NCBI RefSeq assembly: GCF_040954835.1
Contig: NC_090699.1
Span: 14,129,817-14,193,816, forward strand
Source of the DNA: Lepisosteus oculatus
Taxonomy: Eukaryota > Chordata > Actinopteri > Semionotiformes > Lepisosteidae
DNA: 64,000 nucleotides
Direction of reading: 5' to 3'
Part shown: in pieces, positions 1-64,000 of the stretch
How the letters are laid out: every line of letters begins with the position of its first letter
How positions within the stretch are numbered: position 1 is the stretch's first letter
The notes under the pieces: generated by a model
The model's database searches: none
What the model was told of the DNA's origin: nothing
The model's input: only the letters and a program-made list of their open reading frames with translations
Program-made: the position numbers and the translations under genes

Positions 1-233
1 CCACGGCCTCCTCCAGCTCCCCCTGTCTGGACGTGGCCAGTTTGGACTGGTCGTCTCCCACAATACGGTCCGTGCTTTGAGCACCCCGTTTCTGTGGGAC
101 AGCTCCTGTGAAACCGGGCTCCAGCACCCAGGTGCAGGTGCTGGGGTCCCCCTCCCCGCGTGTGCGCCGTCAGGAAACGCCCCTGGGCGAAAGCCCACCT
201 CGACCCTATCAAGTCGGAGCGCCCGCTCGGCGG
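1..233. other. GC-rich segment, unassigned
   Basis: GC-rich single-copy-looking DNA left of a LINE insertion. On the - strand a possible acceptor (ending ggtttcacag, near 110) opens into frames that run to the window edge, so the end of a neighbouring gene is possible. I recognise no protein in it and assign none. Confidence 0.3.
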
Positions 234-246
234 GACAGAACAGCGC

Positions 247-780
247 ATGCGGCGCTCTCTGGGTGTGAGCGGGAGCAGGAAGATCTGTGTGTCTTTTTGT
301 CGGGCTGAAAGGGAGCCCTCGCTGCATTTACAGTATGTGTTGGGTGCATGTCTGTGAGGGTGTTTTGGAAGGACTTTCAGAGTTTTGTTTGCAGGCAGTT
401 TAAGGTGCTTTTTAGATTTGAGGATTTTGATATTTTATTGTACCGTTTCATAGAAAATTTGGAAACAGGGGCATTTATTTATAGTAAATGTATTAAGTCA
501 TTCTGGGTAAATTTCACATTCATAAATCAAAGTGGCCTAATAATACTCCCCTTTTAGTACTTTTTAGGGTGGGGTTGAAACTTTTTTTTAATGAAAAATG
601 CTAACGTGAGGAAAACATTTGATTTTTTTATTAAATACAATTTGATCACATAATTTATTTCATTACCTCTGGCGGTTAATTATTTTTTTCTGTTTGTGTT
701 TTTTCTCTTGTACCCGTTTCTGATCCCCTGTTTGTATTTGTAAATTCTTGACACGTTTAATAAAACAGTTCTAAAAAAAA
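247..780 (+). mobile_element. 5'-truncated L1-type LINE tail with target-site duplication
   Basis: The first part translates, with one stop, to the end of a LINE ORF2, including pieces such as CEREQEDLCVFLSG and VFWKDFQSFVCRQFKV. It is followed by an AT-rich 3' UTR and ends in a short A run. The 13-mer gacagaacagcgc occurs at 234-246 and exactly again at 781-793, flanking the element as a perfect target-site duplication. This is a retrotransposed, inactive, 5'-truncated copy. The family assignment rests on protein resemblance only. Confidence 0.75.
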
Positions 781-793
781 GACAGAACAGCGC

Positions 794-1700
794 CTTGAAG
801 GCGCCCTCCTTCTTTCCGCACGGAAGTCGTCATCAATCGGCGTCGGTCTCGCCCCGAAGGCAAAAGGGGACGAGTTCCGTTCCGTATAACAACGTCATCG
901 CAGTGAGCCGACTCCGCTGCTGTCCATGTGAGTTGGGAATGTGATTTTGTGGTTCTCATCGGGCTCGGGATTTGGAGAGATTTATGTGTGCCGTAGTAAG
1001 GTATGTAGAGTATAAACTAGCACCAACATTTCGGTGTCCGCTCCGTAAAACGTCGGTTGAACTGGTGAGAAAAACGTGAAGTTGAAGAACTAACATGAAA
1101 GTTCATTTTAGTGAACTTTCTGATTCCGACTCCTTTCTGCATCGTGTGCTTTTAACACAGCGGCTCCTCCTGTTTATATGTGCCCCCCTACTGTAGTATT
1201 ACTTCACTACGCTCTACGCTAAGTTAAAATGAAAATCCAGGACATCATTCAGCTTTGTGAAAAGTTTATTTCAGTTTTTCAGTAGTTTATTTACACGCAT
1301 CTCGTGTCGTTCATCTAGAAGAGGTCCATTTGTGCGATACAAACATGACCAACACTGTCTCGCCCAAAGAGTTTTTCCTACCCGTTAGCAAATCAGGATA
1401 AAATGTTGATGTTTGCTACTTAATCAAACCTCTACACCCGTAACAAGTATCTTGTCAAGTGAAAAACACAGCGAGACCCAGTCTTGCCTTGGTCGTAATG
1501 TGTCGTGTGAAAACATGTCATCGGAGTTCAGTCGTGAAGTAAAACTGCACATCGGAACTCAAGAATAACCGAAGTATGATGATTGATCATCTTTATGAAA
1601 TTGTACACTACTGTAAGTGGAAATGCAGAACAAAAACTAAAAAGAGTTCAGATATAATCAGGAGTATATATGAGAAGGTGTACTCACATGTATATATGTC
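794..1700 (+). other. nop9 upstream region
   Basis: No coding region is evident. The stretch at about 810-930 is CpG-rich and contains CGGAAGT (ETS-like) and GTCATC elements, so it may hold the nop9 promoter or first non-coding exon. The start site cannot be fixed from sequence alone. From about 960 to 1700 the DNA is AT-richer and featureless to me. Confidence 0.3.
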
Positions 1701-1702
1701 CA

Positions 1703-2009
1703 AAATTAAAAACCCCAGGGTGTTTCTCGAAGAGAGTAGTGGTGTTACCCCAACATGCTGCCCAAATTTCCTCCTGGCCTTTACCAGTCATGGCCTCCTA
1801 ATAACCCCCCTCTCTGAACTGGCTTCATCACTCTGCTCTCCTCCCCACTGAGAGCTGGTGTGTGTGAGCAGACTGGAGCATCATCACACTGGTGGAGCTG
1901 CACACTGGTGGTGGAGGAGGGGATCCCCATTACCTGTAAAGAGCTTTGAGGGGAGTGTCCAGAAAAGCACTACAGAAGAGTAAGGAGTGATTATTATAAT
2001 AATAAAGAG
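1703..2009 (+). mobile_element. 5S-SINE body and tail (5'-truncated)
   Basis: This matches, in the opposite orientation, the body and tail of the longer SINE at 12033-12508. Shared words include ggcctttaccagtcatggcc, the ctctgctctcctccccactg block and the ggggatccccattacctgta block. It ends in a cardinal SINE tail of ATT/AAT repeats near 2000. The 5S-like head is absent. Confidence 0.65.
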
Positions 2010-2294
2010 GCAAGCTGCTGTGGTCTCTGACGGCTGGAGTGACAGGGTCTTTAGGGCAGACTGTGATGTTTAAAGAGCAGGTCAACGCTGACCAGCAGAC
2101 AGGGGATTATAATACAGTAATGACCGCAGGGGAACTCGCACACTCCATACCAGCTCAGAAACCCAGCCCAGTGGGTGACCAGTTCCTCTTGGTGGTTCTC
2201 CAGCAGGAAGAGGTCCTGAAGACTCGGGAGGCAGGAAGGCTGGGGGCCAGTCCGCCGGGATTGATCAGGTGATTGATCAGGCGCGCGGAGAGAC

Positions 2295-5200
2295 ATGGAG
2301 CCGGCCAGGGGCGCAGCGGCGGAGAAGGAGGGACAGAGCCAGAGGAGGAAGGACAGGAAAGGAGGGAAGGGGAAGATGAGGCCGGAGGGCAGAGGGGGAG
2401 ACGGAGGGAAGCCGGAGCGAAGATGGAAACGACTGGACGCCATGAGTGTGGGGTATTTCCGCAGAGTGAGCGCCAGACTGGAGGAGGAGTTCAGCACTGA
2501 GGAGGAGAGAGGTCAGTACATTAACACTGACTGGACACTCCAGTACATTAACACTGCACTGAGAGAGAGGGGTTCATACAGACACACTGACTGACTGGAC
2601 ACTCCAGTACATTAACACTGCACTGAGAGAGAGGGGTTCATACAGACACACTGACTGACTGGACACTCCAGTACATTAACACTGCACTGAGAGAGAGGGG
2701 TTCATACAGACACACTGACTGACTGGACACTCCAGTACATTAACACTGCACTGAGAGAGAGGGGTTCATACAGACACACTGACTGACTGGACACTCCAGT
2801 ACATTAACACTGCACTGAGAAATGTTATTGTTTGTTACAAAGCTCTCTATAACTTTCTTGTCCTCCTATTTCTCTTACCCATCCCTCTCACTCTTGTTCT
2901 CTCTTCCTTCTCCAGACATGTTTGTGGAGAATGTCCTGTCAGAGGTCAGAGGACAGGCCGTCTCTGTGGCCACTGATATCACCGGCAGCGTGGCTCTCCA
3001 GAAGCTCCTCCCCCTGGCTAGCCCCGCCCAGGTGGGCGGCGTCCTCACTGAGCTGGGCGGAGACTCGGGGGCACAGTTCAAGGCTGTGTCATGTGACCGC
3101 TGTGGAGCACATATCGTAGAGACCGCTCTGCGGCAGACACACAGACTGCGAGGTGAGAGGCTGGACGCTGGGAGAGACAGAGACAGATAACCATACAGTT
3201 CAGTACTGACAGAAACAGACAGACTGAGAGTCGCACAGACACGAGAATCAGAATGAGTATTCATAGGTCTGCTCGTGGACAGAGTGACAGGTTAGCGCCA
3301 CATGAAGCACACAATTAATACATAACGCTAAAAATGGTTGTATGTTTCTGCTGACCTGTGGTTTCTCCATGGACAGTGGAGGATCCAGAAGCTACCACAG
3401 AGAACAGGAGTGAGGCAGACGGGCAGGCAGACGGCGAGGAGGATCATGGGATGCTGGAGAAGCAAGTGCTGGCACTGAGTTGCGCAGTGGTGGACAACCT
3501 GCTGGAGTTCGCCCAGGACGCGCACGGCACCTTTGTTGTCCGGAGGCTGGCCGAGACGCTGGGGGGCAGGCTGACGCAGGGCCGACCGGACCGACAGACA
3601 GGTGAGGGGTCAGAGGTCACACTGTGAGCTGAGCCAGTTCGGCTGTTTGTGCGTGACGCTTTGATGCTGCTCAAATATACATGGAGCTTGTCTGCTGCAG
3701 TTGAAGCATTTCTTTCCTTGGGGTATTAGCATAGTCACACATGTCAAATGTACTGCCTGCATTAACTTGACGATGGTCTCTAGCTAAACTCTTGGAGCCT
3801 GAGGACGCTGCTCTCAGGACGACAGTCAGCCGGGTCTCTGATGGTGTTCTCTGGAAACCTACAGGTCGGAAACCTAGAGATTTCAGCACCCAGGTCATCG
3901 ACTTCCAAGTCCCACCGTCATTTGAAGAGGCTCTTGACAGGTTGTCAGACTGCCTGCTGGACAATATCAATGGTGAGGCTGACCACACTCTCTCTCAGTG
4001 CAGTATTATTGTACTGTGGTGTTCTGTCAGTCAGTGTGTCTGTATGAACCCCTCTCTCTCAGTGCAGTGTTAATGTACTGGAGTGTCCAGTCAGTCAGTG
4101 TGTCTGTATGAACCCCTCTCTCTCAGTGCAGTGTTAATGGACTGGAGTGTCCAGTCAGTCAGTGTGTCTGTATGAACCCCTCTCTCTCAGTGCAGTGTTA
4201 ATGGACTGGAGTGTCCAGTCAGTCAGTGTGTCTGTATGAACCCCTCTCTCTCAGTACAGTGTTAATGTACTGGAGTGTCCAGTCAGTCAGTGTGTCTGTA
4301 TGAACCCCTCTCTCTCAGTGCAGTGTTAATGGACTGGAGTGTCCAGTCAGTCAGTGTGTCTGTATGAACCCCTCTCTCTCAGTGCAGTGTTAATGGACTG
4401 GAGTGTCCAGTCAGTCAGTGTGTCTGTATGAACCCCTCTCTCTCAGTGCAGTGTTAATGTACTGGAGTGTCCAGTCAGTCAGTGTGTCTGTATGAACCCC
4501 TCTCTCTCAGTGCAGTGTTAATGTACTGGAGTGTCCAGTCAGTCAGTGTGTCTGTATGAACCCCTCTCTTTGTCTTGTAGTGTTTGTCACTCACTCTCTG
4601 GCCTGTCCGGTGCTCCAGACAGTTCTCACTGTCTCTCAGAAGAAGAGGCCAGAGCTCTGCCAGCGCCTCACAGAGGGCATCATGGGATACTTGGCGTCTC
4701 TCAGCGCTGCCCCTGGGACGAGGTGTGTTCTCCATCTCTCTCCTCCGGAACCGCATCAGTTGGGATGATTATGTCCAGTTCCCATAGTCGAACTGGACAG
4801 ATTGTGTGCCCATATACAGATGTGTCCGGGTCAACACCAGGAAAAATATCTGGATGTTGGATTGAGTGATGTTCTTCATTATGCACTTGTTTGAGCACAG
4901 CAATGGAAGGCCAGTCTTTGTCAGGAATGCTGGGAGAAACCGTGAGGTCCTGATTAAACCCAGGACTGTGTGGACATAGTGAGAACGTAACAGAGTGCTT
5001 ACTGACGCCGAACAAGGGGCAGGCTGTGGCACCGCTGGTGAGAGACGGCACAGCGCCCCCTGCTGGTTGATGCAGCTGGCAGCTCAGAGCAGTACGTCAC
5101 AGCAGCTGTGTTTCTTTTTGTTCATGCATTACATATAGCTATATATATAGATCGATATATCCAGATGAGTTAACATAGCGATATAGAAAGCTGTGCATCG

Positions 5201-8200
5201 TCACACTGGTTTGTGATGTAGCAGCTGAATTGTTCATGAGATTTGTGATGACTTCAGTCAACACTCATGCGCTGATAATTGTCTGATTGACTCTTTCCCA
5301 GCCCCCTCCTGGTCTTCCTGAAGGACCAGACCTCCAGTCGCCTCCTTGAAATGCTCATAGCCGCGTGTGGCAAGCTCTTGCTCCGCGACCTCTACAGAAA
5401 CCACTTCCGGGGTCATTTGGTCTCCCTGGCACTTCACCCAATCGCCAACTTCCCTGTGCAGAGACTGACAGCTGCTGCCGCCAAACACAAGCTGGTATAA
5501 CAGTTTTGTCAGTCAGTGTGTCTGTATGAACCCCTCTCTCTCAGTGCAGTGTTAATGTACTGGAGTGTCCAGTCAGTCAGTGTGTCTGTATGAACCCCTC
5601 TCTCTCAGTGCAGTGTTAATGTACTGGAGTGTCCAGTCAGTGTGTCTGTATGAACCCCTCTCTCTCAGTGCAGTGTTAATGTACTGGAGTGTCCAGTCAG
5701 TGTGTCTGTATGAACCCCTCTCTCTCAGTGCAGTGTTAATGTACTGGAGTGTCCAGTCAGTCAGTGTGTCTGTATGAACCCCTCTCTCTCAGTGCAGTGT
5801 TAATGTACTGGAGTGTCCAGTCAGTCAGTGTGTCTGTATGAACCCCTCTCTCTCAGTGCAGTGTTAATGTACTGGAGTGTCCAGTCAGTGTGTCTGTATT
5901 AACCCCTCTCTTTCTCTCTCTCAGTTCCTGAAGATCTTTGATGAGCTCTCTGAGGGTCTAGAAGCTATCCTGGCGACCGGTCACATGGGTGTGATTGTCC
6001 AGTTAGCAGAGAGCTGCTCTCAGCAGGAGGAGAGACAAGCTCAGTGTACTCAGGCACTCCTGGAGGTAGGTCAGACCCCGACCAGACAGCGAGATGTAGT
6101 ATAATTTATCTTCAGTAGTCACGCTTTCCATTACAATGTGGATGGGACAGTCAAGTAAACTCTGAATTGATAGTAAATCTGAAAAGTCACGATCAGATTT
6201 TGGGCTTTGAACGGCTCGAGCCCCAGTGTCCCAAAGCCAGAGGTTCGAACCCAAGTCAGGCCATGAGCCGACGGCACTGAGCAGTGCCTTGGGGCAGCAC
6301 ACGATCAGACGAGCGCTGTTGGGACTGGGCTGTGGTTCACTAGCTTGAGGGGTTGTGGTGATGTCATCACGAGAAGTGTCTCTTCTCCAGCGGCACTAAA
6401 GCGGTGATGTCATCGGGAGACGCAGGGTTGTGGTGATGTCATCAGGAGACACGAGGTTGTGGTGATGTCATTGGGAGGAGCACCTCTTCTCCAGCGGCAC
6501 TAAAGCGGTGATGTCATCGGGAGACGCGGGGTTGTGGTGATGTCGTTGGGAGAAGCATCTCTTCTCCGGTGGCACTAACAGGCCGCTCATCCGCGACAGG
6601 GACTGGAACTAGAGCGGTCACTCGTGTAGACTTTGACCTCTGACCTCTTCATCAGGTCGCCAGTGGGAGGGGCTACGGCGGGTGGGCTCGTCTGTGGCTC
6701 TGAGGGGCCACAGTGTGATTTAGCCCAACCCTGGCCAGATAAACCCACTTTCTTTACACCTGTGACGCAGAACGATCACCGAGGGTGACGCGCTGCTATG
6801 TCTGGGCGTGAAATCGAAACAGTGCACTCTGGGTAGTCCGTTATCCCGGCCTCCCGCTCCGGGATTTGTGTGCAGCCGGCTCTTTAATCGGACTCTTACT
6901 CCAGGGCATCCTGCGCCACGCCACCCCAGTGTCTGCCGGGAGCAGCCCTCTTGACCACGGATCTGAGCCCCGCCTTTAATGAGTGACTTACTACCAGACA
7001 CCTCTGTAAGGGTTTGGCTGTGGTATTACTGTCAAACTGTTCTCTTTAGAAGAGAACAGCCTTTCCGGTCTCAAGGGAAACAGTTTGAAAAGGCGAATTC
7101 ATGGAATTGTTTACATTGAGAGTTCAATTGAGCACCGGAGAGCCCCTCCGGACTGAACCCCAGCGGATACTGGGGTCACCGGGTGGAGAGCCCCTCCAGA
7201 CTGAACCCCAGCGGATACTGGGGTCACGGGGTGGAGAGCCCCTCCAGACTGAACCCCAGCGGATACTGGGGTCACGGGGTGGAGAGCCCCTCCAGACTGA
7301 ACCCCAGCGGATACTGGGGTCACCGGGTGGAGAGCCCCTCCAGACTGAACCCCAGCGGATACTGGGGTCACCGGGTGGAGAGCCCCTCCAGACTGAACCC
7401 CAGCGGATACTGGGGTCACCGGGTCATGGACTGGAAAATCCCTAGGGAATTCTCTTTCTTCTCTGATGAAGAGGCCGGTTGCATCAAAGACCTGCCCTGC
7501 AATGGGCTGGAGTCTGCGCTGGTGGTCGAGCCCTGCAGCACGCAGCTCCTGACTGACTGCGGTTACACTGTCGTCTCCCCCCCCACCCCAGGCTTTTCAC
7601 TGCTGGGACCCCCCCTCGAGACGAACTTCCTGTGCACCCCTCCTCCTCTCCTTGCTGGCTTATGAAGTGTACTACCACACTGACAGCCCAGGGGGCGACA
7701 CTGAGACATCCCAGGTACAATTTCTCTCACTATCTGTTGAGTCAGTGTGTCTCTCTCTCTCTCTCTCTCTCAGTGCAGTGTTAATGTACTGGAGTGTCCA
7801 GTCAGTCAGTGTGTCTGTATGAACCCCTCTCTCTCAGTGCAGTGTTAATGTACTGGAGTGTCCAGTCAGTCAGTGTGTCTGTATGAACCCCTCTCTCTCA
7901 GTGCAGTGTTAATGTACTGGAGTGTCCAGTCAGTCAGTGTGTCTGTATGAACCCCTCTCTCTCAGTGCAGTGTTAATGTACTGGAGTGTCCAGTCAGTCA
8001 GTGTGTCTGTATGAACCCCTCTCTCAGTGCAGTGTTAATGTACTGGAGTGTCCAGTCAGTGTGTCTGTATGAACCCCTCTCTCTCAGTGCAGTGTTAATG
8101 TACTGGAGTGTCCAGTCAGTCAGTGTGTCTGTATGAACCCCTCTCTCTCAGTGCAGTGTTAATGTACTGGAGTGTCCAGTCAGTCAGTGTGTCTGTATTA

Positions 8201-9797
8201 ACCCTTCTCCATTTCCCTCTCTCTCTCCACAGCGCCCCCTGTCTGAGATCTGCTATCACGGCTCTCTCCTCGTACAGTCGCTGCTCAGGTTCTCCGATTG
8301 CTCCGTTGTCAAGACCAGTCTGAATTCCCTCCCCGCGAGTGACCTCCTGACCCTGGCCACTGACCCCTCGGGGAGCCACGTGCTGGAGGCCCACCTCAGG
8401 TCCCTGAACAAGGGGAAGAACAAATTCCTGAAGAAGCTGCAGGTCAGTGGCGGGTCGTGTTCGGACGGAGAGGCAGGCTGCTGCTGGTCCAGCAGGTGGC
8501 GCTCCTCCCCCCGTCTCTGAACTTGCGGTGCGGTACCTCAGAGTGAACACAAGGGGCGCTGTGCTGCAGGGGGTATTAATCTGGGGTCCTGGTCAAGAGT
8601 GAGGATTAAATGTCTCATAAGAGTAGGGATTTAGTGTTCAGTCTGGTCATTCTCAGACATGACACACCCGTGTGGTGAATGTTTCTAAAGAAATGACTTT
8701 TCTTATTTGTTTGGAGAATCGGTCCCTCCCTGTTTGAAACTGCCAGTTGTTAGTTAGGTTTGCTCTGTGCTATAGCCCCCAGTGCCGCAGGGGAGAGAGT
8801 GTTGAGCTGCGCACTCTGGTCCCTCACACACCCTCCTGCAAGATCTGCTTGTCCTGATTGGAGGAGCGTGGTGTCTCTCACTGCCAAAGTGAGCCCTGAT
8901 TGGAGGAGCAGTGTGGTTCACTGCCAGAGTGAGCCCTGATTGGAGGAGCAGGGTGTCTCTCACTGCCAGAGTGAGCCCTGATTGGAGGAGCAGGGTGTCT
9001 CTCACTGCCAGAGTGAGCCCTGATTGGAGGAGCAGGGTGTCTCTCACTGCCAGAGTGAGCCCTGATTGGAGGAGCAGGGTGTCTCTCACTGCCAGAGTGA
9101 ACCCTGATTGGAGGAGCAGGGTGTCTCTCACTGGTAGCAGTACAGGATTCCTACTGCCCTGGGCAGATACAGGGCAGCTGTACTGTAGAACAAAAAGCCA
9201 AGGAAGGCTTTCAAACCCACAGAATCCCTGGAGCACCTGACCAGTTCTTCCACTCAACCCCAGTGGGCTAGTGCCGAATCTGTCTCCCTCTGTCCACAGT
9301 CTGTGTCATACCCTCTGTGTTCCTCTGTCACAGGGTCACTTGGTCAAGATTGCGTGTTCAAAGCATGGCAGCCGTTTTCTGGAGAGTGTGTGGAATAACA
9401 GCCAGCTCAAACACAAGAGGGAGATTGCACAGGAGCTGGGTGAGTCTCTCTGCAGTGTTAATGTACTGTAGTGTCCAGTCAGTGTGTCTGTATGAACCCC
9501 TCTCTCTCAGTGCAGTGTTAATGTACTGGAGTGTCCAGTCAGTCAGTGTGTCTGTATGAACCCCTCTCTCTCAGTGCAGTGTTAATGTACTGGAGTGTCC
9601 AGTCAGTGTGTCTGTATTAACTCCTCTCTCTATCAGTTCCCAGTGAGGCAGTGCTCCGAGCTGATCAGTTTGGGCGTCATGTCTGTCGAAACTTTGCTCT
9701 GCCTCACTTCCTGAAGAGGCGGAGCCAGTGGGAGGAGCTCCAGGGTGCCCAGTCGAAGAAGAGGAAGATGTTCAGTGATATTCTGGAGGGAGTGTGA
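2295..9797 (+). CDS. nop9: NOP9-like nucleolar Pumilio-repeat protein, 11 coding exons
   Basis: Coding exons: 2295-2511, 2916-3152, 3377-3601, 3865-3972, 4581-4722, 5302-5494, 5925-6065, 7592-7714, 8233-8442, 9334-9439, 9637-9797. They keep one frame and give 620 aa, against about 636 in human. The N-terminus is short, basic and Lys/Arg/Gly-rich, followed by Pumilio-type helical repeats. Diagnostic pieces are LEFAQDAHGTFVVRRLAE, LALHPIANFPVQRL, AFHCW...SCAPLLLSLLAYEVYY, ATDPSGSHVLEAHL and ACSKHGSRFLESVW. It ends with a basic KKRKMFSDILEGV tail. NOP9 family proteins bind pre-rRNA in the nucleolus and act in 18S/small-subunit maturation. The start has a good Kozak context (gacATGG). Exon 8 is only 123 bp behind a C-rich acceptor. 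The exon 4 start is the least certain boundary, chosen to keep phase. Introns 1, 4, 6, 8 and 10 carry the 60/64-bp satellite. Confidence 0.93.
2517..2819 (-). repeat. 60/64-bp satellite array 1 (nop9 intron 1, antisense)
   Basis: About five units, starting directly after the exon 1 donor (gagagaGGTCAGT) at 2511. This is the only one of the 14 arrays whose unit reads antisense to its host gene. Confidence 0.9.
3985..4567 (+). repeat. 60/64-bp satellite array 2 (nop9 intron 4)
   Basis: About nine units, sense to nop9. It fills the intron from just after the donor at 3972 to the polypyrimidine tract of the exon 5 acceptor at 4580. Some units read taatggactgg rather than taatgtactgg, so unit variants are shuffled. 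Confidence 0.95.
5052..5066 (-). promoter_or_regulatory. CTCF-consensus motif in nop9 intron 5
   Basis: The - strand reads CCAGCAGGGGGCGCT, a full match to the vertebrate CTCF core consensus CCASYAGRKGGCRSY. Occupancy cannot be told from sequence. Confidence 0.45.
5508..5922 (+). repeat. 60/64-bp satellite array 3 (nop9 intron 6)
   Basis: About seven units, sense to nop9. It starts within about 12 bases of the exon 6 donor and ends in the acceptor of exon 7: the last unit's pyrimidine tract is the real acceptor tract, extended to tttctctctctcag. Confidence 0.95.
6340..6560 (+). repeat. Imperfect tandem repeat with gatgtcatc words
   Basis: Intron 7 of nop9. Words such as ggttgtggtgatgtcatc and cttctccagcggcactaa recur two to five times at irregular spacing. 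The rest of the intron (6066-7130) shows nothing else I can name. Confidence 0.5.
7131..7425 (+). repeat. 48-bp minisatellite, six copies
   Basis: Units beginning gagagcccctcc and containing ccccagcggatactggggtc repeat six times in nop9 intron 7. The ccccag...ctgggg arms within each unit could form a short hairpin. The unit length is a multiple of three, which explains the long open frames across it. Confidence 0.9.
7735..8213 (+). repeat. 60/64-bp satellite array 4 (nop9 intron 8)
   Basis: About eight units, sense to nop9, beginning about 20 bases after the exon 8 donor (7714) and ending about 20 bases before the exon 9 acceptor (8232). The first unit has an expanded CT tract. Confidence 0.95.
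8489..8503 (+). promoter_or_regulatory. CTCF-consensus motif in nop9 intron 9
   Basis: The + strand reads CCAGCAGGTGGCGCT, matching every position of CCASYAGRKGGCRSY. It lies 47 bases past the exon 9 donor. Confidence 0.4.
8862..9131 (+). repeat. 40/42-bp minisatellite
   Basis: About six and a half units containing gtgtctctcactgccagagt and ccctgattggaggagca in nop9 intron 9. The first units are 40 bp and the later ones 42 bp. Confidence 0.9.
9445..9634 (+). repeat. 60/64-bp satellite array 5 (nop9 intron 10)
   Basis: Three units, sense to nop9, that make up essentially the whole 197-bp intron. The donor GTGAGT runs straight into ctctctgcagtgttaatg of the unit, and the last unit's pyrimidine tract serves as the exon 11 acceptor. 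Confidence 0.95.
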
Positions 9798-9957
9798 GAG
9801 AGAAGAGGAGGAGGAGAGAAGAGAGTGATATTGTGTCCAAACGTCCTTATCTCCACCAATTGTCAGGGTCTAATCAATCTGAGCGATTTGTATTCTTCTC
9901 TAAAACATTTTTGTATGCATCTCTAAAACACTTTATGTACACAAAGTAAAGACCATT

Positions 9958-9963
9958 ATTAAA
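9958..9963 (+). other. Candidate nop9 poly(A) signal
   Basis: ATTAAA, about 160 bases after the nop9 stop codon, in AT-rich DNA following an otherwise unremarkable 3' UTR. Confidence 0.45.
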
Positions 9964-10225
9964 TGGTATAAATGTTGAGCCCTTGATATTTTTTTCAGAG
10001 ATGGTAAATGATTGTCATGTCTTTGAAGAGCAGCTCTTGTTTTGGAGATGTCTGTGGTCTCTTTTTTTCTAAATGAAACTGTACTCCTGCGGGCGTGGCA
10101 ATGAACCACAGACGAGCAGCACCGTCTTGTCCTGCACTGTATCATTTAGCAAGATGTCCGATTAGCCTGTGCACAGGAGTGACTCTGTCATTAGCCCTGG
10201 ATATACAGTGTACTGAACCCTGGAA

Positions 10226-10420
10226 GACTGTCCAGTCCTGGTCCTGGAGGGGGTCAGTCTGTGTCTGCAGCAGGGCTGTCCAGTCCTGGTCCTGGAGGGG
10301 TCAGTGAGTGTGTCTGCAGCAGGGCTGTCCAGTCCTGGTCCTGGAGGGGTCACTCAGTGTGTCTGCAGCGGGGCTGTCCAGTCCTGGTCTTGGAGGGGTC
10401 AGTATGTCTGCAGCAGGGTT
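10226..10420 (+). repeat. About 47-bp minisatellite, four copies
   Basis: Tandem units with gtccagtcctggtcctgga and gtctgcagcagggct in the intergenic stretch between the converging nop9 and emc9 genes. From 10430 to 10900 I see only GC-rich non-coding DNA. Confidence 0.85.
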
Positions 10421-10907
10421 GTCATCATCTGCTCCTGGAGCGTGTCTATGGGGACTGTCCAACCCTGTTCCTGGAGGTGGGGGGTCACAGTGTCTGGTGC
10501 AGGTGTCCCTCGTCCCACTGTATCTAGTCCCAACACCCTGAATCGCCTCCTTACTGGAGTTACTGGACAAGGGACACAACTCCTTTGCTTTAGAGAGAAA
10601 ACCCCCTCCAGGAAAGGGACTGGACGGCCCCTGGCCCCACCCTCCCTCTCTCGCTCTGGGGCTGGCGCACTGACCGCTGAGTTGGGGTCCCTGCACCCTT
10701 GCGCCCCCAGCCTGCAGGGGGGTGTGTGGGGCAGCGTGCGTGCTCAGGGAGACAGGAACAGGATTTAAACCCCCTCTTCCGGCACCGTGGGAAGCGACTG
10801 TAAGACTCGGAGAACCGGATGACGTGACGCGGGCCGGTCCGATTAATCCTCTCCTCCACACTCCGCTTGTCCTCCAGCAGCTCAGCCCAGGTGTTGAGTC
10901 GCTTTGC

Positions 10908-10913
10908 TTTATT
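10908..10913 (-). other. Candidate emc9 poly(A) signal
   Basis: AATAAA on the - strand (tttatt on +), about 400 bases beyond the emc9 stop codon. Confidence 0.5.
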
Positions 10914-11313
10914 ATCGTCTTGAAACAGGACATTCACAAAGCATCTCTACAGCCCACACCCCACTTTCCCAACACCTCCCCCACTGTGCCCTGACCTCCT
11001 CCCTCCTGGCACAAGAGAACTCTGCCCCACCCCCAGACACAGATTCTCCCCCTGCTCGCCCACAGCCCGGAGGAGACCCTCCCCCCCAGTCTCTCTCTGT
11101 TTGGGGGCGTTAACTGGCGGAGGAGGCCGAACAGCAGGCTGTAGCCCCGCTTGCGAGGGGCATGCAGAGCGCAGAACTCGGGCCGTGAACTCTGACCCCT
11201 GCCCCGCCCTGCAGAGAGAACCCACTGGCCTCTCTGGGGGGGGGAGAGGAGGGAACCCGCTGCTTCTGCGCCCCAGCATGCCGCTTGATCGCCCCCCGGA
11301 CTCCCGCCCCCGC

Positions 11314-14300
11314 TCAGAGGCCGGCGCCGGCCGGCGCGCGGAGCTCGGCGATCCTGGCGTTGAGCTCCGGGTTGGTCCAGTCGCGGCGCAGGTCGTCCAG
11401 GTGGCTGTCGAAGTCCACCAGCAGCGCCTGGGCCCTGTCCGCCCGCAGCTCCTCGGCGACGGCGCGCGTCTGCTCCCAGTGCCGCAGCATGATCCTGGGA
11501 CACACACACACACACACCGGATTCAGGGACTGGCCAGACAGCTGGAGGAGAGAATCCCAGGGCCAGGGGCCCCCAGGGCCCCAGCGTTTCCTCCTTCCAC
11601 TTCCAGCTCAGATTTTTAACGAGCCTCAGCCACCGAACCGGTAACGAAGAGCCTCTCTTAACGGTCTTGACAGGAAACACCGATTCATTGATTAAACCGC
11701 AGCACCATCCATCCGGACAGATCCCACAGCCCTTTGCACACACCCGCGACCACCAGGGGGCGCTCCCTCACGGACGAGGGCAGCACACACTCCAGCCCAT
11801 CATCAGCGGGGGTGACCAGGCGGGCGGAGAGAGAGAGCTCACTCACTGGTGCTTGTCCTTCAGCGTCCAGCGCGCGTCTCTCTTCTCGTAGACCACGATG
11901 GGGGGCGCGCCGTACTCCGCCGACACCTTCGAGTTCTCCACCTGCCGAGCACACAGCGCCACAGCCCGTGAGCGAGCCGCGCACCCCACCCCCTCCCCTC
12001 AGAAGTGTCCCCGGCTGCACAATGAGATTGGTGTTATGCCCCACTCTTCTATAGCACTTTCTGGACACTCTACTCAAAGAGCTTTACAGGTTTTGGGGAT
12101 CCCCTCCTCTACCACCAGTGTGCAGCCCCACCTGGATGATGCTCCAGTCTGCTCACACACCAGCTCTCAGTGGGGAGGAGAGCAGAGTGATGAAGCCAGT
12201 TCAGAGAGGGGGGTTATCAGGAGGCCATGACTGGTAAAGGCCAGGGGGAAATTTGGTTCCCCTTGGTCCTTGGTTTTACGGCTGATTTGAAGGACAGTGC
12301 CTTTTGACAGTAAAGTGTCACTATACTGGGGCATTAGGACCCACACAGACTGCAGGGTGAGCGCCCCCTGCTGGCCCCACTAACACCTCTTCCAGCAGCA
12401 GCCTTAGTTTGTCCCAGGAGTCTCCCATCCAGGTACTGACCAGGCTCACACCTGCTGAGCTCCAGTGGGCTGACAGTGTGAGCTGCAGGGTGATACAGCT
12501 GGCCCTGTCTGTGTGTACGTTCATTTCACCTTCGCTAAACTCCTTCAAATCCAGACTCAAAACCCTCTTCTTCAGAAGAGCCTTTACTGAACTGGTTCAA
12601 TTCTTCACCCCTCTGCTCTTCTTAGTACCACCTTCCACGGTCTCCTCTGTATATTGTAATTGTGTTTTATCTTGTGTATTCTTTTTATTTATTGTTGTTG
12701 TCATCCTGTAAAGCACTTTGAGAAGCCACCTTTAAAGGCGCTATATAAAATACAGTTTATTATTATTTAAAACCAAGAACAGGAGATGCTACTTTACACG
12801 AAGGGTGATAAGAGTGTTTAATGAGCTTCTCGGCCACGCTACTGAAGCCGATGCTCTGGTTTCTCTCCGAGACACTCAGATCAATTGGCTACAATCTACC
12901 AAAGGGATCAGCAAATCACACAACAAAGGCCGAATGAGACAGGACAGGCTAGCTCTCCGCCTCAGAGTGCAAGAGGAGCCCACAGTCTCAAATACAGAAT
13001 GAAACTGGCTCTGGAAAGTCTGGCTCAGAAAACTTACTTTAGTCAATGACCTCAGTAAACTCTGAGGAATTTATTAAAAACAACGGTCAATACCTACAAA
13101 CAGCCAGTACTTGATATCGGGGTGATACTTGGTTTCTTTTGACTGTACGTATTAACTACAGACACAGGACTCCAGTCTGTACACAGTGGTTCTGGGCAGT
13201 GAACTGCAACACTGGACACAGTGAAGGTATACAAGAGTCTCTCACCATCACAAGGACAGCACTGCTATACTGTTCCGCAATCTTATCAGCAATCTTCACA
13301 GCACAAGGGGTAGGACTGAGAGAGAGAGAGGGGTTAATACAGACACACTGACTGGACACTCCAGTACATTAACACTGCACTGAGAGAGAGGGGTTCATAC
13401 AGACACACTGACTGACTGGACACTCCAGTACATTAACACTGCACTGAGAGAGAGGGGTTCATACAGACACACTGACTGACTGGACACTCCAGTACATTAA
13501 CACTACACTGAGAGAGAGGGGTTAATACAGACACACTGACTGGACACAGTGAGACAATGTGCAATTGTGTTTACTATATTTCTTCATTACCTGTTGTCAG
13601 ATACACTCGCGTTGGCCTGGTAGTATCCCACGATTCTCTGCTGATTCTGGGCACACCAAACATCAACCTTAATTACAATTGAAACAAAAAAAATATGTTT
13701 TAATATTAATAACCTCAATAATGGTAATACTCTGATGAAACACCAGGAGTAATCAAGCTCACAGTACACTCAATCTTCTGTCTGTGGTGATCTGAGTGTG
13801 TACATTCGGTAACATAGACATTATTACCAATTCACTCAACACCCCGCGAGAGAAGACTGATTGGGATTTTTTAAATTGACTGCCTGATCTATACTTCACC
13901 CGTGTTGAGGTCTTCATGGTGTACGTTCAGGGTGAGTGTTGAGCCTGGACTGAGGGCTGTCTCAGGATCCGCTCTGTCAGGTGTACCCCCTCAGTAAGCA
14001 CAGGGTCTTGAAGCAGACGCAGTCAGGACTGAGGGAGAGTGAGGTAGAGTCTCCCCCACCTGTGTCTGCAGAGCTAACTGTCCTGCTGAGTGGCTACACA
14101 CAGGGAAGTGAGAACTGAACACTGCAAGAACAGACTGACTGAGCACAGCTCCGCTGCAGTGTGTAGTTACTGGGCACTCACAGCTACTGAAACCAGGGTC
14201 TGAACACAGCTCTGATACAGCGCTCAGTAACTACACACCCCCAGCTACTGAAACCAGGGTCTGAACACAGCTCTGATACAGCGCTCAGTAACTACACACC

Positions 14301-15029
14301 CCCAGCTACTGAAACCAGGGTCTGAACACAGCTCTGATACAGCGCTCAGTAACTACACACCCCCAGCTACTGAAACCAGGGTCTGAACACAGCACTGATA
14401 CAGCGCTCAGTAACTACACACCCCCAGCTACTGAAACCAGGGTCTGAACACAGCTCTGATACAGCGCTCAGTAACTACACACCCCCAGCTACTGAAACCA
14501 GGGTCTGAACACAGCACTGATACAGCGCTCAGTAACTACACACCCCCAGCTACTGAAACCAGGGTCTGAACACAGCTCTGATACAGCGCTCAGTAACTAC
14601 ACACCCCCAGCTACTGAAACCAGGGTCTGAACACAGCTCTGATACAGCGCTCAGTAACTACACACCCCCAGCTACTGAAACCAGGGTCTGAACACAGCTG
14701 GAAAGAATGAACTGATCCGATTAATAAACCAGGTGTTGTAAGAGCTCAGAGTACAAAACACAGGTCACGGTGATTCTCCGCGATGGAGACAGGGAAACTC
14801 GCACGTCGAGAACTAAGCCTAGCAAGTTCATTACCTGATTCAGAGCGACCTCCGTCATGGCCGAGAGAGACAGGCCAGAGTGCAGCAAGGGAATGCAGTC
14901 TGACACACACATGGCGCCCTCAGCAGGACTGGAGGAGAGCAGGAGCCCATTCACTGCACAGTGAGGGTAACGACAGGCATGAAGGAACATCTTCACATAG
15001 GAGAGACAGGAGAGCTCCACCTCCACCAT
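11314..15029 (-). CDS. emc9: ER membrane protein complex subunit 8/9, 5 coding exons
   Basis: Coding exons in transcript order: 15029-14835, 13667-13591, 13315-13246, 11941-11847, 11494-11314. They keep phase and give 205 aa, close to the 208-210 aa of human EMC9 and EMC8. Recognition pieces are the N-terminal VEVELSCLSYVKMFLHACRY, PHCAVNGLLL, VDVWCAQNQQRIVGYYQANA, AVKIADKIAEQY and the C-terminal LVDFDSHLDDLRRDWTNPE. The family has an MPN fold without protease metal ligands. It is a cytosolic subunit of the EMC, which inserts tail-anchored and multipass proteins into the ER membrane. EMC8 and EMC9 are near-identical paralogues; I choose emc9 because IRF9/RNF31/NOP9 neighbours match the human EMC9 locus. 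The ATG lies two bases inside an exon whose acceptor ends a 1.5-kb satellite, so a 5' UTR intron is implied. Confidence 0.92.
11750..11764 (+). promoter_or_regulatory. CTCF-consensus motif in emc9 intron 4
   Basis: The + strand reads CCACCAGGGGGCGCT, a full match to CCASYAGRKGGCRSY. It lies 83 bases past the emc9 exon 4 donor, about 600 bases from the oppositely oriented motif at 12360. Confidence 0.45.
12033..12508 (-). mobile_element. 5S-rRNA-derived SINE, near full length
   Basis: Read on the - strand from 12508, the first about 120 bases resemble 5S rRNA, most clearly GTCAGTACCTGGATGGGAGA followed by CTCCTGGGA. A body with gccagcagggggcgctc follows, then the ggcctttaccagtcatggcc and ggggatcccc tail blocks shared with the copies at 1703 and 25853. 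The head with internal Pol III promoter remnants makes it a SINE3-type (5S) element. It lies in emc9 intron 3. Confidence 0.8.
12360..12374 (-). promoter_or_regulatory. CTCF-consensus motif inside the 5S-SINE
   Basis: CCAGCAGGGGGCGCT on the - strand, in the SINE body just after the 5S-like head. If present in the family consensus, each full-length copy would have delivered one. Confidence 0.5.
12515..12772 (+). mobile_element. L2-type LINE 3' end
   Basis: It starts with a short coding remnant (FKSRLKTLFFRRAFTELVQFF) typical of the C-terminus of L2/CR1-like ORF2. It then runs to aagcactttgagaagccacc, ggcgctatataaaata and a terminal ttattattattt tail. It directly abuts the 5S-SINE head. Confidence 0.65.
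12781..12985 (+). mobile_element. Fragment of an interspersed LINE-like 3' repeat
   Basis: Degraded. Words such as tactttacacgaaggg, gctactgaagccgatgctct and aaaggccgaatgag match the pattern of the copies at 18530, 29800, 48890 and 62575. Confidence 0.5.
13319..13546 (-). repeat. 60/64-bp satellite array 6 (emc9 intron 2)
   Basis: Three to four units, sense to emc9. They run into the emc9 exon 3 acceptor at 13315, whose ctctctctctctcag tract is continuous with a unit. Confidence 0.95.
14137..14700. repeat. 61-bp minisatellite, nine copies
   Basis: Units with ctactgaaaccagggtctga and gatacagcgctcagtaacta in emc9 intron 1. Copies differ mainly at one agctctga/agcactga position. The rest of this intron (13668-14136) is unremarkable. 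Confidence 0.95.
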
Positions 15030-15032
15030 CGC

Positions 15033-16525
15033 TGAGAGAGAGACAGAGTCCATGAACACTGCACTGAGAGAGAGGGGTTCATACAGACACACTGACTGGA
15101 CACTCCAGTACATTAACACTGCATTGAGAGAGAGGGGTTCATACAGACACACTGACTGGACACTCCAGTACATTAACACTGCACTGAGAGAGAGGGGTTC
15201 ATACAGACACACTGACTGACTGGACACTCCAGTACATTAACACTGCACTGAGAGAGAGGGGTTCATACAGACACACTGACTGGACACTCCAGTACATTAA
15301 CACTGCACTGAGAGAGAGGGGTTCATACAGACACACTGACTGGACACTCCAGTACATTAACACTGCACTGAGAGAGAGGGGTTCATACAGACACACTGAC
15401 TGACTGGACACTCCAGTACATTAACACTGCACTGAGAGAGAGGGGTTCATACAGACACACTGACTGACTGGACACTCCAGTACATTAACACTGCACTGAG
15501 AGAGAGGGGTTCATACAGACACACTGACTGACTGGACACTCCAGTACATTAACACTGCACTGAGAGAGAGGGGTTCATACAGACACACTGACTGGACACT
15601 CCAGTACATTAACACTGCACTGAGAGAGAGGGGTTCATACAGACACACTGACTGGACACTCCAGTACATTAACACTGCACTGAGAGAGAGGGGTTCATAC
15701 AGACACACTGACTGACTGGACACCCCAGTACATTAACACTGCACTGAGAGAGAGGGGTTCATACAGACACACTGACTGGACACTCCAGTACATTAACACT
15801 GCACTGAGAGAGAGGGGTTCATACAGACACACTGACTGACTGGACACTCCAGTACATTAACACTGCACTGAGAGAGAGGGGTTCATACAGACACACTGAC
15901 TGGACACTCCAGTACATTAACACTGCACTGAGAGAGAGGGGTTCATACAGACACACTGACTGGACACTCCAGTACATTAACACTGCACTGAGAGAGAGGG
16001 GTTCATACAGACACACTGACTGACTGGACACTCCAGTACATTAACACTGCACTGAGAGAGAGGGGTTCATACAGACACACTGACTGACTGGACACTCCAG
16101 TACATTAACACTGCACTGAGAGAGAGGGGTTCATACAGACACACTGACTGACTGGACACTCCAGTACATTAACACTGCACTGAGAGAGAGGGGTTCATAC
16201 AGACACACTGACTGGACACTCCAGTACATTAACACTGCACTGAGAGAGAGGGGTTCATACAGACACACTGACTGGACACTCCAGTACATTAACACTGCAC
16301 TGAGAGAGAGGGGTTCATACAGACACACTGACTGACTGGACACCCCAGTACATTAACACTGCACTGAGAGAGAGGGGTTCATACAGACACACTGACTGGA
16401 CACTCCAGTACATTAACACTGCACTGAGAGAGAGGGGTTCATACAGACACACTGACTGACTGGACACTCCAGTACATTAACACTGCACTGAGAGAGAGGG
16501 GTCAGTACACACACACTGACTGGAC
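15033..16525 (-). repeat. 60/64-bp satellite array 7 (emc9 5' UTR intron)
   Basis: About 24 units, sense to emc9, ending in the acceptor two bases before the start codon. A 620-bp higher-order period is visible: the rare caccccagta variant occurs at 15721 and again at 16341. Confidence 0.95.
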
Positions 16526-16606
16526 TGAAGAGAGTTAAGAAACAACTACAATACACTTCAACAAAAACTACAACATATCATAACAGAATTCAAATATAAT
16601 TCTTAC

Positions 16607-17120
16607 TGTGTTGATGTTCGGTAGTATCTGCTAAATAAAATATCCGTCATGCGTTTCCAGGTATAAAATAACACAATCTTTTAATTCATTATGCAGCTGG
16701 TAACGTCATTTCTAAATTTTCGAAACAATTATCGCTGATTTCAAGCCGTTCTGTGGTCTCGAACTGGTAAAAACGACGTCCCGAAAAGCTTATTTTCTGC
16801 CTGACAACAGCGTTACTCAACTGCGGTAGCATTGGCTGAAAAAGCATTCAATGGGTTTTGTTCTCCTCTTTTTACTGGCCTTTTCTTACATCACTCAGAT
16901 GAGCTTCGGTCACCGATTGGATAGAATTCATCATTGAAGGCGGGTCGTCTCCTTCAGCAGCGGCCCTCATTCGCTGAAACGCGTTCCGAGGCGATGATTG
17001 GATGAAAAGCTCCGCGGCCGTCCCTCCTCCTCCTCGATTTAAAGGGCTTTTCTGGTCCTGCCTCTTAAGGGTAAAGTTTTGTAATGTCAGGAACCGGAAC
17101 CGGAACCGGAAGTTTACAAG
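16607..17120 (-). promoter_or_regulatory. Probable emc9 promoter and first non-coding exon
   Basis: Three inverted CCAAT boxes (ATTGG on +) lie at 16831-16835, 16916-16920 and 16997-17001. At 17090-17112 there is a tandem run of CCGGAA words, ETS/GABP-type sites. A plausible donor, GTAAGA on the - strand at 16606-16601, would end a 5' UTR exon. The region is moderately CpG-rich, consistent with a TATA-less housekeeping promoter. The exact start site is not determinable. Confidence 0.45.
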
Positions 17121-17282
17121 CTCTTCCTGCGCCGCCGGAGGAGGAGGTATTAGTGGTTAACGTGTTAGTTGTCGGCTAATTGTTAGTTGTGTGAACAGTG
17201 TTAACGTTTTTAGGCACGTGTGCGATTCATGTTTTATACCTTCTTGTGTCTCCTTTCGGAATACTGTGTTGAGGAGTATAAA

Positions 17283-18066
17283 TTGGAAATTAGTTTGGAC
17301 AATTGCTGAGAGATACAATCTTACAAATAAAGTTAAAGAAATTTAATTTAAGATCGGTCATAGATTGTATCCTGTTCAATTGACCACTTTCTAGATTTCG
17401 ACACGAACGCGATGACTCATGTGTATTTTGTAATAATGAGAAGGAAGCTCTGTTACATTTTTTTAACTGTGTATATATACAAAACTGGTTTGGATAGATT
17501 TGCAAAATGTTATTGTTAAACATTTAAAGGTAAAGGGACAAGTCATAGGTTAATTCCATGGGAAGAAAGAGAACACAACGTTTCGGCCGTGGAGCCTCCT
17601 TCAGGTGTGTTTTCTCTTCTCTTTTCAGAAGGAACAAACCTTTACTTGTTCCTTTGCAGCCTACGCGAGCTGACGCAGCTCCCCACCTGAACTATTTAAA
17701 GGTAAATTTTAAATTGAAAGATTGTGATGTTTTTTTATAGTTCGTTAGATCTGGTTTGGATATAGGGTATGTTTTTATTGTTAATCTTAATTATTTTGGC
17801 TATTTACTTCATCCACAAAAGTAAATGGTCTAATACTGCTCTAATATATAATACTGCTCCCTCTATTCACACTTTTAAAGTTGAATTCACTTTTAATATA
17901 AATTCTATTAGAAATTTAAAGAATCAAAAGGCGAGACATGCAATGGAAATGTGTAAAAAGTATCATTTTGTGTTTTTACAATTGTGAATTCCTCCTTGTA
18001 TCCATTTCAATATTCTGCCTCTTTTTTTTTTGTATTTCTGATGTTTAAATAAAAACTTATGTTAAA
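17283..18066 (+). mobile_element. Degraded L1-type LINE 3' end
   Basis: Translates in pieces to an ORF2 C-terminus: CVFCNNEKEALLHFFNC (the zinc-finger-like Cys motif), then AIYFIHKSKWSN and NQKARHAMEMCKKYHF. It ends in aaataaaaacttatgttaaaaaat. It carries stops and is interrupted by the insert at 17535-17693. Confidence 0.7.
17535..17693. mobile_element. 159-bp SINE-like insertion nested in the LINE tail
   Basis: Flanked by a perfect 13-bp duplication, atttaaaggtaaa, at 17522-17534 and 17694-17706. The interior has cacaacgtttcggccgtgga and cctttgcagcctacg, words I associate with a repeat common in fish genomes. It splits the LINE coding remnant, so it inserted later. Confidence 0.65.
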
Positions 18067-18404
18067 AAATAACTGTCAACGTCGATCATCGAGACAAGAG
18101 TGGTTTTTAACCTTTCCTCGAAAAACAGCCAAGTTAACGTGTAAAGAGTTTTTCTACATTTGCAACCGCAGCTTGGTTACTGAGGCTACGATAAGCCCCT
18201 TAATGTGATAAATCTGTGGGGGGAAAAATCGTTTTATGTGGTGAAACTTTTATATTTTAAAGTTTATATTTTCATTCCCGCGAGACCAAACTTTGTAGAG
18301 GAGGCATCCGTCTCGGTAATTAGATCTCTTATTTTAGGGGTGCGTCATGCCCAGCTGGCTCTTCGGAAGAAGAGCTCTGCCTGGCGTTCATCTTGGCCCT
18401 ACAG

Positions 18405-18425
18405 TCCCCCCCCCCCCCCCCCCCC
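18405..18425 (+). repeat. Poly-C tract
   Basis: An almost pure run of about 20 C in intergenic DNA; prone to slippage and assembly error. Confidence 0.9.
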
Positions 18426-18529
18426 AAGCCAGATTCCAGGCTCGGACATCTTTCCTACTGCCAGGACTTTCACGTCCCGACGGACCATGAAAGGTTAACG
18501 CACCCCGGAGCTCCTGGACTGCCTGTTCT

Positions 18530-18770
18530 ACCCTCCCGCCACTCTTTGTGTAAAGGTGTGCTGACCGGAGGTTCCCTCCCAGCTGTTGCTTGAGAGAAGC
18601 CAAGGTGTCAGCTTCAGCAGCAGGGCTGGACGGCTTCTTCCAGACTCTCCCAACCCAGTTACCTGAATTAACATTGGGGGGGCCAAGGATTAATGACAAC
18701 TGCCTTATGGACAGCCCACCCCATGAATGTCTTCAAATCCAGGCTGTTGCTAGGCAGACCTGGACTGTAC
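18530..18770 (-). mobile_element. Fragment of the LINE-like 3' repeat
   Basis: The - strand translates to AEADTLASLKQQLG and LYTKSGGRVEQAV, matching the coding-like words of the copies at 29800 and 62575. Degraded and inactive. Confidence 0.5.
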
Positions 18771-18782
18771 CCTGACTGTGAT

Positions 18783-20180
18783 TAGACAACACTCACAGTG
18801 ATGTGGTCCAATTCTCCAGCAGGAGAACTCCTACTCCCTGGCTAGAGAATTGGGTGACATCATGGGAATGTACATTAGCCCGCCCAACTGCAGAATGCAA
18901 GGCTATGATTGAAGCACTAAATGATAGTATGCACAGATTTACAGAGTGTATGTGTACACACTGCACATTTACGGTGTATAGACACACAGAAAGCAACACT
19001 TATTCAGGTATAATAAATCATATTTATTGCCTAGGCAATGATGAGTGATACACAGATATCGAGAGAACAAACAGTAATGAAGAGTACATATCGATAAAGA
19101 AGGCAAATATTTACAAATATACAGCCCTCGCTAAACACCAGCTGTCACGCAAGGCCTCTGTGCTCTGTGGCGCAAGTAACCGCTTCCGCCACGAGCATAT
19201 GTGTCAGTCCCCACCTAAGGCATAGAAGGCCAGAATCATGCCAGGCCCATACAATCCAGTGCTTATGCCTGCTCCTTACTTGTGTCTGGTATTGTCCGGC
19301 TGCCAAGGCTGGTAAAACTAAATAATGGGAAAGAAATTGGAATAATGGGATTGATCGCCCGACCATTTCGCACAACATCTTTGTTCGGGCTGGGGCTCCT
19401 GGTCAAGTGCATCTGGAATGGATACCTTCGCAGTGAAACCTCGGCTATCGACACAACAGGTCTAATTCGTCTTTGTTCGATTAAACGGGTCTGGCGGTGA
19501 AGCTTTGCTCTCTCACTGGTATGCTGGTTTGGCCTGGAGCATTCTTGGCTGTTCCTCAAGAGCTATATCTTGCTTCAGACATTTAGATGCTGCTTTAGAC
19601 TGTAGCAAAATGATTGCGATAACCTATTGATGAAATAAGATTAGTGTCTGTTTTGATGACAAGACCACGCCTCCCAGCAAAACCGTCAGGCGCACACACA
19701 GTACGAGCACAAAGTGTTTAAAGGGCTCAGTCCGCAGCTCCGTGCGGTGACACAGTAGGAGAGGAAAACATTTCCGTTCACATATCAGTGGAGCTGATCA
19801 GATACACAAGCAAACAAGAACAATCTTTGTGTAAAATAAATAAAACTAAATCTGAAGAGGAAGAGAAGGGACTAAAATTAAATATTAAACATTTGTTTGC
19901 GGAACCTTAACTACCACGAATGCTCTATGTCCTAGGTACACAAGTCCACAGTGCTCTTCAGTCGCTGTTGCATTGTAGGGCAGTTGTAGTAACAATAGTT
20001 TAATTCCAAGACTTTTACGTTATTGAAAAGTGCAAGTAATTATTAAAGTGTAATTTGACCTTAAAGGACGATTTGCACTTAGTAATGGGAAAGTGGCTCT
20101 TACGAAGTCATTAATAAACAAATCCTTTCAATTAATAATGAGTTTGTCAATGTGCCTTATGAAATATAGAGTATTCTGTG
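18783..20180. other. Intergenic DNA, unassigned
   Basis: No gene recognised. An inverted repeat CCAATTCTC/GAGAATTGG (18808-18816 and 18845-18853) with a 28-base loop is visible. The block 19200-19520 looks like an old interspersed element, but I cannot name it. The irf9 3' UTR must end somewhere here, and no clear poly(A) signal is close to the stop codon. Confidence 0.4.
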
Positions 20181-20184
20181 TGTC

Positions 20185-20545
20185 TGTGTGTGTGTTTCAC
20201 TGCTGGGTCACAGAAGAGCTCAGGGCTGTGTGTGTGTGTTTCACTGCTGGGTCACAGAAGAGCTCAGGGCTGTGTGTGTGTGTTTCACTGGCTCACAGCA
20301 GAGCTCAGGGCTGTGCGTGTGTGTGTTTCACTGGGTCACAGCAGAGCTCAGGGCTGTGTGTGTGTGTGTGTTTCACTGGGTCACAGCAGAGCTCAGGGCT
20401 GTGTGTGTGTGTGTTTCACTGGGTCACAGCAGAGCTCAGGGCTGTGTGTGTGTGTTTCACTGGGTCACAGCAGAGCTCAGGGCTGTGTGTGTGTGTGTTT
20501 CACTGGCTCACAGCAGAGCTCAGGGCTGTGTGTGTGTGTTTCTTG
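20185..20545 (+). repeat. About 40-bp satellite with GT tract, copy A
   Basis: About nine units of tttcactgg(g/c)tcacag, cagagctcagggct and a variable (TG)n, just beyond the irf9 stop codon. The same unit forms a second array at 61335-61800 in rnf31. Confidence 0.95.
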
Positions 20546-20683
20546 TCCCAGTGACCCAGGCTAGAGCAGAAAAAGAATCCTAACAATTCCCTCTGTAGCC
20601 ATTTGGAGCCAAATGTCAACAGACTGGAATGAAACATCATCAAACATTGGATGTGAAGGTTTTGTGTGCTGGAATCTCCTTCC

Positions 20684-23600
20684 TCAGTCCTCCATTTCAA
20701 TGAGGCTAAGGGTCACCTCGCCGAATGGTGATTGGCTGGCCAGGTTCTGCAGGAGGGTTATTGAATCACGAACAGAAGACACCTCTAATACCTGCTGCTG
20801 AGCCCATGGCTGATACACCTGACAAGAGAAAGCAAGGAGGAGTTAATACAGACACACCGACTGACTAGGCACTACAGTACATTAACACTGCACTGAGAGA
20901 GAGGGGTTCATACAGACACACTGACTGACTGGACACTCCAGTACATTAACACTGCACTGAGAGAGAGGGGTTCATATAGACACACTGACTGACTGGACAC
21001 TACAGTACATTAACACTGCACTGAGAGAGAGGGGTGAATACAGACACAGTGACTAACTGGACACTACAGTACATTAACACTGCACTAAGAGAGAGGGTTA
21101 ATACAGACACACTGACAGACTGGACACTCCAGTACATTAACACTGAACTGAGAGAGAGGGGTTCATACAGACACACTGACTGACTGGACACTCCAGTACA
21201 TTAACACTGCACTGAGAGAGAGGGGTGAATCAGAAAGACTGAGAGGGTCCACTACCCACAGACAGGTACCTGCACAGTGATGAGCTTGTCAGCACAGTTG
21301 TCAGAGTCTGTAAGCTCTTCCCCAAAGCACAGTGTCACCTTGTACTGAGGAGGGCTTCCTCCCTCTGAGCGGAACAGCTCCAGCTCTGAAACATATAGAG
21401 CATCATCATCATCATCTCCGTCATCATTGCTATCATCATCAGCACCATCATCTTTATTACCACCATTATGTTTATTATCACCATCGTCACTCTCATCATC
21501 ATGTCAAATCAACATTATTATTACCGTCATCACCATCATTATCATCACTCTCATCAACATCACCGTCACCAATACTATCATCACCATCAACATCATCACT
21601 ACTGTCATCACCATCACCATTGTTATCATCACTGCCATCACCATCAACATCATTATCATCACTGTCATCACCATCACTACCGTCAATATCATCATCATCG
21701 TCGTCACCATTATTATCATCACTGTCATCACCGTCATCATCATCACCGTCAACATCATCATCATCGTTACCATCATCACCGTCACTGCCATCAACCATCA
21801 CTATCATCACCATCAATCATCACTATCATTACCGTCACCATCGTTATCATCACTTCCATCACCATCACCATCATTATCACTACTGTCATCACCTTCATTA
21901 TCATCACTGTCACCATCATCACCGTCAACATCATCACTGTCACTGCCATCAGTCATCACTATCATCACTGTCATCACCATCAATCATCACTATCATTACC
22001 GTCACCATCGTTATCATCACTGTCATCACCATCACCATCATTATCATCACTGTCATCACCATCATTATCATCACCTTCACCAACATTATCCTCACTGTCA
22101 TCACCGTCATTATCATCAGCCATCAGCACCACCATCATTATCACCACTATCATCACCCTCATCATTATGTTTATCACTGTCATCACCATCATTGGTTTCT
22201 TGTATTATATATAATGTGTAGCAACAGAAGCAGTGACTCACCCTGCCGGAAGGCCTGTCTGTCGAACAGCGTCACTGGGTTTGGCGTCCTCTCCAGTTTC
22301 CGGGGGGCGTGGTTCTCCATGTGGAGGGTGGGGCCTGTCCAGAAGACCCGCCCCTGGCAGAACCTCTGCACGTGGATGCCCCCATTGGTGGAAGCCAGCA
22401 TGATGCCCCTCTCCAGGTAGGGCAGCAGGGCCATCAGCGCGCTGCGGCGCGACGGGTCTTCTACCGCACTGGGCTCTGGGAGAGAGATGCGCTCCGTGTC
22501 CGAGACGGCGAAGGGCGCCAGCGAGCTGGGAGGGGAAGAGGGGCAGTGGGAGGGGGAGTAGGCGATCCTCACGTCGCGACTCTGGACCTCCCTCCTCAGG
22601 ACCTCCTCACCTCCATACAGCACAGAGACCAGGAGAGAGGGCAGAGCTGAGGGACAGGGAGAGAGAGGGAGTGGGGATACAGGGAAAGAGAGGGAGAGAG
22701 GTACAGGGAGAGAGAGGGAGAGGGAGAGAGACATAAATGGACAAACATTAATACACTCCATCCACACACAACAGCTGCAGCGCCGCTGCTCCTCTGTCAT
22801 CCCCGTACTCATTACCTGTGATGTGCGGGGAGGTCTCAATCCTGAAGTTCACCTCGATCTCGTTGACTGCTGCAGGAGACAGAGCACAGTTAACCAGGAT
22901 TCCCTCGTCTGCACAGACAAGCTCGTCCATCGGCGAACAGACCTGTCAGTCTATTAGCCCAGCCCCCAGACTGACAGACAGACAGGGGCGATAAGGACAG
23001 GTGGGGAACCGTCAGCAGCTCTGTGCTGGAGCTGCTCACAATCAGGTCATCAGCTCGTTAGCAGCCATGTTAGAAGGTCACGGCCGCCGGGTACCGTGAG
23101 GGTTACCGCTCACTCTGCTGGAGGCACTGGGGTTTCGTCCAATAAACCCGCAGCAGGGGTTCGTAATCTTCGTCCTGGGAACCCACGCCCGCCAGGTGAG
23201 CGCTCAGTTATACCACCAAACCCCTCACTGTCCTGACAATAAGATGAGCCCCAAACCCTGAACCCCTCACTGTCCTGACAATAAGATGAGCCCCAAACCC
23301 TGAACCCCTCACTGTCCTGACAATAGGATGAACCCCAAACCCTGAACCCCTCACTGTCCTGACAATAAGATGAACCCCCACCCTGAACCCCTCACTGTCC
23401 TGACAATAGGATGAACCCCAAACCCTGAACCCCTCACTGTCCTGACAATAAGATGAACCCCCACCCTGAACCCCTCACTGTCCTGACAATAAGATGAACC
23501 CCAAACCCTGAACCCCTCACTGTCCTGACAATAAGATGAACCCCCACCCTGAACCCCTCACTGTCCTGACAATAAGATGAACCCCAAACCCTGAACCCCT

Positions 23601-26600
23601 CACTGTCCTGACAATAAGATGAGCCCCAAACCCTGAACCCCTCACTGTCCTGACAATAAGATCAACCCCCACCCTGAACCCCTCACTGTCCTGACAATAG
23701 GATGAACCCCAAACCCTGAACCCCTCACTGTCCTGACAATAAGATGAACCCCAAACCCTGAACCCCTCACTGTCCTGACAATAAGATGAACCCCAAACCC
23801 TGAACCCCTCACTGTCCTGACAATAAGACGAGCTTGACAGGAACAAACACTGGCATGTGTGTGGGGCCCCAGGACCAGGACGGGTAACCCCTAATCTAGA
23901 GCACAGGCTGGGTGTGATCAAAATCACATCACCCCGTTAAACCTTCCTTAACATGCTTTATTATTCAACATTTAGACACGGCTTGTCTGCTCTGAGTATC
24001 GCCTGCACCCCTGTATCTCCTTTCACTCCAAGCTCTGCTTGTGTACACACAGTAACACACACAGAGACACAGAGACACACCCACAGACACACACGTTTCA
24101 CACGCTGACACAGGCACACACAGACACCCACACACACCCACAGACACACTGAGACACACTGAGACACACTGAGACACACACTGACACTCACCTGGATCCA
24201 GGCTCTCCACCGGTTTCAGAATGGCGGGTGAGTGGACCATGCTCTCCAGCTGCGCAGTGACATCACTGACTGTCTCCACCTGCTGCACACAGACAGAGAC
24301 AGAATTATTGTCAGGGCCAAACTCATTCTTTTTCTTGTCATGGCTAGGCCTGAGCCAAGTCAGGGGCCGCTGTTTCTTGCAGTTTCTATATTAATTGGAG
24401 TCTGGGCTGCAGTTCCCCCACTGTGCCTGCACACACAGAGGGGGCGCTGTTGTGTCTCTCTATACAATTATAATCACTGATAACACCAGCCGCAGTTCCC
24501 CTGCTCTGCCTGTACACACAGAGGGGGCGCTGTTGTGTCTCTCTATACAATTATAATCACTGATAACACCAGCCGCAGTTCCCCTGCTCTGCCTGTACAC
24601 ACAGAGGGGGCGCTGTTGTGTCTCTCTATACAATTATAATCACTGATAACACCAGCCGCAGTTCCCCTGCTCTGCCTGTACACACAGAGGGGGCGCTGTT
24701 GTGTCTCTCTATACAATTATAATCACTGATAACACCAGCCGCAGTTCTCCTGCTCTGCCTGTACACACAGAGGGGGCGCTGTTGTGTCTCTCTATACAAT
24801 TATAATCACTGATAACACCAGCCGCAGTTCTCCTGCTCTGCCTGTACACACAGAGGGGGCGCTGTTGTGTCTCTCTATACAATTATAGTCACTGATAACA
24901 CCAGCCGCAGTTCCCCTGCTCTGCCTGTACACACAGAGGGGGCGCTGTTGTGTCTCTCTATACAATTATAATCACTGATAACACCAGCCTCAGTTCTCCT
25001 GCTCTGCCTGTACACACAGAGGGGGCGCTGTTGTGTCTCTCTATACAATTATAGTCACTGATAACACCAGCCGCAGTTCCCCTGCTCTGCCTGTACACAC
25101 AGAGGGGGCGCTGTTGTGTCTCTCTATACAATTATAATCACTGATAACACCAGCCGCAGTTCCCCTGCTCTGCCTGTACACACAGAGGGGGCGCTGTTGT
25201 GTCTCTCTATACAATTATAATCACTGATAACACCAGCCGCAGTTCCCCTGCTCTGCCTGGGGGGGCGCTATTGTGAACAGAAACGGCTCATTGTCTCACC
25301 ACGGTGGTGGGCTCCATGGCGATGACATTCTCTGTCCTCATCCGTTTCTTCTCCTCCTCTTCCTCCTCCTCCTCCTCCGACTCAGACTCGGACTCGCTCT
25401 TCACCCTCTTCCTCTTCCCGGCCCTCGCTCCCATCTTCGTCTTCCTCCCTCGAGCCGGAGGCGCTGCAGCACGAGACGGGGTGGGGGGGGGGGGGGGGAG
25501 AGAGGCCGAGATGTGGTGATCGCGCGCGGGGCAACAAGCGAGCTGACCCGGCGCCACGGGGGCGCGCGGGCGAGCGGGCCGGCGGGCCGGCGGGCCGGCG
25601 GGCGGGCGGGCGGTACCTTGCTCGGACAGGGGCACGAGGCGGTACACCTTGTAGGGCTCGGAGATGTCCAGCTGCGAGCGGTCTCTGACCTCGCTGAACT
25701 CCGGGCTCTTGTTGAGCGCGCAGCGGAGGCGGGTCTTCCAGCAGGCGGGGTCGTCCTTCTGCCCCGCCCTCAGCTTCCCCTTAAACTCCGCCCACGCCTG
25801 AGGGGGTCGGGCCACAGGGAAGGAAGAGTGATAAACACAGTCACACTTCTGTAGCGTCTCCCTCGTCGCTCCTCCCACCGTGCCGTACAGGTGGGAGGGA
25901 TCCCCTCCACCGCCAGCGTGTCGCCCCACCCGCTAGGACACTCCCCACACGCCAGCTCTCGGGGGGCAGGAGAGCAGAGAGGTGGAGCCAGTTCAGGGAG
26001 AGGAGGGGCTAAGGAGGCCACGGTGGGTCAAGGCTGGGGGCAGATTTGGCCCGAAGGGAGGGAGGGAGGGAGAGGAGGAAGGACTAAAGACACGAACTGG
26101 CGCAGGGAGTCTGGGACAAGTGGCTGAGTGGCATGAAAACCTGAATCGCACTGACCTGGATGTGACGACATACATATCCCACAACATAAGATCAGACCCC
26201 TTTTTATTGGCCCTATACAGTCTCTTGCATCAGGAATTTGTCTTTTCCCAGACCCCAGCTTGCTCTCCATGAGACACACAGACAGGGAGAGAAGCTGGGG
26301 GTCAGAGCGCAGGGTCAGCCATTTATACAGCACCCCTGGAGCAGCTGGAGTGAAGGGCCTCGCTCAGGGGCCCAACGGAGGAGGATTGCTCTGCCGGCCG
26401 CGGGATTCGAACCGGCAACCTCCCAGCACACCGGCGCAGATCCTGAGCCACAGAGCCACCGCCCTCCCCCGTCCCCAAAACATATTGCTCCACAGCATTG
26501 TGCGGTTTACATGGTGTGCTGCTGTACTGTGTCCCGAGAGAAGAGCGTGAATAAGAACTCCAAAGTACATGTCCACACGATGAGAAACTCCTCTACCCCC

Positions 26601-26957
26601 CTGAGTACAGCTCCTGCGGCTGCTGCAGTTCCCCAGTCAGCCTGCACACAGAGGGGGGGCGCTGTTTCTCTCGAGGCTGTAACTACAGTCATTCTCACTG
26701 ACGGTTGCTCCTGTTTGGGGCGCACCCTGGCTCCCCCACGCCCCGGTCGCAGGACCTCCTCCCTCGCCCCGTCTCACCTTGAAGATGGCAGCGTCCTCGT
26801 CGGAGCGGAAGTCCTGCTTCCCGGCGTGTTTCCAGGGGATGCGGAACATGGTTTTCTCCGGGTCATCCCAGACCAGGCCGGGATAGCGGCCACTGCTCAC
26901 CTGCTCCACCAGCCAGGAGCGCAGCCGGCGAGTGGAACGAACACGACCTGTCGCCAT
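20684..26957 (-). CDS. irf9: Interferon regulatory factor 9, 8 coding exons
   Basis: Coding exons in transcript order: 26957-26778, 25797-25617, 25463-25300, 24279-24192, 22866-22816, 22646-22242, 21385-21270, 20818-20684. They sum to 440 codons (439 aa; two acceptors with cagcag could each add one residue). Residues 1-120 are the IRF DNA-binding domain with the tryptophan pentad W15, W30, W42, W62, W80 and the helix WKTRLRCALNKS. Residues 137-163 hold a KRKRVK nuclear-localisation-like cluster, a Ser/Glu tract of about 16 residues and KKRMR. The rest is the IRF-association domain (LERGIMLASTNGGIHVQRFC, KVTLCFGEE). IRF9 binds STAT1/STAT2 to form ISGF3, which drives interferon-stimulated genes from ISREs. 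The IRF9-type call rests on the N-terminus (TGRVRSTRRLRSWLVEQV), the RIPWKHAGKQDF block and RNF31 next door. The ATG lies four bases inside an exon that follows a satellite, so a 5' UTR exon is expected near 28 kb. Confidence 0.93.
20836..21228 (-). repeat. 60/64-bp satellite array 8 (irf9 last intron)
   Basis: Six diverged units, sense to irf9, filling most of the 451-bp intron between the last two coding exons. Several units have single-base differences (ctacagtaca, gggtgaata), so this looks like an older array. Confidence 0.9.
21395..22195 (+). repeat. CAT/CAC trinucleotide-rich tract
   Basis: 800 bp of atc/acc/att words in irf9, between the exons at 22646-22242 and 21385-21270. It begins about 10 bases upstream of the 21385 acceptor. 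Larger words such as tcactgtcatcaccatc recur, so the tract grew by tandem duplication as well as slippage. The long frames across it (poly-His or poly-Asp rich) are not genes. Confidence 0.95.
23213..23830. repeat. 40/42-bp minisatellite, about 15 copies
   Basis: Units with cccctcactgtcctgacaat and aagatgaaccccaaaccctg (two length classes) in irf9, between the exons at 24279-24192 and 22866-22816. Confidence 0.95.
24040..24190. repeat. CA-rich simple repeat
   Basis: cacacagacacac and gagacacact runs start immediately after the irf9 exon 24279-24192 donor. Confidence 0.85.
24395..25262 (+). repeat. 83-bp satellite, about ten copies, with CTCF-like core
   Basis: Units run from gttcccctgctctgcctgta through acacagagggggcgctgttg to acaattataatcactgataa, with a strict 83-bp period, in irf9 between the exons at 25463-25300 and 24279-24192. 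Each unit contains AGGGGGCGCT, the ten-base 3' half of the CTCF consensus; the 5' half does not match. A diverged single copy lies outside the array near 26630-26690. Confidence 0.95.
25464..25616 (-). other. Short GC-extreme irf9 intron
   Basis: A 153-bp intron between exons 2 and 3. Its donor side is gcgggccggcgggccggc-type repeat and its acceptor side has a C tract of about 15. Both halves are G-quadruplex or i-motif prone. Confidence 0.8.
25853..26072 (-). mobile_element. 5S-SINE tail fragment, diverged
   Basis: Shares ggggatcccctcc-, gccagctctc- and cagagaggtggagccagttc-type words, in order, with the copy at 12033-12508. More GC-rich and more diverged; in irf9 intron 1. Confidence 0.55.
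26187..26467 (-). mobile_element. tRNA-derived SINE (V-SINE type)
   Basis: The - strand starts GGGCGGTGGCTCTGTGGCTC and carries an A-box-like TGGCTCAGGATC (26450-26439) and a B box GGTTCGAATCC (26413-26403). It continues into a conserved body (ccccagcttctctccctgtc, tctcatggagagcaagctgg) and ends near tagggccaataaaa. The spacing and Pol III boxes mark a tRNA-derived SINE about 280 bp long, in irf9 intron 1. Confidence 0.8.
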
Positions 26958-26961
26958 CCCA

Positions 26962-27718
26962 CTGAGAGAGAGAGAGGGGTTCATACAGACACACTGACTG
27001 GACACTCCAGTACATTAACACTGCACTGAGAGAGAGGGGTTCATACAGACACACTGACTGGACACTCCAGTACATTAACACTGCACTGAGAGAGAGGGGT
27101 TCATACAGACACACTGACTGACTGGACACTCCAGTACATTAACACTGCACTGAGAGAGAGGGGTTCATACAGACACACTGACTGGACACTCCAGTACATT
27201 AACACTGCACTGAGAGAGAGGGGTTCATACAGACACACTGACTGACTGGACACTCCAGTACATTAACACTGCACTGAGAGAGAGGGGTTCATACAGACAC
27301 ACTGACTGACTGGACACTCCAGTACATTAACACTGCACTGAGAGAGAGGGGTTCATACAGACACACTGACTGACTGGACACTCCAGTACATTAACACTGC
27401 ACTGAGAGAGAGGGGTTCATACAGACACACTGACTGGACACTCCAGTACATTAACACTGCACTGAGAGAGAGGGGTTCATACAGACACACTGACTGACTG
27501 GACACTCCAGTACATTAACACTGCACTGAGAGAGAGGGGTTCATACAGACACACTGACTGACTGGACACTCCAGTACATTAACACTGCACTGAGAGAGAG
27601 GGGTTCATACAGACACACTGACTGACTGGACACTCCAGTACATTAACACTGCACTGAGAGAGAGGTGTTCATACAGACACACTGACTGGACACTCCAGTA
27701 CATTAACACTGCACTGGG
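26962..27718 (-). repeat. 60/64-bp satellite array 9 (irf9 5' UTR intron)
   Basis: About 12 units, sense to irf9. The last unit's ctctctctctctcag is the acceptor of the start-codon exon (exon begins 26961). Confidence 0.95.
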
Positions 27719-28700
27719 CCCGAGGGAACTACCGCCCCCCTCCGGCTGTATGCATAAAAAGCAATAATAATAATAACATTTAGAAGAATAAACGGTGCTG
27801 AAGACAATGACAAGAGCTGTTATCGGAGGTAGTGAGGGAGACAGACGCAGAAAGCACTTCTCACCCGATAAGGAACGATGGACTCTGTTCGCAATGAAGA
27901 ACTTTTTCTTTGACGCTCCAGTATCCGTCCAAACACTGTGATAAAGTTCCCACCGTCGTCAAAACTTTCTCTCCACTACATAACAGCACCTACACGACGA
28001 ATTATCGACTGAAGGCTGCAGAAGACAGGTCACACCAGGTCACACCTGTCAACCGATCTCCTCGGGAACAAAAATAATGTCAAACTTTGCCTATCTTGCA
28101 ATTAATGTCTGTAAAGTACAATTCAAGAGGGCTTCGCAGGAGAGCGACGTCGATCAAGTCCTGATAATAACTTCCGCGGGGGGAGATGAAAGTTGTCTTT
28201 GCGAGACGGACGAAGGAGGTGTATTGACCCGTCGAGGAGAACCGCGGTCTGATCGGCGAGTCCGGTGCTGTAGACGGGACTGGTCCCGTAGCTGAGCCCG
28301 TGCTGATCCGCCTGTCTGTGCGCTTCTCGCCTTCTGCCTTCTCCGCTCATCCCCCCCCCGGCAGACTCTCAGATACAGCACAGCGGAGCTGCTCCTTTTC
28401 CCAGAAATCACGTGACTCCCCGGCAAGCGCTCGGTCCGGACCTCCCTCTTCCTGCAGTACCGCGGCCGCGGCCGCCAGAGGGCGCGCTGGCCCCCGTCAG
28501 CCGGCTGCAGAGCCGACACCCGTCTCCGGGAGGCACCCCTGGGCATCGGGTCAGGCCGTGACGAAGCTGGATCATTGTGAATAGTCTGCTTTTTTTAAAA
28601 ATCGAATCGCTTTCTGATTGACCATCACCTTCGATCGACAGATTCTCACACAGCGAGTGACACCGATCACTGTAGCTCCCGACAGAGCCAGCTTTGTCAG
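27719..28700 (-). promoter_or_regulatory. irf9 5' region, CpG-rich
   Basis: 28140-28560 is dense in CpG (cgcgggg, ggagaaccgcggtctgatcg, ccgcggccgcggccgc) and lies upstream of the irf9 start-codon exon, so a promoter and first non-coding exon are likely here. I see no convincing ISRE or GAS element and cannot place the start site. Confidence 0.4.
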
Positions 28701-28704
28701 GTAG

Positions 28705-29425
28705 TCCTGTGTTGGAGCCTGCTCAGCTCTGTGCTTGGTGCTGTGTCCCTGTTAGAGTCTCCTCAGCTCTTTGCTTGGTGTTGTGTCAGTATCTGTGTTG
28801 GAGCCTGCTCAGCTCCGTGCTTGGTGTTGTGTCAGCATCTGTGTTGGAGCCTGCTCAGCTCTGTGCTTGGTGTTGTGTCAGTATCTGTGTTAGAGCCTGC
28901 TCAGCTCCGTGCTTGGGGTTGTGTCAGTATCTGTGTTAGAGCCTGCTCAGCTCCGTGCTTGGGGTTGTGTCAGTATCTGTGTTAGAGCCTGCTCAGCTCC
29001 GTGCTTGGTGTTGTGTCAGTATCTGTGTTGGAGCCTGCTCAGCTCCGTGCTTGGTGTTGTGTCAGCATCTGTGTTAGAGTCTCCTCAGCTCTGTGCTTGG
29101 TGCTGTGTCAGTATCTGTGTTAGAGCCTGCTCAGCTCCGTGCTTGGTGTTGTGTCAGTATCTGTGTTAGAGTCTCCTCAGCTCTGTGCTTGGGGTTGTGT
29201 CAGTATCTGTGTTAGAGCCTGCTCAGCTCCGTGCTTGGGGTTGTGTCAGTATCTGTGTTAGAGCCTCCTCAGCTCTGTGCTTGGTGCTGTGTCAGTATCT
29301 GTGTTGGAGCCTGCTCAGCTCCGTGCTTGGTGTTGTGTCAGCATCTGTGTTGGAGCCTGCTCAGCTCCGTGCTTGGTGTTGTGTCAGCATCTGTGTTAGA
29401 GCCTCCTCAGCTCTGTGCTTGGTGC
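28705..29425 (+). repeat. 46-bp minisatellite, about 15 copies
   Basis: Units with gagcctgctcagctccgtgc and ttggtgttgtgtcagtatct between the irf9 5' end and the rnf31 3' end. C/T and gcctgctc/gtctcctc variants alternate, hinting at shuffled subfamilies. Confidence 0.95.
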
Positions 29426-29579
29426 TGTACCTTGGTTGAAGGCCTGGAGCCAATCAAATGGGAGTCTGACTCCCTCCAGAGTGAAACACACACCCCGATT
29501 AGACAATGACACCCCGATAAGCTGCCTCACAGGGACATAACGCAATGAGAAGCCAACAGACACTTGAGCATTACCCCAG

Positions 29580-29585
29580 TTTATT
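29580..29585 (-). other. Candidate rnf31 poly(A) signal
   Basis: AATAAA on the - strand (tttatt on +), about 570 bases past the rnf31 stop codon. Confidence 0.4.
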
Positions 29586-29799
29586 CTGTGTTTACCCCGG
29601 AAAGGACAGAGAAAGGGATGTCCTGAATTAAACCGGCCGACAATGACAATGAGTAGTAAATCAGCACCCCTACTGTGTGAACACTGGATCTCCAATCGAA
29701 CACACTGATCCGAACCCCCACCCGTCACCCGCCACCCGCCACGAGTGGGCATCCTCGCCGAGGAGAAGCCCTCTGAAACCACATCAGTGGTGTTACCCT

Positions 29800-29910
29800 G
29801 GCAAGACAGAGCTGGGTGAGGTCCTCCAGTCAGGACAGGAAGCGCTTCTTTACACAGAGGGTGGTAGGAGAGTGGAACAGCCTGCCCAGTCACGTGACAC
29901 CCTGGTTTCT
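29800..29910 (+). mobile_element. Fragment of the LINE-like 3' repeat
   Basis: gctgggtgaggtcctccagt, ttctttacacagagggtggt and ggaacagcctgcccagtcac are the words of the 121-bp units at 62575-62960. Single, truncated copy. Confidence 0.55.
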
Positions 29911-30019
29911 CTCAGCTGGACTGAGCTGAGCTGAGCTGAGCCGGGCCGAGCCAAGCTAAGCCAAGCTGAGTCCTCTGCCTCTCCAGCGGCACCGACTGGC
30001 AGCCTGTCCTGGGCCGGGC

Positions 30020-30145
30020 GCTGCAGTGTCCACCTGCCCCGCAGTCCAGAGGACCCCCGGCTGCAGTGTCCACCTGCCCCGCAGTCCAGCGGACCCCCGG
30101 CTGCAGTGTCCACCTGCCCCGCAGTCCAGCGGACCCCCGGCCGCG
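30020..30145 (+). repeat. 40-bp minisatellite, three copies
   Basis: ctgcagtgtccacctgcccc plus gcagtccag(c/a)ggacccccgg, three times, ending 10 bases past the rnf31 stop codon in its 3' UTR. Confidence 0.9.
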
Positions 30146-30155
30146 CGCTGGGCGG

Positions 30156-33100
30156 TCACTTCTTCCGTGGGACTTTGTCCCCGAGGGGGACGTCAGCCAT
30201 CAGCTTCTGAGACAGAGAGAGAGACAGGCAGGAACATGAGGCACCGTCCCAGGAGTCTTCACTCTCCACCTCCTCCGCTTCCTCTGTCTGCTCACTGTCC
30301 TCTCCTCCTCTTCCTCCCTGTCCTCTCCTCCTCTTCCTCCCTGTCTGCTCCCTGTCCTCTCCTCCTCTTCATCCCTGTTCCCTCCTCCTCTTCCTCTCTC
30401 TGCTCCCTGTCCTCTCCTCCTCTTCCTCCGTCTGCTCCCTGTTCCCTCCTCCTCTTCCTCCGTCTGCTCCCTGTTCCCTCCTCCTCTTCCTCCGTCTGCT
30501 CCCTGTTCTTTCCTCCTCTTCCTCTGTCTGCTCCCTGTTCTCTCCTCCTCTTCCTCCCCGTCCCTGTTCTCTCCTCCTCTTCCTCTCTCTGCTCCCTGTT
30601 CCCTCCTCCTCTTCCTCTCTCTGCTCCCTGTTCCCTCCTCCTCTTCCTCCCTGTCTGCTCCCTGTCCTCTCCTCCTCTTCCTCCGTCTGCTCCCTGTTCC
30701 CTCCTCCTCTTCCTCCGTCTGCTCCCTGTTCCCTCCTCCTCTTCCTCCGTCTGCTCCCTTTTCTTTCCTCCTCTTCCTCTGTCTGCTCCCTGTTCTCTCC
30801 TCCTCTTCCTCCCCGTCCCTGTTCTCTCCTCCTCTTCCTCTCTCTGCTCCCTGTTCCCTCCTCCTCTTCCTCTCTCTGCTCCCTGTTCCCTCCTCCTCTT
30901 CCTCCCTGTCTGCTCCCTGTCCTTTCCTCCTCTTCCTCTCTGTCTGCTCCCTGTCCTCTCCTCCTCTTCCTCTCTGTCTGCTCCGTCCCCTCCTCCTCTT
31001 CCTCCATCTGCTCCCTGTTCCCTCCTCCTCTTCCTCCATCTGCTCCCTGTTCTCTCCTCCTCTTCCTCTCTGTCTGCTCCCTGTTCTCTCCTCCTCTTCC
31101 TCTGTCTGCTCCCTGTCCTCTCCTCCTCTTCCTCTCTGTCTGCTCCCTGTCCTCTCCTCCTCTTCCTCTCTGTTCTCTCCTCCTCTTCCTCCCTGTTCGC
31201 TCCCCCCTCCTCCTCCTCCTCTTCCTCCCCGCCCCCTGTGTGCGCCGGCCCGGTTCGGACCCGGCCCTCACCCTCAGCAGTCGCGCGCTGTAGGCCCCGT
31301 CGTCCTCCGCGTCCCCGCGCACGCCGTCCAGCTGGTACCTCCTGCAGGCGGCGCCGAGCTCGGCCAGGTCGTACACGGGCGCGGGGTCCAGCGAGTGCCC
31401 GTTGATCAGGCTGACCAGGTACTCCCGGTAGTGCTTCCTGCGGAGGGACCGGCCGCGTCACGTGGGAAACAGCGCCCCCCTGCGCGCCGCAGGCTCGGCG
31501 GGGGAACTGCGGGCGCTGCTCGCGCTGCCCCCACGGGTGCAATCGCAATGAACACGGCACCGCCCTGATCGCTACACATCTCACTGCTCAGGCGATTAGC
31601 AAGGCAAGCAACAGAGATCTAACACCTGCGTTCCTGCTCACAGCTCACAACTGCACTCACTCGCACAGGCCGGCCTGCCCCGCCTGAGTCTGGGCACCAC
31701 AGGGGGCGTCAAAGAACCGGACTCCCTCCTCCTTCTGCTCCATCACCCCACACAAGCCTGTGAGAGAGAGAGGGGTTAATAGAGACACACTGACTGGACA
31801 TTCCAGTCCATTAACACTGCACTGAGAGAGAGGGGTTCATACAGACACACTGACTGGACACTCCAGTACATTAACACTGCACTGAGAGAGAGGGGTTCAT
31901 ACAGACACACTGACTGACTGGACACTCCAGTACATTAACACTGCACTGAGAGAGAGGGGTTCATACAGACACACTGACTGACTGGACACTCCAGTACATT
32001 AACACTGCACTGAGAGAGAGGGGTTCATACAGACACACTGACTGACTGGACACTCCAGTACATTAACACTGCACTGAGAGAGAGGGGTTCATACAGACAC
32101 ACTGACTGACTGGACACTCCAGTACATTAACACTGCACTGAGAGAGAGGGGTTCATACAGACACACTGACTGACTGGACACTCCAGTACATGAACACTGC
32201 ACTGAGAGAGAGGGGTTCATACAGACACACTGACTGACTGGACACTCCAGTACATGAACACTGCACTGAGAGAGAGGGGTTCATACAGACTGACTTGATT
32301 GTATTTGGAATGTAGTTTCATTCAGAAGGTGAGACTCCTACCTGCCTGCGATCCAGGTGGAGGCTCAGTGTTAAACTCCACGTTGTTTTTCTGCACAACA
32401 GAAATACAGACTGTGGATCAGAAACAGCAGAACCAGCACAAATACTGCATATTCATTTCTGATACTCCCATTTCATCACGTCTTAGCAGCTCAGCATATG
32501 CCAGGACACTGTCAGTAAGAGTAGGGGTGTCCTGACTGGTCAGTCCAGATCCCAGGACACTGTCAGTAAGAGTAGGGGTGTCCTGACTGGTCAGTCCAGA
32601 TCCCAGGACACTGTCAGTAAGAGTAGGGGTGTCCTGACTGGTCAGTCCAGATCCCAGGACACTGTCAGTAAGAGTAGGGGTGTCCTGACTGGTCAGTCCA
32701 GATCCCAGGACACTGTCAGTAAGAGTAGGGGTGTCCTGACTGGTCAGTCCAGATCCCAGGACACTGTCAGTAAGAGTAGGGGTGTCCTGACTGGTCAGTC
32801 CAGATCCAAGGACACAGAACCAGTCCCCTCCCACAGATGAGACAGAGCTCCTTACCTGCAACAAGGCCTGCAGCCTGGCGGGCTCCCAGTCCCGTAGGTA
32901 GAAGAAGCAGTCACGAGGGTGATGGGCATGGAGACCAGTCAAGGAGCACTGAGGAACTGAGCAGGCCGTCTGAGAGAGAGAGAGGGGTTAATACAGACAC
33001 ACTGACTGACTGGACACTCCAGTACATTAACACTGCACTGAGAGAGAGGGGTTCATACAGACACACTGACTGACTGGACACTCCAGTACATTAACACTGC

Positions 33101-36100
33101 ACTGAGAGAGAGGGGTTCATACAGACACACTGACTGACTGGACACTCCAGTACATTAACACTGCACTGAGAGAGAGGGGTTCATACAGACACACTGACTG
33201 ACTGGACACTCCAGTACATTAACACTGCACTGAGAGAGAGGGGTTCATACAGACACACTGACTGGACACTCCAGTACATTAACACTGCACTGAGAGAGAG
33301 GGGTTCATACAGACACACTGACTGACTGGACACTCCAGTACATTAACACTGCACTGAGAGAGAGGGGTTCATACAGACACACTGACTGACTGGACACTCC
33401 AGTACATTAACACTGCACTGAGAGAGAGGGGTTCATACAGACACACTGACTGACTGGACACTCCAGTACATTAACACTGCACTGAGAGAGAGGGGTTCAT
33501 ACAGACACACTGACTGGACACTCCAGTACATTAACACTGCACTGAGAGAGAGGGGTTCATACAGACACACTGACTGACTGGACACTCCAGTTCATTAACA
33601 CTGCACTGAGAGAGAGGGGTTCATACAGACACACTGACTGACTGGACACTCCAGTTCATTAACACTGCACTGAGAGAGAGGGGTTCATACAGACACACTG
33701 ACTGACTGGACACTCCAGTACATTAACACTGCACTGAGAGAGAGGGGTTCATACAGACACACTGACTGACTGGACACTCCAGTACATTAACACTGCACTG
33801 AGAGAGAGGGGTTCATACAGACACACTGACTGACTGGACACTCCAGTACATTAACACTGCACTGAGAGAGAGGGGTTCATACAGACACACTGACTGGACA
33901 CTCCAGTACATTAACACTGCACTGAGAGAGAGGGGTTCATACAGACACACTGACTGGACACTCCAGTACATTAACACTGCACTGAGAGAGAGGGGTTCAT
34001 ACAGACACACTGACTGACTGGACACTCCAGTACATTAACACTGCACTGAGAGAGAGGGGTTCATACAGACACACTGACTGGACACTCCAGTACATTAACA
34101 CTGCACTGAGAGAGAGTTCAATCAAACTTTATTTGACAGAAAAAAAACAAAAGTATTAATCAAGGGTCTTAAAACTCTATTTTAAGAATTAAGAAAAAAA
34201 AATAATAAAAATAAATAAAAACCATAATTGGAATAAAACTCTTTCATTATTTATGATCCTGCACAGGACATTTCCAAAACACCAAAACTTTTCGAATGTT
34301 CTGAGGTCATTATGCGATTTGTAAAACAGAAATTCTAACGATATCCTGCTCTTCACCAACCCTTCGAACATCCTCACCAAGTCTACAGACCCGGAACCAG
34401 AGATCTTATTTTTCCGAGTCCTGTAGATGGTGAGTTTGGCCTGGCCCAGCAAAAAATTAGCGAGGAGGGTCTGAGTTTTCCGTTTTTTTGTGTGACCTAC
34501 CCCAAACACGAAGATAACATTGTTGAAGGCCAGGCCAAGGTTGGTGAAGAGCCGGATCAGTACGGCAAACATGGGCGACAGGCGGGGGCAGGCGCTGTAG
34601 CAGTGGAACACCGTCTCCCTCTGAGCGCAGAAGGGACAGGCGTCAGACACCGCCGGGTCCAGAACCGACACAAACGAGTTGACCCCCAGGATGGTGTGCA
34701 GGACCCTCCACTGCAGATCACCAGCCCTCTTGTTGAGGGGAAATCTGTAGAGGCTACCCCAGGCAGGCCGGACGTCATCCGGCACTCCCAGACGAGCCCT
34801 CCAGGGGGTGTCAGGGAGCGCGGACAGCTGGGCCTGGTGCCTAGATGTTACGACTAGTCTGTACAGACATTTCCCCCCAACACCAGCTAGAGACCTCTCC
34901 TCTGAGGCAAGGGGCTCAAGGAGAGATCCCGTCGGTCCGGAACTGAGCGCAGGAGACACTAGCAGACCAGGGAAAGGAGGCTGTGTGGTTGGAATGCGAT
35001 GATCCTCAAACAGACCCTGGATCAGCAGCATCTCCTGGAGAGGCAGAGCAGAGCGAAGCTGACTGAGAAACCTGTCTACACACCGCCGCGAGTGTAGTCC
35101 CAGCGCGTCACACGCCCACTCCACGCTGCGCCAGCAGCCCTGATCCACGTCCAGCAGGTGGTGGAGCTGTGTAATGTTGGCGTGGACCAGTCTGCTGGTA
35201 AAGTCCAAGGAGCGGCCCGGTTCTATGTCCATTCGTAGATTGTGTATTAATGGTTCCCTGAGTGTCCAGTATAGACTGGGCCGCTCCTCTTCCCTCTGCA
35301 CGCGCAGATGCCGCCAGGCCTCCAGGAGACTGCGCTGGAAAGGCGGCAGTGGAGACAGGTCAACCCTGCTGGTGTCCATTAGGAAGAGCACACAGTCGAG
35401 CCCGAGGTGTCCTGCTCGACGCAGCAGGGTGAAGGTCAGCTCCCTCCAGGACAGCGAGGCCGGGCCGAACAGCAGCTTCTGCACTGCCTGCAGGCGAAAG
35501 GCGTCCACTCGGCTCCGGATGTCGATAAGTCCTTGCCCTCCGTCCTCTCTGGGCAAATAGAGGACGCCCCTCCGCAGCCAGTGCAGTCCGTCCCAGAAGA
35601 AGTCGAGGAGCGTGGCCTGCAGCTCCTCGACCAGTCCGGCTGGTGGCTCCAGACACACCAAGCGATGCCACAACATCGAAGCCACCAGGGTGTTGACAAT
35701 CAGAGCCCGGCCTCTGTAGGAGATCTGGGGGAGCAGCCAGCGCCAGCGGTCCAGACGACCTTTCACTTTTTCAAGGAGCCCCTCCCAGTTCTTTTTCACG
35801 CTGGCCTCATCCCCCAGGTGCACCCCCAGGTATTTGAGTCCCCCTCTGGTCCAGCTGAGCCTCTCTGGCAAGGCTGGGGGACCCATCTCGCTCCACTCCC
35901 CCAGGAGTAGGGCGCTACTCTTGGCCCAGTTCACTTTGGCTGATGATAGCCGCTGGAAATCACTTAAAGTTGTCTGTAGCGCCCTGACATCCTGTTCTCC
36001 ACTGACCACGACCATGATGTCATCAGCGTACGCCGAGATCTTGACAGTGGAGTCAGGGCAGCCCGGGATGGACAGCCCCTTGATGACCCGGCGCAGCTGA

Positions 36101-39100
36101 TGTAGCAGAGGCTCGATGGCAAGGGAGTAGAGCATTCCTGAGAGTGCACAGCCCTGCCTGACTCCCCTCCGCACTGGAAACGGAGCACTCAGCCCTCCGT
36201 TGACCTTTAGCACACTGAAGATGTCACTGTACAGCACCTGAATCATGGCAACAAAGACAGGGCTGAACCCGAAGGACCTCATGGTCCTCCACAAATACTG
36301 ATGTTCAACCCTATCGAAGGCCTTTTCCTGGTCTAACGAAATGAGACCAGTGTCTAAACCCAATAGTCTGGAGGTGGCCAAAACATCTCGAATCAGAAAT
36401 ATGTTATCAAAGATTGACCTTCCGGGCACGCAGTACGATTGGTCGGAGTGCACCACAGACCCCAGCACCACCTTCAGCCTGTTGGCCAGAGCCTTGGACA
36501 GGATTTTATAATCCACACACAGCAGGGCAACAGGTCTCCAGTTCTTAATGTCACACAGGTCCCCTTTCTTGGGCAGCAGGGTGACAATAGCTCTCCTGCA
36601 ACTCAGTGGCAGATCCCCCTGCTCCAGACTTTCCAAATATACATCGAGCAGGTCAGGACCCAGCACAGCCCAGAAGGCACGATAGAATTCGGCTGGCAGG
36701 CCATCGAGACCAGGGGTCTTGCCATTGCTCAAGCCACTGAGTGCGGTGGAGAGCTCCTCCAGGGAGAGAGGCCTCTCCAGCCCTGCCCTTTCCTCTTCGG
36801 GGACCTGTGGAAGGTCTTCAAGGAACCTGCGTGTGCGGACCGAGTCCTCACTAGCCTCGCTGGAGAAGAGCGCTTTATAGAACTGCACGGTCCTCTCCTG
36901 GATCTGCCCGGCCTCGTGCAGCTCCTGCCCTGTCTCCGAGCGCAGGCAGTGGATCTGCCGGCTCTGGCCCGGTTTCTTCTCTAGGCCGAAGAAATAGCGA
37001 GTCGGGGCGTCTACCTGTGATGCACTCTGAACCCTAGAATTTATTAGAGCTCCTTGTACTTTTGTGTCCAGAAGGCCAATGAGTGATTCTTTTTGGGTTT
37101 GGAGGTCATCAATTAGCCTCCTGTCTGCACGACACTCCAGAGCCTGGTGGAGCTCCAGAATGTCTCTCTCCAGAGCCTTCATGGACTCATGGATACCTCT
37201 CGTGACACTTCCAGTGTACTGCTGGCAGAACTGGCGAATCTGCACCTTGCCAATATCCCACCACTGCCTCAGGGAGACAAAGTGGGCTTTCTGACTCCTC
37301 CACTGCTGCCAGAAGAACACGAGGCAGTCGCAGAAGTGAGCATCGTCAAGCAGCTGGGTATTAAAGTGCCAGTAGGCACTGCGGGCCCTCACTGATGGCA
37401 CAGCGACTGTGCAGACAGTGAGACAGTGGTCCGACAGGCCCACTGGACAGATGGAGCACTGCTTGACGATGCTGTAATGATGTTTACGGCAGTAAAGTCG
37501 GTCTAGCCTGGCCAGAGAGAGGGTATTCCCCCTGACCTGGGCCCAGGTGTACTGCCTCGTGTCCCCATGACATCTCCTCCAGATGTCAGTGAGGTCAGAC
37601 TTGACGAGGATCCTGCGCAACTCCCTGGCCGACGGGCCATGTGGCTCTGCGTGATTCCTGTCCAGTGTGCTGTTCTCTGTGCAGTTGAAATCACCCCCCA
37701 GGAAGACCAGCTCTTCAGGCTGGCAGGTCGCCAGTGCAGTCTCAAGCTCCCTGAAGAGGGTGACCCTCTCCCCGCCGTCGGTGGGAGCGTAAACGTTAAT
37801 AAAAACAAAGGTTTTCTTTCCGATAACTACTCGCACGAGTAGCAGGCGACCCTTCACCACCTCCTGGACGGCGATAGAGAGGGGCTTGAACCCCACAGAG
37901 AACAGCACCGCGACCCCCGCGCTCACAGGGGACCCGTGACTGTACACGATGTCCCCCTGCCACTCCCGCTGCCAGGCGACGATGTTGGAGCTGTCGGTGT
38001 GGGTCTCCTGCAGGAAAGTCACCTGCAGGTTCTTTTCTTTGATAATCTCCAACACCGCAGCTCGCTTCAAAGCCCTCCTGCACCCATTGGTGTTCAAACT
38101 CCCTATCCTAATGTCGCCCATGTTTGCGGAAAAGAAAAAAAGAAAAAACATAAAACACGAACAGACACGTAGCACGCAGACGGATAGTGATGTGACGTGA
38201 GAGACAGGACTCATTCGTGCTGAGGTGCGTTCCGCGGTCCTGCCTTGATCTTACCTAAAAGGCTCTTCAGGCGCCATCTCTCCTGATCGCTGAAGTCATT
38301 CGCACCCGAGCCCCTCTTCAGATGGCGCGTCGCGGAGAGGACAAAGAGCTCGGTGTCGGGAAAAAAGTCCTCGACCACAGTTCCCCTCTTACCTTTAGTC
38401 TTCTCTAAGAACTCCCTAATGCTCTGGAAACTGTAGCCTCCTCTGCAGCTCCGCCGGGCCGAGGAGCCCGAGGCGAGAGAGGAGTCGGTGAAGCCGCCCT
38501 CGTCGTCGCTCCCGGACTCCGAGGAGCTCCGGGCGGCGGCGGCGGTGGCGGCGAGGACACTCCAGCGCGTCCTCACTCTCCCGGTGTCGGAGTCACTCGC
38601 GGCCCCCGGGCCGGCGACAGAGCCGCCCTCCACCGAGCTCTCTGTGCTGCGCTTCTTCTGCACCGCACTCTGCACAGATTTTTTCGTGCGCTTTCTCCGC
38701 GGCGTCTTAAAACCATCATCTATTTTTTCAGATGATAACTCATTTCCTCCCCACACCGTGTCTACAATTTTCGCTGGCGCTTGAGACGCGTTTTCCCCTG
38801 TCGGTGTCACTACCTGCTCTCTCTCTCCCTGACTCTCCTGAGCAGCGCTCATCTCTCCGCCAGCGCTCATCTCTTGCTCTCCGGTGTGGGGGGCTCCCTG
38901 CTCTTCTGAGGGCTGCGGTGGTCCACTCTTTACTATCTGCTCTCCTGATTGGGACGCCACCGGCTCGGGCTCACCTGCTCCCTCCAGCGATCTCCTCTCC
39001 TGCACCCCGGCCGTGGGCTCTGACTCCCCGCTGCCTCCCTGCGCTGCTCCGCTCCCCGCTGCCTGACGCTGTCGGCTAGCCTCCTGTGCGCCCTGGGGCT

Positions 39101-42100
39101 GAGGCTCCCTGCCTGTCTCTTCCTCCACCTCCGGGCAGTTCTTCACCACATGCCCCTCGCTCCCGCACCTGAAGCACTTAATCGATTCCGAAGTCACGAA
39201 TACAACATAGTCGCAGCTGTCAATACGAAATTTAAGGGCCACATTGATCTCTTCCGTGGGGTTTTTTAGGATGACGTAGACCTGTCTCCGGAAAGAGACG
39301 ACGTGCTTCAGCTGCGGAGCCCTGCAGCCCAGAGGGACCCTCCTGATCGGAGAGACCACCTGTCCGTATCGGGACAGTTCCCTCTCCAGCAGCTCGTTCC
39401 TCATGAACGGAGGCACGTTGGAGAGGGTGATCTTTCGAGCCGGGGCCGCGAGAGGCAGTACCGGGGTGAAGGTGCCGTCCAGGACGACTCCCTTCTCCAC
39501 CAGGGTGTTTGCCAAATCGGTAGACTGCAAGAAAATGACTATACCTCCACTCATGCGGGAAGCGGACCTGATGTTCCTGCAGCCCACGACCTCCCCGACC
39601 GCAAGAACGCACCTCTCAAGCGGACAGAACTCCGCAGGGGAGATTTTCACACCATGGCGACGAGTTAGTTTCTCAAAGGAGAGGTCTGGAGGATCAGAGC
39701 CTCCAGAACCGGCCATGATGAGAAAATAAACCCCGCTTTTCCCCAAAAAAGACAGAAAAACACAAACCCAGTGAAGAAAACACCGCCACACGATCAAACC
39801 CACCGAAGCTCCGCCCACTCACTCACTCAGTCTCGCGAGAAACACACAGAGAGAGAGAGAGGGGTTCATACAGACACACTGACTGACTGGACACTCCAGT
39901 ACATCAACACTGCACTGAGAGAGAGGGGTTCATACAGACACACTGACTGACTGGACACTCCAGTACATTAACACTGCACTGAGAGAGAGGGGTTCATACA
40001 GACACACTGACTGACTGGACACTCCAGTACATTAACACTGCACTGAGAGAGAGGGGTTCATACAGACACACTGACTGACTGGACACTCCAGTACATTAAC
40101 ACTGCACTGAGAGAGAGGGGTTCATACAGACACACTGACTGGACACTCCAGTACATTAACACTGCACTGAGAGAGAGGGGTTCATACAGACTGTACACTG
40201 TCGGTAACTAAGACACGGAGACTCACGGTGTGGAAGGGGTTGTTACAGCCGCTGCAGAACTGGTGCCGGCACTGGGAGCAGGTGAAGTGCATGCAGCCCC
40301 CCTTCGACAGAGCGTACTGGAACCTGCAGTTGGGACAGGCTAAGAGAGAGGGGAGTCAGGACTTCCACAGCCAGCCACAGCAGCAGGAAGTCTACACAAG
40401 ACACGGGGTACAAACACAAATACCCCACACGCCCTCCATCAGTAACAGTGTCTGTACCGGTGCTGCTGTCACAGAGACAGCCACAGCTAACAGCAACAGT
40501 AACAGTGTCTGTACTGGTGCTGCTGTCACAGCCAGAATCATCAGCTACAGTAACAGTGGCTGTACTGATGCAGTTGTCACAGAGACAGCCAGAATCATCA
40601 GCTACAGTAACAGTGGCTGTACTGATGCAGTTGTCACAGAGACAGCCAGAATCATCAGCTACAGTAACAGTGGTTGTACTGATGCAGTTGTCATGGAGAC
40701 AGCCAGAATCATCAGCTACAGTAACAGTGGCTGTACTGATGCAGTTGTCACAGAGACAGCCAGAATAAACAGCAACAGTAACAGTGGCTGTACTGATGCA
40801 GTTGTCACAGAGACAGCCAGAATAAACAGCAACAGTAACAGTGGCTGTACTGATGCAGTTGTCACAGAGACAGCCAGAATAAACAGCAACAGTAACAGTG
40901 GCTGTACTGATGCAGTTGTCACAGAGACAGCCAGAATCATCAGCTACAGTAACAGTGGCTGTACTGATGCAGTTGTCACAGAGACAGCCAGAATCATCAG
41001 CTACAGTAACAGTGGTTGTACTGATGCAGTTGTCACAGAGACAGCCAGAATAAACAGCAACAGTAACAGTGGCTGTACTGATGCAGTTGTCACAGAGACA
41101 GCCAGAATCATCAGCTACAGTAACAGTGGCTGTACTGATGCAGTTGTCACAGAGACAGCCAGAATCATCAGCTACAGTAACAGTGGCTGTACTGATACAG
41201 TTGTCACAGAGACAGCCAGAATCATCAGCTACAGTAACAGTGGTTGTACTGATGCATTTGTCACAGAGACAGCCAGAATAAACAGCAACAGTAACAGTGT
41301 CTGTACCGGTGCTGCTGTCACAGCCAGAATCATCAGCTACAGTAACAGTGGCTGTACTGATGCAGTTGTCATGGAGACAGCCAGAATCATCAGCTACAGT
41401 AACAGTGGCTGTACTGATGCAGTTGTCATGGAGACAGCCAGAATAAACAGCAACAGTAACAGTGACTGTAATGATGAGGTTGTTGCAGAGACAGTGAGCA
41501 GTAAAATCAACAGTGTTGTTTCTTACTGATGCCGTTGTCACGGAGATAGCCAGCCAAGCCCTGCCTCTGGTACTCTGGGTCGTTCTCTCTCTTCCACAGC
41601 TGGAACTGATCGCAGGTCAAACCAGCGTGCTGCTGTTCCCACTGTGTAAAACACACACAGCAAAAACTGTAACAGCACTGTGTATGATAGTGTGGGCAGC
41701 ACAGCAGGAATATTATACAGCTGTTGTTATATCGTGTGTGTGACACGATAGGCATGTTAGAGAGTGTGTGACGTATGCTAAACCCATACATACGCTACAT
41801 AACACACACTAACACAAACTGGCATACTCTGTATAACACGCACACTGTATATAGTGTATAACACACCATGTAAGAAGTTGTATAAAACACACAAACATCA
41901 GATCAACACACTAACCCTGCAATACAGATCACACACTATGTAACATGATGCATAACACACTATAGCCTGTACAGCACAGCCTGTACATCCAGCACATACA
42001 CAATACAACCAGTACAATACAGTACTTATAAACAGATGTGCACACTACAGCCTGTATGTCTAACGCTCACACTGTATCACACACCCTGTGTGAATACTCA

Positions 42101-45100
42101 CTGGTTTCTTGCACTGGGCACAGAAGCTTTTCCTGCACTGTGGACAGGTCACTTTCAGCTGGTCACCATCGTAGATAAACCCAAAGGTGCACTAATATGG
42201 AAAGGGAGAGCAACAGAGAAGTCATGACTCCTTACTCCTGGAAGACAGGGTCCCCCTGAGATGTAGAAACCTCCTTCCCATGGTCCCACGGTACACCTGT
42301 TATGTCCCAGAGGGTGATCAGGCACAGGCTCCCTGAGCTCTGACACTGGTGGAGTAAGCTCTCTAAGTCAGCACAGCCGATTGTAAGGCAGTCAGTTTAT
42401 AAGGGAGTCAGTGCAGGTGTACTCAGTCAGTTTATAAGGGAGTCAGTGCAGGTGTACTCAGTCAGTAAGGGAGTCAGTGCAGGTGTACTCAGTCAGTAAG
42501 GGATTCAGTGCGGGTGTACTCAGTCAGTATGGGAGTCAGTGCGGGTGTACTCAGTCAGTAAGGGAGTCAGTGCGGGTGTACTCAGTCAGTCAGTAAGGAA
42601 GTCAGTGCGGGTGTACTCAGTCAGTATGGGAGTCAGTGCGTGTGTACTCAGTCAGTATGGGAGTCAGTGCGGGTGTACTCAGTCAGTATGGGAGTCACTG
42701 CGGGTGTACTTAGTCAGTTTATAAGGGAGTCAGTGCAGGTGTACTCAGTCAGTAAGGGAGTCAGTGCAGGTGTACTCAGTCAGTATGGGAGTCAGTGCAG
42801 GTGTACTCAGTCAGTATGGGAGTCAGTGCGGGTGTACTCAGTCAGTAAGGGAGTCAGTGCGGGTGTACTCAGTCAGTAAGGGAGTCAGTGCAGGTGTACT
42901 CAGTCAGTAAGGGAGTCAGTGCGTGTGTACTCAGTCAGTATGGGAGTCAGTGCGGGTGTACTCAGTCAGTATGGGAGTCACTGCGGGTGTACTTAGTCAG
43001 TTTATAAGGGAGTCAGTGCAGGTGTATTCAGTCAGTTTATAAGGGAGTCAGTGCGGGTGTACTCAGTCAGTAAGGGAGTCAGTGCGTGTGTACTCAGTCA
43101 GTAAGGGAGTCAGTGCAGGTGTACTCAGTCAGTAAGGGAGTCAGTGCGGGTGTACTCAGTCAGTAAGGGAGTCAGTGCAGGTGTACTCAGTCAGTAAGGG
43201 AGTCAGTGCAGGTGTACTCAGTCAGTATGGGAGTCAGTGCAGGTGTACTCAGTCAGTAAGGGAGTCAGTGCGGGTGTACTCAGTCAGTAAGGGAGTCAGT
43301 GCGGGTGTACTCAGTCAGTAAGGGAGTCAGTGCGGGTGTACTCAGTCAGTAAGGGAGTCAGTGCGGGTGTACTCAGTCAGTATGGGAGTCAGTGCAGGTG
43401 TAGTCAGTCAGTAAGGGAGTCAGTGTGGGTGTACTCAGTCAGTAAGGGAGTCAGTGCAGGTGTACTCAGTCAGTAAGGGAGTCAGTGCGGGTGTACTCAG
43501 TCAGTAAGGGAGTCAGTGCGGGTGTACTCAGTCAGTAAGGGAGTCAGTGCGGGTGTACTCAGTCAGTATGGGAGTCAGTGCAGGTGTACTCAGTCAGTAA
43601 GGGAGTCAGTGCGGGTGTACTCAGTAAGGGAGTCAGTGCGGGTGTACTCAGTAAGGGAGTCAGTGCGGGTGTACTCAGTCAGTAAGGGAGTCAGTGCGGG
43701 TGTACTCAGTAAGGGAGTCAGTGCGGGTGTACTCAGTCAGTAAGGGAGTCAGTGCAGGTGTACTCAGTCAGTAAGGGAGTCAGTGCGGGTGTACTCAGTC
43801 AGTAAGGGAGTCAGTGTGGGTGTACTCAGTCAGTAAGGGAGTCAGTGCAGGTGTACTCAGTCAGTATGGGAGTCAGTGCAGGTGTACTCAGTCAGTAAGG
43901 GAGTCAGTGCGGGTGTACTCAGTCAGTATGGGAGTCAGTGCAGGTGTACTCAGTCAGTATGGGAGTCAGTGCAGGTGTACTCAGTCAGTCAGTAAGGGAG
44001 TCAGTGCGGGTGTACTCAGTCAGTCAGTAAGGAAGTCAGTGCAGGTGTACTCAGTCAGTATGGGAGTCAGTGCGGGTGTACTCAGTCAGTAAGGGAGTCA
44101 GTGCAGGTGTACTCAGTCAGTCAGTAAGGAAGTCAGTGCAGGTGTACTCAGTCAGTATGGGAGTCAGTGCGGGTGTACTCAGTCAGTAAGGGAGTCAGTG
44201 CAGGTGTACTCAGTCAGTATGGGAGTCAGTGCGGGTGTACTCAGTCAGTAAGGGAGTCAGTGCAGGTGTACTCAGTCAGTATGGGAGTCAGTGCAGGTGT
44301 ACTCAGTCAGTAAGGGAGTCAGTGTGGGTGTACTCAGTCAGTATGGGAGTCAGTGCGGGTGTACTCAGTCAGTATGGGAGTCAGTGCAGGTGTACTCAGT
44401 CAGTCAGTAAGGGAGTCAGTGCGGGTGTACTCAGTCAGTAAGGGAGTCAGTGCGGGTGTACTCAGTCAGTATGGGAGTCAGTGCTGGTGTACTCAGTCAG
44501 TAAGGGAATCAGTGCAGGTGTACTCAGTCAGTAAGGGAGTCAGTGCAGGTGTACTCAGTCAGTAAGGGAGTCAGTGCGGGTGTACTCAGTCAGTAAGGGA
44601 GTCAGTGCGGGTGTACTCAGTCAGTATGGGAGTCAGTGCAGGTGTACTCAGTCAGTAAGGGAGTCAGTGCGGGTGTACTCAGTCAGTAAGGGAGTCAGTG
44701 CAGGTGTACTCAGTCAGTAAGGAAGTCAGTGCAGGTGTACTCAGTCAGTACGGGAGTCAGTGCGGGTGTACTCAGTCAGTACGGGAGTCAGTGCAGGTGT
44801 ACTCAGTCAGTATGGGAGTCAGTGCAGGTGTACTCAGTCAGTAAGGGAGTCAGTGCGGGTGTACTCAGTCAGTAAGGGAGTCAGTGCAGGTGTACTCAGT
44901 CAGTATGGGAGTCAGTGCGGGTGTACTCAGTCAGTATGGGAGTCACTGCGGGTGTACTTAGTCAGTTTATAAGGGAGTCAGTGCAGGTGTACTCAGTCAG
45001 TAAGGGAGTCAGTGCAGGTTTACTCAGTCAGTAAGGGAGTCAGTGCGGGTGTACTCAGTCAGTAAGGGAGTCAGTGCAGGTGTACTCAGTCAGTAAGGGA

Positions 45101-48100
45101 GTCAGTGCGGGTGTACTCAGTATGGGAGTCAGTGCGGGTGTACTCAGTCAGTATGGGAGTCAGTGCAGGTGTACTCAGTCAGTAAGGGAGTCAGTGCGGG
45201 TGTACTCAGTCAGTAAGGGAGTCAGTGCGGGTGTACTCAGTCAGTATGGGAGTCAGTGCGGGTGTACTCAGTATGGGAGTCAGTGCGGGTGTACTCAGTC
45301 AGTATGGGAGTCAGTGCATGTGTACTCAGTCAGTAAGGGAGTCAGTGCATGTGTACTCAGTCAGTAAGGGAGTCAGTGTGGGTGTACTCAGTCAGTAAGG
45401 GAGTCAGTGCGGGTGTACTCAGTCAGTAAGGGAGTCAGTGCGGGTGTACTCAGTCAGTAAGGGAGTCAGTGCAGGTGTACTCAGTCAGTAAGGGAGTCAG
45501 TGCGGGTGTACTCAGTCAGTAAGGGAGTCAGTGCGGGTGTACTCAGTCAGTAAGGGAGTCAGTGCAGGTGTACTCAGTCAGTAAGGGAGTCAGTGCAGGT
45601 GTACTCCATCAGTAAGGGAGTCAGTGCAGGTGTACTCAGTCAGTATGGGAGTCAGTGCAGGTGTACTCAGTCAGTAAGGAAGTCAGTGCGGGTGTACTCA
45701 GTCAGTAAGGGAGTCAGTGCGGGTGTACTCAGTCAGTACGGGAGTCAGTGCGGGTGTACTCAGTCAGTACGGGAGTCAGTGCGGGTGTACTCAGTCAGTA
45801 AGGAAGTCAGTGCATGTGTACTCAGTCAGTAAGGGAGTCAGTGCGGGTGTACTCAGTCAGTAAGGGATTCAGTGCGGGTGTACTCAGTCAGTAAGGGAGT
45901 CAGTGCGGGTGTACTCAGTCAGTAAGGGAGTCAGTGTGGGTGTACTCAGTCAGTAAGGGAGTCAGTGCGGGTGTACTCAGTCAGTAAGGGAGTCAGTGCG
46001 GGTGTACTCAGTCAGTATGGGAGTCAGTGCGGGTGTACTCAGTCAGTAAGGGAGTCAGTGCAGGTGTACTCAGTCAGTAAGGGAGTCAGTGCGGGTGTAC
46101 TCAGTCAGTAAGGGAGTCAGTGCGGGTGTACTCAGTCAGTATGGGAGTCAGTGCAGGTGTACTCAGTCAGTAAGGGAGTCAGTGCGGGTGTACTCAGTCA
46201 GTAAGGGAGTCAGTGCGGGTGTACTCAGTCAGTATGGGAGTCAGTGCGGGTGTACTCAGTCAGTAAGGGAGTCAGTGCGGGTGTACTCAGTCAGTAAGGG
46301 AGTCAGTGCGGGTGTACTCAGTCAGTAAGGGAGTCAGTGCAGGTGTACTCAGTCAGTAAGGGAGTCAGTGCAGGTGTACTCCATCAGTAAGGGAGTCAGT
46401 GCAGGTGTACTCAGTCAGTATGGGAGTCAGTGCAGGTGTACTCAGTCAGAAAGGAAGTCAGTGCAGGTGTACTCAGTCAGTAAGGGAGTCAGTGCGGGTG
46501 TACTCAGTCAGTAAGGGAGTCAGTGCGGGTGTACTCAGTCAGTACGGGAGTCAGTGTGGGTGTACTCAGTCAGTACGGGAGTCAGTGCGGGTGTACTCAG
46601 TCAGTAAGGAAGTCAGTGCAGGTGTACTCAGTCAGTAAGGGAGTCAGTGCAGGTGTACTCAGTCAGTAAGGGATTCAGTGCGGGTGTACTCAGTCAGTAA
46701 GGGAGTCAGTGCGGGTGTACTCAGTCAGTAAGGGAGTCAGTGTGGGTGTACTCAGTCAGTAAGGGAGTCAGTGCGGGTGTACTCAGTCAGTAAGGGAGTC
46801 AGTGCAGGTGTACTCAGTCAGTATGGGAGTCAGTGCGGGTGTACTCAGTCAGTATGGGAGTCAGTGCAGGTGTACTCAGTCAGTATGGGAGTCAGTGTGG
46901 GTGTACTCAGTCAGTAAGGGAGTCAGTGCGGGTGTACTCAGTCAGTATGGGAATCAGTGCAGGTGTACTCAGTCAGTATGGGAGTCAGTGTGGGTGTACT
47001 CAGTCAGTAAGGGAGTCAGTGCAGGTGAACTCAGTCAGTAAGGGAATCAGTGCAGGTGTACTCAGTCAGTGTGGGTGTACTCAGTCAGTATGGGAGTCAG
47101 TGCGGGTGTACTCAGTCAGTATGGGAGTCAGTGCGGGTGTACTCAGTCAGTCAGTAAGGGAGTCAGTGCGGGTGTACTCAGTCAGTATGGGAGTCAGTGC
47201 GGGTGTACTCAGTCAGTATGGGAGTCAGTGTGGGTGTACTCAGTCAGTAAGGGAGTCAGTGCAGGTGTACTCAGTCAGTAAGGGAGTCAGTGCAGGTGTA
47301 CTCAGTCAGTATGGGAGTCAGTGCAGGTGTACTCAGTCAGTATGGGAGTCAGTGCAGGTGTACTCAGTCAGTAAGGGAGTCAGTGCAGGTGTACTCAGTC
47401 AGTGTGGGTGTACTCAGTCAGTATGGGAGTCAGTGCAGGTGTACTCAGTCAGTCAGTATGGGAGTCAGTGCGGGTGTACTCAGTCAGTAAGGGAGTCAGT
47501 GCGGGTGTACTCAGTCAGTATGGGAGTCAGTGCGGGTGTACTCAGTCAGTATGGGAGTCAGTGCGGGTGTACTCAGTCAGTAAGGGAGTCAGTGCAGGTG
47601 TACTCAGTCAGTAAGGGATTCAGTGCAGGTGTACTCAGTCAGTATGGGAGTCAGTGCGGGTGTACTCAGTCAGTATGGGAGTCAGTGCAGGTGTACTCAG
47701 TCAGTATGGGAGTCAGTGCAGGTGTACTCAGTCAGTCAGTATGGGAGTCAGTGCGGGTGTACTCAGTCAGTATGGGAGTCAGTGCGGGTGTACTCAGTCA
47801 GTATGGGAGTCAGTGCGGGTGTACTCAGTCAGTAAGGGAGTCAGTGTGGGTGTACTCAGTCAGTATGGGAGTCAGTGCAGGTGTACTCAGTCAGTCAGTA
47901 TGGGAGTCAGTGTGGGTGTACTCAGTCAGTATGGGAGTCAGTAAGGGTGTACTCAGTCAGTAAGGGAGTCAGTGCGGGTGTACTCAGTCAGTATGGGAGT
48001 CAGTGCGGGTGTACTCAGTCAGTAAGGGAGTCAGTGCGGGTGTACTCAGTCAGTAAGGGAGTCAGTGTGGGTGTACTCAGTCAGTAAGGGAGTCAGTAAG

Positions 48101-51100
48101 GGTGTACTCAGTCAGTGTGGGTGTACTCAGTCAGTATGGGAGTCAGTGCAGGTGTACTCAGTCAGTCAGTATGGGAGTCAGTGTGGGTGTACTCAGTCAG
48201 TATGGGAGTCAGTGCGGGTGTACTCAGTCAGTAAGGGAGTCAGTGCGGGTGTACTCAGTCAGTATGGGAGTCAGTGCAGGTATACTCAGTCAGTAAGGGA
48301 GTCAGTGCGGGTGTACTCAGTCAGTAAGGGAGTCAGTGCGGGTGTACTCAGTCAGTAAGGGAGTCAGTGCAGGTGTACTCAGTCAGTAAGGGAGTCAGTG
48401 CGGGTGTACTCAGTCAGTAAGGGAGTCAGTGCGGGTGTACTCAGTCAGTAAGGGAGTCAGTGCAGGTGTACTGTCAGTAAGGGAGTCAGTGCCGGTGTAC
48501 TCAGTCAGTATGGGAGTCAGTGCGGGTGTACTCAGTCAGTAAGGGAGTCAGTGCAGGTGTACTCAGTCAGTAAGGGAGTCAGTGCGGGTGTACTCAGTCA
48601 GTAAGGGAGTCAGTGCGGGTGTACTCAGTCAGTATGGGAGTCAGTGCTGGTGTACTCAGTCAGTGCGGGTGTACTCACATGACTACACCAGAGGAATTTG
48701 GGATCCTTGAGGAGTGCCTGCTCTGTCAGCTTCTTATGGAAGAGCTCGTACACCTCAGAGTCCAGACAGTCTCGCAGCTGTCAACACACAGACACACAGC
48801 AGCTCAGCACAGCCCCACACAACACGTACACAACTGCGTTCACAATTGTAATTTTCCATGTTAAAAACAGAAAATGCATTCGGTAGACCTGCAACCAATT
48901 GAAAGAAGGGCAACTAGCAATTCACGGGCTAAAAGAACAGGTTGAGGAACTGAATCTCTTTAGTCGTAAGCAAGATGACCAGAGGATTGGTTGCAAATGT
49001 ATAAAATACTGAAATATCATTGATACGGTCCCCCCCAGAGGACCACTTCAGTACACATCAAAAACGGAAACTGTGCATTTGGGACCGAGGACAGAAGGTA
49101 CTTGTTTGCACAGAGCGTGGAATACGATACCATGGGGTTCTGAAGGAACAGCTGGCCAAAATCAGTAGGCAGACAGCACGTGTTGTTTCCTTCCTAGAGT
49201 TCCTGTGTTCCTATAAGAGCACCTGTATGTCCAGGGTAGAGAAGTAGCTGTTGAACTGGTCCTGGTTGTTGATGTCTGGCTCTCCACACACTGGGCACAC
49301 CATGTCCCTGATGTGTTTGTCTCTGACTGCAATCGTGAAGTGCTGCTGGAAACAGGCTGAGCACACCGTGCACTGACAGGAGATCAGAGCCTGCATCTGA
49401 AACACCAGGAGAGAGAGAGAGGGGTTCATACACACACTGTACTGACAGATCAGAGCCTGTATCTGAGACACCAGGAGAGAGAATGGTTCATACACACACT
49501 GTACTAACAGATCAGAGCCTGTATCTGAGACACCAGGAGAGAGAGAGGGGTTCAAACACACACTGTACTGACAGGAGATCAGAGCCTGCATCTGAGACAC
49601 CAGGAGAGAGAGAGAGGAGTTCATACACACACTGTACTGACAGGAGGTCACAGCCTGCATCTGAGACACCAGGAGAGAGAGAGAGGAGTTCATACACACA
49701 CTGTACTGACAGGAGGTCACAGCCTGTATCTGAGACAACAGGAGAGAGAGTGGTTCATACACACACTGTACTAACAGATCAGAGCCTGTATCTGAGAAAC
49801 CAGGAGAGAGAGAGGGGTTAGAATCTGTATCGTAGAGGACACAACGGAGATCACTAACCTTGCTCTGAGGGAAGCTGTAAAAACAGATAGGACACTCTTT
49901 GGAGAGGAGGCGTCGGATGAAGTCACGGTCCTGCGACTCGCGGACAGCCTGCACCACGTCTTCCAGGCTGTAAGAGGCACCAGGCTCCAGGAGGAGAGAG
50001 AGAGCCAACTCACAGCGCCCCCAGCTGGGCAGCTCATACACTGCCAGCAACCTCCGCAGCACCCTCTGAAGAGAGATGACAGCACTCACTGACTGACTGG
50101 ACACTCCAGCACATTAACACTGCACTGAGAGAGAGGGGTTCATACAGACACACTGACTGGACACTCCAGTACATTAACACTGCACTGAGAGAGAGGGGTT
50201 CATACAGACACACTGACTGACTGGACACTCCAGCACATTAACACTGCACTGAGAGAGAGGGGTTCATACAGACACACTGACTGACTGGACACTCCAGTAC
50301 ATTAACACTGCACTGAGAGAGAGGGGTTCATACAGACACACTGACTGGACACTCCAGTACATTAACACTGCACTGAGAGAGAGGGGTTCATACAGACACA
50401 CTGACTGGACACTCCAGTACATTAACACTGCACTGAGAGAGAGGGGTTCATACAGACACACTGACTGACTGGACACTCCAGTACATTAACACTGCACTGA
50501 GAGAGAGGGGTTCATACAGACACACTGACTGACTGGACACTCCAGTACATTAACACTGCACTGAGAGATATTGGGTTTCTCTAACCTGTTTGTCTTGGTG
50601 ATGAACGTCAATGTGGGACTCAGGTTGTTCACTCCAGACACGCTGATGAAAGGGTTCCAACAGGGGGCGTTGCAAGAGAGAGAGTGCTCCCCTCACCTCC
50701 CCCCCACTAAGTCGCAGAGCATCGTGACACCCCAACATATCAGTGAACCCCAGAGTCGCAAGCTCCCGTACCTGAAAGAGAAGTTTGAATACAGTCTCTC
50801 AGACTGACTGGACACTCCAGTACATTAACACTGCACTGAGAGAGAGGGGTTCATACAGACACACTGACTGACTGGACACTCCAGTACATTAACACTGCAC
50901 TGAGAGAGAGGGGTTCATACAGTCTCTCAGACTGACTGGACACTCCAGTACATTAACACTGCACTGAGAGAGAGGGGTTCATACAGACACACTGACTGAC
51001 TGGACACTCCAGTACATTAACACTGCACTGAGAGAGAGGGGTTCATACAGACACACTGACTGACTGGACACTCCAGTACATTAACACTGCACTGAGAGAG

Positions 51101-54100
51101 AGGGGTTCATACAGACACACTGACTGACTGGACACTCCAGTACATTAACACTGCACTGAGAGAGAGGGGTTCATACAGACACACTGACTGGACACTCCAG
51201 TACATTAACACTGCACTGAGAGAGAGGGGTTCATACAGACACACTGATTGACTGGACACTCCAGTACATTAACACTGCACTGAGAGAGAGGGGTTCATAC
51301 AGACACACTGACTGACTGGACACTCCAGTACATTAACACTGCACTGAGAGAGAGGGGTTCATACAGACACACTGATTGACTGGACACTCCAGTACATTAA
51401 CACTGCACTGAGAGAGAGGGGTTCATACAGACACACTGACTGACTGGACACTCCAGTACATTAACACTGTACTGAGAGAGAGGGGTTCATACAGACACAC
51501 TGACTGGACACTCCAGTACATTAACACTGCACTGAGAGAGAGGGGTTCATACAGACACACTGACTGACTGGACACTCCAGTACATTAACACTGCACTGAG
51601 AGAGAGGGGCTCATACAGACACACTGATTGACTGGACACTCCAGTACATTAACACTGCACTGAGAGAGAGGGGTTCATACAGACACACTGACTGGACACT
51701 CCAGTACATTAACACTGCACTGAGAGAGAGGGGTTCATACAGACACACTGACTGACTGGACACTCCAGTACATTAACACTGCACTGAGAGAGAGGGGTTC
51801 ATACAGACACACTGACTGACTGGACACTCCAGTACATTAACACTGCACTGAGAGAGAGGGGTTCATACAGACACACTGACTGGACACTCCAGTACATTAA
51901 CACTGCACTGAGAGAGAGGGGTTCATACAGACACACTGACTGACTGGACACTCCAGTACATTAACACTGCACTGAGAGAGAGGGGTTCATACAGACACAC
52001 TGACTGACTGGACACTCCAGTACATTAACACTGCACTGAGAGAGAGGGGTTCATACAGACACACTGACTGGACACTCCAGTACATTAACACTGCACTGAG
52101 AGAGAGGGGTTCATACAGACACACTGACTGACTGGACACTCCAGTACATTAACACTGCACTGAGAGAGAGGGGTTCATACAGACACACTGACTGACTGGA
52201 CACTCCAGTACATTAACACTGCACTGAGAGAGAGGGGTTCATACAGACACACTGACTGGACACTCCAGTACATTAACACTGCACTGAGAGAGAGGGGTTC
52301 ATACAGACACACTGACTGGACACTCCAGTACATTAACACTGCACTGAGAGAGAGGGGTTCATACAGACACACTGACTGACTGGACACTCCAGTACATTAA
52401 CACTGCACTGAGAGAGGGGGGTTCATACAGACACACTGACTGACTGGACACTCCAGTACATTAACACTGCACTGAGAGAGAGGGGTTCATACAGACACAC
52501 TGACTGACTGGACACTCCAGTACATTAACACTGCACTGAGAGAGAGGGGTTCATACAGACACACTGACTGACTGGACACTCCAGTACATTAACACTGCAC
52601 TGAGAGAGAGGGGTTCATACAGACACACTGACTGGACACTCCAGTACATTAACACTGCACTGAGAGAGAGGGGTTCATACAGACACACTGACTGACTGGA
52701 CACTCCAGTACATGAACACTGCGCTGAGAGAGAGGGGTTCTCTCCCTGTAGCCTCACCTTGGCCTGTCTGTCTCTCAGTGCCTGCCTCACTGCCTTCTCC
52801 AGGTCTCCGCCGGCGCTGACCCAGGCCTGCCGGGCCTCCTGGCGGGACAGCCGGGCCCCCCCCAGGCTGCCGCTGGCCATGTCGCACAGCAGGTCCAGCG
52901 CCATGGGCAGCTCCGAGCACAGCCAGCGGCACGGCTCCCGGGTCCCGGAGTAGCTGACCGCGGCGAAGACCTCCTCCGGGCTCACGCCCCGCGCCTCCGC
53001 CTCCTGCCACACAGAGGGGGAGAGGAGAGGGGGGCGTCACCGCGGGGCGGACCTGCTGCTGGCCCCGGGGTCCCAGAGAGAGTCGGGAAGGTGTGGGAGG
53101 GATTGGGGAAGCAGCTGGAGAGAGTCGGGAAGGTGTGGGAGGGATTGGGGAAGCAGCAGGAGAGAGTCGGGAAGGTGTGGGAGGGATTGGGGAAGCAGCA
53201 GGAGAGAGTCGGGAAGGTGTGGGAGGGATTGGGGAAGCAGCAGGAGAGAGTCGGGAAGGTGTGGGAGGGATTGGGGAAGCAGCAGGAGGAGAGAGTCGGG
53301 AAGGTGTGGGAGGGATTGGGGAAGCAGCAGCAGGAGGGAGTCGGGAAGGTGTGGGAGGGATTGGGGAAGCAGCAGCAGGAGGGAGTCGGGAAGGTGTGGG
53401 AGGGATTGGGGAAGCAGCAGGAGAGAGTCGGGAAGGTGTGGGAGGGATTGGGGAAGCAGCAGCAGGAGAGAGTCGGGAAGGTGTGGGAGGGATTGGGGAA
53501 GCAGCAGCAGGAGAGAGTCGGGAAGGTGTGGGAGGGATTGGGGAAGCAGCAGGAGAGAGTCGGGAAGGTGTGGGAGGGATTGGGGAAGCAGCAGCAGGAG
53601 AGAGTCGGGAAGGTGTGGGAGGGATTGGGGAAGCAGCAGCAGGAGAGAGTCGGGAAGGTGTGGGAGGGATTGGGGAAGCAGCAGGAGAGAGTCGGGAAGG
53701 TGTGGGAGGGATTGGGGAAGCAGCAGGAGAGAGTCGGGAAGGTGTGGGAGGGATTGGGGAAGCAGCAGCAGGAGAGAGTCGGGAAGGTGTGGGAGGGATT
53801 GGGGAAGCAGCAGCAGGAGAGAGTCAGGAAGGTGTGGGAGGGATTGGGGAAGCAGCAGCAGGAGAGAGTCGGGAAGGTGTGGGAGGGATTGGGGAAGCAG
53901 CAGGAGAGAGTCGGGAAGGTGTGGGAGGGATTGGGGAAGCAGCAGGAGAGAGTCGGGAAGGTGTGGGAGGGATTGGGGAAGCAGCAGCAGGAGAGAGTCG
54001 GGAAGGTGTGGGAGGGATTGGGGAAGCAGCAGCAGGAGGAGAGAGTCGGGAAGGTGTGGGAGGGATTGGGGAAGCAGCAGGAGGGAGTCGGGAAGGTGTG

Positions 54101-57100
54101 GGAGGGATTGGGGAAGCAGCAGCAGGAGAGAGTCGGGAAGGTGTGGGAGGGATTGGGGAAGCAGCAGGAGAGAGTCGGGAAGGTGTGGGAGGGATTGGGG
54201 AAGCAGCAGCAGGAGAGAGTCGGGAAGGTGTGGGAGGGATTGGGGAAGCAGCAGCAGGAGGAGAGAGTCGGGAAGGTGTGGGAGGGATTGGGGAAGCAGC
54301 AGGAGGGAGTCGGGAAGGTGTGGGAGGGATTGGGGAAGCAGCAGGAGGGAGTCGGGAAGGTGTGGGAGGGATTGGGGAAGCAGCAGCAGGAGAGAGTCGG
54401 GAAGGTGTGGGAGGGATTGGGGAAGCAGCAGGAGAGAGATGGGAAGGTGTGGGAGGGATTGGGGAAGCAGCAGCAGGAGAGAGTCGGGAAGGTGTGGGAG
54501 GGATTGGGGAAGCAGCAGGAGAGAGTCAGGAAGGTGTGGGAGGGATTGGGGAAGCAGCAGCAGGAGAGAGTCGGGAAGGTGTGGGAGGGATTGGGGAAGC
54601 AGCAGGAGAGAGTCGGGAAGGTGTGGGAGGGATTGGGGAAGCAGCAGCAGGAGAGAGTCGGGAAGGTGTGGGAGGGATTGGGGAAGCAGCAGCAGGAGAG
54701 AGTCGGGAAGGTGTGGGAGGGATTGGGGAAGCAGCAGGAGGAGAGAGTCAGGAAGGTGTGGGAGGGATTGGGGAAGCAGCAGCAGGAGAGAGTCGGGAAG
54801 GTGTGGGAGGGATTGGGGAAGCAGCAGGAGAGAGTCGGGAAGGTGTGGGAGGGATTGGGGAAGCAGCAGCAGGAGAGAGTCGGGAAGGTGTGGGAGGGAT
54901 TGGGGAAGCAGCAGGAGAGAGTCGGGAAGGTGTGGGAGGGATTGGGGAAGCAGCAGGAGAGAGTCAGGAAGGTGTGGGAGGGATTGGGGAAGCAGCAGGA
55001 GAGAGTCGGGAAGGTGTGTGAGGGATTGGGGAAGCAGCAGGAGAGAGTCGGGAAGGTGTGGGAGGGATTGGGGAAGCAGCAGGAGAGAGTCGGGAAGGTG
55101 TGGGAGGGATTGGGGAAGCAGCAGGAGAGAGTCGGGAAGGTGTGGGAGGGATTGGGGAAGCAGCAGCAGGAGAGAGTCGGGAAGGTGTGGGAAGGATTGG
55201 GGAAGCAGCAGCAGGAGAGAGTCGGGAAGGTGTGGGAGGGATTGGGGAAGCAGCAGGAGAGAGTCAGGAAGGTGTGGGAGGGATTGGGGAAGCAGCAGGA
55301 GAGAGTCGGGAAGGTGTGGGAGGGATTGGGGAAGCAGCAGGAGAGAGTCGGGAAGGTGTGGGAGGGATTGGGGAAGCAGCAGCAGGAGGAGAGAGTCGGG
55401 AAGGTGTGGGAGGGATTGGGGAAGCAGCAGCAGGAGAGAGTCGGGAAGGTGTGGGAGGGATTGGGGAAGCAGCAGGAGAGAGTCGGGAAGGTGTGGGAGG
55501 GATTGGGGAAGCAGCAGCAGGAGAGAGTCGGGAAGGTGTGGGAGGGATTGGGGAAGCAGCAGCAGGAGAGAGTCGGGAAGGTGTGGGAGGGATTGGGGAA
55601 GCAGCAGCAGGAGGAGAGAGTCGGGAAGGTGTGGGAGGGATTGGGGAAGCAGCAGGAGAGAGTCAGGAAGGTGTGGGAGGGATTGGGGAAGCAGCAGGAG
55701 AGAGTCGGGAAGGTGTGGGAGGGATTGGGGAAGCAGCAGGAGGAGAGAGTCGGGAAGGTGTGGGAGGGATTGGGGAAGCAGCAGCAGGAGGAGAGAGTCG
55801 GGAAGGTGTGGGAGGGATTGGGGAAGCAGCAGGAGAGAGTCAGGAAGGTGTGGGAGGGATTGGGGAAGCAGCAGGAGAGAGTCGGGAAGGTGTGGGAGGG
55901 ATTGGGGAAGCAGCAGGAGGAGAGAGTCGGGAAGGTGTGGGAGGGATTGGGGAAGCAGCAGCAGGAGAGAGTCAGGAAGGTGTGGGAGGGATTGGGGAAG
56001 CAGCAGCAGGAGAGAGTCGGGAAGGTGTGGGAGGGATTGGGGAAGCAGCAGGAGAGAGTCGGGAAGGTGTGGGAGGGATTGGGGAAGCAGCAGGAGAGAG
56101 TCGGGAAGGTGTGGGAGGGATTGGGGAAGCAGCAGCAGGAGAGAGTCGGGAAGGTGTGGGAGGGATTGGGGAAGCAGCAGCAGGAGGAGAGAGTCGGGAA
56201 GGTGTGGGAGGGATTGGGGAAGCAGCAGGAGGGAGTCGGGAAGGTGTGGGAGGGATTGGGGAAGCAGCAGCAGGAGAGAGTCGGGAAGGTGTGGGAGGGA
56301 TTGGGGAAGCAGCAGGAGAGAGTCGGGAAGGTGTGGGAGGGATTGGGGAAGCAGCAGCAGGAGAGAGTCGGGAAGGTGTGGGAGGGATTGGGGAAGCAGC
56401 AGCAGGAGGAGAGAGTCGGGAAGGTGTGGGAGGGATTGGGGAAGCAGCAGGAGGGAGTCGGGAAGGTGTGGGAGGGATTGGGGAAGCAGCAGGAGGGAGT
56501 CGGGAAGGTGTGGGAGGGATTGGGGAAGCAGCAGCAGGAGAGAGTCGGGAAGGTGTGGGAGGGATTGGGGAAGCAGCAGGAGAGAGATGGGAAGGTGTGG
56601 GAGGGATTGGGGAAGCAGCAGCAGGAGAGAGTCGGGAAGGTGTGGGAGGGATTGGGGAAGCAGCAGGAGAGAGTCAGGAAGGTGTGGGAGGGATTGGGGA
56701 AGCAGCAGCAGGAGAGAGTCGGGAAGGTGTGGGAGGGATTGGGGAAGCAGCAGGAGAGAGTCGGGAAGGTGTGGGAGGGATTGGGGAAGCAGCAGCAGGA
56801 GAGAGTCGGGAAGGTGTGGGAGGGATTGGGGAAGCAGCAGCAGGAGAGAGTCGGGAAGGTGTGGGAGGGATTGGGGAAGCAGCAGGAGGAGAGAGTCAGG
56901 AAGGTGTGGGAGGGATTGGGGAAGCAGCAGCAGGAGAGAGTCGGGAAGGTGTGGGAGGGATTGGGGAAGCAGCAGGAGAGAGTCGGGAAGGTGTGGGAGG
57001 GATTGGGGAAGCAGCAGCAGGAGAGAGTCGGGAAGGTGTGGGAGGGATTGGGGAAGCAGCAGGAGAGAGTCGGGAAGGTGTGGGAGGGATTGGGGAAGCA

Positions 57101-60100
57101 GCAGGAGAGAGTCAGGAAGGTGTGGGAGGGATTGGGGAAGCAGCAGGAGAGAGTCGGGAAGGTGTGTGAGGGATTGGGGAAGCAGCAGGAGAGAGTCGGG
57201 AAGGTGTGGGAGGGATTGGGGAAGCAGCAGGAGAGAGTCGGGAAGGTGTGGGAGGGATTGGGGAAGCAGCAGGAGAGAGTCGGGAAGGTGTGGGAGGGAT
57301 TGGGGAAGCAGCAGCAGGAGAGAGTCGGGAAGGTGTGGGAAGGATTGGGGAAGCAGCAGCAGGAGAGAGTCGGGAAGGTGTGGGAGGGATTGGGGAAGCA
57401 GCAGGAGAGAGTCAGGAAGGTGTGGGAGGGATTGGGGAAGCAGCAGGAGAGAGTCGGGAAGGTGTGGGAGGGATTGGGGAAGCAGCAGGAGAGAGTCGGG
57501 AAGGTGTGGGAGGGATTGGGGAAGCAGCAGCAGGAGGAGAGAGTCGGGAAGGTGTGGGAGGGATTGGGGAAGCAGCAGCAGGAGAGAGTCGGGAAGGTGT
57601 GGGAGGGATTGGGGAAGCAGCAGGAGAGAGTCGGGAAGGTGTGGGAGGGATTGGGGAAGCAGCAGCAGGAGAGAGTCGGGAAGGTGTGGGAGGGATTGGG
57701 GAAGCAGCAGCAGGAGAGAGTCGGGAAGGTGTGGGAGGGATTGGGGAAGCAGCAGCAGGAGGAGAGAGTCGGGAAGGTGTGGGAGGGATTGGGGAAGCAG
57801 CAGGAGAGAGTCAGGAAGGTGTGGGAGGGATTGGGGAAGCAGCAGGAGAGAGTCGGGAAGGTGTGGGAGGGATTGGGGAAGCAGCAGGAGGAGAGAGTCG
57901 GGAAGGTGTGGGAGGGATTGGGGAAGCAGCAGGAGAGAGTCGGGAAGGTGTGTGAGGGATTGGGGAAGCAGCAGCAGGAGAGAGTCGGGAAGGTGTGGGA
58001 GGGATTGGGGAAGCAGCAGGAGAGAGTCGGGAAGGTGTGGGAGGGATTGGGGAAGCAGCAGGAGAGAGTCGGGAAGGTGTGGGAGGGATTGGGGAAGCAG
58101 CAGGAGAGAGTCGGGAAGGTGTGGGAGGGATTGGGGAAGCAGCAGCAGGAGAGAGTCGGGGAGGTGTGGGAGGGATTGGGGAAGCAGCAGCAGGAGAGAG
58201 TCGGGAAGGTGTGGGAGGGATTGGGGAAGCAGCAGGAGAGAGTCGGGAAGGTGTGGGAGGGATTGGGGAAGCAGCAGGAGAGAGTCGGGAAGGTGTGGGA
58301 GGGATTGGGGAAGCAGCAGCAGGAGAGAGTCAGGAAGGTGTGGGAGGGATTGGGGAAGCAGCAGGAGAGAGTCGGGAAGGTGTGGGAGGGATTGGGGAAG
58401 CAGCAGGAGAGAGTCGGGAAGGTGTGGGAGGGATTGGGGAAGCAGCAGGAGAGAGTCGGGAAGGTGTGGGAGGGATTGGGGAAGCAGCAGCAGGAGAGAG
58501 TCGGGAAGGTGTGGGAGGGATTGGGGAAGCAGCAGGAGAGAGTGGGGAAGGTGTGGGAGGGATTGGGGAAGCAGCAGGAGAGAGTGGGGAAGGTGTGGGA
58601 GGGATTGGGGAAGCAGCAGGAGAGAGTCGGGAAGGTGTGGGAGGGATTGGGGAAGCAGCAGCAGGAGAGAGTCGGGAAGGTGTGGGAGGGATTGGGGAAG
58701 CAGCAGGAGGAGAGAGTCAGGAAGGTGTGGGAGGGATTGGGGAAGCAGCAGCAGGAGAGAGTCGGGAAGGTGTGGGAGGGATTGGGGAAGCAGCAGGAGA
58801 GAGTCGGGAAGGTGTGGGAGGGATTGGGGAAGCAGCAGGAGAGAGTCGGGAAGGTGTGGGAGGGATTGGGGAAGCAGCAGCAGGAGGGAGTCAGGAAGGT
58901 GTGGGAGGGATTGGGGAAGCAGCAGGAGAGAGTCGGGAAGGTGTGGGAGGGATTGGGGAAGCAGCAGGAGAGAGTCGGGAAGGTGTGGGAGGGATTGGGG
59001 AAGCAGCAGGAGAGAGTCGGGAAGGTGTGGGAGGGATTGGGGAAGCAGCAGCAGGAGAGAGTCGGGAAGGTGTGGGAGGGATTGGGGAAGCAGCAGGAGA
59101 GAGTCGGGAAGGTGTGGGAGGGATTGGGGAAGCAGCAGGAGAGAGTCGGGAAGGTGTGGGAGGGATTGGGGAAGCAGCAGGAGAGAGTCGGGAAGGTGTG
59201 GGAGGGATTGGGGAAGCAGCAGCAGGAGAGAGTCGGGAAGGTGTGGGAGGGATTGGGGAAGCAGCAGGAGAGAGTCGGGAAGGTGTGGGAGGGATTGGGG
59301 AAGCAGCAGGAGAGAGTCGGGAAGGTGTGGGAGGGATTGGGGAAGCAGCAGCAGGAGAGAGTCGGGAAGGTGTGGGAGGGATTGGGGAAGCAGCAGGAGA
59401 GAGTCGGGAAGGTGTGGGAGGGATTGGGGAAGCAGCAGGAGAGAGTCGGGAAGCTGTGGGAGGGATTGGGGAAGCAGCAGGAGAGAGTCGGGAAGGTGTG
59501 GGAGGGATTGGGGAAGCAGCAGGAGGGAGTCAGGAAGGTGTGGGAGGGATTGGGGAAGCAGCAGCAGGAGAGAGTCGGGAAGGTGTGGGAGGGATTGGGG
59601 AAGCAGCAGGAGAGAGTCGGGAAGGTGTGGGAGGGATTGGGGAAGCAGCAGGAGAGAGTCGGGAAGGTGTGGGAGGGATTGGGGAAGCAGCAGCAGGAGA
59701 GAGTCGGGAAGGTGTGGGAGGGATTGGGGAAGCAGCAGGAGAGAGTCAGGAAGGTGTGGGAGGGATTGGGGAAGCAGCAGCAGGAGAGAGTCGGGAAGGT
59801 GTGGGAGGGATTGGGGAAGCAGCAGGAGAGAGTCGGGAAGGTGTGGGAGGGATTGGGGAAGCAGCAGGAGAGAGTCGGGAAGGTGTGGGAGGGATTGGGG
59901 AAGCAGCAGCAGGAGAGAGTTGGGAAGGTGTGGGAGGGATTGGGGAAGCAGCAGGAGAGAGTCGGGAAGGTGTGGGAGGGATTGGGGAAGCAGCAGCAGG
60001 AGAGAGTCGGGAAGGTGTGGGAGGGATTGGGGAAGCAGCAGCAGGAGAGAGTCGGGAAGGTGTGGGAGGGATTGGGGAAGCAGCAGCAGGAGAGAGTCGG

Positions 60101-63100
60101 GAAGGTGTGGGAGGGATTGGGGAAGCAGCAGGAGAGAGTCGGGAAGGTGTGGGAGGGATTGGGGAAGCAGCAGGAGAGAGTCGGGAAGGTGTGGGAGGGA
60201 TTGGGGAAGCAGCAGGAGAGAGTCGGGAAGGTGTGGGAGGGATTGGGGAAGCAGCAGGAGAGAGTCGGGAAGGTGTGGGAGGGATTGGGGAAGCAGCAGC
60301 AGGAGAGAGTCGGGAAGGTGTGGGAGGGATTGGGGAAGCAGCAGGAGAGAGTCGGGAAGGTGTGGGAGGGATTGGGGAAGCAGCAGGAGAGAGTCGGGAA
60401 GGTGTGGGAGGGATTGGGGAAGCAGCAGCAGGAGAGAGTCAGGAAGGTGTGGGAGGGATTGGGGAAGCAGCAGGAGGGAGTCGGGAAGGTGTGGGAGGGA
60501 TTGGGGAAGCAGCAGCAGGAGAGAGTCGGGAAGGTGTGGGAGGGATTGGGGAAGCAGCAGGAGAGAGTCGGGAAGGTGTGGGAGGGATTGGGGAAGCAGC
60601 AGGAGAGAGTCGGGAAGGTGTGGGAGGGATTGGGGAAGCAGCAGCAGGAGAGAGTCGGGAAGGTGTGGGAGGGATTGGGGAAGCAGCAGGAGAGAGTCGG
60701 GAAGGTGTGGGAGGGATTGGGGAAGCAGCAGGAGAGAGTCGGGAAGGTGTGGGAGGGATTGGGGAAGCAGCAGGAGAGAGTCGGGAAGGTGTGGGAGGGA
60801 TTGGGGAAGCAGCAGGAGAGAGTCGGGAAGGTGTGGGAGGGATTGGGGAAGCAGCAGGAGAGAGTCGGGAAGGTGTGGGAGGGATTGGGGAAGCAGCAGC
60901 AGGAGGGAGTCGGGAAGGTGTGGGAGGGATTGGGGAAGCTCCACACAGACAGCACCTCAGATCTGGAATCGCACCCGGCAGCGCTGTCCACAGCGCCACC
61001 GTGCCATGATCAGCAACACTCAAATCGCACATGCACAAGAGCCTCTAGAACTGCACCCACTCTGATCATCTTGACAAGTTGAAGCCCCTCCTCTTTCATC
61101 TTGTTCTGTCGCGCCCAATCAGCGTCCTCCATCGGCTTGGGGAGGGGCGTGGGCGGGACCTTGGGGGGCGTGGCCACCACAGGGCCATCCAGCAGGGCTG
61201 GAGACGGTTGTGGGCAGGGCAGGGAGACGTGGGGGGTGGGGTCATAGCGGCTGAGGTTGCAGACTTCGCACACGCTGCTGGTCATGGTGTTCGCAAAGGT
61301 GCAGTACTGGCACTCCCACTGAGGGAAAGAGAGAGAGAGGTCAGAGTACAGGACAGCACACACAGCCCTGAGCTCTGCTGGGACGGAGTGAAACACACAC
61401 ACACAGCCCTGAGCTCTGCTGTGAGCCAGAGAAACACACACACACACACAGCCCTGAGCTCTGCTGTGAGCCAGAGAAACACACACACACAGCCCTGAGC
61501 TCTGCTGTGAGCCAGTGAAACACACACACACACACACAGCCCTGAGCTCTGCTGTGAGCCAGTGAAACACACACACAGCCCTAAGCTCTGCTGTGACCCA
61601 GCAGTGAAACACACACAGACACAGCCTGAGCTCTGCTGTGAGCCAGTGAAACACACACAGACACAGCCCTGAGCTCTGCTGTGACCCAGTGAAACACACA
61701 CACACACAGCCCTGAGCTCTGCTGTGACGTAGTGAAACACACACACACACAGCCCTGAGCTCTGCTGTGACGTAGTGAAACACACACACACACAGCCCTT
61801 AGTTTACAATGAAGACTAACGCTAGACTGTGAGTCAATCCCTATGCCTCAGTACCTGTAGCTGGGAAGCTGCAGCCACAGGAGGGATCTGGGCTTGGGCT
61901 GAGGTCACCGGTGGACGGGACGCAAGGCGGGGACGCTCACACACCTCACACAGCACACTGCTGCTGGGATTGACCATGGTACAGCTCTGACACTGCCACT
62001 GAGACACTGAGAGAGAGAGGGGTTCATACAGACACACTGACTGGACACTCCAGTACATTAACACTGCACTGAGAGAGAGGGGTTCATACAGACACACTGA
62101 CTGACTGGACACTCCAGTACATTAACACTGCACTGAGAGAGAGGGGTTCATACAGACACACTGACTGGACACTCCAGTACATTAACACTGCACTGAGAGA
62201 GAGGGGTTCATACAGACATACTGACTGACTGGACACTCCAGTACATTAACACTGCACTGAGAGAGAGGGGTTAATACAGACACACTGACCTGAGACCTGG
62301 GAAGCCTGCAGTACATCATCTCTGCCAGCAGGAGGGGCAGTCCGAGGCCTCTCACAGCTCACACACAGCACGGCTAGGCTCTCGTTCCGACAGGTACAGG
62401 AGACACAGGTCCAGGGCGCGGAGGGGGAGCGCACAGACAGAGACTGCGGGGGGCTGGGAGAGAGAGAGGGGTCAATACAGACACTGCGGGTGAATGAGGC
62501 TGCCTTTCCTGCCCCAGGGGCAAAGATCCAGAATGGGAACCAGGTGTATGTGCATTTACAACCGAGATCAGCAGGTGTTCCTGTACGCAAAGAGTGGTGG
62601 GGGTGGGGAACAAGCTGCCCAGCCACGTTGTTGAAGCCGATACCCAGACTTCTCTCCAGACACAGCTGGGTGAGACCCTCCAGTCAGGACAGGAGGCTCC
62701 TCTTTACACAGAGGGGGGTGGGGGTGGGGAACAAGCTGCCCAGCCACGTTGTTGAAGCCGATACCCAGACTTCTCTCAGGACACAGCTGGGTGAGATCCT
62801 CCAGTCAGGACAGGAGGATCGCCTTTACACAGAGGGAGGTGGGGGTGTGGAACAAGCTGCCCAGCCATGTTGTTGAAGCCGATATCCTGGCTTCTCTCCA
62901 GACACAGCTGGGTGAGACCCTCCAGTCAGGACAGAAGGCTCTTCTTTACACAGAAGAATTAACCCGAAGGGGGAAACGACCCGTCTTCTCCCCCAGAAGC
63001 CCCCCGGACCGCGCAGAGTGTGCACAGCGGAGCAGGGGCGGGTGGGTGTGGGACCCTGGCACGGTCTCGCGGGGTCCAGCCCACCCTGTCCCAGCTCACA

Positions 63101-63427
63101 CAGCCGGCCCGGCGGGGCCCGCTCCCCTGGGGAGGTGGGAGGAGAGCCGGCCGAGACCGTGCGAACTCCACACGGACAGGCAGGCGTGTCCGAGTGGCGG
63201 ATGCCCGAGCACCGCTCGACGGCGGTCACGGCGCCTCGGGGCGCCCCCTCACCTGCTGGTCTGCGGGAGGCGGGCGGGGGCGCGGAGCGAGGTGGTGGAG
63301 CTGCGCCGGTGCTGCCCCCTACTGGGGTGAGTGTGGTACAGCCTGTCGCAGTCGGTGCAGAGCCACTGGACACAGGAGGGGCAGTGCAGGGACACGGGGA
63401 ACATCCCACACAGCGTGCAGTTCTCCA
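30156..63427 (-). CDS. rnf31: RNF31/HOIP, linear-ubiquitin E3 ligase, 17 coding exons (5' end off window)
   Basis: Exons in transcript order: 63427-63253 (B-box-like, C-x2-C pairs), 62453-62290 (NZF), 62006-61855 (NZF), 61318-61061 (NZF), 53003-52758 and 50771-50586 (UBA region), 50065-49859 and 49396-49223 (RING1), 48777-48679, 42191-42102 and 41641-41527 (IBR), 40339-40227 (RING2), 32969-32856, 32390-32342, 31757-31661, 31437-31272, 30206-30156 (LDD and C-terminus). They keep phase and give about 817 aa of a protein near 1070 aa. HOIP is the catalytic subunit of LUBAC, making Met1-linked ubiquitin chains in NF-kB and cell-death signalling. The three NZFs follow W-x-C-x2-C...C-x2-C. The RING2 motif [16 protein letters not shown] contains the expected catalytic Cys, codon 40295-40293. 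The C-terminus, [14 protein letters not shown], matches human. The PUB domain lies beyond 64000. Coding sequence is only about 2.5 kb of 33 kb. Confidence 0.95.
30270..31205 (+). repeat. Polypyrimidine minisatellite
   Basis: Units of ccctgttccctcctcctctt plus cctc(c/t)gtctgct, about 30 bp, fill the last rnf31 intron on the + strand. Nearly every base of + is C or T apart from one G per unit. It supports long open frames on both strands that are not genes. Confidence 0.95.
31759..32295 (-). repeat. 60/64-bp satellite array 10 (rnf31)
   Basis: About eight units, sense to rnf31, abutting the acceptor of exon 31757-31661. Two units carry tacatgaac in place of tacattaac. Confidence 0.95.
32508..32815 (+). 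repeat. 51-bp minisatellite, six copies
   Basis: Near-identical units with caggacactgtcagtaagag and taggggtgtcctgactggtc, between rnf31 exons 32969-32856 and 32390-32342. It has two short inverted arms (aggacac/gtgtcct) per unit. Confidence 0.95.
32971..34116 (-). repeat. 60/64-bp satellite array 11a (rnf31)
   Basis: About 18 units, sense to rnf31, abutting the acceptor of exon 32969-32856. It stops in the gagagagag of a unit at 34108-34116, where the LINE begins, and resumes at 39849. Confidence 0.95.
34189..38214 (-). CDS. LINE ORF2: endonuclease and reverse transcriptase
   Basis: 1341 codons with no internal stop. The natural start is probably Met32 (ATG at 38121-38119), where [13 protein letters not shown] opens an APE-type endonuclease domain ([22 protein letters not shown]). 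The reverse transcriptase follows, with [42 protein letters not shown] and the catalytic YADD at about residues 729-732. A Cys/His cluster ([19 protein letters not shown], about residue 1190) lies near the C-terminus, and the tail is AT-rich and Phe-rich. The domain order and the [10 protein letters not shown] region are typical of the Tx1 clade. The protein would nick target DNA and prime reverse transcription. An intact frame suggests recent insertion. Confidence 0.9.
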   Translation of the reverse strand: MSPVSHVTSLSVCVLRVCSCFMFFLFFFSANMGDIRIGSLNTNGCRRALKRAAVLEIIKEKNLQVTFLQETHTDSSNIVAWQREWQGDIVYSHGSPVSAGVAVLFSVGFKPLSIAVQEVVKGRLLLVRVVIGKKTFVFINVYAPTDGGERVTLFRELETALATCQPEELVFLGGDFNCTENSTLDRNHAEPHGPSARELRRILVKSDLTDIWRRCHGDTRQYTWAQVRGNTLSLARLDRLYCRKHHYSIVKQCSICPVGLSDHCLTVCTVAVPSVRARSAYWHFNTQLLDDAHFCDCLVFFWQQWRSQKAHFVSLRQWWDIGKVQIRQFCQQYTGSVTRGIHESMKALERDILELHQALECRADRRLIDDLQTQKESLIGLLDTKVQGALINSRVQSASQVDAPTRYFFGLEKKPGQSRQIHCLRSETGQELHEAGQIQERTVQFYKALFSSEASEDSVRTRRFLEDLPQVPEEERAGLERPLSLEELSTALSGLSNGKTPGLDGLPAEFYRAFWAVLGPDLLDVYLESLEQGDLPLSCRRAIVTLLPKKGDLCDIKNWRPVALLCVDYKILSKALANRLKVVLGSVVHSDQSYCVPGRSIFDNIFLIRDVLATSRLLGLDTGLISLDQEKAFDRVEHQYLWRTMRSFGFSPVFVAMIQVLYSDIFSVLKVNGGLSAPFPVRRGVRQGCALSGMLYSLAIEPLLHQLRRVIKGLSIPGCPDSTVKISAYADDIMVVVSGEQDVRALQTTLSDFQRLSSAKVNWAKSSALLLGEWSEMGPPALPERLSWTRGGLKYLGVHLGDEASVKKNWEGLLEKVKGRLDRWRWLLPQISYRGRALIVNTLVASMLWHRLVCLEPPAGLVEELQATLLDFFWDGLHWLRRGVLYLPREDGGQGLIDIRSRVDAFRLQAVQKLLFGPASLSWRELTFTLLRRAGHLGLDCVLFLMDTSRVDLSPLPPFQRSLLEAWRHLRVQREEERPSLYWTLREPLIHNLRMDIEPGRSLDFTSRLVHANITQLHHLLDVDQGCWRSVEWACDALGLHSRRCVDRFLSQLRSALPLQEMLLIQGLFEDHRIPTTQPPFPGLLVSPALSSGPTGSLLEPLASEERSLAGVGGKCLYRLVVTSRHQAQLSALPDTPWRARLGVPDDVRPAWGSLYRFPLNKRAGDLQWRVLHTILGVNSFVSVLDPAVSDACPFCAQRETVFHCYSACPRLSPMFAVLIRLFTNLGLAFNNVIFVFGVGHTKKRKTQTLLANFLLGQAKLTIYRTRKNKISGSGSVDLVRMFEGLVKSRISLEFLFYKSHNDLRTFEKFWCFGNVLCRIINNERVLFQLWFLFIFIIFFS
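38211..39818 (-). CDS. LINE ORF1: nucleic-acid-binding protein with CCHC knuckle
   Basis: 535 codons as an open frame. The likely start is Met35 (ATG at 39716-39714, [17 protein letters not shown]). A folded N-terminal part of about 170 residues may be RRM-like. It is followed by one zinc knuckle, [14 protein letters not shown] (C215, C218, H223, C228), a low-complexity Gln/Glu/Gly-rich linker and a basic stretch ([19 protein letters not shown]). Such ORF1 proteins coat the element RNA. Its stop overlaps the ORF2 frame by 4 bases, a layout compatible with termination-reinitiation. Confidence 0.85.
   Translation of the reverse strand: MGGASVGLIVWRCFLHWVCVFLSFLGKSGVYFLIMAGSGGSDPPDLSFEKLTRRHGVKISPAEFCPLERCVLAVGEVVGCRNIRSASRMSGGIVIFLQSTDLANTLVEKGVVLDGTFTPVLPLAAPARKITLSNVPPFMRNELLERELSRYGQVVSPIRRVPLGCRAPQLKHVVSFRRQVYVILKNPTEEINVALKFRIDSCDYVVFVTSESIKCFRCGSEGHVVKNCPEVEEETGREPQPQGAQEASRQRQAAGSGAAQGGSGESEPTAGVQERRSLEGAGEPEPVASQSGEQIVKSGPPQPSEEQGAPHTGEQEMSAGGEMSAAQESQGEREQVVTPTGENASQAPAKIVDTVWGGNELSSEKIDDGFKTPRRKRTKKSVQSAVQKKRSTESSVEGGSVAGPGAASDSDTGRVRTRWSVLAATAAAARSSSESGSDDEGGFTDSSLASGSSARRSCRGGYSFQSIREFLEKTKGKRGTVVEDFFPDTELFVLSATRHLKRGSGANDFSDQERWRLKSLLGKIKAGPRNAPQHE
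39849..40192 (-). repeat. 60/64-bp satellite array 11b (rnf31)
   Basis: Continuation of array 11a beyond the LINE: about five and a half units, reaching to within 35 bases of the RING2 exon donor at 40227. Confidence 0.95.
40440..41475 (-). repeat. 57-bp array copied from an exon-donor junction
   Basis: About 16 units in the rnf31 intron between IBR and RING2 exons. On + each unit holds tactgatgcagttgtcacag, then agacagccag. The real junction at 41524-41553 reads tactgatgccgttgtcacgg, then agatagccag, only 3 mismatches over 30 bases. Read in the host frame, units give DNCIS where the exon gives DNGIS. Confidence 0.9.
42373..48675 (-). repeat. 31-bp satellite, about 200 copies
   Basis: 6.3 kb of units made of gtcagtgc(g/a)ggtgtactca and gtcagta(a/t)ggga. 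It fills the rnf31 intron between exons 48777-48679 and 42191-42102. On the - strand the first intron bases after the donor, GTGAGTACACC, match the unit word CTGAGTACACC but for one base. A larger period is visible: the rare ctccatcag variant occurs at 45604 and 46379, 775 bp or exactly 25 units apart. Confidence 0.97.
48890..49205 (+). mobile_element. Fragment of the LINE-like 3' repeat
   Basis: gaggaactgaatctctttag, a degraded accagaggattgg-cataaaatac stretch and ggtacttgtttgcacagagc follow the order of a common fish LINE-type repeat. It ends about 15 bases from the donor at 49223. Confidence 0.45.
49397..49858 (-). repeat. RING1-splitting rnf31 intron built of copied acceptor junctions
   Basis: Six tandem copies (62-69 bp) of the 3' splice junction: each has a polypyrimidine tract, then tgtctcag|atgcaggctctga-type sequence like the true exon start at 49396. 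Equivalent positions are 49462, 49524, 49591, 49660, 49729 and 49791. The intron is 462 bp, a multiple of three, and carries no stop in the frame of the flanking exons. Confidence 0.92.
50088..50568 (-). repeat. 60/64-bp satellite array 12 (rnf31)
   Basis: About eight units, sense to rnf31, occupying the intron between exons 50771-50586 and 50065-49859. It begins 17 bases after the 50586 donor. Confidence 0.95.
50805..52742 (-). repeat. 60/64-bp satellite array 13 (rnf31), largest
   Basis: About 31 units, sense to rnf31, filling nearly the whole intron between the two UBA-region exons (52758 donor, 50771 acceptor). A few units carry tgattgactgg or a terminal agtctctcag in place of agacacactg. 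Confidence 0.97.
53080..60945 (+). repeat. G-rich 42/45/48-bp satellite, about 180 copies
   Basis: Units of gagagtcgggaaggtgtggg, agggattggggaagcagcag and optional extra cag or gag triplets fill 7.9 kb of one rnf31 intron. Each unit holds four G runs (GGG, GGG, GGG, GGGG) spaced by 7, 1 and 3 bases on +. A 2148-bp higher-order duplication is visible: rare variants at 54436, 55013 and 55191 recur at 56584, 57161 and 57339. All unit lengths are multiples of three, so several frames stay open for more than 2,000 codons. Confidence 0.97.
61335..61800 (-). repeat. About 40-bp satellite with GT tract, copy B
   Basis: Eleven or so units of cacagccctgagctctgctg, tgagccagtgaaac and (CA)n in the rnf31 intron between two NZF exons. 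The same unit as 20185-20545 but in the opposite chromosomal orientation; here it is sense to rnf31. Confidence 0.95.
62008..62289 (-). repeat. 60/64-bp satellite array 14 (rnf31)
   Basis: Four and a half units, sense to rnf31, making up the entire 283-bp intron. The donor of exon 62453-62290 reads CAG|GTCAGTGTGTC, so intron base 1 is already inside a unit, and the acceptor of exon 62006 is the last unit's ctctctctcag. Confidence 0.97.
62575..62960 (+). repeat. 121-bp tandem array of a LINE-like tail
   Basis: About three and a half copies of a unit with tttacacagaggg, gaacaagctgcccagccacg, ttgttgaagccgatacccag and cacagctgggtgaga. It is the interspersed element seen singly at 12781, 18530 and 29800, here turned into a tandem repeat inside an rnf31 intron. 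Confidence 0.8.
63311..63325 (-). promoter_or_regulatory. CTCF-consensus match within an rnf31 coding exon
   Basis: The - strand reads CCAGTAGGGGGCAGC, matching CCASYAGRKGGCRSY, but it encodes part of the B-box-exon sequence (PSRGQ). Chance or dual use cannot be separated here. Confidence 0.25.
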
Positions 63428-64000
63428 CTGGGGAGAGGAGCAGAGGGACTGCTGCTGTCACAGCGCAAGAGCACACAACACACACACACAGCGTGCAGTT
63501 CTCCACTGGGGAGAGGAGCAGAGGGACTGCTGCTGTCACAGCACAAGAGCACACACACACACAGCGTGCAGTTTTCCACTGGGGAGAGGAGCAGAGGGAC
63601 TGCTGCTGTCACAGCACAAGAGCACACACACACACACACACAGCGTGCAGTTCTCCACTGGGGAGAGGAGCAGAGGGACTGACTGCTGCTGTCACAGCGC
63701 AAGAGCACACAACACACACACACACACACACACAGCGTGCAGTTCTCCACTGGGGAGAGGAGCAGAGGGACTGACTGCTGCTGTCACAGCGCAAGAGCAC
63801 ACAACACACACACACACACACAGCGTGCAGTTCTCCACTGGGGAGAGGAGCAGAGGGACTGCTGCTGTCACAGCACAAGAGCACACACACACACACAGCG
63901 TGCAGTTCTCCACTGGGGAGAGGAGCAGAGGGACTGCTGCTGTCACAGCGCAAGAGCGCACAACACACACACACACAGCGTGCAGTTCTCCACTGGGGAG
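63428..64000 (-). repeat. 70-91-bp array copied from the B-box exon acceptor
   Basis: Seven further copies of the acceptor junction lie upstream of the real one, near 63505, 63576, 63655, 63746, 63835, 63911 and 63991. Each has ctctgctcctctccccag followed by tggagaactgcacgctgtgt, the true first 20 bases of the exon at 63427. They are joined by a variable (TG)n and a ctgtgacagcagcagtccct segment. The array runs off the window. Confidence 0.95.

Follow-up and report, generated by a model that had tools for sequence, protein, structure and literature searches.

The 64-kb stretch of Lepisosteus oculatus DNA analysed here, referred to below as the window, contains nop9 on the plus strand and emc9, irf9, and rnf31 on the minus strand, and the introns of these four genes host 14 arrays of one tandemly repeated 60/64-bp unit (five, two, two, and five arrays, respectively). 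Tandem Repeats Finder reported 15 blocks of the unit, which correspond to 14 arrays because two of the blocks flank a LINE within a single array. The count and its distribution over the genes agreed with gene models that were spliced, closed as open reading frames, and matched the expected Pfam families. Likewise, 13 of the 14 arrays were confirmed to read in the host-sense direction, the only reversed one lying in nop9 intron 1. The units, 56-65 bp long, carried a branch-site heptamer (TATTAAC or TATGAAC) followed by the tract CCCCTCTCTCTC and AG; with head-to-tail units in the range of 10-100 bp inside introns, the arrays are intronic minisatellites. The exact motif CCCCTCTCTCTCAG occurred 137 times in the window against approximately 148 units in total, so that the original prediction of this motif in every unit was mostly borne out, with "every" being slightly too strong. 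Its remark that no array lies in intergenic DNA was true of the window but uninformative, because approximately 84% of the window is genic according to the models (p about 0.09), and was dropped as evidence of a preference for genes. A search for the unit in viral contigs returned no matches.

In nop9, the antisense array (2526-2820, minus strand) occupies intron 1 (2512-2915), which keeps its own 95-nt 3' end, and four sense arrays on the plus strand fill 96% of intron 4 (array 3988-4569; intron 3973-4580), 94% of intron 6 (5508-5911; 5495-5924), 86% of intron 8 (7763-8209; 7715-8232), and 92% of intron 10 (9451-9631; 9440-9636). All remaining arrays are sense arrays on the minus strand. The array at 13322-13542 takes up 80% of coding intron 2 of the emc9 model (13316-13590), and that at 15047-16527 lies in the putative 5'UTR intron directly before the emc9 ATG exon, the donor of which was placed by eye. 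One irf9 array (20837-21242) fills 90% of the last intron (20819-21269), and the other (26968-27717) directly precedes the ATG exon in what is probably a 5'UTR intron, exon 1 not having been located. The rnf31 arrays lie in introns 31758-32341 (array 31764-32290; 90%), 32970-40226 (the LINE-split array, with its 3' part at 32976-34116 and its 5' part at 39853-40191), 50066-50585 (50079-50568), 50772-52757 (50802-52740), and 62007-62289 (62011-62289; 99%), the last of which also supplies the GTCAGT donor in the model used. The LINE (34117-39852, ends approximate, minus strand), with ORFs of 1341 and 535 aa, sits inside the CT tract of one unit. A solitary 3' module of the unit (GCAGTGTCTGTATTGACCCCTCTCTCTCTCCCAG; 62454-62487, minus strand), recognised by direct reading, lies at the 3' end of an rnf31 intron that has no 60/64-bp array.

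The arrays made up 80-99% of the 12 sense introns with both ends placed, leaving a non-array remainder of 4-93 nt; for comparison, the 25 coding introns without a 60/64-bp array, several of which carry other minisatellites, ranged from 153 to 8057 nt. The last branch-site heptamer lay 16-31 nt from the intron end in 10 of the 13 sense arrays, at the ends of which the branch site, pyrimidine tract, and AG were spaced as is usual for a U2-type 3' splice site. The distance was 46-78 nt in the other three (starting at 15047, 50079, and 50802), which were out of register with the acceptor. Phase-locking of the last unit to the acceptor was significant against random phase, a null of our own choosing (p about 3e-4), although the last tract bases of three of the 10 arrays in register (3988, 7763, and 20837) had diverged from the unit. 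The association with splice sites was thus stronger than originally written, namely that many arrays begin or end within a few bases of one. Since the branch-site motif and pyrimidine tract of the last unit run into the real acceptor in these 10 arrays, the unit has the appearance of a portable 3' splice site; in splicing, the last unit would supply the acceptor, with the inner units acting as decoys.

T at position -2 of the branch site was found in 7 of 13 last units versus 4 of 131 other units in the window (Fisher p 2e-6) and in 2 of 13 first units; comparison of last with first units in the 10 phase-locked arrays gave p 0.07. Array edges escape homogenisation anyway, which counts against giving the T of the last units special weight. 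The contrast between T and G was clear in the window region only; elsewhere, inner units often carry T, and a dead branch site in inner units everywhere was dropped as an explanation, the pattern being regional.

Genome-wide, the exact 22-bp 3' module was present in more than 13,000 copies (4,007 22-mers with TATTAAC and 9,159 with TATGAAC), and the reversed-sequence control gave none. The main sample comprised 27 loci chosen independently of array ends, at which 17 arrays (including those of L054 and L102) were sense to the adjacent exon, one (L050) was antisense, and nine were undecided (sign test, 1.4e-4). At 14 of the 17 sense loci, the array extended as far as an AG with an open frame after it, and the sense translations of the exons at 12 matched Pfam or PDB (E<0.01; L055 and L080 weakly); the exons flanking the L102 array matched adjoining stretches of Pfam CERK_C, 88-136 and, weakly, 137-168. 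Pfam searches returned no match for the exons of L042, L052, L055, L056, L058, L066, L067, L070, L077, L078, L082, L086, and L094 and the antisense L050 exon; L055, L058, L067, L078, L082, and L086 matched PDB despite this, and a PDB search with the short exons of L052 and L094 found nothing. The Pfam matches of the L090 exon consisted of transmembrane segments only and were not counted. In a second sample of 20 loci, biased in being picked by an acceptor-like pattern, 17 were sense and three undecided, with 10 exons matched (L075 weakly). Taken across the window genes and the samples, the unit was present in the four genes and in arrays on seven contigs, and was exon-adjacent on six. At nine of the 27 loci, the flanking sequence retrieved contained no exon that could be recognised, and L089, which is among the nine, had arrays of both orientations; arrays may thus also sit outside genes or deep in introns. 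The predicted strand and position bias is therefore not limited to the window (of the 18 loci that could be decided, 17 were sense and one antisense), and the proposed confinement to genes is left unsupported by the nine loci lacking a recognisable exon; copies distributed over both strands, equally common in intergenic DNA, and unrelated to splice sites were not what the genome check found.

This bias had been likened to that of introner-like elements, mobile introns whose insertion would have created each array intron. The sense and gene bias fits, near-identical introns recur across many unrelated genes, and the intron at 62007-62289 consists of array from a GTCAGT donor to a unit acceptor and has GTCTCAG on both sides, one candidate target site duplication in the one array surveyed. 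Introners, in the part of the source available, are likewise repeated, located in genes, and in some cases equipped with their own 3' splice site, but they make introns, whereas here old introns are filled and the copies are tandem (PMC9860276). Coding intron 2 of emc9, which carries an array, is present at the identical position in the paralogue EMC8 and the last irf9 array intron at the identical position in two other IRF genes (the names EMC8, IRF8, and IRF4 are our reading from similarity and neighbourhood); both of the array introns with an in-genome paralogue are thus shared and predate the arrays, which colonised old introns. Moreover, removal of the 62011 array with one GTCTCAG copy would, on our reading of the model, break the reading frame. 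An introner origin was rejected on the paralogue introns and is quite improbable; that a LINE drove the spread deserves hardly any credence. One LINE family has two insertions in the unit's CT tract, one in the window and one at L056, at the identical tract and in the same orientation, but the LINE was not seen in any other array inspected by reading, and, lying within pre-existing units, it looks like a passenger of the array. LINEs such as Kibi and Koshi target (TC)n, much as the LINE here occupies the CT tract at two loci; the likeness is one of target tract, and bears on the passenger rather than on the satellite.

The closest known systems, amphioxus mirages and avian sequence stuttering, are both described as local in the portions of the sources at hand, and a local origin would here mean that each intron's own 3' end was duplicated in place, the likeness of the units being that of the splice consensus. 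Mirages are minisatellites at intron-exon boundaries in which splice sites are repeated many times, reportedly without disturbing regular splicing, and whose edges escape homogenisation (PMC3087553); stuttering on avian dot chromosomes, which its authors found in no other vertebrates except gerbils, fills introns with repeats that range in length from tens to hundreds of bases and in some cases duplicate a splice site together with the exon edge (PMC12954441). The window itself holds two arrays of the local type (49372-49819 and 63407-64000); their units extend into the first bases of the following exon and so span the intron-exon boundary of their own gene, and these two arrays do fit avian stuttering. 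Direct reading of the 60/64-bp units revealed no such span; unlike the locus-specific mirages with exon sequence, they lack adjacent-exon sequence, are common to many genes, and form regional dialects, and that account of stuttering mentions no unit that is both dispersed and sense-oriented. The unit is alike over its full length, including approximately 40 nt outside the branch site, tract, and AG, in exon-adjacent arrays on six contigs. Local duplication is thus very improbable, is already contradicted by this identity across genes, and could explain the first seed only. CeRep25B of Caenorhabditis elegans is also a single minisatellite family, 75% intronic, clustered on chromosome parts, and associated with splicing regulation, but it is a 24-bp near-palindrome not reported, in the part of the source available, as acceptor-anchored or sense-only (PMC4039745). 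Our literature search found no dispersed, sense-oriented, acceptor-anchored satellite for fish. An ordinary minisatellite, dispersed at random, perhaps by a transposon, and surviving selectively in introns where orientation and place are tolerated, would account for the nine of 27 loci away from recognisable exons and for the antisense copies in nop9 intron 1 and at L050. Neutral intergenic copies should then dominate, yet 18 of the 27 unselected loci adjoin exons, and retroviral elements surviving in human introns are, in what is available of that report, biased antisense, the opposite of the arrays here (PMC1794541). When 71 flanks from 38 arrays were compared with one another, 21 cross matches emerged, which we provisionally read as array remnants, shared neighbouring sequence, another minisatellite, a repeat common to two loci on C21, and short matches; a common transposon carrier was rejected on this comparison, apart from an unexplained 51-bp match between the L086 and 62011 flanks. 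We regard random dispersal as unlikely.

Arrays in neighbouring genes had unit variants in common, forming regional dialects. Mean unit identity was 0.962 for 131 array pairs less than 300 kb apart (105 of which belong to the window), 0.888 for 187 more distant pairs sharing a contig, and 0.872 for 672 pairs across contigs; for the 30 arrays outside the window, none of 2000 permutations reached the contrast between the 53 pairs less than 1.5 Mb apart and the rest. These common variants suggest short-range copying between arrays of neighbouring genes. On balance, we favour, with modest confidence, a 3'-splice-site module that grows in tandem and spreads between nearby introns via acceptor homology, its orientation fixed by splice signals. 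The unit would enter a short intron by homology at the pyrimidine tract and AG of that intron, through gene conversion or through template switching during replication, with a nearby array as the source, and this homology would set the orientation of the array; tandem expansion would follow, and unique intron sequence could be lost because any unit, as we propose, can stand in for the original acceptor. More tentatively, the unit could be a self-spreading portable acceptor that moves between neighbouring genes by 3' splice-site homology, swaps the host acceptor, and harmlessly takes over old introns, with regional TATGAAC inner units having a disabled branch site and with the intact TATTAAC retained by the terminal unit in 7 of the 13 arrays, as though decoys had been switched off while the functional copy was maintained.

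If true, this would be a case of invasion in which existing introns are enlarged and re-equipped, no new introns arise, and splicing signals set the orientation; it would bear on how introns grow and get invaded. Regional dialects would allow the copying route between genes to be traced, and natural arrays in which one exon is preceded by up to approximately 30 acceptor-like units in tandem would provide a direct test of how the spliceosome chooses one 3' splice site. A T-box family was sought to mark the strand at C4:1.2-2.0 Mb, but its nearest match lay at 2.76 Mb. Among the array clusters listed, all 37 at C4:1.17-2.00 Mb lie on the plus strand, a uniformity that orientation with respect to genes alone does not obviously explain.

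Tandem Repeats Finder returned 15 unit blocks in the window, two of which are the sides of one LINE-interrupted array, leaving 14 arrays. Exons of the host genes were placed by eye and then verified by translation, yielding models of 11 exons for nop9, five coding exons for emc9, eight coding exons for irf9, and 17 exons for the 3′ part of rnf31, with Pfam matches to PUF_NOP9 (9e-79), UPF0172 (7e-63), IRF (4e-41), and UBA_HOIP (5e-52), respectively; these exon numbers are presumably near those of the human genes. Family arrays occupy 12 of the 37 coding introns, and two further arrays lie directly upstream of the ATG exons of emc9 and irf9, for both of which we infer a first exon. The original prediction of a sense bias was borne out, with 13 of the 14 arrays reading in the host direction (sign test p 0.002). 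The antisense array is in nop9 intron 1, where a separate 95-nt intron 3′ end is retained.

The bias extended beyond the window (C4:14129817-14193816). The 1.2-Gb assembly contained 9,504 copies of CCCCTCTCTCTCAG versus 56 of its reversed control. The main sample of 27 loci comprised the arrays of contigs C1, C2, and C3 up to 9.4 Mb, among matches listed in contig order, and every array containing any of the 24 occurrences of a rare internal variant (17 arrays); the variant array at C3:10783276 is part of L065 and was counted under the acceptor-pattern sample. Lone 14-mer places without a family unit or within other repeats were left out (L039, L040, L043-L047, L049, L051, and L053). Among decidable loci, 17 of 18 were sense (L041, L042, L052, L054-L058, L079-L082, L084, L086, L090, L094, and L102; sign test p 1.4e-4, nearby loci not being fully independent); L050 was antisense, judged from its reading frame only, and nine were undecided (L048, L083, L085, L087, L088, L089, and L091-L093). 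Units were diverged in L050, L054, and L102. Database matches of the exons (E<0.01) supported 12 of the 17 sense loci (L041, L054, L055, L057, L058, L079-L082, L084, L086, and L102), weakly for L055 (0.0049) and L080 (0.0045, under the curated cut-off); L042, L052, L056, L090, and L094 were called from reading frames only. The L102 exons matched adjoining stretches of CERK_C, positions 88-136 before the array (1.8e-8) and 137-168 after it (0.036), which places the array between two successive exons of a single gene. A second sample of 20 loci (L059-L078), drawn from 707 places with an acceptor-like pattern and thus biased towards arrays that end in acceptors, contained 17 sense loci and three undecided ones, 10 with database support (L062-L065, L067-L069, L071, L075, weakly at 0.0096, and L078).

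In the 12 sense introns with both ends placed, including the emc9 intron before the ATG, which was placed by eye, the array made up 80-99% of the intron, and the remaining sequence amounted to just 4-93 nt. Coding introns lacking a family array (25) measured 153-8057 nt, and several contain other minisatellites. Ten of the 13 sense arrays shared a 3′ register in which TATTAAC or TATGAAC is followed by the CT tract, AG, and the exon, the branch-site A lying 16-31 nt before the intron end (measured in irf9 up to the ATG, thus including four post-AG bases); the tract end was diverged from the unit in some of these (3988, 7763, and 20837). Arrays 15047, 50079, and 50802 had a different 3′ register (46-78 nt), and the register of donor-side starts varied among arrays. 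The approximately 80 nt upstream of the emc9 array before the ATG are alone readable as a donor-to-acceptor mini-intron.

Relative to the branch site yUnAy, TATGAAC has G instead of U at position −2 from the branch A. In the window, the T form occurred in 7 of 13 last units versus 4 of 131 other units (Fisher p 2e-6). This contrast is a regional pattern; G-rich regions were the window and L085 (C4:15.9 Mb), and the sampled C1, C3, and C6 arrays were mostly T. Because edge units escape homogenisation, the difference between last and other units is no more than suggestive.

The emc9 intron at 13316-13590 has a counterpart of equal place and phase in the paralogue L095 (called EMC8), which is 89 nt long with no array, and the last irf9 intron (LITVQ|V) corresponds to introns in two further IRF genes, L096 and L097 (called IRF8 and IRF4). 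Both array introns compared with paralogues (2/2) thus predate their arrays.

Unit sequences formed regional dialects, compared through the commonest unit of 45 arrays (15 window blocks and 30 fetched loci; short arrays excluded). At C4:14-16 Mb units measured 60/64 bp and carried TATGAAC, those at C4:1.3-2.3 Mb were mostly 62 bp, C3:9.3-10.9 Mb had 56/58-bp units, and C6 had 65-bp units with CTGGACTG. Mean unit identity was 0.962 for arrays <300 kb apart (131 pairs, 105 within the window), 0.888 for farther pairs on one contig (187 pairs), and 0.872 across contigs (672 pairs). Among the 30 non-window arrays, the 53 pairs <1.5 Mb apart exceeded the rest by 0.058, a difference matched in 0 of 2000 permutations. 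The simplest reading of these identities is copying over short range between neighbouring genes; older copies may also have undergone gene conversion within regions. Within C4:1167490-2001341, 37 repeat clusters among 143 listed places were all on the + strand, and one − array, at 1742367, was found through the rare variant; L101, near C4:1459000, has by eye a − strand C2H2 zinc-finger reading frame.

The convergent neighbours nop9 (+) and emc9 (−) have one dialect in common and sense arrays in both, so orientation there cannot be due to regional strand alone. Host splice signals can do so: entry would be homology-guided, at the pyrimidine tract and AG, with subsequent array expansion and then erosion of unique intron sequence, by then redundant. 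The bias might instead stem from survival alone, but by analogy with human intronic retroviruses, for which PMC1794541 describes a favoured antisense direction, elements with splice signals would then be expected to lie antisense.

The nearest known kinds are the mirages of amphioxus (PMC3087553) and avian sequence stuttering (PMC12954441), both of which are described as local and may take in exon edges; unlike these, the 60/64-bp family is common to many genes, oriented, and without exon sequence. Two other rnf31 arrays are of the mirage or exon-stuttering kind: a 69-bp array at 49372-49819, whose unit joins the intron 3′ end to a near copy of the start of the next exon (ATGCAGGCTCTGATCTC), and a 73-92-bp array at 63407-64000, continuing past the window edge, which repeats CTCTCCCCAGTGGAGAACTGCACGCTGTGTG and whose unit joins the intron 3′ end to the exon start. 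The former represents such a structure in a non-avian genome.

The interrupting LINE (34117-39852) lies in the CT tract of a unit and has ORFs with Exo_endo_phos, RVT_1, and a CCHC knuckle; a second copy of this family, in L056 (~2190-7910), occupies the CT tract in the same orientation. We take it to be possibly a (TC)n-targeting Tx1-type LINE. About 33 kb of the 64-kb window consists of tandem arrays, whose units are of many unrelated kinds. A 6.3-kb array of 31-bp units at 42384-48677 begins at the rnf31 donor at 48678, and its units hold CTGAGTACACC, resembling the donor GTGAGTACACC; it is possibly a 5′-splice-site counterpart. Acceptor-like units also occur in other repeats, at L053 (GCGCCTGATGCCCCTCTCTCTCACA) and L039 (GTGTCCCAGCGCCCCGTCTCTCTCTCA), and the genome may hold more than one acceptor-like repeat family. 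At L041 (2567-6006), satellite units and an inserted AT-rich dispersed repeat are co-amplified in a ~896-bp higher-order repeat.
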